This document shows positions 1-41,560 of a DNA stretch of 41,560 nucleotides, piece by piece. The notes beneath the pieces were generated by a model. It searched no databases and was not told where the DNA came from. It saw only the letters and a list, made by a program, of their open reading frames with translations. This DNA comes from Lachnospiraceae bacterium. Its GTDB lineage: Bacteria > Bacillota > Clostridia > Lachnospirales > Lachnospiraceae. The stretch's first letter is position 1; every line of letters begins with the position of its first letter. The stretch is taken from positions 1-41,560 of the forward strand of contig JAFUPV010000010.1 in assembly GCA_017472605.1 (NCBI GenBank), given 5' to 3'. Both the position numbers and the translations under genes were made by a program.

Positions 1-126
1 GGCACACGGAATCTGTTTCGCGGCACACGGAATCTGCTTCGCGGCACACGGAATCTGCTTCGCGGCACACGGAATCTGCTTCGCGGCACACGGAATCTGC
101 TTCGCGGCATACGGAATCTGCTGCGG
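1..126 (+). repeat. 21-bp tandem repeat, six units
   Basis: Six head-to-tail 21-bp units start at 1, 22, 43, 64, 85 and 106; units 2-5 are nearly identical, and the last diverges after its first 16 bases. The core reads GGCACACGGAATCTGCTTCGC. The period is a multiple of three and all three + frames stay open across it, so it is probably the C-terminal tail of a gene whose body lies left of the window. The array is cut by the window edge, so its true copy number is unknown. Confidence 0.95.
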
Positions 127-238
127 CCAGGAGAGAATGCCGCAGGACAGAAAAGAAGCAGCAGACAGAAAAGATGCTGTGGGCAGAAAAACGCTGCCGG
201 GCAGAAAAAATGATACAGATACGAGGTATAATAGATGA
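2..238 (+). CDS. possible 3' tail of an upstream gene, made of repeats
   Basis: This frame is open from the left edge and ends in a TGA at 236-238 that overlaps the dtd start as ATGA, the usual sign of translational coupling. It would encode AHGICFA repeats, then basic six-residue repeats. The +3 frame (HTESASR repeats) is also open, to about 282, and the +1 frame to 213, so the coding frame is not settled. In Clostridia dtd often follows relA, so the body may be a relA gene; this is inference only. No start and no recognisable domain lie in the window. Confidence 0.3.
146..217 (+). repeat. 18-bp tandem repeat, four units
   Basis: Four 18-bp units start at 146, 164, 182 and 200, each built on the pattern GRCAGAAAARAWGCTGYN. 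They follow directly after the 21-bp array, separated by about 20 bases that may be an older degenerate unit. In the frame ending at 238 they read [24 protein letters not shown]. The period again keeps the reading frame. Confidence 0.8.
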
Positions 239-681
239 AACTTGTAATACAGCGTGTCAGCCATGCCAGTGTTGTGGTTGACAGCAAAACAGTTGGTGCA
301 ATCAGAAAAGGATATCTGATTCTTCTTGGCGTCGGCGAAGGAGATACCAGAGAAATGGCGGACCGCTATATAGAAAAGCTGTATAAGCTGCGGATCTTTC
401 CCGATGAGCAGGGAAAGACAAACCGTTCCATCATAGATGTGGGAGGAGAGATTCTGGTTGTTTCCCAGTTCACGCTCTATGCGGACTGTAAGCATGGAAA
501 CCGGCCCGGTTTTTCCGGCGCGGGATCAGCTGCGCTGGCAGAAGAGCTCTATGACTACTTTGTGGAAGCATGCCGCAGAAAATTCGGAAAGGCAGAGCAC
601 GGAATTTTTGGCGCGGATATGAAGGTGTTGCTGGAAAATGACGGTCCATTTACCCTGATCTGGGACAGCCGTGACTGGTAA
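235..681 (+). CDS. dtd: D-aminoacyl-tRNA deacylase
   Basis: Cytoplasmic homodimeric proofreading enzyme that hydrolyses D-aminoacyl-tRNA (and glycine mischarged on tRNA-Ala), releasing free tRNA. The 148 residues match the usual family length. Visible signatures are the SQFTLYAD motif at 77-84, the NRPGFSGA stretch at 89-96, and the Gly-Pro pair at 137-138 (NDGPFTLI) that forms the cross-subunit Gly-cisPro selectivity filter. The start is ATG 235, with GAGG about eight bases upstream; it overlaps the stop of the repeat-rich frame to the left. The gene has no promoter of its own that I can see, so it is probably read from an upstream promoter outside the window. Confidence 0.95.
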
Positions 682-725
682 AAAATGAAAAAAGTTTGAA
701 AAAAATATGAATTTCGAAATACATA

Positions 726-754
726 TTTTCAAAACGAATGTTTTGTGATAAAAT
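726..754 (+). promoter_or_regulatory. candidate promoter for the exported prolyl isomerase gene
   Basis: TTTTCA (726-731) and TAAAAT (749-754) are separated by 17 bases in an AT-rich gap after dtd. Both boxes deviate from consensus, so this is a moderate call. Confidence 0.45.
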
Positions 755-832
755 AGACAAAGCATTTTGCACTCAGAGGGCAGCTGTGCTGCCGTTAATC
801 AGAGGCAAGAGGAAAGGGATAAGGATACAAAA

Positions 833-2005
833 ATGATTAAGAGAAAATTTGTTGCAGCAGCTATGAGCCTTGGCCTGGCCGTAACTGCAGTTCCGGCGGG
901 CATTTATGCAGAGGAAGTGACAACTGAGGAGCAGACCGTGGAAGAGGGAACGGCTGAAGAGGAAACCGCTGCGGAAGAAGAGGCGTTTGACTTCAGTGCC
1001 GCATATGATGAAAAAGGATTCTTCCGCGATGTAAAGGCTCTGGACTATGTAACACTTCCGGATTATTCCGTTGTTGAGATTCTCGATACCGATGTAATTC
1101 CTGGTGATGACGCGATCCAGGAGCAGATCGACTACGTTCTCAGCAGCTATACCACAACGGAGAACGTTACCGAAGGAACCATCGAGGATGGAACAACTGT
1201 AAACATCGACTATGTCGGTTCCATTGACGGCGTTGAATTCGAAGGCGGAAGCACTGGCGGAGCAGGAACAGACGTTACCATCGGCGTTACCAACTACATC
1301 GATGGTTTCCTGGATCAGCTGATCGGCCACGCACCGGGCGAGAGCTTTGACATCAACGTTACCTTCCCGGAGGATTACCAGAACACCGATCTGGCAGGAA
1401 AGGACGCTGTTTTCGCAATCACCGTTAACCACATCGTAGAGACAATTGTTCCGGAGTTTAATGATGATTTTGTAAAAGAAAACCTGAACTACAACACAGC
1501 TGCTGATTACCGTCAGTACATTTATGACACCATCTACGACAGCAACTTAAGAAATGCCGTTCTGTCCTGGCTGGTAGCAAACGCAGAGATCAGTGAGGTT
1601 CCGGCAGTAGCAACAGACGCAACCTACAACTACGAATATGAATACCTGAACAGCATGGTTTACTACTACGGAATGACCGTTGAGGATTACCTTGCTTACA
1701 TGGGAATGACCACTGATGACATGCGCACACAGTGCGAGGCATATGCAGGTCAGGTTGTCATTCTTCAGGCGCTGATGGAGGATGCAGGTCTGGAAGTAAC
1801 GGCAGATCTTGCTCTTGAGATCACCGGCGGCGATCCGGATGCCTATGCTCAGTACGTTGAGTTCTACGGCGAGAACTACATCTACAACGCTGCACTTCCG
1901 GATTGTGTAGCAAACTTCCTGAAGGATGCAGTTGAATTTGTTGAGGCTGAGATCGAGTCTGAGTCTGAGACAGAAGAGGCTGCTGAGGAAACCGAAGCAG
2001 AGTAA
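833..2005 (+). CDS. exported trigger-factor-like FKBP-type peptidyl-prolyl isomerase
   Basis: Predicted to be secreted and to catalyse prolyl cis-trans isomerisation or holdase activity on exported proteins. Residues 1-27 are a type I signal peptide (MIKRK basic start, hydrophobic core, cleavage near YA/EE), followed by an acidic low-complexity linker. An FKBP domain of the trigger-factor type lies at about 110-205 (GTTVNIDYVGSIDGVEFEGG, then IDGFLDQLIGHAPGE and a final FAITVNHI strand). The remainder to about 375 resembles the helical trigger-factor C-terminal arm, and the last 20 residues are very acidic. The start is ATG 833, with AAGGA seven bases upstream; longer starts would bury the signal peptide. 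390 aa. No lipobox Cys is present, so it is not a PrsA-type lipoprotein. Confidence 0.85.
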   Translation: MIKRKFVAAAMSLGLAVTAVPAGIYAEEVTTEEQTVEEGTAEEETAAEEEAFDFSAAYDEKGFFRDVKALDYVTLPDYSVVEILDTDVIPGDDAIQEQIDYVLSSYTTTENVTEGTIEDGTTVNIDYVGSIDGVEFEGGSTGGAGTDVTIGVTNYIDGFLDQLIGHAPGESFDINVTFPEDYQNTDLAGKDAVFAITVNHIVETIVPEFNDDFVKENLNYNTAADYRQYIYDTIYDSNLRNAVLSWLVANAEISEVPAVATDATYNYEYEYLNSMVYYYGMTVEDYLAYMGMTTDDMRTQCEAYAGQVVILQALMEDAGLEVTADLALEITGGDPDAYAQYVEFYGENYIYNAALPDCVANFLKDAVEFVEAEIESESETEEAAEETEAE

Positions 2006-2018
2006 AGTTACGGATGAA

Positions 2019-2064
2019 AAAAGCTTCGATGGCAGAAGACAGAGCTGTCATCGGAGCTTTTCTG
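2019..2064 (+). terminator. intrinsic terminator
   Basis: A 13-bp stem AAAAGCTTCGATG (2019-2031) pairs with CATCGGAGCTTTT (2049-2061) with one wobble. The T tail is partly built into the stem. Confidence 0.75.
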
Positions 2065-2101
2065 TCAATTGATTAATGATTTGATGTTTGAGGGAATGAG
2101 T

Positions 2102-3265
2102 ATGATTCGCTTGTTAGTCAGAGCTTTTATCAAAGATTATCAACAGATCGAGGAGGAAACGGTCAGACGCGGCTACGGCGTCCTTTGCAGTGTAGTCGGA
2201 ATTGTGCTGAATGTGCTTCTGTTTGCCGGAAAGTATCTGGCAGGCGCGGTCAGCGGTTCCGTGGCAATGATCGCGGATGCGCTGAACAATCTGTCGGATG
2301 CGGGATCGTCCTTTGTGACGCTGATCGGCTTTCGGATCGCCGGAAAGAAGGCAGACAAAGGCCACCCCTTCGGCCACGGACGGATGGAATATGTCTCCGG
2401 TCTGATCGTGTCGTTCCTGATCCTGCTGATGGGTGTGGAGATTCTGCGGGATTCGTTTGAGCAGGTGCTTCATCCGACACCTGTTGAAACGGGTGTGCTT
2501 CCTGTCGTGATTCTGCTGATTTCACTCCTGGTAAAGGGCTACATGGGCTGTTACAACCGACGCTATGGAAATCTGCTTGGATCGTCTGCCATGAAAGCGA
2601 CCTCCGTGGACAGTTTCAGTGATATGGCTGCCACGGCTGCTGTCCTGATCTCGTCTCTGCTGTCTGCCTGGCTGGACTGGAACATCGACGGCTGGTGCGG
2701 AATGGCAGTTGCCCTGTTTATTCTCTATGCCGGTGTGACTGCCGCAAGAGAGATGCTGAACCCGCTGCTTGGTCAGGCACCGGATCCCGCGTTTGTCCGG
2801 CAGATCGAGTCCATGGTCCGCGCCCATCCGCAGATTTTGGATGTCCACGATCTGATTGTCCACGACTATGGTCCTGGAAGACGGCTGATCTCGCTCCACG
2901 GGGAAGTGTCAGGGGAGGAGGACATCTATGAGCTTCATGAAATGATCGACGGGATCGAGCGAGAGCTGGAAGAGAAGCTGGGCTGTCAGGCTGTGATCCA
3001 CATGGATCCGGTCCCTGTCAACGACAAACGGGTCTGTGAAATGAAAGCGCAGCTGTCCGACGCGGTCGGTGTGATCCACCCGGAAATGACGGTCCATGAT
3101 TTTCATCACCAGGAGGAGAGCGGAAAGGAACGTGTCATGTTTGACGTGGTTCTTCCCGATGGCTGCGGTCTTGCAGATGAAGAGGCCATGCAGCGGCTGA
3201 TCCGTCTGGTCCATGTCCTGTGGGGAACGGACTGTGATGCAGTGATTCGGATCGACCATCGCTGA
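2102..3265 (+). CDS. cation diffusion facilitator (CDF) family metal exporter
   Basis: Membrane antiporter that exports divalent metal ions. It has about six membrane helices in the first 230 residues and then a cytoplasmic ferredoxin-like domain (about 235-387) with several His and Asp residues (HDLIVHDYGPG, HMDPVP). The HPFGHGRMEYVSGL loop is typical of CDFs. The transport site can be read from TM2 (N62 and D66 in NNLSD) and TM5 (D170 and D174 in DSFSD), giving Asn-Asp-Asp-Asp instead of the Asp-Asp-His-Asp of zinc exporters such as YiiP. That suggests manganese or another non-zinc metal, as an inference. Start ATG 2102 has GAGGG seven bases upstream; ATG 2096 and TTG 2069 are less well placed. 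387 aa, single-gene unit after a terminator. Confidence 0.9.
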   Translation: MIRLLVRAFIKDYQQIEEETVRRGYGVLCSVVGIVLNVLLFAGKYLAGAVSGSVAMIADALNNLSDAGSSFVTLIGFRIAGKKADKGHPFGHGRMEYVSGLIVSFLILLMGVEILRDSFEQVLHPTPVETGVLPVVILLISLLVKGYMGCYNRRYGNLLGSSAMKATSVDSFSDMAATAAVLISSLLSAWLDWNIDGWCGMAVALFILYAGVTAAREMLNPLLGQAPDPAFVRQIESMVRAHPQILDVHDLIVHDYGPGRRLISLHGEVSGEEDIYELHEMIDGIERELEEKLGCQAVIHMDPVPVNDKRVCEMKAQLSDAVGVIHPEMTVHDFHHQEESGKERVMFDVVLPDGCGLADEEAMQRLIRLVHVLWGTDCDAVIRIDHR

Positions 3266-3332
3266 GGCAGCGGTAAAACCGCCCGACACACAGCGGAAGC
3301 GGTGGATGGATGGGGAAGTTGGAAAAGCGGTC

Positions 3333-3361
3333 TTGCTGTTTGGGGATTTTTCCTGTATACT
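3333..3361 (+). promoter_or_regulatory. promoter for the repeat and lipoprotein transcript
   Basis: TTGCTG (3333-3338), 17-base spacer, TATACT (3356-3361). It predicts a transcript beginning near 3368 that carries the 36-bp repeat array ahead of the lipoprotein gene. Confidence 0.6.
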
Positions 3362-3425
3362 ACTGATATATCAGCGCGGCAGTGCGAAAAAACGGACGAT
3401 TCCGTAAAAAAAGCAGGATGCGCAG

Positions 3426-3788
3426 ATGTGCGGCCGACAAAGGGCGGCTGCGCGGGAAAAAGGAGCACGCGAAACGGTGCAGGCTGAGAAACCAGAAGGA
3501 GCACGCGAAACGGTGCAGGCTGAGAAGCCGGAAGGAGCACACGAAACAGTGCAGGCTGAGAAACCAGAAGGAGCACGCGAAACGGTGCAGGCTGAAAAGC
3601 CGGAAGGAGCACGCGAAACAGTGCAGGCTGAGAAGCCGGAAGGAGCACACGAAGCAGTGCAGGCTGAAAAGCCAGAAGGAGCACGCGAAACAGTGCAGGC
3701 TGAGAAGCCGGAAGGAGCACGCGAAACGGTGCAGACCGAAAAGACAGAAGGGGCACATAGAATTGTGCAGATTGAGAGGACAGAATGA
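3426..3788 (+). CDS. possible small repeat protein (12-residue units)
   Basis: An open frame of 120 codons consisting almost entirely of the unit GARETVQAEKPE repeated nine times, ending in a TGA that overlaps the lipoprotein start as ATGA. The ATG at 3426 has only a weak AGG upstream, and another + frame (EHAKRCRLRNQK units) is open over the same stretch, so translation is uncertain. Composition is hydrophilic and charged, with no signal peptide or membrane segment. If translated it would be an extended or helical repeat polypeptide coupled to the lipoprotein gene. If not, the array is a long untranslated leader. I recognise no family. Confidence 0.35.
   Translation: MCGRQRAAAREKGARETVQAEKPEGARETVQAEKPEGAHETVQAEKPEGARETVQAEKPEGARETVQAEKPEGAHEAVQAEKPEGARETVQAEKPEGARETVQTEKTEGAHRIVQIERTE
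3462..3785 (+). repeat. 36-bp tandem repeat, nine units
   Basis: Nine contiguous 36-bp units start at 3462 and every 36 bases to 3750; the ninth is degenerate and ends at the A of the next start codon. Core: GGAGCACGCGAAACGGTGCA then GGCTGAGAAGCCGGAA. The joint between units makes AAGGAG, a perfect Shine-Dalgarno core, at each unit boundary. Neighbouring units differ by a few scattered third-position-like changes. Confidence 0.97.
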
Positions 3789-4483
3789 GAAAAGGATTAA
3801 GAAAAGCAGTACTCATTGGAGGAATGACCGCAGCTGTCATGATGATGGCAGGCTGCTACGGCTATGGTTACGGCGGCTACTCCAGCTATTCCAGCCAGAT
3901 TCCGAAGACAACAGCTCAGAAAGATACCCTGGAGGAGTTTGATCTTGCGACTCTTCAGCGGGAGGACGGCGCGTTCCAGTTCCCGGGTCTGGAGTGGGGA
4001 GCCAGCCAGCAGGAGGTTGAGGAAGTGTTTGGTATGACAATTCCGGAAACGGTAACCGTGTCTGACGGTTTCTATGCGGATGTGAACCATTCCATCCTTC
4101 TTCTGGATAAGGTGTCTCTTGGCATGATGCCTGTGTTCGGAGAAGATGGTCTTGCTCTGATCAGCTTCTATTTTGAGAATGTCTATACCGCAGAAGAGCT
4201 GGATACCTTCTACAACAATCTGGTAGATACAGCGACATCCCACTTCGGAGAGCCGGATGAGGTAAGACCGGAAGTACAGGAAAGCGGAAGCATGACGTTC
4301 AATTGCGAGACAACGTTCTGGTATCACCAGATCAACGAAACCACTATGACCAGTCTCCAGATCGGAAAAACAGATACCGGCTCCGGAACCAACTGCATCA
4401 TTCTCGGCGTCAACTGCTATGATCCGACGGAAGCGGAAGAGGAAACGGAAGAAGTGACCGATCCGGTGGAAGAAACAAAATAA
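3785..4483 (+). CDS. putative lipoprotein of unknown function
   Basis: A 232-residue exported protein. The first 24 residues are a lipoprotein signal peptide with a basic start, hydrophobic core and lipobox MAG-C, giving a lipidated Cys at 24. A Gly/Tyr/Ser-rich segment (CYGYGYGGYSSYSS) follows as a tether. The main domain, about 60-215, is soluble, has no motif I recognise, and ends in an acidic Glu/Thr-rich tail. The start ATG 3785 overlaps the stop of the upstream repeat frame, and its ribosome site GAGAGGA lies inside the degenerate ninth repeat unit. A terminator follows. It is probably anchored on the outer face of the cell membrane; its function is unknown. Confidence 0.8.
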   Translation: MRKGLRKAVLIGGMTAAVMMMAGCYGYGYGGYSSYSSQIPKTTAQKDTLEEFDLATLQREDGAFQFPGLEWGASQQEVEEVFGMTIPETVTVSDGFYADVNHSILLLDKVSLGMMPVFGEDGLALISFYFENVYTAEELDTFYNNLVDTATSHFGEPDEVRPEVQESGSMTFNCETTFWYHQINETTMTSLQIGKTDTGSGTNCIILGVNCYDPTEAEEETEEVTDPVEETK

Positions 4484-4490
4484 AAAAACG

Positions 4491-4522
4491 GAATAAAACA
4501 GAATCAGAATAAAACAGAATCA
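4491..4522 (+). repeat. perfect 16-bp tandem duplication
   Basis: GAATAAAACAGAATCA occurs twice head to tail (4491-4506 and 4507-4522) between the lipoprotein stop and its terminator. It is non-coding. Confidence 0.95.
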
Positions 4523-4537
4523 TTAGAGACAGGATTT

Positions 4538-4564
4538 CCCGGCAGAACATTTCTGCCGGGTTTC
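4538..4564 (+). terminator. intrinsic terminator
   Basis: CCCGGCAGA (4538-4546) pairs perfectly with TCTGCCGGG (4552-4560), with a five-base loop and a short TTT tail. Confidence 0.75.
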
Positions 4565-4584
4565 AAAAAAAGTGAGGCATTCGG

Positions 4585-6015
4585 ATGAAAATTGAGACAA
4601 GCAGTTATTTACAGATGATCCGGCCGAAGCTGCAGCAGCTGCTGAATGAGCTTCTGGCTGACTATGACTATGTTTCCATTCTGGCACAGGACAGTGTCTC
4701 CAGACGGTACAGTGTCAGCAAAAGCGGAACGATGCTTGGTGCGGATGAGATGCTCACCGGACGTGGTGTGGTGGTGAAGGTTTACGACGGAAAGGGCTAC
4801 AGCGAATATTCCTTCAACCAGGTAAACGAGGAGGAACTGGCGTTTGCGGCAAAGGCGCTGAAGGAGAATCTGGTTCCGCTCGCGGGATCTCTTCCGGAGG
4901 GCGTTCGTGAAAGCGATTACCGGATTCTGGCTGACACCCCATGCACGTTCCATGAGAGCACTTCCTGCAAGAAGCATCCCCGTGAACTGGGAGATGAGGC
5001 GATTGTTGCGCTTCTGGACCGGATATCCCGGGCAGGAAGAGCAATGGATTCCCGCGTTCTCAACTGCGGAGCGACATTCCAGTATCAGCAGTACAGCAAG
5101 ATGTTCCTTTCCAGAAACCGCGACATGGTTCAGGACATCATGTGGGCCAACGGCTATATCTCCGCGGCGGCGTCCAACGGAGAAAAGGTAGAAAATGGGA
5201 TGAAGGCGTTTTCCGGTCTCTGCGGAGCGGAGCTGCTGGACCAGATGGAAGCAGGGCTGGAGGAAACGGTCAATACCGCACTGGAGCTGCTGAACAGCCA
5301 GCCGATGGTTCCCGGCGAATATGAATGCATCTGCACACCGGAGGTCACGGGAATGATCGTCCATGAAGCCTTTGGTCACGGTGTCGAGATGGATATGTTT
5401 GTGAAAAAGCGCGCGCTGGCAGAAGAGTATGTGGGAAAATATGTGGCTTCGCCGCTTGTCACCATGCATGACGGCGCGTCGGCGGCCAATGAGTCGGCAA
5501 CCTTTTTCTTCGACGATGAAGGCGTGCTTGCCCATGATACCGTTGTAATCGATCATGGAATCCTGAAGCAGGGAATCAGTGATCTGCAGACCGCAATGCA
5601 TCTGGGGACGGAGCCAACCGGAAACGGCAGACGTCAGTCCTTTGACCACAAGGCATACACAAGAATGACGAACACCTTCTTTGAAGGCGGAACGGATTCC
5701 TATGAGGACATGGTAAAGTCAATTTCCTACGGGTTCCAGCTGGAACATGCAACAAGCGGCATGGAGGATCCGAAGAACTGGGGAATCCAGTGCATGGTAA
5801 ACATCGCAAGAGAGATTAAGGACGGTGCCTTTACCGGCCGCATTTTCTCACCGATCGTTCTCACCGGCTACGTGCCGGATCTGTTAAAATCCATCTCCAT
5901 GGTGTCAAACGAGGTGGTTCTTTCCGGAGTCGGCTTCTGCGGCAAAGGATACAAGGAATGGGTGAAGGTTTCGGACGGCGGTCCTTACATTAAGGCAAAG
6001 ATCCGTCTGGGATGA
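4585..6015 (+). CDS. tldD: TldD-family metallopeptidase
   Basis: Catalytic subunit of the TldD/TldE heterodimeric zinc peptidase, which degrades unfolded peptides and, in other bacteria, trims microcins or RiPPs. At 476 residues it is near full family length. The zinc motif HExxxH is seen as HEAFGH at 260-265, and the C-terminus has the typical VLSGVGFCGK and DGGPYIK segments that complete the active site. Start ATG 4585 has GTGAGG upstream after a terminator. It is followed after 37 bases by a second TldD/PmbA-family gene, the usual pairing. No RiPP precursor gene was found nearby, so a housekeeping proteolytic role is more likely. Confidence 0.9.
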   Translation: MKIETSSYLQMIRPKLQQLLNELLADYDYVSILAQDSVSRRYSVSKSGTMLGADEMLTGRGVVVKVYDGKGYSEYSFNQVNEEELAFAAKALKENLVPLAGSLPEGVRESDYRILADTPCTFHESTSCKKHPRELGDEAIVALLDRISRAGRAMDSRVLNCGATFQYQQYSKMFLSRNRDMVQDIMWANGYISAAASNGEKVENGMKAFSGLCGAELLDQMEAGLEETVNTALELLNSQPMVPGEYECICTPEVTGMIVHEAFGHGVEMDMFVKKRALAEEYVGKYVASPLVTMHDGASAANESATFFFDDEGVLAHDTVVIDHGILKQGISDLQTAMHLGTEPTGNGRRQSFDHKAYTRMTNTFFEGGTDSYEDMVKSISYGFQLEHATSGMEDPKNWGIQCMVNIAREIKDGAFTGRIFSPIVLTGYVPDLLKSISMVSNEVVLSGVGFCGKGYKEWVKVSDGGPYIKAKIRLG

Positions 6016-6052
6016 TCAGGAATGCGGCAGTGAAACGTGGAGGAAAACAGAT

Positions 6053-7339
6053 ATGATGACAACGATTAAGGAAGCGCTGGCGGACCTGAAGATTGAAGTG
6101 TATTCGATTCAGGAACGGCTGAGCGAGAGTCTTGAATTATATTTTATCCGGAAACAGCTTGACATGAGGCGCCAGACAAGAGTGCTGACCTGTCAGGTAA
6201 CGGTTTACCGGGATTTTGAAGAAAATGATGTCCGTTACCGGGGATCGGCCATGGCTGTGATCGGTGATGGAATGACAGGAGAGGAAATTCGGGAACAGCT
6301 TGCTTCTGCATACAGCAGTGCGGCATTTGCAAAAAACAGGTGGTATCCGCTGCCGGAAAACACGGTAAGCGGCGGTGTTGCTGATCGGGACGAGGAACTG
6401 TCTGCGCACTGGGACAGCCAGGCGATGGAGCTTGCAGAAGCTGCGTTCGCGGTGGATACGGATGAGCGCGTATTCCTCAATTCACTGGAAATCTTTGCCA
6501 GAAAGACAAGGGTACACCTGTTCAATTCCTGCGGTGTGGATGTGGCTTATCAGACCTGTGGTGTGGACGGCGAATTTGTTGTTCAGTGTACAAGTCCCCA
6601 GGACGTTGAGACCTATGAGGATTTCCACTATGATCGACTGGACCCGTCCGCAATCCGGGAAAAGATTGCAAGAACGCTGCAGCGGACAAGAGACAGAGCG
6701 GAGGCGTCGGTCAGCCCGAAGGCAGGAAAATACCGCCTGATTCTTTCCGATAAATATGTACCGACGGTCATGAGTTATTTTGTGGATCGCAGCCATGCAG
6801 CCTATGTTTATCCGGGCTATTCCAATTATCGGGTTGGTGACGATGTACAGATGGCCGGAAGTGAAGAGCCGGTGACTGGTGACCGCATCCACATGACGCT
6901 GACTGCTACTGTTCCATACAGTGGGGAAGGTCTGGAGATGAAGGACCGTGTTCTTCTGGAGGACGGTGTTCTGAAAGCGATTCACGGAAGCAGCCGTTTT
7001 TGTCACTATCTTGGTGTAGAGCCGACCGGAGAGTACCGGAAAGTGACGGTAAAACCGGGAACGGTATCCATGGCATCCATGAAGACAGAACCCTATCTTC
7101 ATGTCGTGAATTTTTCCGATTTCCAGATGGACAGCTTTACCGGAAGCTTTGCCGGTGAGATTCGCCTTGCCTACCTCTATGACGGAGAGCAGGTGACGGT
7201 GGTGACTGGCGGATCGGTCAACGGAAACATTGTGGAAGCGCAGAAGCAGATGGCTCTTTCCGAAGAGACGCAGGATACAACGCAGTTCTGCGGACCAATG
7301 GCGGTTGCCATCCGCAAGGTAACGGTAGCAGGTGCATAA
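6053..7339 (+). CDS. TldE/PmbA-like subunit of the TldD peptidase
   Basis: Second member of the TldD/PmbA family, 428 residues, lacking the HExxxH zinc motif, as expected for the non-catalytic TldE partner that forms the closed peptidase chamber with TldD. Recognisable family segments are the central KYRLILSDKYVPTVMSYFVDR region and the late DSFTGSFAGEIRLAYLYDGE region, followed by GGSVNGN and a C-terminal MAVAIRKVTVAG strand. Start ATG 6053 (or the adjacent ATG 6056) has GGAGG about ten bases upstream. It lies between tldD and an IMPase-like gene with gaps of 37 and 12 bases, so the three are probably co-transcribed. Confidence 0.85.
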   Translation: MMTTIKEALADLKIEVYSIQERLSESLELYFIRKQLDMRRQTRVLTCQVTVYRDFEENDVRYRGSAMAVIGDGMTGEEIREQLASAYSSAAFAKNRWYPLPENTVSGGVADRDEELSAHWDSQAMELAEAAFAVDTDERVFLNSLEIFARKTRVHLFNSCGVDVAYQTCGVDGEFVVQCTSPQDVETYEDFHYDRLDPSAIREKIARTLQRTRDRAEASVSPKAGKYRLILSDKYVPTVMSYFVDRSHAAYVYPGYSNYRVGDDVQMAGSEEPVTGDRIHMTLTATVPYSGEGLEMKDRVLLEDGVLKAIHGSSRFCHYLGVEPTGEYRKVTVKPGTVSMASMKTEPYLHVVNFSDFQMDSFTGSFAGEIRLAYLYDGEQVTVVTGGSVNGNIVEAQKQMALSEETQDTTQFCGPMAVAIRKVTVAGA

Positions 7340-7351
7340 AAGAGGTACGCC

Positions 7352-8110
7352 ATGATAACAATTCAACAGATTATTGAAACAGTAAAAGCAGCAGGAAGGA
7401 TCATGCTGGAGGCAAAGGACATTGCCGCAGGCGTGGAAGAAAAAGAAGGTCATGCCAACTTTGTGACTGCCTATGATAAAAAAGTGCAGGAATTTCTGGA
7501 GGCAAAGCTGATGCGCCTGATGCCGGAAGCAGTGTTTGTGGGCGAGGAGGAGGAAGACCATCCTGCCATCCGTGAAGGCTATGCTTTCATCGTTGACCCA
7601 ATTGACGGAACCACCAATTTCATGAAAGGCTACTGCGTCAGCGCGGTATCCGTCGGACTGCTGAAAGACGGTGTGCCCTTCATGGGAGCGGTCTACAATC
7701 CCTATCTGGACGAGGTGTTCTACGCCGAGGCGGGGAAGGGCGCGTTCTGCAACGGAAAACCGATCCATGTTTCGGGAAAGCCGCTGGCGAAGGGCATTGT
7801 AATCGTAGGAACAGCACCCTATTACAGAGAGCTCTACGACAAAACCTTCGAGATGATACGCTACTATTTTGATCGGAGCCTGGACATTCGCAGAAGCGGA
7901 TCCGCAGCACTGGATCTGTGCAATGTGGCATCAGGAAGAGCGGAGCTGTTCTTTGAGATGAGACTGCAGCCCTGGGATTTTGCGGCCGGTTCTCTGATTG
8001 TGACAGAAGCGGGCGGAACTGTTTCAACCGTGGAAGGAGAACCGCTTCGGTTCGACCGGGGAATTTCCGTGATCGCCAGCGGATGCGAAAAAAGTTTTTT
8101 GGAAAATTGA
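7352..8110 (+). CDS. inositol monophosphatase family phosphatase
   Basis: Mg2+-dependent phosphatase of the FIG/IMPase/SuhB superfamily, 252 residues. Metal and substrate motifs are all present: the GEE sequence at 64-66, DPIDGTTN at 82-89, and WDFAAGSLIVTEAGG from 208. The substrate may be myo-inositol monophosphate, PAP or a sugar bisphosphate and cannot be decided from sequence. Start ATG 7352 has AAGAGG upstream, only 12 bases after the tldE-like gene. The stop is followed almost directly by the tRNA promoter. Confidence 0.92.
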   Translation: MITIQQIIETVKAAGRIMLEAKDIAAGVEEKEGHANFVTAYDKKVQEFLEAKLMRLMPEAVFVGEEEEDHPAIREGYAFIVDPIDGTTNFMKGYCVSAVSVGLLKDGVPFMGAVYNPYLDEVFYAEAGKGAFCNGKPIHVSGKPLAKGIVIVGTAPYYRELYDKTFEMIRYYFDRSLDIRRSGSAALDLCNVASGRAELFFEMRLQPWDFAAGSLIVTEAGGTVSTVEGEPLRFDRGISVIASGCEKSFLEN

Positions 8111-8119
8111 AAAAACTTC

Positions 8120-8148
8120 TTGACAAACGGGCTGCTCCGTGTTATATT
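8120..8148 (+). promoter_or_regulatory. strong promoter of the tRNA-Leu pair
   Basis: Perfect -35 TTGACA (8120-8125), 17-base spacer, TATATT (8143-8148), 60 bases ahead of the first tRNA. Confidence 0.85.
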
Positions 8149-8207
8149 ATACGAGCAGTCCGCTTCAGAGAGTAAATGCTTACCGGATACGGAGCAACAA
8201 TTTGTTT

Positions 8208-8287
8208 GCGGGCGTGGCGGAATTGGCAGACGCGCCAGATTTAGGTTCTGGTGGTAACCCGTGCAGGTTCAAGTCCTGTCGCCCGCA
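8208..8287 (+). tRNA. tRNA-Leu (anticodon TAG)
   Basis: Acceptor GCGGGCG (8208-8214) pairs with CGCCCGC (8280-8286), discriminator A. The anticodon stem CCAGA/TCTGG encloses TTTAGGT, giving TAG, which reads CUA. It has the long variable arm of class II tRNAs and a T arm with TTCAAGT. No CCA is encoded. Confidence 0.95.
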
Positions 8288-8310
8288 CTGATGAGTAATC
8301 ATCACAAAAC

Positions 8311-8394
8311 GCAGTTGTGGCGGAATTGGCATACGCGCATGATTCAGGTTCATGTCCATGTACTTGGGTAGGGGTTCAAGTCCCCTCAACTGCA
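8311..8394 (+). tRNA. tRNA-Leu (anticodon CAG)
   Basis: Acceptor GCAGTTG (8311-8317) pairs with CAACTGC (8387-8393), discriminator A. The anticodon loop TTCAGGT gives CAG, which reads CUG. Class II long variable arm; no encoded CCA. It lies 23 bases after the first tRNA and shares its promoter and terminator. Confidence 0.95.
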
Positions 8395-8397
8395 CGC

Positions 8398-8428
8398 AGA
8401 GCGATATCGAAAGATATCGCTCTTTTTC
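8398..8428 (+). terminator. intrinsic terminator of the tRNA-Leu operon
   Basis: Perfect 11-bp stem AGAGCGATATC (8398-8408) with GATATCGCTCT (8413-8423), GAAA loop, and a T run. Confidence 0.95.
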
Positions 8429-8478
8429 TGTTTCCGGTAAAAGTTCGTGAAATCCTTGTGATAAGATAGACTTTTTGC

Positions 8479-8507
8479 TTGCAGTATTCCCATATTTCTG
8501 CTAAAAT
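8479..8507 (+). promoter_or_regulatory. promoter of the SseB-domain gene
   Basis: TTGCAG (8479-8484), 17-base spacer, TAAAAT (8502-8507). It gives an untranslated leader of roughly 85 bases. Confidence 0.65.
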
Positions 8508-8553
8508 ATGTTTTAAGTGCATTTCTGCGTTGGGCATGAGACGCGAAAAAAAA

Positions 8554-8590
8554 CAGAAAAGCCGGATTGATTTCTGATCCGGAGGAGAGG
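8554..8590 (+). promoter_or_regulatory. alternative hairpins overlapping the ribosome binding site
   Basis: CAGAAA (8554-8559) can pair with TTTCTG (8571-8576), or CCGGAT (8562-8567) with ATCCGG (8577-8582). The two helices interleave, and with no linker between the 3' arms they probably exclude each other. The second reaches the first two bases of GGAGGAGAGG, the ribosome site. This could tune translation; it is unproven. Confidence 0.35.
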
Positions 8591-8598
8591 ATAAGAAT

Positions 8599-10209
8599 AT
8601 GTTAGATAACAGACATTTAAATATGTTGTATCAGAGATTTACCATCAATCCGGATATGCCGGATGAGGAGGTTTCTGACCTGAGTCTGGAGGAACTGTCC
8701 TTCATCTACGCAACCACAGAGAACGCAAAGAAGGATCCAAACCTGGCTCAGATCCATTTCCCGATCCGCCAGCAGATCATTTACTGGGCAGCGGTAGAAG
8801 CGTTAAAGAAAGCAGAAGCAATCTATGTCACCTACACGGCAACTCCGATGTATCCCTACATCGATCCAAGAGGCGGAATCTGGGTGTTCTCCGCGGAAGA
8901 TCTGGCGCAGAAGCTGGCAGATGATTTCAAGAAGAAACAGTACCTGAATCTGGTGATCCGCAAGATCGAGAATAACATGATTCTTCCGTTCATGGCTCAG
9001 CTTTACTACTACGGAATCGAGCTGATCGTTGTGGACAACGGTTCTCATCCGATGGCAATGAAACGTTCGGACATCCTTCCGGATCCGGAGTGGAAGAAAG
9101 ACGCACCGGCTCAGGCTCAGGATTTCCGCAATGCGCCGGTTCAGCACTCCATGATCCAGTTCTTCCAGTACATTCAGTTAAACGGCGCAATGTCTCAGGC
9201 TGCAGCAGCGGAAGAGACGCCGGCTGAGGAGAAGGAAGAAATCAAGAAGAAACTGGAGCAGAGCAGACAGGTCATGAAGCTGATGGAGAGCAGAATGCTG
9301 ACCACTCTGGTTGATGCGAAGTTCCTTGTTCCGACCGTGACGATAAAGGACGGAAAGGCACTGCCTCCGGGACAGGAAGCAACCGGTGAAGGCGTAGCAA
9401 GAAAGATTGCAAATCTGGTGGATGGAAATCAGGTTGCATGGCTTCCTGCGTTTACCGACTGGTCCGAGTTTGCAAAGACCTACAAGCCAAATGAGTGGGG
9501 CGCAGTTGTCCTTGATTACGCGGCTCTTGTCAAGATGGCTCAGGAGACCAAAGTTGGAAAGATCGTGTTCAACGCAAGAGGCTGCGGCTTCCGTGTGGAT
9601 GAAAACGTGCTGAAGAATATTGAGGGCTTCCGTCAGAAGAAGGCAGAGTTTGAGGCGAAACGCGCCGAAGCTGCCGCACAGCAGAAGGAAGCGGCAGACG
9701 CAGCACCGGCTGGTCAGACAAATGCAGCAGAAGCTGGAAAAACGGAGGCACCAAAGGCAGAAGCAGTAAAAGCAGAAGAGCCAAAGGTGGAAACTGTGAA
9801 GACCGAAGAACCGAAGGCGGAAGCTGTAAAAGCAGAAGAGCCGAAGGCAGAGGCGCCAAAGGCAGCACCGCAGCCGACTCCGGCACCAGCAAAACCGGAA
9901 AAGGAAGAGCCGGTTGCATACGGTGAGCTGATGGAGACTCCGGACATGATGATCGGTGCCATGAAGCGTACTGCAAAAGCACTGAAGACCGTAAAGAAGA
10001 TGTGGCTTGCATCCCGCATCCAGGGAAGCAAAAACGGCTATCTTCTTGTTGTTGAGGCAAGTGACAGCGAGCGCACCATCACAGAGCTGAAGCGTGCAGT
10101 GGCAGGCTATCTGGATGGAAAGGAGCTGGAGGTAAGACTGGCAGATCCGACTGCTCTGGATCTTGTCAAGAACATGAAGCCGTTCTATAAGAAGGGAATC
10201 TTCGGCTGA
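8599..10209 (+). CDS. SseB-domain protein with a repetitive linker
   Basis: A 536-residue cytoplasmic protein with no signal peptide or membrane segment. Residues about 1-170 look like a diverged SseB-type fold (WVFSAEDLAQKLADDFKKKQ, ending in IELIVVDNG). A clearer SseB N-terminal domain lies at about 235-345 (TTLVDAKFLVPTV, LPAFTDWSEF, AVVLDYAALVK, VFNARG). A Lys/Glu/Ala/Pro linker at about 350-440 contains PKAEAVKAEE repeats. The last 90 residues match the SseB C-terminal domain (NGYLLVVEASDSERTITELK). SseB was named in E. coli for enhanced serine sensitivity; its biochemical role is unknown. Here it precedes the serine dehydratase genes, though a terminator lies between. Start ATG 8599, with GGAGGAGAGG upstream. 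Confidence 0.8.
   Translation: MLDNRHLNMLYQRFTINPDMPDEEVSDLSLEELSFIYATTENAKKDPNLAQIHFPIRQQIIYWAAVEALKKAEAIYVTYTATPMYPYIDPRGGIWVFSAEDLAQKLADDFKKKQYLNLVIRKIENNMILPFMAQLYYYGIELIVVDNGSHPMAMKRSDILPDPEWKKDAPAQAQDFRNAPVQHSMIQFFQYIQLNGAMSQAAAAEETPAEEKEEIKKKLEQSRQVMKLMESRMLTTLVDAKFLVPTVTIKDGKALPPGQEATGEGVARKIANLVDGNQVAWLPAFTDWSEFAKTYKPNEWGAVVLDYAALVKMAQETKVGKIVFNARGCGFRVDENVLKNIEGFRQKKAEFEAKRAEAAAQQKEAADAAPAGQTNAAEAGKTEAPKAEAVKAEEPKVETVKTEEPKAEAVKAEEPKAEAPKAAPQPTPAPAKPEKEEPVAYGELMETPDMMIGAMKRTAKALKTVKKMWLASRIQGSKNGYLLVVEASDSERTITELKRAVAGYLDGKELEVRLADPTALDLVKNMKPFYKKGIFG
9751..9860 (+). repeat. 30-bp coding repeat in the linker
   Basis: About three and a half 30-bp units starting at 9751, 9781, 9811 and 9841, encoding PKAEAVKAEE-like decapeptides. 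The second unit (PKVETVKTEE) is the most diverged. Confidence 0.85.
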
Positions 10210-10230
10210 TCCGGCTGAAAAAAGAAAGAG

Positions 10231-10280
10231 AAGGCCATTCTGGTGACAGAACGTTTCTGCGGGTACCAGAGTGGCCTTTG
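10231..10280 (+). terminator. terminator-like hairpin
   Basis: AAGGCCATTCTGGT (10231-10244) pairs with ACCAGAGTGGCCTT (10265-10278) with one imperfect pair. The loop is 20 bases and the T tail is poor, so some read-through into the serine dehydratase genes is possible. Confidence 0.65.
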
Positions 10281-10311
10281 TGAATATACGGCGCAAAACC
10301 GAAACAGGGGA

Positions 10312-10327
10312 ATGAGATGGATCTCAT
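10312..10327. promoter_or_regulatory. palindrome upstream of the serine dehydratase genes
   Basis: ATGAGAT and ATCTCAT flank a central GG, a perfect 7-base inverted repeat 38 bases ahead of the sdaAB start. It could be an operator or a leader hairpin; no regulator can be named. Confidence 0.35.
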
Positions 10328-10364
10328 CGGTTCTGCGAAAAGGTGTCAACACAGGAGGGGAAGA

Positions 10365-11024
10365 ATGAATATTCTGGATATTATTGGTCCGGTCATGGTC
10401 GGACCGTCAAGTTCCCACACAGCCGGAGCGGTAAAAATCGGTCAGATTTCCAGAAAGCTTCTGGCAGAGGACGTGAAACGTGCAGAAATCTATCTCCATG
10501 GTTCGTTTTGGGCGACCGGCCGCGGCCATGGAACTGACCGTGCGCTTGTTGCCGGTCTGATGGGAATGGCGGTGGATGATCCGCGGATCCCGGCAAGCTT
10601 TACCCATGCAGAGGAGCGCGGACTGGAGTTTACGTTTGAGAAAATTGAACTGATCGATGCGCATCCCAATTCCGTGAAGCTGTGTCTCTACGGTGTCAGC
10701 GGAAGAAAGCTGGAAATCGTGGCAGCGTCCATCGGCGGCGGCCGGATCCGGATCTGTGAGATCGATGGTCTGACTGCGAATTTCTGCGGCGATTATCCGA
10801 CGCTGATCGTTCACAACCTGGATCAGCCGGGCCATGTGACGGAGGTTACTTCTATGCTGGCCCATAAGAGCATTAACATTGCGACTCTGCAGCTTTATCG
10901 TGACAGCCGCGGCGGCCGTGCAGTCATGGTCATTGAGTGTGACCAGGAGGTTCCCGCAGAGTCCATCCGCTGGCTGACCCGTGTGGAAGGAATTGTGAAG
11001 GTTACCTATTTAAGTCTGCTGTAA
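10365..11024 (+). CDS. sdaAB: L-serine dehydratase, iron-sulfur type, beta subunit
   Basis: Small subunit of the oxygen-sensitive [4Fe-4S] L-serine ammonia-lyase, which converts L-serine to pyruvate and ammonia. 219 residues. The N-terminal part carries the substrate-site SSSHTAGAVKIGQ motif (about 13-25), GHGTDRALVAGL, and HPNSV followed by SIGGG. The C-terminal 75 residues form an ACT domain (LIVHNLDQPGHVTEV through AVMVIECD), which may sense serine. The start at ATG 10365 has AGGAGGGG upstream; an ATG 48 bases earlier lacks a site. It is followed after 12-15 bases by the alpha-subunit gene, making a two-gene operon that feeds serine into the pyruvate pool. Confidence 0.95.
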   Translation: MNILDIIGPVMVGPSSSHTAGAVKIGQISRKLLAEDVKRAEIYLHGSFWATGRGHGTDRALVAGLMGMAVDDPRIPASFTHAEERGLEFTFEKIELIDAHPNSVKLCLYGVSGRKLEIVAASIGGGRIRICEIDGLTANFCGDYPTLIVHNLDQPGHVTEVTSMLAHKSINIATLQLYRDSRGGRAVMVIECDQEVPAESIRWLTRVEGIVKVTYLSLL

Positions 11025-11039
11025 GAAAGGATTGGTGTG

Positions 11040-11909
11040 ATGTTTAAGTCGTTAAAAGAAATCTGCCTGGAAGCGGAGGAAAAGGGAATTGAGTTCTGGG
11101 AAGTCATTCTGCAAAATGACATGAAGGAGCGCATGATCACGAGAGAACAGTCCATGGAGCAGATGAGAGCCATGTATCAGGCAATGAAGGATGCAGACGC
11201 CAACTATGACGGGAAGCTTCGTTCTGCCAGCGGACTGGTTGGTTCCGATGGCGAAAAATTCCATGAAGCGCTGGCTTCCGGAGAGACGATCTGTGGTCCC
11301 TTCATCGGTACGGTCATTGAAAAGGCACTGAAAATGGGCGAATCCAACGCCTGCATGAAACGAATTGTGGCAGCTCCAACGGCAGGAGCCTGCGGTGTTG
11401 TGCCAGCTCTTTTTCTGACCATGCAGGAACAGCGCGGTTATACCGATGAGGAGATGACAAAAGCGCTCTATGTGGCTGCAGGAGTGGGCGGTGTGATCGC
11501 AAACCGTGCTTTTCTTGCCGGTGCAGCCGGCGGATGTCAGGCCGAGATCGGCGCAGGAAGCTCCATGGCTGCGGCTGGAGCGGTTTATCTTGCTGGCGGC
11601 AGCAATGAAGCAATCATCCACGCGGCAGCAATGGCGATGAAGAATCTTCTTGGTCTTGCCTGCGATCCGGTTGCCGGCCTGGTTGAGGTTCCCTGTGTGA
11701 AGCGAAATGTGGTCGGATCGGTGAACGCGCTTTCCGCGGCGGACATGGCGCTGGCGGGAATCCGCAGTGTGATCCCGCCGGATGAGGTGTATGATGCCAT
11801 GAGAAGTGTGGGAATCGCCATGCCGGATGCAGTGCGTGAAACAGGAAAAGGCGGACTTGCGGCAACGGTGACAGGACAGGCCATCGCCGAGAGGATCAAT
11901 AAAGAATAA
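11040..11909 (+). CDS. sdaAA: L-serine dehydratase, iron-sulfur type, alpha subunit
   Basis: Large subunit of the two-chain Fe-S L-serine dehydratase, carrying the [4Fe-4S] cluster that binds and activates serine. 289 residues from ATG 11040; a GTG at 11037 would add one residue, and AAAGG at 11026-11030 fits either. Key cysteines are in APTAGACGVVPA, GGCQAEIG, and the CDPVAGLVEVPC segment. The Gly/Ala-rich helical core (GAGSSMAAAGAVYLAGG) is typical of the family. The gene ends 90 bases before a strong terminator. The reaction is part of amino acid fermentation to pyruvate. Confidence 0.95.
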   Translation: MFKSLKEICLEAEEKGIEFWEVILQNDMKERMITREQSMEQMRAMYQAMKDADANYDGKLRSASGLVGSDGEKFHEALASGETICGPFIGTVIEKALKMGESNACMKRIVAAPTAGACGVVPALFLTMQEQRGYTDEEMTKALYVAAGVGGVIANRAFLAGAAGGCQAEIGAGSSMAAAGAVYLAGGSNEAIIHAAAMAMKNLLGLACDPVAGLVEVPCVKRNVVGSVNALSAADMALAGIRSVIPPDEVYDAMRSVGIAMPDAVRETGKGGLAATVTGQAIAERINKE

Positions 11910-11995
11910 GAAAGCGAAGAACGATAGTCGACTGCGGGAGGCGAGCCGTGCCGGACGCTTGCCGGTTCATTATGCGGGCGGTGCGATAACGAGAT

Positions 11996-12048
11996 AAAAA
12001 GCTGAAAGAGGATCTGTAAGAAATTGCAGAAAATCTTTCAGCTTTTTT
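11996..12048 (+). terminator. intrinsic terminator of the serine dehydratase operon
   Basis: AAAAAGCTGAAAGA (11996-12009) pairs with TCTTTCAGCTTTTT (12034-12047) and runs into a T tract. The rest of the 11910-12210 gap is GC-rich and holds nothing else I can support, apart from a possible weak promoter around 12060-12115. Confidence 0.85.
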
Positions 12049-12210
12049 TGCTGCCTGTGTATTCGCAGAGAAATCGTCCGGCGAATCAATCCGGCAAAAT
12101 CTGCGCATACTGATTGTTGTATGAAAGCGAAGCCTGTACCGCTTGCAGAGATTCCTGTTTTGGACGATGGAACAGGAGGTGCAGAGCTTTGGGAAAGAAA
12201 GAGGAAGCAA

Positions 12211-12378
12211 ATGCGCTATATTTGCAGAGTATGTGGCTATGAATATGATGAGGAACAGGGCGCACCGGAGGAAGGGATTTCGCCGAAAACCAGGTGGGAG
12301 GATGTTCCGGAAGATTTTGTCTGCCCCCTTTGCATGGTGGGAAAGGAAGAATTTGACCGGGCGGAGGAAACGCTATGA
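12211..12378 (+). CDS. rubredoxin
   Basis: A 55-residue one-iron electron carrier. Both Fe(SCys)4 half-sites are present, CRVCG near the N-terminus and CPLC near residue 43, with the usual YDEEQG, PEEGISPKTRWEDVPEDF body. It passes single electrons in the cytoplasm, commonly to rubrerythrin or other oxygen and peroxide reductases. The start at ATG 12211 has AGAGG six bases upstream; an in-frame ATG 90 bases earlier would add a non-homologous tail. Its stop overlaps the next start (ATGA at 12375), so it is translationally coupled to the oxidoreductase genes and is a likely redox partner for them or for rubrerythrin. Confidence 0.93.
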   Translation: MRYICRVCGYEYDEEQGAPEEGISPKTRWEDVPEDFVCPLCMVGKEEFDRAEETL

Positions 12379-13562
12379 ATGGAAAAATTTTGCCGGTTGT
12401 GAATGAGAATGGATACTATGAGATCCGTCTGGAGAGCATTGGCGGTCTGGGAGCGAATCTGTGCGGAAAAATGCTGGGTGAGCTGGGACTGCGCTGCCTG
12501 GGCTTAAACAGCGCCAGTTTTTCCAGTTACGGATCGGAAAAGACAGGAACGCCAGTCAAGTCCTATATCCGCTATTGTGCATATGAGAAAGAAATTTATG
12601 CGCATGCGCAGGTAAAGGAACCGCACCTTCTGGCTGTGTTCCATGAGGCGTTGCTGACAGATGGATCCGGGGCACAGGGCTGCAGAGAAGATACCATTCT
12701 GGTAATCAACACGGCGCTGTCACCGAAAGATGCAGCAGTGCGTTTTGGGCTGACAGGCCGGATCCTCTGTCTGGATGCGCAGAAAATTGCCATGGAATCC
12801 CACTCGCGGATCAATGTGGTGATGCTTGGTGCGATAGCCGGGGCAATGGGCTTTGTGAAGCTGGAGCAGGCAGAGCAGATCTGCCGGGATACACTGGGAA
12901 AGAAATATCCGGCGGCGCTGGAAGGAAATCTGGAAGGTGTCCGCCGCGGATTTGAGGCGGGAACAACGACGAAAATGGAACGTTTTGAGGAAGCGGAGTC
13001 GTTTTCGAAGAAAAGAGGTGCGCGGGAGAGCGGTTTTTTGCGCTGGGGATACAGGACAGCACCGATCGGCGGCGTGAACCCTCTGTATGGAAATTCCATT
13101 GCGGCAGATCTGTCGCCGTCCAGACAGGGATATGTGCCGCTGTTTCTTCCGGAAAAGTGCATCAACTGCGGTCTGTGCGATTCTGCCTGTCCGGATTATG
13201 TGTTTCAGTTTTCAAACGGTATTTACAAGGGGCGGGAGATGATGGTGAACCGGGGACTGGATTACTATCACTGCAAAGGCTGTCTGCGATGCACTGCCGT
13301 CTGCCCGACCGGCGCTCTTGTCCGGGGACTGGAAGCGGAACATCCGAAGAAAGAATGGTTCCTTCCGAATCAGGAGCTGCTGCGGATCCCGGAGACCTAT
13401 GAAAAAACAGGACCGGACGGATCCATTACTTCCGAATCCTATCTGACGGAAAAGCGGATGGGCGGTGTGCTGACCGGTGCGCAGACAGAGACAGAAACGG
13501 ACGGAGATGGTGTGCTGACCGGTGTGCAGACAGAGATGAAAATAGATGGAGGCGAAGTGTGA
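12375..13562 (+). CDS. 2-oxoacid:acceptor oxidoreductase, fused gamma and delta (ferredoxin) domains
   Basis: One chain of a TPP-dependent, CoA-acylating 2-oxoacid oxidoreductase. Residues about 15-190 form the gamma domain (RLESIGGLGANLCGKML through NVVMLGAIAGAMGF). Residues about 255-320 form a two-cluster ferredoxin domain with CINCGLCDSACP from 262 and CKGCLRCTAVCP from 300. The last 60 residues are a low-complexity tail with two 15-residue repeats (GVLTGxQTExxxDG). 395 aa. The start overlaps the rubredoxin stop, and its stop overlaps the alpha/beta start. Substrate (pyruvate, 2-oxoglutarate or branched-chain 2-oxoacid) cannot be read from sequence. Confidence 0.88.
   Translation: MNGKILPVVNENGYYEIRLESIGGLGANLCGKMLGELGLRCLGLNSASFSSYGSEKTGTPVKSYIRYCAYEKEIYAHAQVKEPHLLAVFHEALLTDGSGAQGCREDTILVINTALSPKDAAVRFGLTGRILCLDAQKIAMESHSRINVVMLGAIAGAMGFVKLEQAEQICRDTLGKKYPAALEGNLEGVRRGFEAGTTTKMERFEEAESFSKKRGARESGFLRWGYRTAPIGGVNPLYGNSIAADLSPSRQGYVPLFLPEKCINCGLCDSACPDYVFQFSNGIYKGREMMVNRGLDYYHCKGCLRCTAVCPTGALVRGLEAEHPKKEWFLPNQELLRIPETYEKTGPDGSITSESYLTEKRMGGVLTGAQTETETDGDGVLTGVQTEMKIDGGEV
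13464..13553 (+). repeat. 45-bp tandem repeat, two units, in the oxidoreductase tail
   Basis: Two 45-bp units at 13464-13508 and 13509-13553, each beginning GGTGTGCTGACCGGTG. They encode 15-residue repeats and end nine bases before the next start codon. Confidence 0.9.
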
Positions 13563-15784
13563 TGAGAGAACAGGTAACGGAATTTGCCAGCGGGAACGAG
13601 ATGGCAGCCATTGCGGCAAAACAGATCGGCTATGATCTGATGGGATATTACCCCATCACGCCGTCCACACAGATCGCCGAAAATCTGGACCGGATGAAGG
13701 CCGAGGGAGAAACGGATCTGGAGCTGATTGCCGCGGAAGGAGAACACAGCGCGGCGGGAATCTGCTATGGAGCTTCTGTGGGAGGCGGCCGTGTGTTCAA
13801 TGCGACCAGCGCCAACGGACTGCTCTATGCCCTGGAACAGTTTCCGGTTCAGTCGGGAACCAGATATCCGATGGTAATGAACGTGGTCTGCCGGACCGTT
13901 TCCGGTCCGCTGTCCATCAAATGTGACCACAGCGATCTGATGTATCTTCTCAATGCCGGCTGGCCGATCCTCTTTGCTCATTCCGTTCAGGAGGTCTATG
14001 ATCTGAACCTGATTGCCCTTCGTCTGGCGGAACAGGTTCAGCTGCCGGTGGCAGTTGCCTATGACGGCTTTTTTACCAGCCACCAGAAACGGAGATGTTT
14101 CCGCTTCGCTTCCGATTTGGATGTGCGGGAATGGATTGGTGAGAAACAGGAGCGGGTTCCCTTCTTTGATTTCAACAACCCGGTAACGGTCGGCTCCTAC
14201 ATGAATGAACCGGATCTGATCAACAACCGCTATCAGCTTCATCTAGCCATGGAGCAGGTGAGGGATGTGCTTCCCGCCCTGTTTTCCGAATTTGAAGTTT
14301 TGTCCGGCCGCAGCTATTCGGTTCTGGAAAGCTGTCACAGTGAGGACGCGGAGGAGCTGCTGATTCTGCTTGGCTCCTCCTATGACACAGCCATTGAGGC
14401 GGTGGAGCGTCTGCGCAGGGAAGGAAGAAAGGCCGGTGTGGCGACGCTGCATGTGCTTCGCCCGTTTCCCGCGGACGAAATTGCTGCTCTCTGTGAAAAA
14501 GCGAAGCGTGTGATGGCTGCGGACCGGCAGGACAGCTACGGAGCAGGAGGCGGAAACCTTTCGCTGGAAATCCGGGCGGCGCTGCAGCGAAGAGGAAGCT
14601 CTGTTATCGTGAAGAATGTGGTATATGGACTGGGCGGTGCGGATTTTGACGCGACAGATGCCATCCGTTTGTTTGACCGGCTGAACGGCGATGGGAATCT
14701 GCCGGAATATGACGGCGTCGTTCCGGGAGAAGTGGAAACGTCTGCTCACGGCCCGCTCCTTGCGCCGCTGACATCGCAGCGCACCAGGCTCGGTGCGGTT
14801 CATGTGAAAGAGAAAGACGGCATGGTTATTCCGGAGGGAATTACGCTGAATGGAACAACAGCCATGCCGAAGCGTCTGGCGCCCGGCCATGGAGCCTGCC
14901 CGGGCTGCGGAATTCCGGTGAATCTGAATCTGCTGCTGCGTGCCATTGAGGATCCGGTGGTTCTTTTGTTCCAGACCGGCTGCGCCATGATCGTCTCAAC
15001 TGCCTATCCGCGAACCAGCTTTCGTGTTCCCTATCTTCACAACCTGTTTCAGAACGGTGCGGCAACGCTGAGCGGTCTGGCGGAAATCTGCAGGAGAAAA
15101 CAGAGAAACGGAGAAATCCCGCCGGGCGACATTGTGTTTCTCATGGTCAGTGGTGACGGCGGAATGGATATCGGAATGGGCTCCGCGCTGGGAACGGCTC
15201 TGCGCGGTCATCGTCTGCTGATTTTTGAATATGACAACGGCGGCTATATGAACACCGGATATCAGCTGTCCTATTCTACGCCAAAAGGCGCAAGGAGCGC
15301 CACATCCCATGTGGGCAGAGAACAGTATGGAAAGCAGTTTTTCCACAAGGATACGCCGCAGATTATGGCAGCTGCCGGAATTCCCTATGTGGCAACTGCG
15401 GCGGAATCCAATCCCGTGGATTTCATGAAGAAGGCGGTAAAGGCGGCAGAGTATGCGAAGCACAGCGGCACAGCCTATCTGAAAGCGCTGTCCGCCTGTC
15501 CGCTGAACTGGAATGACCGGCCGGATCAGGAACGAAACGTGATTCAGGCGGCGGTGGACTGCTGCTATTTTCCGCTCTATGAGGTGGAACAGGGAAAAAC
15601 GAGACTGAGCTATGATCCGCAGAAAAACGGAAAGAAGATTGATGTGTCCCAGTGGTTTTCCATGATGGGACGGACAAAGCATCTGTGCGGGGAAGACTTC
15701 CGGGAGGTGACGGAGGAAATCCAGCAGGAAATTGACCGCCGCTACGCCAGACTGAAAGAAAAATCGGAGCATCCGTTTTTGTAA
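13562..15784 (+). CDS. 2-oxoacid:acceptor oxidoreductase, fused alpha and beta chains
   Basis: Catalytic chain, 740 residues. The first 380 residues are the alpha part (GYYPITPSTQIAEN, AEGEHSAAGICYGAS, then the domain II segment LLILLGSSYDTAIEA and VLRPFP). From about 430 comes the TPP-binding beta part: GHGACPGCG, then GDGG at 531-534 with the downstream YDNGGYMNTG that binds Mg-TPP. The family oxidatively decarboxylates 2-oxoacids to acyl-CoA and reduces ferredoxin; CO2 fixation in reverse is possible. The arrangement of alpha-beta and gamma-delta as two fused chains differs from single-chain PFOR. ATG 13562 has GGAGG nine bases upstream and overlaps the preceding stop by one base. Confidence 0.88.
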   Translation: MREQVTEFASGNEMAAIAAKQIGYDLMGYYPITPSTQIAENLDRMKAEGETDLELIAAEGEHSAAGICYGASVGGGRVFNATSANGLLYALEQFPVQSGTRYPMVMNVVCRTVSGPLSIKCDHSDLMYLLNAGWPILFAHSVQEVYDLNLIALRLAEQVQLPVAVAYDGFFTSHQKRRCFRFASDLDVREWIGEKQERVPFFDFNNPVTVGSYMNEPDLINNRYQLHLAMEQVRDVLPALFSEFEVLSGRSYSVLESCHSEDAEELLILLGSSYDTAIEAVERLRREGRKAGVATLHVLRPFPADEIAALCEKAKRVMAADRQDSYGAGGGNLSLEIRAALQRRGSSVIVKNVVYGLGGADFDATDAIRLFDRLNGDGNLPEYDGVVPGEVETSAHGPLLAPLTSQRTRLGAVHVKEKDGMVIPEGITLNGTTAMPKRLAPGHGACPGCGIPVNLNLLLRAIEDPVVLLFQTGCAMIVSTAYPRTSFRVPYLHNLFQNGAATLSGLAEICRRKQRNGEIPPGDIVFLMVSGDGGMDIGMGSALGTALRGHRLLIFEYDNGGYMNTGYQLSYSTPKGARSATSHVGREQYGKQFFHKDTPQIMAAAGIPYVATAAESNPVDFMKKAVKAAEYAKHSGTAYLKALSACPLNWNDRPDQERNVIQAAVDCCYFPLYEVEQGKTRLSYDPQKNGKKIDVSQWFSMMGRTKHLCGEDFREVTEEIQQEIDRRYARLKEKSEHPFL

Positions 15785-15813
15785 AACAATTCGAATCGAA
15801 AGGAAGGAATAAC

Positions 15814-16410
15814 ATGTCAGTGGAATTTAGAAACAGTGTAACAAAAGACAATCTGATGCGCGCGTTTGCGGGTGAGAGTCAGGCGAGAAACCGCTATACC
15901 ATGGCGGCTGCTTTTGCCAGAAAGGAAAAGCAGCAGGCAATTGCGCAGCTGTTCTTATATACGGCGGATCAGGAGAAGGAACATGCGGAAATCTTCTATA
16001 AGCATCTGAAGGAGCTGGGAGGAGAGTCGGTCTGTGTGGACGGCTGTTACCCGGTTGACCTGTCAGACAGCCTGACAGAGCTGCTGCGGATGGCACAGCA
16101 CAATGAGTATGAAGAGCATGACGATGTCTATAAGAGATTTGGTGATACCGCAAAAGAAGAGGGATTTTCGAAGGTCGCTGCCAGCTTTCACCTGATCGCG
16201 GAGATTGAGAAGCGCCATGGAGACCGGTTTGGCCGGTTCGCGGACTGGCTGGAGAAGAACAGGCTTCATGTTTCGGATGTAAAGACAGGGTGGATCTGCC
16301 TAAACTGCGGATTTGTCTACCAGGGAGAGCAGGCACCGGAGCATTGTCCGGTCTGCGACCATGACAAAGGATATTTTATCCGTTTGGAGCTGTCTCCGTT
16401 TGAGGCCTGA
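15814..16410 (+). CDS. rbr: rubrerythrin
   Basis: Non-haem diiron peroxidase that reduces H2O2 to water, protecting strict anaerobes. 198 residues. The ferritin-like domain shows the iron ligands in GESQARNRY (Glu), DQEKEHAEIF (ExxH), HNEYEEHDDVY, and AEIEKRHGDRF (ExxxH). A C-terminal rubredoxin-type domain has CLNCGFVY and CPVC. Start ATG 15814 has AAGGAAGGAA upstream, 29 bases after the oxidoreductase gene, so it is probably the last gene of the same operon. The operon supplies a potential electron path from a 2-oxoacid through ferredoxin and rubredoxin to rubrerythrin. Confidence 0.95.
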   Translation: MSVEFRNSVTKDNLMRAFAGESQARNRYTMAAAFARKEKQQAIAQLFLYTADQEKEHAEIFYKHLKELGGESVCVDGCYPVDLSDSLTELLRMAQHNEYEEHDDVYKRFGDTAKEEGFSKVAASFHLIAEIEKRHGDRFGRFADWLEKNRLHVSDVKTGWICLNCGFVYQGEQAPEHCPVCDHDKGYFIRLELSPFEA

Positions 16411-16453
16411 GATGAGAGTGGGAAAGAGCCGCATGAAATAGAGCCAAAATCGG

Positions 16454-16482
16454 TTGCAGTGAAAAAAAAGCTATGATAGAAT
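16454..16482 (+). promoter_or_regulatory. promoter of the YitT-family gene
   Basis: TTGCAG (16454-16459), 17-base spacer, TAGAAT (16477-16482). Predicted start near 16489. Confidence 0.65.
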
Positions 16483-16486
16483 GAAG

Positions 16487-16513
16487 CTGACCGGCTGCCT
16501 GTCAGCCGGTCAG
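16487..16513 (+). promoter_or_regulatory. perfect hairpin at the predicted 5' end of the yitT-like mRNA
   Basis: CTGACCGGCTG (16487-16497) pairs perfectly with CAGCCGGTCAG (16503-16513) with a five-base loop. No T tail follows, so it is not a good terminator. It coincides with the predicted transcription start, so it would cap the 5' end of the message or act as an operator. Confidence 0.55.
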
Positions 16514-16585
16514 AGCGAAAACGCATGCGGGAGAAAAAGGAGAAAACGCGGCTTTTTGTGAGACAAACGAAAAATGGGGGAAATC

Positions 16586-17443
16586 ATGAATACGAAAGTA
16601 AAAAAGCTAGTGATTGAGTACGGGATCATCACGTTTGCGACGCTGCTTCTGGTGGTCGGAGTCTACTTCTTCAAATTTACCAACAACTTTTCCTTTGGCG
16701 GTGTGACCGGTATTGCTGTCGTTGTATCAAAAGTGTTTGGCGGAACAGCCGGAACCATTACCTTCCTCATCAACATGGCACTTCTGGTATTCGGCTTCCT
16801 CTTTCTTGGAAAATCCTTCGGCGCAAAGACAGTCTATGTCAGCGTGCTGACGTCAGTTGGCCTGTCCGGACTGGAAATCATCTGTCCTCTGACCGCTCCG
16901 CTGACCAACGAGCCGGTGCTGGAGCTGATCTTCGCGATTTTCCTTCCATCCCTGAGTGCTGCCATTTTGTTTAACATCGGCGCCTCCGGCGGAGGGACGG
17001 ATATCATTGCGATGATCCTGCGCAAATACACGTCTGTCCCCATTGGAACGGCTTTGTTTCTGGTAGACTGCTTCATCGTCGCAGCGTCCTGCTTTGTGTT
17101 TGATATTCAGACCGGCCTGTTTTCCCTGACCGGACTTCTTGCCAAGTCGCTGGTGATCGATAATGTAATTGAGAGCATCAATCTCTGCAAGGCATTCATG
17201 ATCGTCTGCGATCAGCCGGACGAGATCTGCGATTACATCTGCAACACCATGGGACGAAGCGCGACGATCTACCATGCAGAAGGTGCCTTTACCCATGCGG
17301 ACAAGACAATCATTCTGACAGTCATGAAGCGCAGCCAGGCAGTGCAGCTGCGAAACTTTGTGCGGATTAATCAGCCGGATTCCTTCATCACCATCTTTAA
17401 CTCCAGCGAGATCATCGGCAAGGGATTCCGCGGACTGAACTGA
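16586..17443 (+). CDS. YitT-family membrane protein (DUF2179 at C-terminus)
   Basis: A 285-residue integral membrane protein with five or so hydrophobic helices in the first 195 residues (for example FATLLLVVGVYFF and FAIFLPSLSAAILFNIGASGG), including the conserved GVTGIAVVVSK and GASGGGTDIIAMIL loops. The last 80 residues are a cytosolic DUF2179 domain (GRSATIYHAEGAFTHADKTIILTVMKRSQA). Its physiological role is unknown; ion or small-molecule transport has been suggested for the family. Start ATG 16586 has GGGGGAA five bases upstream; ATG 16574 overlaps that site. It stands alone, convergent with the AraC gene and with only 22 bases between stops. Confidence 0.9.
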   Translation: MNTKVKKLVIEYGIITFATLLLVVGVYFFKFTNNFSFGGVTGIAVVVSKVFGGTAGTITFLINMALLVFGFLFLGKSFGAKTVYVSVLTSVGLSGLEIICPLTAPLTNEPVLELIFAIFLPSLSAAILFNIGASGGGTDIIAMILRKYTSVPIGTALFLVDCFIVAASCFVFDIQTGLFSLTGLLAKSLVIDNVIESINLCKAFMIVCDQPDEICDYICNTMGRSATIYHAEGAFTHADKTIILTVMKRSQAVQLRNFVRINQPDSFITIFNSSEIIGKGFRGLN

Positions 17444-17465
17444 CGATACATAAAAGAGCGGCGGA

Positions 17466-18314
17466 TTACCGGAAATTCTGCTTCTGATACTGCTTTGGGG
17501 TAACGCCGCGATACCGCTTAAAGCATTTGATAAAATAGCTGGTATCACCGAAACCGCATGCCATTGCGGCTTCAGTGACGGTCGTATCTCCGGAATCCAG
17601 CAGCAGAGCGGCCTGCTCGATCCGGTAGGAATTGACGTAGCTCATCGGCGTCTGGTTTGTGATGGAAGAGAAAAAGCGGCAGAAATATTTCGGATTCATC
17701 CCGGCAATCCGGGAGAGATTGTCCAGGCTGAGATCCTCCGCGTAGTGTGTCTCAATGAATTCCAGAACCGGTTTCAGCGGCGCGATTTTCCGGCTTCCGC
17801 TGCTTCCCCCGGTTCCGGCTTCCTGGCAGTAGCCGTTCTCCAGAATGGTAGCCAGAAGACGGGAGAGCTGGGCCAGAACGGAAAGCTCCGGGCAGGAGGA
17901 CTGCATGGCAGCCATCAGATCCGCTGCAATCTGTGCCACAGGGGAACCGGCCGTGTGGAAAAGCCGGGGGATCAGCTGACCGCGGTAAAGCGGCCGCAGA
18001 TACTTTTTTACCAGAGCGATGTCCCGGTAACAGGAATGGAGATCAAAAACAAGGCATTCATAGGCGCAGTTCTGCGGCGTTCCGCCGTGCATGGTTCCTT
18101 CGGAAAGAATGAAACAGTCTCCGCCGTTTGCCGTGTAATGGCTGCCGTCGGCAAAAAGCGTGAACTGGCCGCGCAGAATGTGGATAATTTCCCATTCTCT
18201 GTGCCAGTGGAGCGGCATATCGTACCGCGCATGGTGTTCATCGACAAAATAATAGGCAACCGGAAACTCAGCAGTTCCGTGAAGCGCGTTTTCATAGTGG
18301 GAAAGCTTGTGCAT
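17466..18314 (-). CDS. AraC-family transcriptional regulator, probably of fucose genes
   Basis: A 282-residue regulator. The N-terminal half is a cupin-type sugar-sensing domain (PLHWHREWEIIHILRGQFTLFADG), and the C-terminal 95 residues are a double helix-turn-helix AraC domain (LSLDNLSRIAGMNPKYFCRFF through VTEAAMACGFGDTSYFIKCFKRYRGVTPKQY). Start at 18314 (ATG on the - strand) has GGAGG five bases upstream; a longer frame to 18437 would cross the promoter region. It is divergent from fucI with 168 bases between, which is the standard arrangement for a local activator. L-fucose or a metabolite as inducer is inferred from position only. Confidence 0.92.
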   Translation of the reverse strand: MHKLSHYENALHGTAEFPVAYYFVDEHHARYDMPLHWHREWEIIHILRGQFTLFADGSHYTANGGDCFILSEGTMHGGTPQNCAYECLVFDLHSCYRDIALVKKYLRPLYRGQLIPRLFHTAGSPVAQIAADLMAAMQSSCPELSVLAQLSRLLATILENGYCQEAGTGGSSGSRKIAPLKPVLEFIETHYAEDLSLDNLSRIAGMNPKYFCRFFSSITNQTPMSYVNSYRIEQAALLLDSGDTTVTEAAMACGFGDTSYFIKCFKRYRGVTPKQYQKQNFR

Positions 18315-18352
18315 AGGTACCTCCGTTGAGTCTGACACAAAAGTGACTAAAA

Positions 18353-18401
18353 TACCATTTTTTGTGATTATACAACAAGACAGGAGGGAATTGCAATGGT
18401 A
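18353..18401. promoter_or_regulatory. candidate operator half-sites between araC-like gene and fucI
   Basis: TACCATT (18353-18359) and AATGGTA (18395-18401) form a 7-base inverted repeat that brackets the overlapping divergent promoters. Binding by the neighbouring AraC protein is inferred. Confidence 0.4.
18367..18396 (-). promoter_or_regulatory. promoter of the AraC-family gene
   Basis: On the - strand TTGCAA (18396-18391), 18-base spacer, and a perfect TATAAT (18372-18367). It overlaps the fucI promoter face to face. Confidence 0.65.
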
Positions 18402-18405
18402 CAAT
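18377..18405 (+). promoter_or_regulatory. fucI: promoter of fucI
   Basis: AAGACA (18377-18382), 17-base spacer, TACAAT (18400-18405). The -35 box is weak, as expected for an activator-dependent promoter. Confidence 0.55.
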
Positions 18406-18482
18406 GTTATTAAAATCCGGAGTGCTGAAAACGGCACTTTGGCCGGTATTTCACTTTCATATACAGAAGGGAGAATTTTATT

Positions 18483-20291
18483 ATGGCAGAAAACAGATTA
18501 ATTGGTTCCTACCCGGTAATCGGTATTCGTCCTACCATTGACGGAAGAAGAGGATATCTGAAGGTCAGAGAGTCTCTGGAAGACCAGACCATGAACATGG
18601 CAAAGTCCGCGAAGAAGCTTCTTGAGGAGAACCTTCGCTACAGCAACGGAGAGCCGGTAAAGGTTGTGATTTCTCCGACTACCATCGGACGTGTAGCTGA
18701 GGCTGCTGTTTGTGAGGAATATTTCAAGAAGGAAGGCGTAGAGATTACCCTGACTGTTACTCCGTGCTGGTGCTACGGCGCAGAGACCATGGATATGAAT
18801 CCGAGAACCATCAAGGGTGTATGGGGCTTCAACGGAACCGAGCGTCCGGGCGCTGTTTATCTTGCATCTGTTCTGGCTACTCATGCACAGAAGGGTCTGC
18901 CGGCATTCGGCATCTATGGACATGATGTTCAGAACGCGGATGCAACCGACATTCCGGCTGACGTTGAGGAGAAGCTGCTTCGTTTCGCACGCGCTGCAGT
19001 AGCGGTTGCCACCATGAGAGGAAAATCCTATCTCCAGATCGGTTCCATCTGCATGGGTATCGGCGGCTCCATCATCGATCCGGCATTCATCGAAGAGTAC
19101 CTTGGCATGAGAGTTGAGTCTGTTGATGAGGTAGAGATCATCCGCCGCATGACAGAGGGCATCTACGATCAGGCAGAATATGAGAAGGCTCTTGCATGGA
19201 CAAAGGAACACTGCATCGAAGGCTTCGACAAGAATCCCCAGGAGGTTCAGAAGACACGCGAACAGAAGGACAAGGACTGGGAGTTCGTTGTCAAGATGAT
19301 GTGCATCATCAAGGATCTGATGAACGGCAACAAGAATCTGCCGGAAGGCTGCGAGGAAGAAATGGTTGGCCACAATGCCATCGCTGCCGGTTTCCAGGGA
19401 CAGCGTCAGTGGACAGACTTCTATCCGAACTGTGACTTCCCGGAGGCAATGCTCAACAGCTCTTTCGACTGGAACGGAGCAAGAGAGCCGTACATTCTGG
19501 CAACAGAGAACGATGTGCTCAACGGTCTCGGCATGCTGTTCATGAAGCTTCTGACCAACCGTCCGCAGATCTTCGCAGACGTTCGTACATACTGGAGCCC
19601 GGATGCAGTGAAGAAGGCTACCGGCTATGAAATCGAAGGCGCTGCAAAGGAAAACGGCGGCTTCATCCACCTGATCAACTCCGGTGCTGCCTGCGTGGAC
19701 GCAAACGGCCAGGCAACCGACGAGCAGGGCAATCCGGTGATGAAGGAGTGGTACAACGTAACCGAGAAGGATATGGATGCCATCATGAAGGCTACCACCT
19801 GGAATGCTGCTGATACCGGCTATTTCCGCGGCGGCGGTTACTCCTCCCGTTTCGTGACAGAGGCTGAGATGCCGGTAACCATGATCCGTCTGAATCTGGT
19901 TAAGGGTCTGGGACCGGTTCTGCAGATTGCAGAGGGCTGGACCGTTAAGCTGCCGGAGGACGTAACCGACAAGCTGTGGGCAAGAACCGACTACACATGG
20001 CCGTGCACCTGGTTCGCACCGAGATGTGACGGCAAGGAGGGTCCGTTCAAGACTGCTTACGATGTCATGAACAACTGGGGCGCAAACCACGGTGCCATCA
20101 GCTACGGCCACATCGGTGCTGATCTGATCACCATGTGTTCCATGCTCCGCATTCCGGTAAGCATGCACAACGTTCCGGAAGAGAAGATCTTCCGCCCGGC
20201 TGCATGGAATGCGTTCGGAATGGATAAGGAAGGACAGGACTACAGAGCATGCGCAGCCTATGGTCCGCTGTATCTGAACCTGAATAAATAA
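18483..20291 (+). CDS. fucI: L-fucose isomerase
   Basis: Mn2+-dependent ketol isomerase converting L-fucose to L-fuculose (also D-arabinose to D-ribulose), the first step of fucose catabolism. 602 residues, the usual length for the hexameric enzyme. Recognisable family stretches are [24 protein letters not shown] at the N-terminus, [28 protein letters not shown], and [13 protein letters not shown]. The C-terminal half has WTVKLPEDV and [16 protein letters not shown]. Start ATG 18483 has AAGGGAG upstream. fucK and fucA are not in the window; fucU lies downstream under its own promoter. Confidence 0.96.
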
Positions 20292-20299
20292 GAAAAAGA

Positions 20300-20323
20300 T
20301 GTCTCGGGCTTCTGCCTGAGACA
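20300..20323 (+). other. hairpin after fucI
   Basis: TGTCTCGGGC (20300-20309) pairs with GCCTGAGACA (20314-20323) with one wobble and a TTCT loop. No T tract follows; it probably protects the mRNA 3' end or acts with the next hairpin. Confidence 0.6.
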
Positions 20324-20326
20324 ATG

Positions 20327-20372
20327 CGGATGGGATGTTTCTGCTGGCGGAGGCATCTCATCCGTTTGTTTT
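20327..20372 (+). terminator. terminator after fucI
   Basis: CGGATGGGATG (20327-20337) pairs with CATCTCATCCG (20354-20364) with one mismatch, followed by TTTGTTTT. Confidence 0.7.
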
Positions 20373-20378
20373 GTCTAT

Positions 20379-20466
20379 GCATCCAGGCAGACATGCCAGT
20401 GACATGTCTGGTCGGATCGCGTCTGCATCCAGGCAGACATGCCGGTGACATGTCTGGTCGGATCGC
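20379..20466 (+). repeat. dispersed palindromic element, copies A1 and A2
   Basis: Two 42-base copies (20379-20420 and 20425-20466) differ at one base. Each has GCATCC, AGG, a perfect hairpin CAGACATG/CATGTCTG around a seven-base centre CCRGTGA, then GTCGGAT. Related copies occur at 23369, 27879 (- strand) and 35867. The stretch 20292-20595 otherwise holds only two hairpins and the fucU promoter. Confidence 0.9.
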
Positions 20467-20519
20467 CGAAAAGTTTCGCGGACAGACTGTGGATATTGTA
20501 CAAAATGCAGCAGAGGAAC

Positions 20520-20548
20520 TTGACAGCAGCGCGTGAACTGGTTACAAT
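20520..20548 (+). promoter_or_regulatory. fucU: promoter of fucU
   Basis: Perfect -35 TTGACA (20520-20525), 17-base spacer, TACAAT (20543-20548). Confidence 0.85.
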
Positions 20549-20595
20549 AGGGAAAGATATCTGAATAACGACAGATGATTAAGGGAGGGTTTTTT

Positions 20596-21033
20596 ATGCT
20601 GAAAGGAATTCCGAAGATTTTATCCCCGGAGCTGCTGAAAGTGCTGTGTGAAATGGGGCACAGCGACCGTCTTGTAATTGCAGACGGAAATTTTCCGGCT
20701 GAAACAATGGGAAAGAATGCAAAAGTGATCCGTATGGATGGCCATGGCGCCTGTGAAATTCTGGATGCGATTCTTCAGGTGTTCCCGTTAGATACCTATG
20801 TGGAGCATCCGGTGAACCTGATGGAGGTTATGCCAGGTGACAACGTCGAGACTCCGATCTGGGACGAGTACAAGGCAATCATCGCGAAGCATGACGAGCG
20901 CGGGGAAGCGGTTGTCGGTCACTATGAGCGTTTTGCTTTCTATGAAGAAGCAAAGCAGGTCTATGCCATCATCGCGACCGGTGAAGGTGCTCTTTATGCC
21001 AATGTGATGCTGCAGAAAGGCGTTGTTATTTAA
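20596..21033 (+). CDS. fucU: L-fucose mutarotase (RbsD/FucU family)
   Basis: Interconverts alpha- and beta-anomers of L-fucose so that FucI is supplied with its substrate form. 145 residues, the family length. The N-terminal LKGIPKILSPELLKVLCEMGHSDRLVIADGNFP block holds the catalytic His (MGHSD), and RMDGHGACEILDAILQVFPLD follows. The C-terminal FAFYEEAKQVYAIIATGE holds the conserved Tyr region. Start ATG 20596 has AAGGGAGGG upstream with a T6 spacer; an ATG 21 bases earlier lies before that site. It is expressed from its own strong promoter, 16 bases upstream of an exported WG-repeat gene. Confidence 0.93.
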   Translation: MLKGIPKILSPELLKVLCEMGHSDRLVIADGNFPAETMGKNAKVIRMDGHGACEILDAILQVFPLDTYVEHPVNLMEVMPGDNVETPIWDEYKAIIAKHDERGEAVVGHYERFAFYEEAKQVYAIIATGEGALYANVMLQKGVVI

Positions 21034-21048
21034 CAGGGGGAGTTTACA

Positions 21049-22656
21049 ATGAAAAAGAGATATGGAATTGCGGCGCTGCTGATTGCCTGCTCCAGCGTGA
21101 GCGTGTTCGCGCAGGAAGCGGCAGAAGATACCATTTCGTTTGTTGCGGAATATTCCGACGTCAGCTGGGTAGAGAACAGCAGTCTTCTCTGCATGGAAAC
21201 AGAAACCGGCTGTGCGATGGCAGACATCAATGGAAATCTGCTGACCGGGGCAATCTACGATGACGACATGACCTGGGAATGCGGTCTCGTAATCGGTTCC
21301 GTTCTGGATAAAGACGTGAACTGCAAAGGTGCTTTTGCCGAAGACGGAAGCATCGTCCTTCCGTTCCAGTATGGTGACATTGAGATGTTAAGTACCCAGT
21401 GGGCGGTTGGAATTGTTTTAACAGATGGAACAGAAGCGTCCCATGATTACAAATCCTGGTCAGGAGACAGTTACTGGACCATCAGTACGGTGGATGTCTA
21501 CTACCTTCCGACAAAAACCTGCGTGGCATCTCTGCCGCGTGAAGCGTATGGCGATGCGCAGGCGATGGGAAAGAACCTCAACATTGAGGACCGAAACGGC
21601 GTGGTAACTGCCTATGATTCAGCGTTTAACGAGCTGGGAAGCGGGCTGAGAGGTGTCTGGAGCGAGGATTATGCCGCCTACGACTACGTCACTTATCGGG
21701 AAAATGGTCAGACCGGTCTCAAGGATGCAGAAGGAAATGTTGTGATTGCGCCGATGTTCCAGTCTCTTTACAGCAGATACGGCAACTATTACGAGGCCTA
21801 TAACGGTGAAACCTACGGAATCGTTGACCTGCAGGGAACGGTCAGAGTTCCGGCTGAATATGAAGACATGGATACCTGCTACTATCTCCCCTATGATCCG
21901 GAATTCGACTGCTACGGATATGAAGCAGGCGGATATTTCTGTGTCATCAGTGACGGAAAAATGGGATATGTGGACATGAACGGCGAAATTACCTGTGAGC
22001 CAAAGTATTCTGAATCGGTGATGGAAAACTACGGCGCGTCCGCTCTGCTCAACGACATGGAGGGAAATGTCCATATCATTTCGGCAGACGGTCTGGATAC
22101 GGTTCTCGAGCCTTTTAACAGTGTTTATGCAATGGAATATGGCTCCGGTTTCTATTACCGGGTAACAAACGAGGACTATGATTACGGAATGGTTGACTGG
22201 CACGGAAACTATGTGTTTGAATGTGCCTATAACGACATCGAGATTTCCGGAGACGGAAACTATGTAATGGTACAGAAGGAATACAGTGATCCGTACCAGA
22301 TCTATGAATTAAGTGATCTGACCGCTCAGTCTTCATCCAGTGATCCGGTTGTTGAAGAGACAACAGAAGCTGTGGAAGCGGCGACAACGACAGAAGCGGA
22401 ATCCATGGCGGCAGAAGCAGACATGAGTGCTGTCATTGACATGATCAACAGCGCAGCGACTCTCGTCAAGGTAGATCCGGCAACAAACAGCGCAGCTGCA
22501 GTGACCATGCTTGAGACGGCAGTGACCATGATGAACGGATCCAATGAGGCGGTGGCAAAGCTTCTGGAAAGCACAGTGACCCTGCTGCAGAACGACGCGG
22601 CGGCAAATTCCGGATCCATTCTGACGATCCTGGAACAGGCTGTGAGCATGCTGTAA
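21049..22656 (+). CDS. exported WG-repeat protein
   Basis: A 535-residue secreted protein. Residues 1-21 are a signal peptide cleaved near FA/QE. From about 35 to 420 there are WG-type beta repeats of the form xGxxDxxGxxxxxxxYxD (TGLKDAEGNVVIAPMFQS, YGIVDLQGTVRVPAEYED, MGYVDMNGEITCEPKYSE, YGMVDWHGNYVFECAYND). They probably form a propeller- or solenoid-like surface for binding. A Thr/Glu/Ser-rich linker leads to about 95 C-terminal residues with helical repeats (NSAAAVTMLETAVTMM, NSGSILTILEQAVSML). No sortase or lipid anchor is seen. It sits 16 bases after fucU and 47 before a small membrane-protein gene. Ligand unknown. Confidence 0.82.
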   Translation: MKKRYGIAALLIACSSVSVFAQEAAEDTISFVAEYSDVSWVENSSLLCMETETGCAMADINGNLLTGAIYDDDMTWECGLVIGSVLDKDVNCKGAFAEDGSIVLPFQYGDIEMLSTQWAVGIVLTDGTEASHDYKSWSGDSYWTISTVDVYYLPTKTCVASLPREAYGDAQAMGKNLNIEDRNGVVTAYDSAFNELGSGLRGVWSEDYAAYDYVTYRENGQTGLKDAEGNVVIAPMFQSLYSRYGNYYEAYNGETYGIVDLQGTVRVPAEYEDMDTCYYLPYDPEFDCYGYEAGGYFCVISDGKMGYVDMNGEITCEPKYSESVMENYGASALLNDMEGNVHIISADGLDTVLEPFNSVYAMEYGSGFYYRVTNEDYDYGMVDWHGNYVFECAYNDIEISGDGNYVMVQKEYSDPYQIYELSDLTAQSSSSDPVVEETTEAVEAATTTEAESMAAEADMSAVIDMINSAATLVKVDPATNSAAAVTMLETAVTMMNGSNEAVAKLLESTVTLLQNDAAANSGSILTILEQAVSML

Positions 22657-22703
22657 TCTGCGGAGTATAAAAAACAGAGGAATTCGAAGAAAGGGGGGAT
22701 TTT

Positions 22704-23138
22704 GTGAAACGATCAGATAAAATAATCCGGCGTCTGGGGCACAGCCGTCTGTTAATGGTGCTTCTGGCTGTGCTTGTCTTTCTGCTGGACACAAAATCTT
22801 CAACTATCTTTCTGCGTGAATACGAATCTTTTTGTAATCCGTTCGAGAACACGGTGTACCTGTCTGCCTGTGAAAACAATGTCTGTCAGCAGGCATTTGT
22901 AGAAGAGACAGCGATAAGGACCCAGCAGTTCATACAGGCCGGCGGTCAGACCATGTCTCAGCGAGTCTTTCAGCTGTTTGACGTGCTTCTTCTTGTCATT
23001 CGCTTCGGGCAGCTGCTGATGTTTGCGCTGATCCTCTATCAGACCCGATTTCTCTTTGGCGATCCGCCGTCACTGATTCAGCTGATCCTGCGGATCTGCG
23101 ATGACGAAGACGGAAAAAGGCGCCTTTCCACCATATAA
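22704..23138 (+). CDS. small membrane protein, unknown function
   Basis: A 144-residue protein starting at GTG 22704 with a strong AAGGGGGGA site upstream. Two hydrophobic segments, about 15-29 (LLMVLLAVLVFLL) and 91-112, flank an extracytoplasmic loop holding a Cys pair (ACENNVC) and a third Cys at 44. The N-terminus is basic, so N-in/C-in topology is likely. I recognise no family. The position after the exported WG-repeat gene (47-base gap) suggests that both act at the membrane. Confidence 0.6.
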   Translation: MKRSDKIIRRLGHSRLLMVLLAVLVFLLDTKSSTIFLREYESFCNPFENTVYLSACENNVCQQAFVEETAIRTQQFIQAGGQTMSQRVFQLFDVLLLVIRFGQLLMFALILYQTRFLFGDPPSLIQLILRICDDEDGKRRLSTI

Positions 23139-23199
23139 GCAATCAGAGTTTGTGCAGAGCACAGACCGCTCTGCCTGTATGAGTGGAAGGAGAAAAACG

Positions 23200-23307
23200 A
23201 TGGTAACAGAAATCATTATTGTAGTTGTATGTGTTCTTTGCGCGGTGGCAGCGTTCTGGTGCCGCAACATGGAAGAGAACGGAGAACCGGCAGAAAAGAA
23301 CGACTGA
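23200..23307 (+). CDS. 35-residue single-pass membrane peptide
   Basis: A short frame with an excellent AAGGAG site before ATG 23200. Residues 3-20 form one membrane helix (TEIIIVVVCVLCAVAAFW) with two Cys inside, then an acidic/basic tail (CRNMEENGEPAEKND). It begins 61 bases after the preceding gene and ends just before a terminator, so it is the last gene of the fucU operon. Function unknown. An in-frame start at 23101 would overlap the previous gene and lacks a site. Confidence 0.55.
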   Translation: MVTEIIIVVVCVLCAVAAFWCRNMEENGEPAEKND

Positions 23308-23327
23308 AATTACATATGAGAACGATG

Positions 23328-23364
23328 CAGCAGGTACGTCCGCGGGATGTACCTGCTGTTTTTT
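23328..23364 (+). terminator. intrinsic terminator
   Basis: Perfect 10-bp stem CAGCAGGTAC (23328-23337) with GTACCTGCTG (23349-23358) followed by six T. Confidence 0.93.
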
Positions 23365-23368
23365 CTGT

Positions 23369-23412
23369 GCATCCGTGCGAATGGGCCGGTGACTGATTCA
23401 GTCCATTCGCAC
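23369..23412 (+). repeat. dispersed palindromic element, copy B
   Basis: Begins GCATCC four bases after the terminator T run. GTGCGAATGG (23375-23384) pairs perfectly with CCATTCGCAC (23403-23412). The centre GCCGGTGAC and the TTCAGTC before the right arm match copy D closely. The gap 23308-23630 otherwise holds the terminator, the marR promoter and its operator. Confidence 0.8.
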
Positions 23413-23490
23413 GTGCAGCTGCGCATGCTGTCTGTCCGGACAAAGTATGCTGGTAAATTGTGAAAGTTTTTTGTACTTGGGACAGAGCTG

Positions 23491-23518
23491 TTGACAGGCA
23501 GGAAAAACATAGTATAAT
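23491..23518 (+). promoter_or_regulatory. promoter of the marR-ABC exporter operon
   Basis: Consensus TTGACA (23491-23496), 16-base spacer, perfect TATAAT (23513-23518). Confidence 0.9.
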
Positions 23519-23523
23519 AGGTG

Positions 23524-23570
23524 GATAGTTAGTGGACTGACAATCAATGACTTAACAGTCAATGACCTGA
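23524..23570. promoter_or_regulatory. candidate MarR operator at the transcription start
   Basis: GATAGTTAGT (23524-23533) and ACTGACAATC (23536-23545) form a palindrome with 8 of 10 matching positions around GG, directly over the predicted start. It runs into 15-base direct repeats (23541-23555 and 23556-23570, core TCAATGAC). This fits autorepression by the MarR protein. Confidence 0.6.
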
Positions 23571-23630
23571 CAGACAGCGGAGGAAAAACTGCTGGTCAGT
23601 CTGCTTGAAAAATGCCGGAAGGAGGAATCA

Positions 23631-24104
23631 ATTACGAGTCAAAACGAACACATTGGCTTCGAGATTCGCTGGATTCAGAATCTGATCGAGGCCAGTATGA
23701 GAGAAAGAAGGGAAAAGGACGGATTCTGTGTCACTCAGATTCAGCACATGATCCTGCGCTATCTGGACCTGAATCGGGAAAAAGAAGTCTTCCAGAAAGA
23801 TCTGGAGGAACAGTTCCATGTATCCCGGGCAACCATTTCCAGCACCCTCCAGGTGATGGAACGCAATGGAATGATTCTGCGGACGGCAGTCAGCCAGGAT
23901 GCGCGGCTGAAAAAAATCACACCGACAGAGAAGGCAATGGCGTTTGCAGATATGGGAAGGCGGAATGTGGAAGAGATGGAAGCCTGCCTGGGAAAAGGAA
24001 TGACACCGGAAGAACACCGGGAGCTGCTGCGTCTTCTGCGTCTGGTACGCTGCAATCTGGAAGCGGAAAATGGCCGGATCTGTGAGGAGGCATTGAAAAA
24101 ATAA
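23631..24104 (+). CDS. MarR-family transcriptional regulator (apparent ATT start)
   Basis: A 157-residue winged-helix repressor that likely controls itself and the ABC exporter. The wHTH core is clear: TQIQHMILRYLDLNREKEVFQKDLEEQF, HVSRATISSTLQVMERNGMILR (recognition helix), then the wing and LTxxE-like TPTEKA, with dimerisation helices at both ends. The first in-frame ATG (23697) would remove the N-terminal dimerisation helix read as IGFEIRWIQNLIEASMRE. Upstream in frame there is no ATG, GTG or TTG. An ATT at 23631 sits five bases after a perfect AAGGAGG site, so ATT is the most likely start. The ABC genes follow after 19 bases. Confidence 0.85.
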   Translation: MTSQNEHIGFEIRWIQNLIEASMRERREKDGFCVTQIQHMILRYLDLNREKEVFQKDLEEQFHVSRATISSTLQVMERNGMILRTAVSQDARLKKITPTEKAMAFADMGRRNVEEMEACLGKGMTPEEHRELLRLLRLVRCNLEAENGRICEEALKK

Positions 24105-24123
24105 GAAGAAGGAGAATGAGTTT

Positions 24124-25872
24124 ATGCTGAAAACGCTTGGAGCTCAGGTAAAAGAGTTTAAGAAACCAAGTATTATCACACCAATCTGTATGGTGATCGA
24201 AGTAATCATGGAAATGATCATTCCATTGATGATGGCGTCGATCGTGGATGACGGAATTAATGCAGGAAACATGTCCCATATTTATCTGATCGGCGGCTGC
24301 ATGGTCCTGGCAGCAGTCGTATCGCTGAGCAGCGGATTTGCAGGCGGCTTTTTTGCCGCAAAAGCCTCAACCGGTTTTGCAAGAAATCTGCGGGAAGCCA
24401 TGTTTACCAACATTCAGACCTTTTCGTTTTCCAACATTGACAAGTACAGCACGGCAGGTCTGATCACCCGTCTGACAACGGACGTCAACAACATTCAGAA
24501 TGCATATCAGATGCTGTTACGCATGTGCATCCGCGCACCGTTCACCCTGATCTGCGCCATGTGCATGGCTTTCATGGTAAACGCAAAAGTTGCGTCCATC
24601 TATCTGGTGGCAGTCATCTTCCTGGGAATCGGTATCTTTACCATTGCCGGACGTACCATGAAAACCTTCCGCAGCATCTTCAAAAAATACGATGATCTCA
24701 ATGCCAGCGTACAGGAAAATGTATCCGCGATCCGCGTTGTAAAAGCATATGTAAGAGAAGAGCATGAGATCAGCAAGTTCAAAAAAGCAAGTGAGACCGT
24801 CTGCCGTCTGTTTACCAGTGCGGAAAACGTGCTTGCCCTGAACGGACCGCTGATGCAGTTTACCGTGTATACCTGTATTCTGTTAATCAGCTTCCTCGGT
24901 GCCCGCATGATCGTTTCCGAGACCATGACAACCGGCGACCTGATGAGCCTGCTTGCATACTGCATGAACATTCTGTCCAGCCTGATGATGGTATCCATGA
25001 TCTTTGTCATGCTTACCATGAGCATGGCCAGTGCGGAGCGTATCTGTGAAGTGCTGAATGAAACCAGTGATATCACAAATCCGGAAAATCCGGACTTTCA
25101 GGTAACGGACGGAAGCATCCGTTTTGAAAACGTGTCCTTCCGCTATAACCGGAACAGTGAAAAACCGGTGCTGGATCAGATCAATCTGGACATTCGTTCC
25201 GGTGAGACCATCGGTATTCTTGGCGGAACCGGAAGCGCGAAAACAAGTCTTGTCAATCTGATCAGCCGCCTCTACGACGTGTCGGAAGGATGCGTTTATG
25301 TGGGGGGAAAGGATGTCCGTTCCTATGACATCGAAACACTGAGAAACGAAGTGTCTGTCGTTCTGCAGAAGAATGTTCTGTTCTCCGGAACCATTCTGGA
25401 GAATCTGCGCTGGGGCGATGAAAACGCGACGGAAGAGGAGTGCATCCATGCCTGTCAGCTTGCCTGCGCCGACGAATTTATCGAGCGGATGCCGGAGAAG
25501 TATCATACATACATTGAGCAGGGAGGCACCAATGTTTCAGGAGGTCAGAAACAGCGTCTCTGCATTGCCAGAGCCCTTCTGAAGAAGCCGAAGATTCTGA
25601 TTCTTGACGACAGCACCAGTGCAGTCGATACGGCAACCGATGCAAAAATCCGCAGAGCGTTTGCGCAGGAGATTCCGGGAACAACAAAGATTATCATCGC
25701 ACAGCGTATTTCCAGCATCGAACATGCCGACCGCGTGATCGTGATGGAAGACGGAAGGATCGATGCGTTTGATACACCGGAGAATCTGCTGAAATCCAAT
25801 GAAATTTACCGCGATGTCTATGAGCAGCAGACGTCAGGCGGCGGTGATTTTGATGAGAAGGGAGGTATGTAA
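24124..25872 (+). CDS. heterodimeric ABC exporter, half with degenerate catalytic site
   Basis: A 582-residue fused permease/ATPase. The first 310 residues are a six-helix ABC type-1 exporter domain; the ATPase domain follows. Walker A is GGTGSAKT from 367 (Ala replaces the usual Gly before Lys), the signature is VSGGQ, and Walker B is ILILDD with Asp at 496 where the catalytic Glu normally sits. This matches the non-hydrolysing half of heterodimeric exporters such as LmrCD or BmrCD. Start ATG 24124 has AAGGAG about ten bases upstream. The partner gene starts two bases after its stop. Probably drug, lipid or peptide export under MarR control. Confidence 0.93.
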   Translation: MLKTLGAQVKEFKKPSIITPICMVIEVIMEMIIPLMMASIVDDGINAGNMSHIYLIGGCMVLAAVVSLSSGFAGGFFAAKASTGFARNLREAMFTNIQTFSFSNIDKYSTAGLITRLTTDVNNIQNAYQMLLRMCIRAPFTLICAMCMAFMVNAKVASIYLVAVIFLGIGIFTIAGRTMKTFRSIFKKYDDLNASVQENVSAIRVVKAYVREEHEISKFKKASETVCRLFTSAENVLALNGPLMQFTVYTCILLISFLGARMIVSETMTTGDLMSLLAYCMNILSSLMMVSMIFVMLTMSMASAERICEVLNETSDITNPENPDFQVTDGSIRFENVSFRYNRNSEKPVLDQINLDIRSGETIGILGGTGSAKTSLVNLISRLYDVSEGCVYVGGKDVRSYDIETLRNEVSVVLQKNVLFSGTILENLRWGDENATEEECIHACQLACADEFIERMPEKYHTYIEQGGTNVSGGQKQRLCIARALLKKPKILILDDSTSAVDTATDAKIRRAFAQEIPGTTKIIIAQRISSIEHADRVIVMEDGRIDAFDTPENLLKSNEIYRDVYEQQTSGGGDFDEKGGM

Positions 25873-25874
25873 TC

Positions 25875-27824
25875 ATGGCAGAACCGAATGCAGGAAGAAA
25901 GCCGGTGCAGGCAAAACCACAGAATGGTCCGGGACCAAGAGGGCCGAGAGGACCAAGACCGAAGCTGGAAGATCCCATGGGACTGTTCCGCCGGCTGATG
26001 AAATTTGTGTTAAAGGATTACGCGCCGCTGGCCGTGATTGTTCTGGTGTGCATCATTGTTTCGGTACTGGCGAGTGTTCAGGGAACAATGTTTACCCAGA
26101 CCCTGATTGATGATTACATCACCCCGCTGATCGGGCAGCAGTCGCCGGATTTCTCCGGACTGCTGAAAGCAATCGCAAGAGTTGCGTGCTTCTACGCCCT
26201 TGGAATTGCTGCCTCCTATACGCAGGCAAGAATCATGGTCGTGATCACACAGGGAATGCAGAAAAATTTCCGTGATGCGCTTTTCTCTCACATGGAAAGC
26301 CTTCCGATCAGCTATTTTGACCAGCATCCCCATGGCGACATCATGTCTGTCTACACCAACGATATTGACACGCTGCGCCAGATGATCAGCCAGTCTATCC
26401 CCCAGATCATCAACAGCGTGATCACCATTGTCAGCGTCCTGGTCAGCATGATCATGCTGAGTGTTCCGCTGACCGCCGTAACATTGGTTATGGTGGCTGT
26501 GATGCTGTTTACCACCGGAAAAGTGGCAGGACTCTCCGGCAGCAACTTCGTTGGACAGCAGCGTGCGCTGGGTGATGTGAATGGTTACATTGAAGAGATG
26601 ATGAACGGCCAGAAGGTTGTAAAAGTCTTCTGCCATGAAGAAAAAACGCTGGAAGAATTCAAACGCCGTAACAATGAGCTGTTTGAAAATGCCAACCGCG
26701 CCAACCGCTATGCCAATGTGATGGGACCGATCAATGCCCAGCTCGGCAACATGAGCTATGTTCTCTGCGCAACCGTGGGCGGCGTTCTGGCAATCAATGG
26801 CTGGACCGGACTGACAGTCGGAAAGCTGGCCAGCTTCCTGACCTTCAACAAGAGCTTCAACATGCCGATCAACCAGGTCAGCCAGCAGTTTAACAGCATC
26901 ATCATGGCTCTTGCCGGCGCGGAGCGTATCTTCAAGCTGCTTGACGAGAAGCCGGAGGTGGATGAGGGCTATGTAACGCTGGTTCGCGCGAAAAAGGAAA
27001 ACGGTCAGCTGATCGAAGTGCCGCACCGTACCGGAACCTGGGCCTGGAAGCATCCACACAAGGCGGACGGAACCGTTACCTACACCGAGCTGAAGGGCGA
27101 TGTTGTGTTTGACGGCGTTGATTTCGGATACATTCCGGAAAAGATTGTTCTGCACGATGTAAAACTCTATGCAACGCCGGGACAGAAGATTGCCTTTGTC
27201 GGTTCCACCGGTGCAGGAAAAACGACAATCACCAACCTGATCAACCGCTTCTACGACATTCAGGACGGTAAAATCCGGTATGACGGAATCAACATCAACA
27301 AGATCAAAAAAGCAGATCTGCGCCGATCCCTTGGCATCGTTCTGCAGGATACCCATCTCTTCACCGGAACGGTCATGGAAAACATCCGCTATGGAAAGCT
27401 GGATGCCACCGACGAGGAAGTTTACGCGGCAGCAAGGCTGGCGAATGCGGACGGATTCATCCGTCGTCTGCCTCAGGGCTACCAGACTGTGCTGACCGGT
27501 GACGGAAGCAATCTGAGCCAGGGACAGCGTCAGTTGCTGGCCATCGCCCGTGCGGCAGTCGCTGATCCGCCGGTACTGATCCTGGATGAAGCGACCTCTT
27601 CTATCGATACCCGTACAGAGAAAATTGTTCAGGACGGCATGGATAAGCTGATGGCAGGCAGAACCACCTTCGTGATTGCCCATCGTCTGTCTACTGTTCG
27701 AAACAGCAACTGCATCATGGTTCTGGAACAGGGTCGGATCATCGAGCGGGGAACTCATGAGGAACTGATTGAACAGAAGGGAAAATATTATCAGCTTTAC
27801 ACAGGCTCAGCGATCGGCAGCTGA
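25875..27824 (+). CDS. heterodimeric ABC exporter, catalytically complete half
   Basis: A 649-residue permease/ATPase. A basic, Pro/Gly-rich N-terminal extension of about 35 residues (NGPGPRGPRGPRPK) precedes the six-helix exporter domain. The ATPase domain has a regular Walker A GSTGAGKTT from 443, signature LSQGQ, and Walker B LILDE with the catalytic Glu at 572. Between domains an insertion of about 40 residues (VPHRTGTWAWKHPHKADG) is unusual and also seen in the larger half of several Firmicute heterodimers. ATG 25875 has GGGAGG upstream. With the preceding gene it forms the asymmetric two-site exporter. Its last codons overlap repeat element C. Confidence 0.94.
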   Translation: MAEPNAGRKPVQAKPQNGPGPRGPRGPRPKLEDPMGLFRRLMKFVLKDYAPLAVIVLVCIIVSVLASVQGTMFTQTLIDDYITPLIGQQSPDFSGLLKAIARVACFYALGIAASYTQARIMVVITQGMQKNFRDALFSHMESLPISYFDQHPHGDIMSVYTNDIDTLRQMISQSIPQIINSVITIVSVLVSMIMLSVPLTAVTLVMVAVMLFTTGKVAGLSGSNFVGQQRALGDVNGYIEEMMNGQKVVKVFCHEEKTLEEFKRRNNELFENANRANRYANVMGPINAQLGNMSYVLCATVGGVLAINGWTGLTVGKLASFLTFNKSFNMPINQVSQQFNSIIMALAGAERIFKLLDEKPEVDEGYVTLVRAKKENGQLIEVPHRTGTWAWKHPHKADGTVTYTELKGDVVFDGVDFGYIPEKIVLHDVKLYATPGQKIAFVGSTGAGKTTITNLINRFYDIQDGKIRYDGININKIKKADLRRSLGIVLQDTHLFTGTVMENIRYGKLDATDEEVYAAARLANADGFIRRLPQGYQTVLTGDGSNLSQGQRQLLAIARAAVADPPVLILDEATSSIDTRTEKIVQDGMDKLMAGRTTFVIAHRLSTVRNSNCIMVLEQGRIIERGTHEELIEQKGKYYQLYTGSAIGS

Positions 27825-27879
27825 CCGAAGCCTGGGCGAAATCCGATCGAACGTGCCGCTGGCATGTTCGCCTGGATGC
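27821..27879 (-). repeat. dispersed palindromic element, copy C (inverted)
   Basis: Read on the - strand: GCATCC (27879-27874), AGG, hairpin arms CGAACATG and CACGTTCG around CCAGCGG, then ATCGGAT (ending 27841), and further on TTCGGTCAG (27829-27821), which is also present in copy D. The + strand stop codon of the ABC gene (27822-27824) lies inside this outer box. Confidence 0.8.
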
Positions 27880-27893
27880 ATAAGCAGCACAGA

Positions 27894-27936
27894 GAGCGGC
27901 TGGTATATGGCACTGCCATATACCGGCCGCTCTTTC
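27894..27936 (+). terminator. long hairpin, probably bidirectional terminator
   Basis: AGCGGCTGGTATATGGCA (27895-27912) pairs with TGCCATATACCGGCCGCT (27914-27931), 18 bases per arm with one wobble and an almost absent loop, then CTTTCCC. Confidence 0.75.
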
Positions 27937-27997
27937 CCGTCATCAAAGCTTCCCTGGTGATGAATGGAAAAGATTCGGAAAGAGCTAAGATTGTCGA

Positions 27998-28026
27998 TTG
28001 CGGAGCATGCATATTTGTGATAAAGT
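27998..28026 (+). promoter_or_regulatory. candidate promoter for the cysteine-cluster gene
   Basis: TTGCGG (27998-28003), 17-base spacer, TAAAGT (28021-28026). Confidence 0.5.
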
Positions 28027-28087
28027 AGGTGGAAGAGTTCAAATGCAGATGCATGATGCTGCAGAAACGCAGGAGGAAAACGACAAA

Positions 28088-28780
28088 ATGGAACGTCAAA
28101 TTGATTTAAATGAGATATCCGACGGAAAACTGTATGGTGCCAATGATCTGGTGAAAGCGGACTGCGGCGGCTGCAGCGGCTGCTCTTCCTGCTGCAGAGG
28201 AATGGGAGATTCCATTCTGTTGGACCCGCTGGATTTTATGAGGCTTTCGTCTGCCTCGAAGACAGATGCCGCCAGCCTGCTTTCTGACCGCGTAAACCTT
28301 CGCGCCGTGGATGGACTGATCCTGCCGAGTCTGAAAATGGATCCGGATACCGATGCCTGTACCTGGCTGGATGAAAACGGCAGGTGCACCATCCATGGAA
28401 GCCGCCCGGGATTCTGCCGTCTGTTTCCGCTTGGAAGAGTCTACCATGACCGCACGTTTTCCTATTTTCTTCAGATCCATGAGTGCAGGAAGGAAAACAG
28501 GATGAAAATCAAGGTGAAAAAGTGGCTTGACGTGCCGGACATCCGGACATACGAGCAGTACATTGCGGACTGGCACTATTTTCTGAAGGATCTGGACGGG
28601 GCGTTGAAAGAGGAAGAGACGGGAATGGACAGCGAATCGGCTCAGAAGCTGCGCAGACAGGTCAGCATGGCCGTTCTGACGAAATTCTACCTGACACCAT
28701 ATCAGGGAGAAGAAACCTTCTATCAGGAGTTCTATGAGAGACTGAGCGGACTGAAGAAACTGTTTCTGCCCGTTTCCTGA
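28088..28780 (+). CDS. YkgJ-family cysteine cluster protein
   Basis: A 231-residue protein with the Cx2Cx2CC signature (CGGCSGCSSCC at about 23-33) followed by ILLDPLDF, and a second set of ligands CTWLDENGRC and RPGFCRLFPLGR. The family is thought to bind zinc or a metal cluster; the activity is unknown. The C-terminal 100 residues are helical and charged. ATG 28088 is chosen because AGGAGG lies 11 bases upstream and the longer frame begins inside the promoter. It is followed by a MATE transporter gene after a 93-base gap, so it may be part of the same efflux region by position only. Confidence 0.8.
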   Translation: MERQIDLNEISDGKLYGANDLVKADCGGCSGCSSCCRGMGDSILLDPLDFMRLSSASKTDAASLLSDRVNLRAVDGLILPSLKMDPDTDACTWLDENGRCTIHGSRPGFCRLFPLGRVYHDRTFSYFLQIHECRKENRMKIKVKKWLDVPDIRTYEQYIADWHYFLKDLDGALKEEETGMDSESAQKLRRQVSMAVLTKFYLTPYQGEETFYQEFYERLSGLKKLFLPVS

Positions 28781-28873
28781 AGATAAAAAAGTTGTCGTTC
28801 TGGCTGCTGAGCGTATACCTGCAGCATGGACGGTAAGGAAAAAACTTTCTATGGAAAGAGAGGAGAACCATTG

Positions 28874-30280
28874 ATGAATATTGGTAAGCGAAAGGCTGCG
28901 GCCCGCGGCACGGGTGCAAACCGGGGCATTATTGAAGGAACCATCTGGAAACAGCTGCTGCTGTTCTTTTTTCCCATTTTGTTCGGCGCTTTTTTCCAGC
29001 AGCTTTATAATACCGTTGACGCGGTGATCGTCGGACGGTTTGTGGGAACCAATGAGCTGGCTGCTGTAGGCGGGTCAACGGGAACGCTGATCAATCTGCT
29101 GTTCGGCTTTTTTATCGGTCTTTCTTCCGGCGCCACGGTAATCATTGCCCAGTTCTATGGCGCGGGAGACGAAACCAATGTGAGCCGTGCCGTACATACG
29201 GCAGTCGCACTTGCCATAGTGGGCGGTGCGGTGCTGACTGTGATTGGACAGCTTCTGGGAAAAATTGCCCTTCGCTGGATGCAGACTCCGGACGAGGTAA
29301 TCGGCTTTGCGGAAATCTATCTGCGGATCTTTTTCCTTGGAATGATTCCTAACCTTTATTACAACATCTGTGCAGCAATTCTCCGAGCGGTGGGAGATTC
29401 CAGACGTCCGCTGTACATTCTGATCTTCACCTGTCTGATGAATGTGGTTCTTGACCTGCTGTTTGTTGTAGTCTTCCGTCTTTCCGTGACCGGCGTCGCA
29501 GTTGCGACAGTTCTCTCCCAGCTGATCAGCGCCGTTCTGATCACAGTCTGCCTGATGCGGACAAAAGACTGTTACCGTCTGGACTGGAAACAGGTTCGCT
29601 TCCACAAAACGCTCCTGATCCGAATCATTCAGATCGGACTTCCGGCCGGCTTTCAGTCCGTCATGTACAATCTGGCCAATATTGTGATTCAGTCCAACGT
29701 CAATCTGCTGGGAAGCAGCACAATGGCGGCTTACACGGCATATTCCAAGATTGATTCCGTCTTCTGGATGCTCATGAACGCATTCGGTGTGTCCGTTTCC
29801 ACCTTCAGCGGCCAGAATTTCGGTGCAGGCCGGATCGACCGCGTCAAAAAGAGCATGAAAATCTGTCTGGCAATGGCTATGGGAACGACCATCGGATTGA
29901 GTGTCCTGCTTCACTTCGTTGGGGAGTATGTGTACATGCTGTTCTCTGGTGATGAAGAGGTAATCCGGATCGGCATGCAGATCCTCCATTTTCTGACGCC
30001 GATCTACTTTACCTATGTCAGCATCGAAGTGATTTCCGGAACCGTCCGTGCCATGGGCTTTGTAGTGGTCCCCATGCTGATGACCTGCGGCGGTGTCTGC
30101 GTGCTGCGTCTTCTCTGGCTCTTCCTGGTGGTACCATCAAACCGTACCATCACCATGATCCTGTTCAGCTATCCGCTGTCCTGGGTGGTAACGACGATCC
30201 TGTTTTTCCTGTATTACTGGTATCTGAACCGCAGCGGGAAAATCAGGGCGAGAGGGATTCTGAACGATGGAACCATCTGA
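28874..30280 (+). CDS. MATE-family multidrug efflux transporter (first)
   Basis: A 468-residue integral membrane antiporter of the MATE family, with about 12 helices. Typical features: N-terminal WKQLLLFFFPILFGAFFQQLYNTVDAVIVGRFVG, the LINLLFGFFIGLSSGATVIIAQFYGA loop, and the symmetry-related second half with SGQNFGAGR. Exports organic cations or drugs with Na+ or H+. ATG 28874 has AGGAG nine bases upstream; earlier starts lack the site. A second MATE gene follows after 188 bases with no obvious terminator. The two are paralogous but clearly diverged. Confidence 0.93.
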   Translation: MNIGKRKAAARGTGANRGIIEGTIWKQLLLFFFPILFGAFFQQLYNTVDAVIVGRFVGTNELAAVGGSTGTLINLLFGFFIGLSSGATVIIAQFYGAGDETNVSRAVHTAVALAIVGGAVLTVIGQLLGKIALRWMQTPDEVIGFAEIYLRIFFLGMIPNLYYNICAAILRAVGDSRRPLYILIFTCLMNVVLDLLFVVVFRLSVTGVAVATVLSQLISAVLITVCLMRTKDCYRLDWKQVRFHKTLLIRIIQIGLPAGFQSVMYNLANIVIQSNVNLLGSSTMAAYTAYSKIDSVFWMLMNAFGVSVSTFSGQNFGAGRIDRVKKSMKICLAMAMGTTIGLSVLLHFVGEYVYMLFSGDEEVIRIGMQILHFLTPIYFTYVSIEVISGTVRAMGFVVVPMLMTCGGVCVLRLLWLFLVVPSNRTITMILFSYPLSWVVTTILFFLYYWYLNRSGKIRARGILNDGTI

Positions 30281-30468
30281 GCGCAGAAGCAGTGAACCGG
30301 CAGGAGGTGCCGCAGACTGAGAAAAACGGACGGGCCGGGAATTGGGAGATGAGGAACGGCAGCGAATCTGCGCTGGGATGAAAATCAGGAGTGCAGAAGA
30401 ATCGGTTCGCAGCGAATCGGGCGCAGAGGCGCCAAAGAGGGAATAGAAAATGAGAAGGGAATAATAAC

Positions 30469-31860
30469 ATGAAATGGAAAGAAAAATTTCTGGGTGATAA
30501 GGCCTTCTACCGGATGATCCTGATGGTGGCGATTCCGATTATTGTCCAGAACGGAATTACAAACTTTGTCAACCTGCTTGACAACATCATGGTCGGCCAG
30601 CTGGGAACGGAGTCCATGTCCGGCGTATCCATTGCCAACCAGCTGATCAACGTATATAATATCTGTATTTTCGGCGGCATGTCCGGTGCGGGAATCTTTA
30701 CTGCCCAGTATTTTGGAAAAGGCGATCAGGAAGGCATCCGCAGCACATTCCGCTTCAAATGCCTGACTGCTCTGATCATGATTGCTGCCGGACTGCTGAT
30801 TCTTGGATTTGGCGGAAGCAAACTGGTTCATCTGTTCCTGAACGAAGAAGGATCGGCAGCATCCATTGAAATCACATGGAGTGAAAGCATGAAATATCTT
30901 CACATCATGATGATCGGGCTTGTCCCCTATGCGATTGGGCAGGTCTATGTCAGCACGCTCCGCGAAACCGGAGAGACCATGCTTCCGATGAAAGCGGGAA
31001 TCGCGGCGATCCTTGTCAATCTTGTGTTCAACTACCTGCTGATCTATGGCAGCTTCGGATTCCCGCGCCTTGGTGTGGAGGGCGCTGCCATTGCTACTGT
31101 TCTGTCCCGATTTGTCGAACTGGGGATCGTAGTGATCTGGACCCATACCCATAAGGAGCGCATGCCCTATGTGGAAGGCATTTACCGTACCATGAAAGTG
31201 CCGTTTGCTCTTTTAAAGCAGATCCTGGCAAAAGGAGCGCCGCTGATGATCAATGAAGTGCTCTGGGCATCCGGATCTGCGACGCTTGCTCAGTGCTACT
31301 CCATGCGCGGACTGGAAGCGGTGGCTGCGATCAATATCAGCTACACAATTGCCAATCTGTTCAATGTGATCTTCATGTCTTTCGGAACGGTAATTGCCAT
31401 TGTTGTCGGCAGCCAGCTGGGAGCAGGAAAACTGGAAGAGGCAAAGAAAACGGACATAAAAATCATCTTTTTCGTTGTCTGCGTCTGCATTGCAGTGGGA
31501 AGCCTGATGGCCGCGTTTGCGCCGGCATTCCCCAGACTTTACCAGACCTCGGATCAGGTACGGAGCCTGGCGGTGCAGCTGATCCGCGTCCTTGCCCTGT
31601 TCATGCCTGTCATGGGCTTCACCCATGCGTCTTATTTTACCATGCGTTCCGGAGGGAAGACCATCATCACCTTCCTGTTTGACAGCGTGTTCATGTGGGT
31701 CATCGTCTTTCCGGTTGCCTACATTCTGGGACATCACACCACGGTTCCGCTGATCCCCATGTACATCATCTGCCAGTCCACCGATCTGATCAAAGCGGTC
31801 ATTGGAGGTGTGCTGATCCAGAAAGGTGTATGGATCAACAACATGGTGGAAGACATCTGA
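30469..31860 (+). CDS. MATE-family multidrug efflux transporter (second)
   Basis: A 463-residue MATE antiporter with about 12 membrane helices. Family features are AIPIIVQNGITNFVNLLDNIMVGQLGTESMSGVSIANQL in the first half, the QYFGKGD loop and the second-half VGSQLGAGKLEEAKK loop. Start ATG 30469 has GAAGGGAA upstream. It is more distant from the first MATE than a recent tandem duplication would be. The 30281-30468 gap is purine-rich and shows nothing I can name. A nitroreductase gene follows after 136 bases. Confidence 0.93.
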   Translation: MKWKEKFLGDKAFYRMILMVAIPIIVQNGITNFVNLLDNIMVGQLGTESMSGVSIANQLINVYNICIFGGMSGAGIFTAQYFGKGDQEGIRSTFRFKCLTALIMIAAGLLILGFGGSKLVHLFLNEEGSAASIEITWSESMKYLHIMMIGLVPYAIGQVYVSTLRETGETMLPMKAGIAAILVNLVFNYLLIYGSFGFPRLGVEGAAIATVLSRFVELGIVVIWTHTHKERMPYVEGIYRTMKVPFALLKQILAKGAPLMINEVLWASGSATLAQCYSMRGLEAVAAINISYTIANLFNVIFMSFGTVIAIVVGSQLGAGKLEEAKKTDIKIIFFVVCVCIAVGSLMAAFAPAFPRLYQTSDQVRSLAVQLIRVLALFMPVMGFTHASYFTMRSGGKTIITFLFDSVFMWVIVFPVAYILGHHTTVPLIPMYIICQSTDLIKAVIGGVLIQKGVWINNMVEDI

Positions 31861-31996
31861 TGGCAGATTATAAAACAGGAAACACAGGGAGTGAACCCTT
31901 TGGAAACGAAAGGACATAAAAACAAACGCCGCAAAAAATCATCAGAAACCGATGGTAACGTCGGCGAATCCATAAAACGATCAGGAGGAATGAAAC

Positions 31997-32581
31997 ATGG
32001 AATTAATGGAATTACTGAAAACAAGACGTACCTACCGCCGCTTTGACCAGAGCCGCCCGGTGCCGCAGGATGTAGTGGAGGACATCATCCGCTCCCAGCA
32101 GTATGCTTCCTGCGGAAACAACAGACAGCCGCTGCGCTATGCGGTAGTGCAGACACCGGAGCTGGTGGAAAAGGTCTATGCTCAGGTAAAGTGGGCGGCA
32201 TCCCTTCCGCCGGAGCAGGGAACACCGAAGGACGGAGAGCATCCGACGCTGTTTGTGGCTGTGCTTGAGGACCTGGGGCTGCGCAATGCCATAACCGGCT
32301 GTGATGCCGGTCTTGCTATCAGCAACATGACACTTGCTGCATGGAATAAAGGTGTGGGAAGCTGCATCATGGCAAACATTAAGCGCACAGAGATCATGGA
32401 GATCCTTGGACTGGATCCGGAGAAGGTCAGCATTCACAGTGTAATCGCCTTCGGCTATCCGACCCACAAGAGCATCATTCAGGAAGTGGAAGAGGGTGAG
32501 CCGCTGGCCTACTATCTGAATGAGAACAGGGATTATGTGGTACCGCGCCATAAGACAGAGGCGGTTGTCACAATCCTGTAA
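31997..32581 (+). CDS. nitroreductase-family flavoprotein
   Basis: A 194-residue FMN-dependent NAD(P)H oxidoreductase of the nitroreductase fold. The N-terminal FMN-phosphate motif RRTYRRFD lies at about 10-17, with ASCGNNRQPLRYAVV at about 37-51, then the dimer core DAGLAISNMTLAAWNKGVGSCIM and a late VIAFGYPTHK. The substrate is unknown; members reduce nitroaromatics, quinones or flavins. Start ATG 31997 has AGGAGG seven bases upstream. It closes the efflux region and is followed by a terminator. Confidence 0.92.
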   Translation: MELMELLKTRRTYRRFDQSRPVPQDVVEDIIRSQQYASCGNNRQPLRYAVVQTPELVEKVYAQVKWAASLPPEQGTPKDGEHPTLFVAVLEDLGLRNAITGCDAGLAISNMTLAAWNKGVGSCIMANIKRTEIMEILGLDPEKVSIHSVIAFGYPTHKSIIQEVEEGEPLAYYLNENRDYVVPRHKTEAVVTIL

Positions 32582-32639
32582 TCGGCAGGCTTTGTAAGAG
32601 GCAGTGCCGCTCTGACACAGAATGTTTCAAGCAAAAAAG

Positions 32640-32684
32640 ACGGGCAGTTTCTGGTCCATGGGGATTAGAAGCGGCCCGTTTTTT
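32640..32684 (+). terminator. intrinsic terminator
   Basis: ACGGGC (32640-32645) pairs with GCCCGT (32674-32679) followed by a T run. The stretch 32691-32859 is AT-rich and shows no gene or motif that I can support. Confidence 0.7.
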
Positions 32685-32859
32685 ACGATCGCGGAGTTTT
32701 GTCAGGAATATTTGAACAGTACTGTCTGCCCGTGTGCTTGCGACTGGCTTTCACGCGAAATGTACAGCTTTAATCGGGGGCAGTTGAATTATTGGCAGAT
32801 AATAATTTTTGGAATTCCGATTGCTTCGTAAAGCTGTCAGTCAATTAAAAAAAGTGTCG

Positions 32860-32908
32860 ACCCTAAATATAGTGGGAATGCGATTGACAAAACCACAAGA
32901 TGTTGTAT
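32860..32908. promoter_or_regulatory. candidate pair of NrdR boxes
   Basis: ACCCTAAATATAGTGG (32860-32875) matches the 16-base NrdR palindrome ACACTATATATAGTGT at 13 positions. A weaker second box, CCACAAGATGTTGTAT (32893-32908), starts 33 bases later, about three helical turns, and overlaps the nrdD promoter. NrdR represses ribonucleotide reductase genes through paired boxes of this kind. Confidence 0.7.
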
Positions 32909-32911
32909 AAT
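32884..32911 (+). promoter_or_regulatory. nrdD: promoter of nrdD
   Basis: TTGACA (32884-32889), 16-base spacer, TATAAT (32906-32911), both perfect. The second NrdR box covers the spacer. Confidence 0.9.
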
Positions 32912-33006
32912 GAATATGCGATCCGAAGAAGAATTCGTTTGTGTGCGGATGTGCCGAAGGCACGGGATCATTTCTGCACAAATACATAAGATACCGGAGG
33001 GGTGCC

Positions 33007-35169
33007 ATGAAGATTATTAAGCGGAGCGGCATGGAAGTCGCTTTTGATTTAAATAAGATAATGACTGCGGTCGAAAAAGCAAACAACAGTGTGGTGGAAG
33101 AAGAGCGTCTGACACAGGAACAGATCGACCGGATCTCACAGAACGTGGAAGAACAGTGCAATTGCGTCAATCGTGCACTGAATGTAGAAGAGATCCAGGA
33201 CCTTGTTGAGGACCAGATCATGTCAGAAGGGGCCTATGCGGTAGCAAGAAACTACATCACCTACCGCTATAAACGCGCGCTGGTGCGCAAAGCCAATTCT
33301 ACCGACAAACAGATCCTCAGTCTGCTGGAGTGCAACAACGAAGAGGTCAAGCAGGAAAATTCCAATAAAAATCCGACAGTCAACAGCGTTCAGAGAGACT
33401 ACATCGCCGGTGAAGTCAGCAAAGACATCACAAGACGTTTTCTGCTGCCGGAAGACATTGTGGATGCCCATGAGCAGGGCGTGATCCATTTCCACGACTC
33501 CGACTATTTTGCCCAGCACATGCACAACTGCTGTCTGATCAATCTGGAGGATATGCTTCAGAACGGTACGGTAATCAGTGAGACCATGATTGATAAGCCA
33601 AAGAGCTTCTCCACTGCCTGCAACATCGCAACGCAGGGAATTGCCCAGATTGCCAGCTCTCAGTACGGCGGTCAGAGCATCTCTCTTGCTCATCTGGCAC
33701 CGTTTGTCCAGGTCAGCCGTGAAAAATTCCGCCGCATGGTAAGAGAAGAACTGACTGCTTCCGGAATCTGCGCGACAGACGATCAGATCAATGAAATTGC
33801 CGAACAGCGCGTAAAAGAGGAGATCAACCGCGGCGTGCAGATGATCCAGTACCAGGTAATCACACTGATGACTACCAACGGCCAGGCACCGTTCATCACC
33901 GTGTTCATGTACATCGATGAGGTGCCGGAAGGACAGACAAGAGAGGATCTGGTAGCCATCATTGAGGAAATGCTTCATCAGCGGATCAAAGGTGTTAAAA
34001 ACGAAAAAGGCGTGTACATCACACCTGCCTTCCCGAAGCTGATCTATGTGCTGGAAGAGGACAACATCCATGAGGACAGCAAGTACTACTATCTGACAAA
34101 GCTGGCTGCCCAGTGTACCGCAAAGCGCATGGTTCCGGACTACATTTCCGAGAAAATCATGAAACAGCTAAAGGACGGAAACTGCTACCCCTGCATGGGA
34201 TGCCGTTCCTTCCTGACTGTGTACCATGATGAACAGGAGAAACCGAAGTTCTACGGCCGCTTCAATCAGGGTGTGGTAACGCTTAACCTGGTGGACATTG
34301 CCTGCTCCTCCGGAAAAGACATGGATCGTTTCTGGCAGCTGATGGATGAGCGCCTGGATCTGTGCTACCGCGCGCTGATGTGCCGCCACAACCGTCTGAA
34401 AGGAACGCCTTCCGATGTTGCGCCGATCCTGTGGCAGTACGGAGCGCTCAGCCGTCTGAAAAAGGGAGAAAAGATTGACAAGCTGCTTTACAACGGCTAT
34501 TCCACCATCTCTCTTGGCTATGCTGGTCTGTGCGAGTGTACCCGTTACATGATGGGCGTTTCTCACACGGAGGCGGACGGAACCGCGTTTGCGCTGGCTG
34601 TCATGAAACGTCTGAATGATGCGTGTGCAGCGTGGAGAAAGGAGACTTCCATCGATTTCAGTCTCTATGGAACGCCGCTTGAGTCAACCACCTACAAGTT
34701 TGCGAAGTGTCTGCAGAAGCGTTTCGGCAAGATTGAAGGCGTAACGGACAAGAACTATATCACAAACAGCTACCATGTCCATGTGACGGAGCCGATCAAC
34801 GCGTTTGAGAAACTGAGATTCGAAGCCCAGTTCCAGGCACTTTCACCGGGAGGAGCCATCAGCTATGTGGAAGTTCCCAACATGAACAACAACCTGGAAG
34901 CAGTCCTGTCTGTCATGAAATACATCTATGACAACATCATGTATGCGGAACTGAATACCAAGAGTGACTACTGCCAGATCTGCGGCTATGACGGAGAAAT
35001 CACGATTGTGAACGATGAGGACGGCAAACTGGTCTGGGAGTGCCCCAACTGCAAAAACCGTGATCAGGACAAGATGAATGTGGCCCGGAGAACCTGCGGA
35101 TATATCGGAACTCAGTTCTGGAATCAGGGACGTACCCAGGAAATCAGAGAACGTGTGCTTCACCTGTAA
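33007..35169 (+). CDS. nrdD: anaerobic ribonucleoside-triphosphate reductase
   Basis: Class III glycyl-radical enzyme that reduces NTPs to dNTPs without oxygen. 720 residues. An N-terminal ATP-cone (MKIIKRSGMEVAFDLNKIMTAV) senses ATP/dATP. The core has HFHDSDYFAQHMHNCCLINLEDML, PCMGCRSFL, and NLVDIACSS. Near the C-terminus, CQICG and CPNC bind zinc, followed by the glycyl-radical motif RTCGYIG at 695-701. Start ATG 33007 has GGAGG six bases upstream. The activase gene nrdG is not adjacent, which is unusual. Confidence 0.96.
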   Translation: MKIIKRSGMEVAFDLNKIMTAVEKANNSVVEEERLTQEQIDRISQNVEEQCNCVNRALNVEEIQDLVEDQIMSEGAYAVARNYITYRYKRALVRKANSTDKQILSLLECNNEEVKQENSNKNPTVNSVQRDYIAGEVSKDITRRFLLPEDIVDAHEQGVIHFHDSDYFAQHMHNCCLINLEDMLQNGTVISETMIDKPKSFSTACNIATQGIAQIASSQYGGQSISLAHLAPFVQVSREKFRRMVREELTASGICATDDQINEIAEQRVKEEINRGVQMIQYQVITLMTTNGQAPFITVFMYIDEVPEGQTREDLVAIIEEMLHQRIKGVKNEKGVYITPAFPKLIYVLEEDNIHEDSKYYYLTKLAAQCTAKRMVPDYISEKIMKQLKDGNCYPCMGCRSFLTVYHDEQEKPKFYGRFNQGVVTLNLVDIACSSGKDMDRFWQLMDERLDLCYRALMCRHNRLKGTPSDVAPILWQYGALSRLKKGEKIDKLLYNGYSTISLGYAGLCECTRYMMGVSHTEADGTAFALAVMKRLNDACAAWRKETSIDFSLYGTPLESTTYKFAKCLQKRFGKIEGVTDKNYITNSYHVHVTEPINAFEKLRFEAQFQALSPGGAISYVEVPNMNNNLEAVLSVMKYIYDNIMYAELNTKSDYCQICGYDGEITIVNDEDGKLVWECPNCKNRDQDKMNVARRTCGYIGTQFWNQGRTQEIRERVLHL

Positions 35170-35270
35170 CTGTATCGGGAAGACAGACAGACGGATGGCT
35201 GCGAAACGGGGAGCGTGCAGGGATATTTCACTGCAGAGACGGATAAATTGATTGGAAAAGATAAAAACGC

Positions 35271-35299
35271 TTGAAAAATGATGCAAGTTGTGATATAAG
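35271..35299 (+). promoter_or_regulatory. promoter of the BlaI-type gene
   Basis: TTGAAA (35271-35276), 17-base spacer, TATAAG (35294-35299). The gap 35170-35405 shows nothing else. Confidence 0.6.
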
Positions 35300-35405
35300 T
35301 AAACCAGAGTCTGCTTTGCCACAAAATGTACGCGTGCTGAGGTCATGCTGCGGACAAAGCATGGAATATCGATCCAAGGATCGGGAAAACGAAAGGAGTC
35401 ACAAT

Positions 35406-35798
35406 ATGCAGAAGGAACAGATCATGCCAATGCTTTCTGATGGCGAGTTTGAGATCATGGAGTGTGTCTGGTGTTCAGAAAAAGCACCGACTCAGACTGG
35501 TATCATGCGCTGGGTAAACGAGAAAAACAATAAAACTCTTAAGGTAGCTACAATCGCAACCTACATCCGCCGCATCATGTGGAAGGGATATCTGGAGAAG
35601 ATCGACAAGAATGACGGACATCCGGTATACCATGCACTGGTATCCAGAGATGAGTATTTTGCAAGAACTTCTGATGAATTCTACAAGAGATGGGGCGTAG
35701 GAAGAGTATTCCAGCTTGCTGCAAACTACTTTGTAAAGGCAGATGAGAGCGCACAGGAAGAGTTTATCAATACCTGCAACGAAATGAGAAACAAATAA
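35406..35798 (+). CDS. BlaI/MecI-family transcriptional repressor
   Basis: A 130-residue winged-helix dimeric repressor. The N-terminal wHTH reads MLSDGEFEIMECVWCSEKAPTQTGIM, then LKVATIATYIRRIMWKGYLEKID as the recognition helix and wing, ending in the VYHALVSRDEY segment of BlaI. The C-terminal half forms the dimer helices. In classical systems BlaI is cleaved by a BlaR1 sensor; no blaR1 or beta-lactamase gene is nearby, so its target and signal are unknown. ATG 35406 has AAAGGAG upstream; longer starts overlap the promoter. It is a single-gene unit with a terminator. Confidence 0.88.
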   Translation: MQKEQIMPMLSDGEFEIMECVWCSEKAPTQTGIMRWVNEKNNKTLKVATIATYIRRIMWKGYLEKIDKNDGHPVYHALVSRDEYFARTSDEFYKRWGVGRVFQLAANYFVKADESAQEEFINTCNEMRNK

Positions 35799-35821
35799 AA
35801 AATACCATGTATGAAACAGAG

Positions 35822-35860
35822 CCGGACTGTGAGAGACTTCCCATAGTCCGGTTTTCTTTT
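35822..35860 (+). terminator. intrinsic terminator
   Basis: CCGGACT (35822-35828) pairs with AGTCCGG (35845-35851), followed by TTTTCTTTT. Confidence 0.8.
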
Positions 35861-35866
35861 GCTTAT

Positions 35867-35950
35867 GCATCCAGGCGAATGTGCCGGCGACACGTTCAGT
35901 CGGATTTCCCCACCCTCGAGCGGCCGTTCCAATGACACGTTCGGTCAGAC
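35867..35950 (+). repeat. dispersed palindromic element, copy D with partial second copy
   Basis: GCATCC (35867-35872), AGG, arms CGAATGTG and CACGTTCA around CCGGCGA, then GTCGGAT (to 35905). A partial second copy (35929-35950: CCAATGA, CACGTTCG, GTCAGAC) follows 45 bases later, the same spacing as A1 to A2. Confidence 0.8.
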
Positions 35951-35991
35951 TGCTGATCGATTCCGGAGCGCTCCTTCCGGTGAAAAAAAGC

Positions 35992-36020
35992 TTGTCATCA
36001 ATTCATATCTGAGATATAAT
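35992..36020 (+). promoter_or_regulatory. promoter of the tsaE operon
   Basis: TTGTCA (35992-35997), 17-base spacer, perfect TATAAT (36015-36020). Confidence 0.88.
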
Positions 36021-36046
36021 ATTCGCGAACAGAAAGGGAGTCAGCT

Positions 36047-36511
36047 ATGAAAGAAATTTATGAAACAACAGCGCCGCAGCAGACATTTGCGCTTGCACGT
36101 CAGCTGGCAGAACAGGCAGTTCCCGGCTCTGTCTTTTGTCTGGATGGTGATCTTGGAACGGGAAAAACCGTGTTCACGCAGGGATTTGCTGCCGGACTGG
36201 GAATTGAGGGACCGGTAAACAGCCCGACGTTTACAATTATCTGTGAATATGAAGAGGGAAGACTGCCGCTGTACCATTTTGATGTATACCGGATTTCGGA
36301 TCCGGAAGAAATGGATGAGATCGGATACGAAGATTATTTTTTCGGCAGAGGAGTTACCATGGTGGAATGGGCTTCTCTGATTTGGGAACTCATTCCGCGG
36401 GAAGCAATCCGGATCACTATAGAAAAAGAACCGGAACGCGGCTTCGACTACAGAAGGATCACAATTGATGACCGCGCGGACTGTCTTGGCGGCAGAATTG
36501 CCGGATTCTGA
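36047..36511 (+). CDS. tsaE: tRNA threonylcarbamoyladenosine biosynthesis ATPase TsaE
   Basis: ATPase that works with TsaB and TsaD to install t6A at position 37 of ANN-reading tRNAs. 154 residues, the family size. Walker A GDLGTGKT is at 34-41, then SPTFTIICEY, LYHFDVYRI and the VTMVEWASL segment holding the conserved Glu-Trp. Start ATG 36047 has AAGGGAG upstream. First gene of the operon tsaE-tsaB-rimI, with a 20-base gap to tsaB. Confidence 0.95.
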   Translation: MKEIYETTAPQQTFALARQLAEQAVPGSVFCLDGDLGTGKTVFTQGFAAGLGIEGPVNSPTFTIICEYEEGRLPLYHFDVYRISDPEEMDEIGYEDYFFGRGVTMVEWASLIWELIPREAIRITIEKEPERGFDYRRITIDDRADCLGGRIAGF

Positions 36512-36531
36512 GAAAAGCAGGAGGAGAAACC

Positions 36532-37245
36532 TTGAAAATATTGGGAATCGAAAGCGCAGCGATGGTGGCAGGCGCCGCGCTGCTGGAGAATGATCGGATC
36601 ATCGCAGAATATACAGTTAATCTGAAACAGACCCATTCGCAGACACTGCTGCCGATGATTGATGAGATAATCCGTGTCACCGGAATTGACAAAAAAGAAC
36701 TGGATGCGATTGCTGTTTCTGCCGGTCCCGGATCCTATACCGGTCTGAGAATCGGAAGCGCGACTGCAAAGGGACTCGGTCTTGCCCTGAAGAAACCGGT
36801 GGTTTCCGTTCCAACCCTTGCGGCAATGGCGTACCAGTGCTATGGAAGCGGTCGGGAAGTCAGTCCGATCATGGACGCCAGACGCGGACAGGTATATACC
36901 GCGTTATACCGTTTCGGCGCAGATGGAACCATGATCACAGAAGAAGAACCGCAGGTAATCCTGATGGAAGAATGGATGAAGAAGCTGGAGGAGAGGGGCG
37001 GACAGATTCTGTTCACCGGTGACGGAATTCCGGTGTTTGGTGAACGAATCCTTCAGGTGCTGCCCGGAAGCCTTCTTGCCCCCGCGCACATGAACCGTGA
37101 ACGTGCCGCTTCGGTAGCGTCTCTTGGAGCGCTTCTGTATCAGGAAGGAAAAACGGAAACGGCAGCGGAGCATCTTCCTGTCTATCTGCGCAAGCCGCAG
37201 GCGGAACGGGAACGGGAGGAACGTGCTGCGCAGCAGAACGGCTGA
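36532..37245 (+). CDS. tsaB: t6A biosynthesis protein TsaB
   Basis: Non-catalytic ASKHA-fold partner that dimerises with TsaD. 237 residues. N-terminal KILGIESA phosphate-loop strand, KQTHSQTLLPMIDEI, and the signature SAGPGSYTGLRIG (about 63-75) followed by AKGLGLAL. The middle has PIMDARRGQVYTALY. The start is TTG 36532 with AGGAGG seven bases upstream; no ATG lies between. The last 20 residues are highly charged (EREREERAAQQNG). Confidence 0.95.
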   Translation: MKILGIESAAMVAGAALLENDRIIAEYTVNLKQTHSQTLLPMIDEIIRVTGIDKKELDAIAVSAGPGSYTGLRIGSATAKGLGLALKKPVVSVPTLAAMAYQCYGSGREVSPIMDARRGQVYTALYRFGADGTMITEEEPQVILMEEWMKKLEERGGQILFTGDGIPVFGERILQVLPGSLLAPAHMNRERAASVASLGALLYQEGKTETAAEHLPVYLRKPQAEREREERAAQQNG

Positions 37246-37304
37246 ATACAGACGGAAAGGAGTGTGTGACCGCTGTCTGAAATCCGGCGGTCATCTCAAA
37301 AAGT

Positions 37305-37751
37305 ATGACATTGGATATTGTTCGTATGACGGATGAGGATATTCCTGCAGTGGCAGAACTGGAACAGGTCTGTTTTTCAGAGCCCTGGTCGCAGAAGAGC
37401 CTGAAGGAAAGTCTTGGAAATACAAACTATCGGATGCTGACTGCAAAAATGGATGGGAAAACCATCGGTTATGTCAGTACTTATCTGGTAGCAGATGAGT
37501 TAAACATCGCAAATCTGGCGGTGGATCCTGCGTATCGCCGGATGGGAATCGGATGGGCCCTTCTGCTTTCAACCATTCATCTGGCAAAGCAGAACCGGTT
37601 AAGCACGATCTATCTGGAGGTTCGTGTGTCTAATCAGGCTGCGATTGCGCTTTACGAGAAAGCGGAATTTGAGCGCTGCGGAATCCGTAAAAATTTTTAT
37701 GACAATCCGAAGGAAGATGGAATGATGATGCGGCTGGATCTGGAATTCTAG
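37305..37751 (+). CDS. rimI: ribosomal-protein-alanine N-acetyltransferase RimI
   Basis: GNAT acetyltransferase that modifies the N-terminal Ala of ribosomal protein S18, or in this operon context may act on another target. 148 residues. Acetyl-CoA motif VDPAYRRMGIGWALL (RxxGxG) is at about 65-80, then VRVSNQAAIALYEKAEFE and RKNFYDNPKEDGMMMRLDL. The only in-frame start is ATG 37305, with a poor ribosome site. An inverted repeat GACCGC/GCGGTC (about 37267-37292) lies just upstream, so translation may depend on coupling to tsaB. Confidence 0.88.
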   Translation: MTLDIVRMTDEDIPAVAELEQVCFSEPWSQKSLKESLGNTNYRMLTAKMDGKTIGYVSTYLVADELNIANLAVDPAYRRMGIGWALLLSTIHLAKQNRLSTIYLEVRVSNQAAIALYEKAEFERCGIRKNFYDNPKEDGMMMRLDLEF

Positions 37752-37920
37752 TACATGATTGCAAAGATGATGTACCGGGGCTGCCATGCATTTCCATTGA
37801 TTTTTGTGTATAAAATCCGGTAAGATAAAGAAGCGGAAAGAAAGCGGCTGCTGATTGCAGCTGCCGCTTGGGGATTCTGCCCTGAGAAGACAGGGTTCCG
37901 CCATGGGAAGGAGGATATAC

Positions 37921-38172
37921 ATGAAGATTTCAGTTATGGGAGATGCGAAACGGATGACCCAGGTGATCTGCAACCAATGCGGAAAACGGCTGCTGACCGA
38001 CCGGTTCGGTGTTGTGACAGAAGATTATCTCCATGTAGAAAAAACATGGGGATATTTTTCAAAACAGGATGGAAAGAAGATTTCCTTCGATTTATGTGAA
38101 GACTGTGCCGAAGCGATGTTCGGAACCTTTGCTGTTCCGGTCTATCGGGAGGAGGTCACAGAGTTAATTTAA
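37921..38172 (+). CDS. 83-residue CxxC protein, unknown function
   Basis: A small cytoplasmic protein with a very good AAGGAGG site before ATG 37921. CNQCG near residue 18 and CEDC near 61 could form one zinc-ribbon site. Between them is a hydrophilic beta-rich segment (DRFGVVTEDYLHVEKTWGYFSK). I recognise no named family. It lies between rimI and rnz, 17 bases ahead of rnz, so it is probably co-translated with the tRNA-processing genes. The 37752-37920 gap contains GC-rich hairpins but no convincing terminator. Confidence 0.7.
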   Translation: MKISVMGDAKRMTQVICNQCGKRLLTDRFGVVTEDYLHVEKTWGYFSKQDGKKISFDLCEDCAEAMFGTFAVPVYREEVTELI

Positions 38173-38189
38173 GAACAGGGGAAAAAAGA

Positions 38190-39101
38190 ATGCTTGATGT
38201 ATGTTTGCTGGGAACCGGCGGAATGATGCCGCTCCCCTATCGGTGGCTGACATCGCTGATGACGCGCTATAACGGGAGCACACTGATGATTGACTGCGGC
38301 GAGGGAACGCAGATCGCTGTCCGTGAAAAAGGATGGAGCTGCAATCCGATCGACGTGATCTGCTTTACGCATTATCATGGCGACCATATCAGCGGACTGC
38401 CGGGCCTGCTTTTGACGATGGGAAATGCGGACCGGACACAGCCGCTGACGCTGATTGGTCCGAAGGGACTGGAACGGGTAGTCAATGCGCTTCGTGTCAT
38501 CGCGCCGGAACTGCCGTTTTCTCTGAAATTCCTTGAAATTACGGAGCCGGAACAGGATTTTTCCATTAACGGCTATCAGATCCATGCGTTCCGTGTGAAT
38601 CATAACGTTACCTGTTACGGCTATACCATACAGATTCCCCGTGCCGGAAAATTCAATGCGGACAGGGCCAGAGAGCTGGCAATTCCGCTTTTATGCTGGA
38701 ACCGGCTGCAGAAGGGGGAGACCGTGGAGATGGACGGCGTCCGATACACACCGGACCTTGTCATGGGAGCTCCGCGAAAAGGGATCAAAGTAACTTATGT
38801 AACGGATACCCGTCCGGTTCCGGTGATTGCAAAACAGGCGCAGGGAGCGGATCTTTTCATCTGCGAGGGCATGTACGGGGAACCGGACAAAGCTGCCAAG
38901 GCTAAGGAATATAAGCACATGACGTTTACAGAAGCGGCGGCACTTGCAAAAGAAGCGCAGCCGAAAGAAATGTGGCTGACACACTACAGTCCGTCGCTGA
39001 CTCATCCGGAGGAATATCTGGATACGGCGAGAAAACTGTTTCCTCAGACCATCGCCGCACGGGACGGCCGCACAATTGAACTGGATTTTGAAGAGGAATA
39101 A
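38190..39101 (+). CDS. rnz: ribonuclease Z (tRNA 3' endonuclease)
   Basis: Metallo-beta-lactamase-fold endonuclease that removes the 3' trailer of tRNA precursors lacking an encoded CCA. 303 residues, the usual length. The two-zinc motif is THYHGDHISG (HxHxDH) at about 60-69. Other landmarks are IDCGEGTQ, FRVNHNVTCYGYTI, VTYVTDTRP, ADLFICEGMYG and the final WLTHYSPSLTHPEEY. ATG 38190 has AGGGGAAA upstream, 17 bases after the CxxC gene. All four tRNA genes in the window lack CCA, so they require such an enzyme. Confidence 0.92.
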   Translation: MLDVCLLGTGGMMPLPYRWLTSLMTRYNGSTLMIDCGEGTQIAVREKGWSCNPIDVICFTHYHGDHISGLPGLLLTMGNADRTQPLTLIGPKGLERVVNALRVIAPELPFSLKFLEITEPEQDFSINGYQIHAFRVNHNVTCYGYTIQIPRAGKFNADRARELAIPLLCWNRLQKGETVEMDGVRYTPDLVMGAPRKGIKVTYVTDTRPVPVIAKQAQGADLFICEGMYGEPDKAAKAKEYKHMTFTEAAALAKEAQPKEMWLTHYSPSLTHPEEYLDTARKLFPQTIAARDGRTIELDFEEE

Positions 39102-39110
39102 GAGGAAAAC

Positions 39111-40136
39111 ATGGAAAACAGGGATATTACAATACTTGCAATTGAAAGCAGCTGCGATGAAACGGCGGCAGCTGTGGTGCAAAACGGAAGAACGGTACTG
39201 TCCAATGTGATCTCTACGCAGATCGCCACACATACGCTCTATGGCGGCGTTGTGCCGGAAATTGCTTCCAGAAAGCACATGGAAAACATTAACCAGGTGA
39301 TTGAAGCGGCTCTTCTCGAGGCGGGAAAAACGCTGGAAGAGATTGATGCGGTGGCAGTTACCTATGGCCCTGGCCTGGTAGGCGCGCTCCTGGTAGGAGT
39401 AGCAGAAGCAAAGGCTATTGCATACGCGGCAGAGAAGCCGCTGGTCGGGGTTCATCATATCGAAGGTCATATTGCGGCAAACTACATTGAGCATCCGGAA
39501 CTGGAACCGCCGTTTTTGTGCCTTGTTGTATCAGGCGGTCACACCCATCTGGTTGTTGTGAAAGATTATGACCAGTTTGAAATTATTGGAAGAACAAGAG
39601 ACGATGCAGCCGGAGAAGCGTTTGATAAAGTGGCGCGTTCGATCGGACTGGGATATCCGGGCGGTCCTAAAATTGACAGGGCGGCGAAGGAAGGAAATCC
39701 GAAGGCGATTGCGTTCCCTCACGCCAGAATCGACGGATCTCCCTATGATTTCAGCTTCAGCGGTCTGAAGTCTGCCGTATTGAACTATCTGAATCATGCA
39801 CGGATGATGGGAGAGGAAGTAAAACCGGAAGACCTTGCGGCATCGTTTCAGTCTGCCGTTGTGGATGTGCTGGTAGAGCATGCAATCCGCGGGGCGAAAG
39901 AATATGGCTTTAAGCAGCTTGCCATGGCCGGAGGTGTTGCGTCCAATTCTGCTTTAAGAAGCCGGATGCAGGAAGCCTGCAAGAAAGCCGGAATTACCTT
40001 ATATTACCCATCACCTGTATTCTGCACGGATAATGCGGCGATGATTGGAGCAGCAGGATACTATGAATTCTGCAAAGGTGCCAGAAGCGGATGGGATCTG
40101 AATGCAGTCCCGTCGCTGAAACTGGGAGAGCGGTAA
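39111..40136 (+). CDS. tsaD: tRNA N6-adenosine threonylcarbamoyltransferase TsaD
   Basis: Catalytic subunit that transfers threonylcarbamoyl to A37 of tRNA, forming t6A. 341 residues. ASKHA fold with [16 protein letters not shown] at the N-terminus, [12 protein letters not shown], the metal ligands H116 and H120 in [21 protein letters not shown], and the late [15 protein letters not shown] with the third metal ligand Asp. The gene begins nine bases after rnz, with AGAGGAAA as ribosome site, and 102 bases before ispD. With tsaE and tsaB it makes a near-complete t6A set; tsaC/sua5 is not in the window. Confidence 0.96.
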
Positions 40137-40238
40137 TGATTCGTGCGTCCGTGAATGGAATCCATGCGGATGGAAGCGGGTGAGGAATCTGTTTCCTGCG
40201 GATGGGCAGATGGAAGCAGAGAGAGCGGGAGGAAGAAC

Positions 40239-40952
40239 ATGAAGAAATGCGGAGCGATTATTCTTGCGGCAGGAAGCGGAAAACGAATGAAGACGGAAAT
40301 ACCGAAACAGTTTCTGGAACTGGCCGGTGTCCCTCTGTTTCTGCACAGCGTCAGGGCTTTTTCCGGTGTTGTGGATGAAATTGTTCTGGTGACAGGGGAA
40401 GAATCCGTTTCCTATTGCCGTTCAATTCTGGAGAAGGAGATGGTCGGTATTCCCGTCACGGTTACTGCCGGTGGAAAAGAGCGGTACCATTCCTCTATGA
40501 ACGGGCTGAAGCTGGCAAAAGACTGGGAATATGTAATGATCCATGATGCTGCAAGAGCCTGCATATCAGAAGCTGTGATCCGCAGCAGTCTGGAGTCTGC
40601 TGTTCGTCATGGAAGCGGTGTTGCAGCTGTTTTGGCGAAAGACACGATTAAGGCAGCGGATGAAAATGGATGTGTGACAGAAACACTGGACCGTGGAAGA
40701 TTGAGGATTATTCAGACTCCTCAGTGTTTTTACACGGACTGGATTGTACAGGCATATGCTGCGATGGAGGCAGAAGGGGATGACCTTTCAAAGGTGACGG
40801 ATGATGCCATGGTGCTGGAGACTTATGGAAAAAAGCCGGTTTATCTGTCGGAAGGCAGTTATGAGAACATTAAGGTAACGACACCGGAGGATCTTCTGTT
40901 TGCCGGTGCCATCCTGCAGAAACGGGGGGCACAGCAGAGGATGTCTCTGTAG
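40239..40952 (+). CDS. ispD: 2-C-methyl-D-erythritol 4-phosphate cytidylyltransferase
   Basis: Third enzyme of the MEP isoprenoid pathway: MEP plus CTP gives CDP-ME. 237 residues. N-terminal nucleotide motif IILAAGSGKRMKTEIPKQF (7-25), the HDAARAC segment near 100, the QTPQCFYTDWI segment, and TDDAMVLE with the CTP-contacting Asp. The last 15 residues (LQKRGAQQRMSL) are a short extension. ATG 40239 has GGGAGG upstream; an ATG 84 bases earlier would give a non-homologous tail. The last protein gene of the tsaE operon region. Confidence 0.95.
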   Translation: MKKCGAIILAAGSGKRMKTEIPKQFLELAGVPLFLHSVRAFSGVVDEIVLVTGEESVSYCRSILEKEMVGIPVTVTAGGKERYHSSMNGLKLAKDWEYVMIHDAARACISEAVIRSSLESAVRHGSGVAAVLAKDTIKAADENGCVTETLDRGRLRIIQTPQCFYTDWIVQAYAAMEAEGDDLSKVTDDAMVLETYGKKPVYLSEGSYENIKVTTPEDLLFAGAILQKRGAQQRMSL

Positions 40953-41022
40953 GCGTGAATGTTCCAATTTTCACTATAAAAGAAGCAGTTGAAAAAAATG
41001 TGAAAAAAAGTAAAAAAAGGTG

Positions 41023-41051
41023 TTGACATTTCGATTGAGTAGTGATATTAT
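41023..41051 (+). promoter_or_regulatory. promoter upstream of the tRNA-Ser genes (distal)
   Basis: TTGACA (41023-41028), 17-base spacer, TATTAT (41046-41051). A weak stem CAGAAG/CTTCTG with an A-rich loop follows (41079-41106). Confidence 0.75.
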
Positions 41052-41124
41052 AATCCTTGCCGCGAGACAAGCGACACCGAACAGAAGAGCTTCAAAAAAA
41101 CTTCTGAAAAAACTAAAAAAGTGC

Positions 41125-41153
41125 TTGACAAGCAATAACGAATCGGTTATAAT
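41125..41153 (+). promoter_or_regulatory. promoter of the tRNA-Ser genes (proximal)
   Basis: Perfect TTGACA (41125-41130), 17-base spacer, perfect TATAAT (41148-41153), ending 15 bases ahead of the first tRNA. Tandem consensus promoters are typical of stable-RNA operons. Confidence 0.93.
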
Positions 41154-41168
41154 AACCAAGCACTGTTT

Positions 41169-41254
41169 GGAGAGGTGTCCGAGTGGTTTAAGGAGCCGGT
41201 CTTGAAAACCGGTGATTCCGAAAGGGACCGTGGGTTCGAATCCCACCTTCTCCG
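41169..41254 (+). tRNA. tRNA-Ser (anticodon TGA)
   Basis: Acceptor GGAGAGG (41169-41175) pairs with CTTCTCC (41247-41253), with one wobble; discriminator G. The anticodon loop CTTGAAA gives TGA, reading UCA. Long class II variable arm, no encoded CCA. Confidence 0.95.
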
Positions 41255-41331
41255 TTAGGTATAATTAAATACCAGCTACACCACCAACCAAAGTTGGGGC
41301 TGTACAAAAATCTAAGTAGTAGACTATTTTT

Positions 41332-41420
41332 GGAGAAGTACCCAAGTGGTTGAAGGGGCTCCCCTGGAAAGGGAGTAGGTCGTTAGTAGCGGCGCCAGGG
41401 TTCAAATCCCTGCTTCTCCG
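41332..41420 (+). tRNA. tRNA-Ser (anticodon GGA)
   Basis: Acceptor GGAGAAG (41332-41338) pairs with CTTCTCC (41413-41419), discriminator G. The anticodon loop CTGGAAA gives GGA, reading UCC and UCU. Long variable arm, no encoded CCA. Confidence 0.95.
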
Positions 41421-41560
41421 TTTGTTCTTGAGAAAGAACACAAAAGAACCTTGATAATTAAACAGTATAACCAACCCTGAAAATTCTTTAAACAATAGGG
41501 TTCGAAAGAATCCTGTCTGAGAATTATTCAGAACAAACTTAACAAACTTTAAACAGTAAC
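41421..41560 (+). other. possible rRNA-operon leader or spacer, cut by the window
   Basis: The AT-rich stretch with ACCTTGATAATTAAACAGT and later AAACTTTAAACAGTAAC resembles sequences that flank 16S or 23S genes in Clostridia and form processing stems. No rRNA gene itself is in the window, so this is inference from resemblance. Confidence 0.35.

Follow-up and report, generated by a model that had tools for sequence, protein, structure and literature searches.

IS200/IS605-derived palindromic MITEs insert 3' of a short motif without duplication and have a hairpin as substrate, and integron attC sites carry the core boxes RYYYAAC/GTTRRRY. One published account reports REPs mainly from Proteobacteria, and the CGTC-tagged REPs mainly from Alphaproteobacteria (PMC3733652). 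The dissemination of REPs is called poorly understood in a study which describes an imperfect stem with an irregular zone as a need of the E. coli TnpA-REP (PMC8266576). Group IIC RNPs are described as requiring a stem-loop in the DNA on the 5' side of where they insert (PMC10190682).

The family described here was recognized in a 41,560-nt stretch of Lachnospiraceae DNA (the window). Like the REPs of the GTAG superfamily (TnpA-REP/RAYT), it has a 37-bp imperfect palindrome with a conserved irregular stem zone, more than 100 intergenic copies, uneven copy numbers between relatives and presence/absence differences. However, no Y1 transposase was detected in its own genome, its consensus there has no GTAG tag, the copies form direct instead of inverted pairs, they lie on one side of terminator hairpins, and the host belongs to Lachnospiraceae. 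The CGTC-tagged REPs are likewise described as high-copy palindromes without a known dedicated transposase (PMC3733652), but their tag is absent from the foot of this element's consensus. Short-motif 3' insertion, lack of duplication and a hairpin are shared with the IS200/IS605-derived MITEs; the differences are that no TnpA was found in the own genome and that the element consists of one hairpin and does not have two ends. A DNA stem-loop followed by a short spacer also marks where group IIC introns insert (PMC10190682), whereas this element is 45 bp long and contains neither ribozyme nor RT. We consider the family to be a REP-like non-autonomous mobile hairpin, which prefers other hairpins as target and would be moved in trans by an enzyme (probability about 0.6).

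Copies of the element in the window

A preliminary description of the window proposed five copies with a common plan and nearly fixed outer boxes. The pattern GCATCC-N10-GCCRGYGNC indeed matches exactly at 20379, 20425, 23369, 27879 (minus strand) and 35867, and these are its only exact matches in the window; with up to three mismatches it has 24 matches, a number reached in 0 of 100 shuffles (mean 14). GCATCC is present in all five copies, while the RTCGGAT box is missing from copy B (23369). The copies and their neighbouring features are listed below, with bit scores and E values from covariance model R1.

20328..20372, plus strand: hairpin GGATGGGATG...CATCTCATCC with T-rich tail, directly 5' of copy A1 (sequence inspection)
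20373..20418, plus strand: copy A1, one 46-bp unit, core ATCC...GGAT 20381-20417; 56.6 bits, genome E 8.1e-11
20419..20464, plus strand: copy A2, direct tandem unit; 68.2 bits over 20419-20470, E 8.1e-14
23327..23362, plus strand: terminator-like stem and T-run, directly 5' of copy B
23363..23414, plus strand: copy B, GCATCC, arms 23375-23384 and 23403-23412, no GGAT box; 42.6 bits, E 3.5e-7
27834..27885, minus strand: copy C, core 27840-27877; 65.7 bits, E 3.5e-13
27894..27932, minus strand: hairpin 5' of copy C (sequence inspection), terminator score 23.7
35818..35860, plus strand: terminator-like stem and T-run, directly 5' of copy D, after a penicillinase-repressor-like gene
35861..35912, plus strand: copy D, core 35869-35906; 69.4 bits, E 3.8e-14
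35929..35950 (about), plus strand: right half of a decayed further copy, CCAATGACACGTTCGGTCAGAC (sequence and half-motif scan)

With a single difference in 38 core positions, copies A1 and A2 are likely a local 46-bp duplication and so not independent evidence. The A1 arms (CAGACATG/CATGTCTG) form a DNA hairpin on folding, while the 38-nt core of copy D alone folds as DNA no better than shuffles (z -0.98). In copy B, the arms GTGCGAATGG/CCATTCGCAC pair in the fold across a loop of 18 nt, not 7 nt. An ABC-transporter gene (25875-27824) has its stop codon 9 nt from the end of the copy C match; the hairpin on the 5' side of this copy is downstream of the gene on the plus strand and has no clear T-run behind the stem. 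The hairpin 5' of A1 lies between the L-fucose isomerase and FucU genes (Pfam). The hairpins directly 5' of A1, B, C and D had been overlooked in the preliminary description; A2 follows A1.

A further conserved box, TTCGGTCAG, had also been proposed, but with one mismatch allowed it matches 12 times in the window versus 10.5 expected. Its occurrence beyond copy D belongs to the decayed further copy (about 35929-35950), whose right arm it forms, and the one beyond copy C overlaps the ABC-transporter gene's stop codon. The box is not a separate part of the element.

Family size and distribution

In the own genome, GCATCC-N10-GCCRGYGNC with up to two mismatches gives 233 matches, compared with 30 for the reversed control pattern, and a pattern with fixed N10/N10 spacing gives 85 compared with 0 for its control. 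A covariance-model search of this genome and its relatives, as the preliminary description had suggested, was carried out with R1. It gave 142 matches at E<=1 and 121 rows at E<=0.01 in the own genome; 2 of the 121 rows are reverse-strand re-hits of palindromes, and the distinct places number 119. Only 1 of 97 non-tandem copies is genic by a home-made gene caller. Where starts are at most 200 bp apart, the 119 places form 28 same-strand pairs and 0 opposite-strand pairs, that is, no inverted pairs of the BIME/REPIN kind.

Across 397 genomes, 14 candidates per genome were scored with R1, and the N10/N10 pattern was used besides. Fifteen other genomes gave matches, with 36, 35, 25 and 14 match rows, and 1-7 rows in eleven more, counts that may include reverse-strand re-hits. 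In the same-genus genomes G001 and G305, which are 63-84% identical where they match the window stretch, the covariance model found 0 matches, and in G001 the element was not seen at three places read, at which the junctions are not precise. Spread by phage or plasmid was rejected, since there were 0 matches in viral contigs with two element patterns, in plasmids with the A1-A2 pair and in phages with one 56-base copy.

The only Rfam matches in the window are four tRNAs, and six element loci searched at E<=1 returned one unrelated match, which agrees with the earlier remark that the repeats could not be assigned to a named family. Among the literature matches listed on REP-like repeats of Lachnospiraceae, Firmicutes and the gut, the family is not described, which is not proof of its absence in print.

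Unit architecture and stem covariation

The unit is oriented and 45-46 bp in length. A 5' linker leads into ATCC and an irregular zone of 3 nt. Next comes a variable arm of 8 bp, which is separated from its complementary arm by a conserved loop of 7 nt (CCRGYGR), and a second 3-nt zone and GGATT close the unit. The 37-bp core is an imperfect, high-copy, intergenic palindrome within the 20-40 bp size range of a REP. The linker is GYTTATRC in the own genome, which contains no GTAG-like tetranucleotide, and mostly ACGNAGT in other genera, where the majority of 27 copies, with exceptions, carry GNAG (GAAG, GCAG, GTAG or GGAG) at the foot. Within the irregular zone, columns 13/41 are A.C in 59 of 86 copies, columns 14/40 are G.T in 67, and columns 15/39 are non-standard in 74 and standard in 12; its conservation is weaker in other genera. 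By inspection, the consensus contains neither a CGTC motif at the foot nor attC core boxes, and no terminal inverted repeat beyond ATCC/GGAT.

In the inner stem, 7 of 8 pairs are changed on both sides and the covariation score is above all 500 shuffles (ungapped arm analysis of the 52-nt matches; 27 of the 119 places have other match lengths). The arms therefore differ yet stay complementary genome-wide, as had been claimed from the window, and together with the number of copies this supports the earlier view of a small dispersed REP-like repeat with a maintained hairpin. Neither of the two outcomes named in advance as refuting that view, a lack of further copies or a loss of arm pairing across copies, was found.

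An RNA stem is expected to keep G.U pairs. Here 34 G.T mismatches are balanced by 35 A.C mismatches, so nothing points to RNA. Two copies (C34:10507 and C39:23407) are near-perfect palindromes extending into the flank. With the equal mismatches, these palindromes and the re-spaced arms, the covariation stands while its attribution to selection for the hairpin has another possible reading.

Hairpins on the 5' side of the copies

A terminator-like hairpin and T-run, followed by the 5' end of the element, was found at 55 of 89 first copies, while the controls gave 4% and 3% on the downstream side and 1% at 600 random window sites. The same arrangement precedes 17 of 27 copies in other genomes and follows 0 of 27. 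A hairpin is present at 32 of 38 elements versus 35 of 532 equally T-rich ORF-free sites (p 1e-27). Both the terminator score and the gene caller are home-made, and the target analysis covers matches of at least 44 nt.

Copies behind same-strand genes (class A) have the hairpin upstream in 44 of 60 cases and downstream in 4 of 60. For copies that border, at their 3' end, on the stop codon of a gene on the opposite strand (class B), the strand of that gene being confirmed by Pfam in 9 of 10 (e.g. GrpE and EF-G), the numbers are 8 of 18 and 0 of 18. The element stays on one side of the hairpin for genes of either strand, less often so with opposite genes. By the home-made score, a terminator-like hairpin is absent from 34 of 89 first copies and from 10 of 18 beside opposite genes. 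Because these 34 first copies and a base-precise insertion in genome G428 (flank score 0) have none, the hairpin is a preference at most. In L025, a group II intron (RF02001) begins directly 3' of a copy.

Presence/absence and mobility

At a Schaedlerella locus, G428 reads CTGATT/45 bp/CATG, whereas G439 and G440 read CTTATT/CATTCG and G425 reads CTGATT/CATGG. Since G428 carries a 45-bp unit that its relatives lack after ATT, the family is mobile. This is the one base-precise junction (flank identity 64-88%), and ATT stands on both of its sides. At a second locus the element is absent from three relatives, and at a third it is shared; no further precise empty site was found, the relative having already diverged before the element. 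No target-site duplication is seen, left and right triplets being equal in 13 of 69 singletons versus 11.2 shuffled (p 0.27); the last two bases agree in 35 of 69 versus 30.7 (p 0.051). Two clear truncated copies have lost the 5' half and kept the 3' end; both adjoin full copies, towards which the search was biased. In three Schaedlerella-group genomes, the conserved sequence that follows copies on the 3' side proved to be an orthologous region and was rejected as an autonomous partner.

Search for a possible mobilizing enzyme

A TnpA-REP partner, suggested in the preliminary description, was not borne out: Y1_Tnp (PF01797) has 0 matches in the own genome (assembly 95% complete), while the same search is positive in 5 of 14 controls. 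Among 18 genomes chosen for full or related copies, PF01797 is present in 10 and missing from 8. G306, G417 and G432 lack it (35, 14 and 36 match rows), and among the other genomes with at least 14 rows only G429 has it. A link to RAYT was set aside as not consistent with this distribution. A cognate gene near the copies was also rejected, since by inspection the ORFs at four loci look like ordinary cellular genes, apart from what resembles a group II intron RT spread over two frames.

Discussion

In the reading we favour, a single strand of the element would fold into an imperfect REP-like hairpin, and an enzyme acting in trans would read its loop, foot and irregular zone. The unit would be joined 3' of (A)TT, preferably a few bases past another hairpin (mostly an intrinsic terminator) that may be actively recognized, and would bring its own ATT at the 3' end; tandem arrays would come mostly from local duplication. 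Against this stand the enzyme that was not found, the copies that lack a terminator-like hairpin, the single base-precise junction, the linker that differs between the own genome and other genera, and the fold of the copy D core; the covariation could also stem from templated arm repair.

The family matters because it is much more abundant in one species of gut Lachnospiraceae than in the relatives, offers an empty site resolved to the base and shows a clear preference for its target, in genomes in which the transposase expected for a REP was not detected. It opens two subjects to test, an enzyme that moves REP-like hairpins without a Y1 protein, and folded terminator DNA as its substrate. A new class of mobile DNA, namely a 45-bp hairpin inserted preferentially at DNA hairpins (mostly terminators) by an enzyme other than a Y1 transposase, is a tentative idea on the unlikely side; if true, the terminators of these bacteria would be a general landing pad, on which group II introns and a second repeat family arrive in parallel with this element.

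An ordinary RAYT-type REP, spread by a Y1 (HUH) tyrosine transposase that has since disappeared, falls within the ~5% of the genome not sequenced or has diverged beyond the reach of PF01797, would account for the imperfect stem with its irregular zone, described as necessary for E. coli TnpA-REP (PMC8266576), for GNAG at the foot of most other-genus copies, for insertion after a short motif without duplication and for Y1 genes in 10 of 18 genomes. We regard it as unlikely, given the negative PF01797 search at home and in three copy-rich genomes, the own consensus without GNAG and the absence of inverted pairs. Reverse transcription helped by a group IIC-type intron RT, with which the element would share its target of a hairpin and then a short spacer, is improbable. 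The stem-loop described as necessary for group IIC RNPs (PMC10190682), the group II intron beside the L025 copy and the two truncated copies would fit it, but a single intron adjoins a single copy, the element lacks a ribozyme, no stem-loop flanks the base-precise insertion, and the two truncations come from a biased search.

A functional RNA hairpin at mRNA 3' ends, maintained by selection and multiplied through chance duplications, would explain the adjoining terminators, the covarying stem and the conserved loop. It is already disfavoured, and we give it little credence: besides the equal mismatches, most copies lie past the terminator of the same-strand gene and others between stop codon and terminator in reverse sense, two same-genus genomes have no matches, and Rfam has none. 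That the element is a DDE-type MITE, which would have terminal inverted repeats and duplicate its target, is very improbable; the small size, intergenic position, high copy number, ATT on both sides in G428 and slight agreement of the last two bases are offset by triplets that agree near the shuffled level and by the lack of terminal inverted repeats on inspection. More weight, short of a preference, is due to hairpin-templated synthesis, in which the covariation would reflect one arm being copied onto the other after mutation, not selection. It would explain the new, longer complementary arms of copy B at another spacing, the two palindromes running into flank and the absent G.T excess, but the irregular zone remains uncorrected in most copies at columns 13/41 and 15/39. 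Such copying is compatible with any proposed mover.

Element family in the source genome

The hairpin unit represents a genuine REP-like family that is mobile and clearly prefers one kind of target. It would depend on a mover acting in trans, and it has no description in the sources consulted. All five copies that the preliminary description had placed in the window were found again by sequence reading and pattern search:

20373..20418, + strand, copy A1
20419..20464, + strand, copy A2
23363..23414, + strand, copy B
27834..27885, - strand, copy C
35861..35912, + strand, copy D

The window makes up the entire contig C53 of the source genome (3.68 Mb, 75 contigs, 95% complete). In this genome a covariance model made from 30 copies (R1) gave at least 142 matches at E<=1 from the 150 candidates scored out of 2337. 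At E<=0.01, at least 121 rows remained, two of them near-perfect palindromes matched again on the reverse strand, leaving at least 119 distinct places, so the palindrome is dispersed as proposed. The consensus, GYTTATRC-ATCC-AGG-CGAACGTG-CCAGTGA-CACGTTCG-GTC-GGATT, is 46 nt long, and the usual tandem spacing equals this unit length (45-46). Two 5'-truncated copies (C47:15991, L054; C65:927, L059) keep the right arm and GGAT alone, each with a full copy directly after it.

Among the 119 places, 28 same-strand and no opposite-strand pairs start within 200 bp. A comparison of 11 adjacent pairs gave two out of register, one with 15 differences in 38 positions and eight with 0-6, against about 25% between unlinked copies; the arrays grow mainly through local duplication. 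The window also holds direct repeats spaced 36 nt, probably coding (3388-3819), and contig-end repeats spaced 21 nt (1-146), possibly the cause of the assembly break.

Stem covariation

The covariation of the arms claimed from the window was borne out statistically. For 115 aligned matches the covariation score exceeds all 500 shuffles, and both sides change in 9 of 12 pairs (as many in 4 of 500 shuffles), in an alignment fitted to the model and thus biased towards structure. The 92 ungapped own copies carry 59 distinct arm genotypes, and fully complementary arm pairs number 11, whereas 2000 arm shuffles gave 2.0 on average and never more than 7. Compared with the consensus, both-side changes retain Watson-Crick pairing in 36 cases and lose it in 10; one-side changes are also frequent, giving a G.T pair in 33 and no standard pair in 67. 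Once copies from other genera are included, 7 of the 8 inner pairs show changes on both sides and pairing holds in 94% of inner cells; the number of further pair types is equalled in 40 of 500 shuffles. Constancy of the outer box is no independent evidence, as the search pattern partly sets it.

The stem is irregular: columns 13-15 and 39-41 are wobble or unpaired in most own copies, and a C24/A30 mismatch at the loop is almost fixed (77 of 86 distinct cores). The outer boxes were described as nearly fixed, and copy B does retain GCATCC and GCCGGTGAC, but it lacks GGAT and has longer arms paired over 18 nt. At C34:10507 and C39:23407 the copy forms a near-perfect palindrome that extends into the flank. 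Templated arm copying could explain these two and copy B, and part of the covariation. Would-be G.U mismatches in the 59 genotypes are equally common in sense (34) and antisense RNA (35), which speaks for DNA, or for absence of strand preference, rather than RNA. When folded as single-stranded DNA, cores A and C outscore most shuffles (z -2.4 to -3.9), and core D does not (z -0.98).

Terminator-like hairpins as preferred target

A terminator-like hairpin with a T-run precedes 62% of the 89 first copies (those without another copy in front), compared with 4% and 3% on the downstream side and 1% at 600 random window sites, coding included. T-richness by itself is no explanation, because the hairpin occurs at 35 of 532 equally T-rich ORF-free sites and at 32 of 38 elements. 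In class-A copies, which lie behind a same-strand gene, the stem-to-unit distance is 5-7 nt in 18 of 38 with an uninterrupted stem (range 0-20).

Gene sides were called with a retrained gene caller. For 60 copies with a same-sense gene before them, the hairpin is upstream in 44 and downstream in 4. Another 18 copies face an opposite-strand gene, their 3' end about 20 nt or less from its stop codon or slightly overlapping it; here the hairpin lies at the element's far side from that gene (upstream 8/18, downstream 0/18), and folds below -12 kcal/mol occur upstream in 16/18 and downstream in 8/18. The called strand of these genes is backed by a Pfam match in 9 of 10, including GrpE, EF-G and a carbamoyl-phosphate synthase. 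Of the 11 remaining copies, 3 have the hairpin upstream and none has it downstream. Since the hairpin is upstream beside both same-sense and opposite genes, element orientation follows the hairpin, not the gene. Of 27 copies taken from other genomes, 17 have the hairpin upstream and none has it downstream.

A second repeat family (TTTACGCGAGCAGCGAGTCGGGCGAGGGCGCTTGCGC...) likewise begins directly after terminator T-runs or after hairpin-element copies:

L144, source genome contig C55
L147, source genome contig C66
L148, source genome contig C3
L166, source genome contig C9
L167, source genome contig C72

Distribution across genomes

The pattern ATCC-N10-GCCRGYGRC-N10-GGAT with one mismatch was found in 78 of 397 family genomes, with 85 matches in the source genome (G000), 14 in G306 and 6 in G417; many single matches elsewhere look like coincidence. 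A second covariance model, R2 (150 candidates scored per genome, reverse-strand re-hits counted), gave at least 121 rows in G000, 36 in G432, 35 in G306, 25 in G429, 14 in G417 and 1-7 in eleven others, and none in G001 and G305; R1 found no element in the two same-genus genomes, G001 and G002. An exact-pattern scan with one genome per species, narrow, picked to catch few own-type copies and possibly lacking the source genome, gave 20 loci: 4 from MAGs titled only "uncultured bacterium", the others in records of Schaedlerella arabinosiphila, Hespellia, Roseburia, Lachnotalea, Clostridium and Lachnospiraceae.

Copies in G417 (L257 1501-1559 and two more places) and at G306:C14:65654 have a match about 21 nt longer within the hairpin. 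Weak-match hairpins with a GCCAGTGRC loop and different feet occur in further family genomes (L061, L062, L063, L065, L067), and G009 has two weak-match copies about 230 bp apart within repeated sequence.

Relation to REP sequences and movement

Size, copy number, intergenic place and irregular stem are shared with REP sequences, but the GTAG tag (in own copies), the Y1 enzyme and inverted pairs were not found; the element is therefore REP-like in working and is not classed here as a RAYT REP. No mention of Firmicutes or Clostridia came up in the abstract of PMC3733652 or in term searches of it and PMC2817692.

The TnpA-REP proposed earlier was not recovered: PF01797 (Y1_Tnp) has no match in G000 by a search positive in 5 of 14 control genomes. 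Among 18 further genomes, picked because they carry full or related copies, 10 contain the domain, while G306, G417 and G432 gave no match; a Y1 route is thus conceivable but not supported. In the source genome, a group II intron (RF02001, RF01998), its RT divided between two reading frames, lies directly 3' of a fully complementary copy:

about 1480-1531 and 1109-1397, L025, source genome contig C66, element copy and group II intron

A DNA stem-loop lying 5' of the insertion site is what group IIC RNPs recognise (PMC10190682), and in view of this one intron a similar landing place may serve both, as two different elements. An RT-based route for the hairpin element would be hypothetical.

Three loci were compared. 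At locus 1, in S. arabinosiphila, the 45-bp unit is flanked by CTGATT and CATG; the site is empty in G439 and G440 (CTTATT|CATTCG) and in G425 (CTGATT|CATGG, then different sequence). At locus 2 the element is absent from G430, G425 and G435, with a junction that is not base-precise, and locus 3 carries it in G428, G430 and G425 alike. Among 69 own singletons, left and right flanking triplets are equal in 13 against 11.2 shuffled, and the last two bases in 35 against 30.7 (p 0.051); with agreement barely above shuffled, the terminal ATT is most likely part of the element.

Another dispersed near-perfect palindrome occurs in Schaedlerella-group genomes:

about 2042-2080, L244 (G425), also many places in G428 and G430, GTTACATGTCACACCT...AGGTGTGACATGTAAC palindrome
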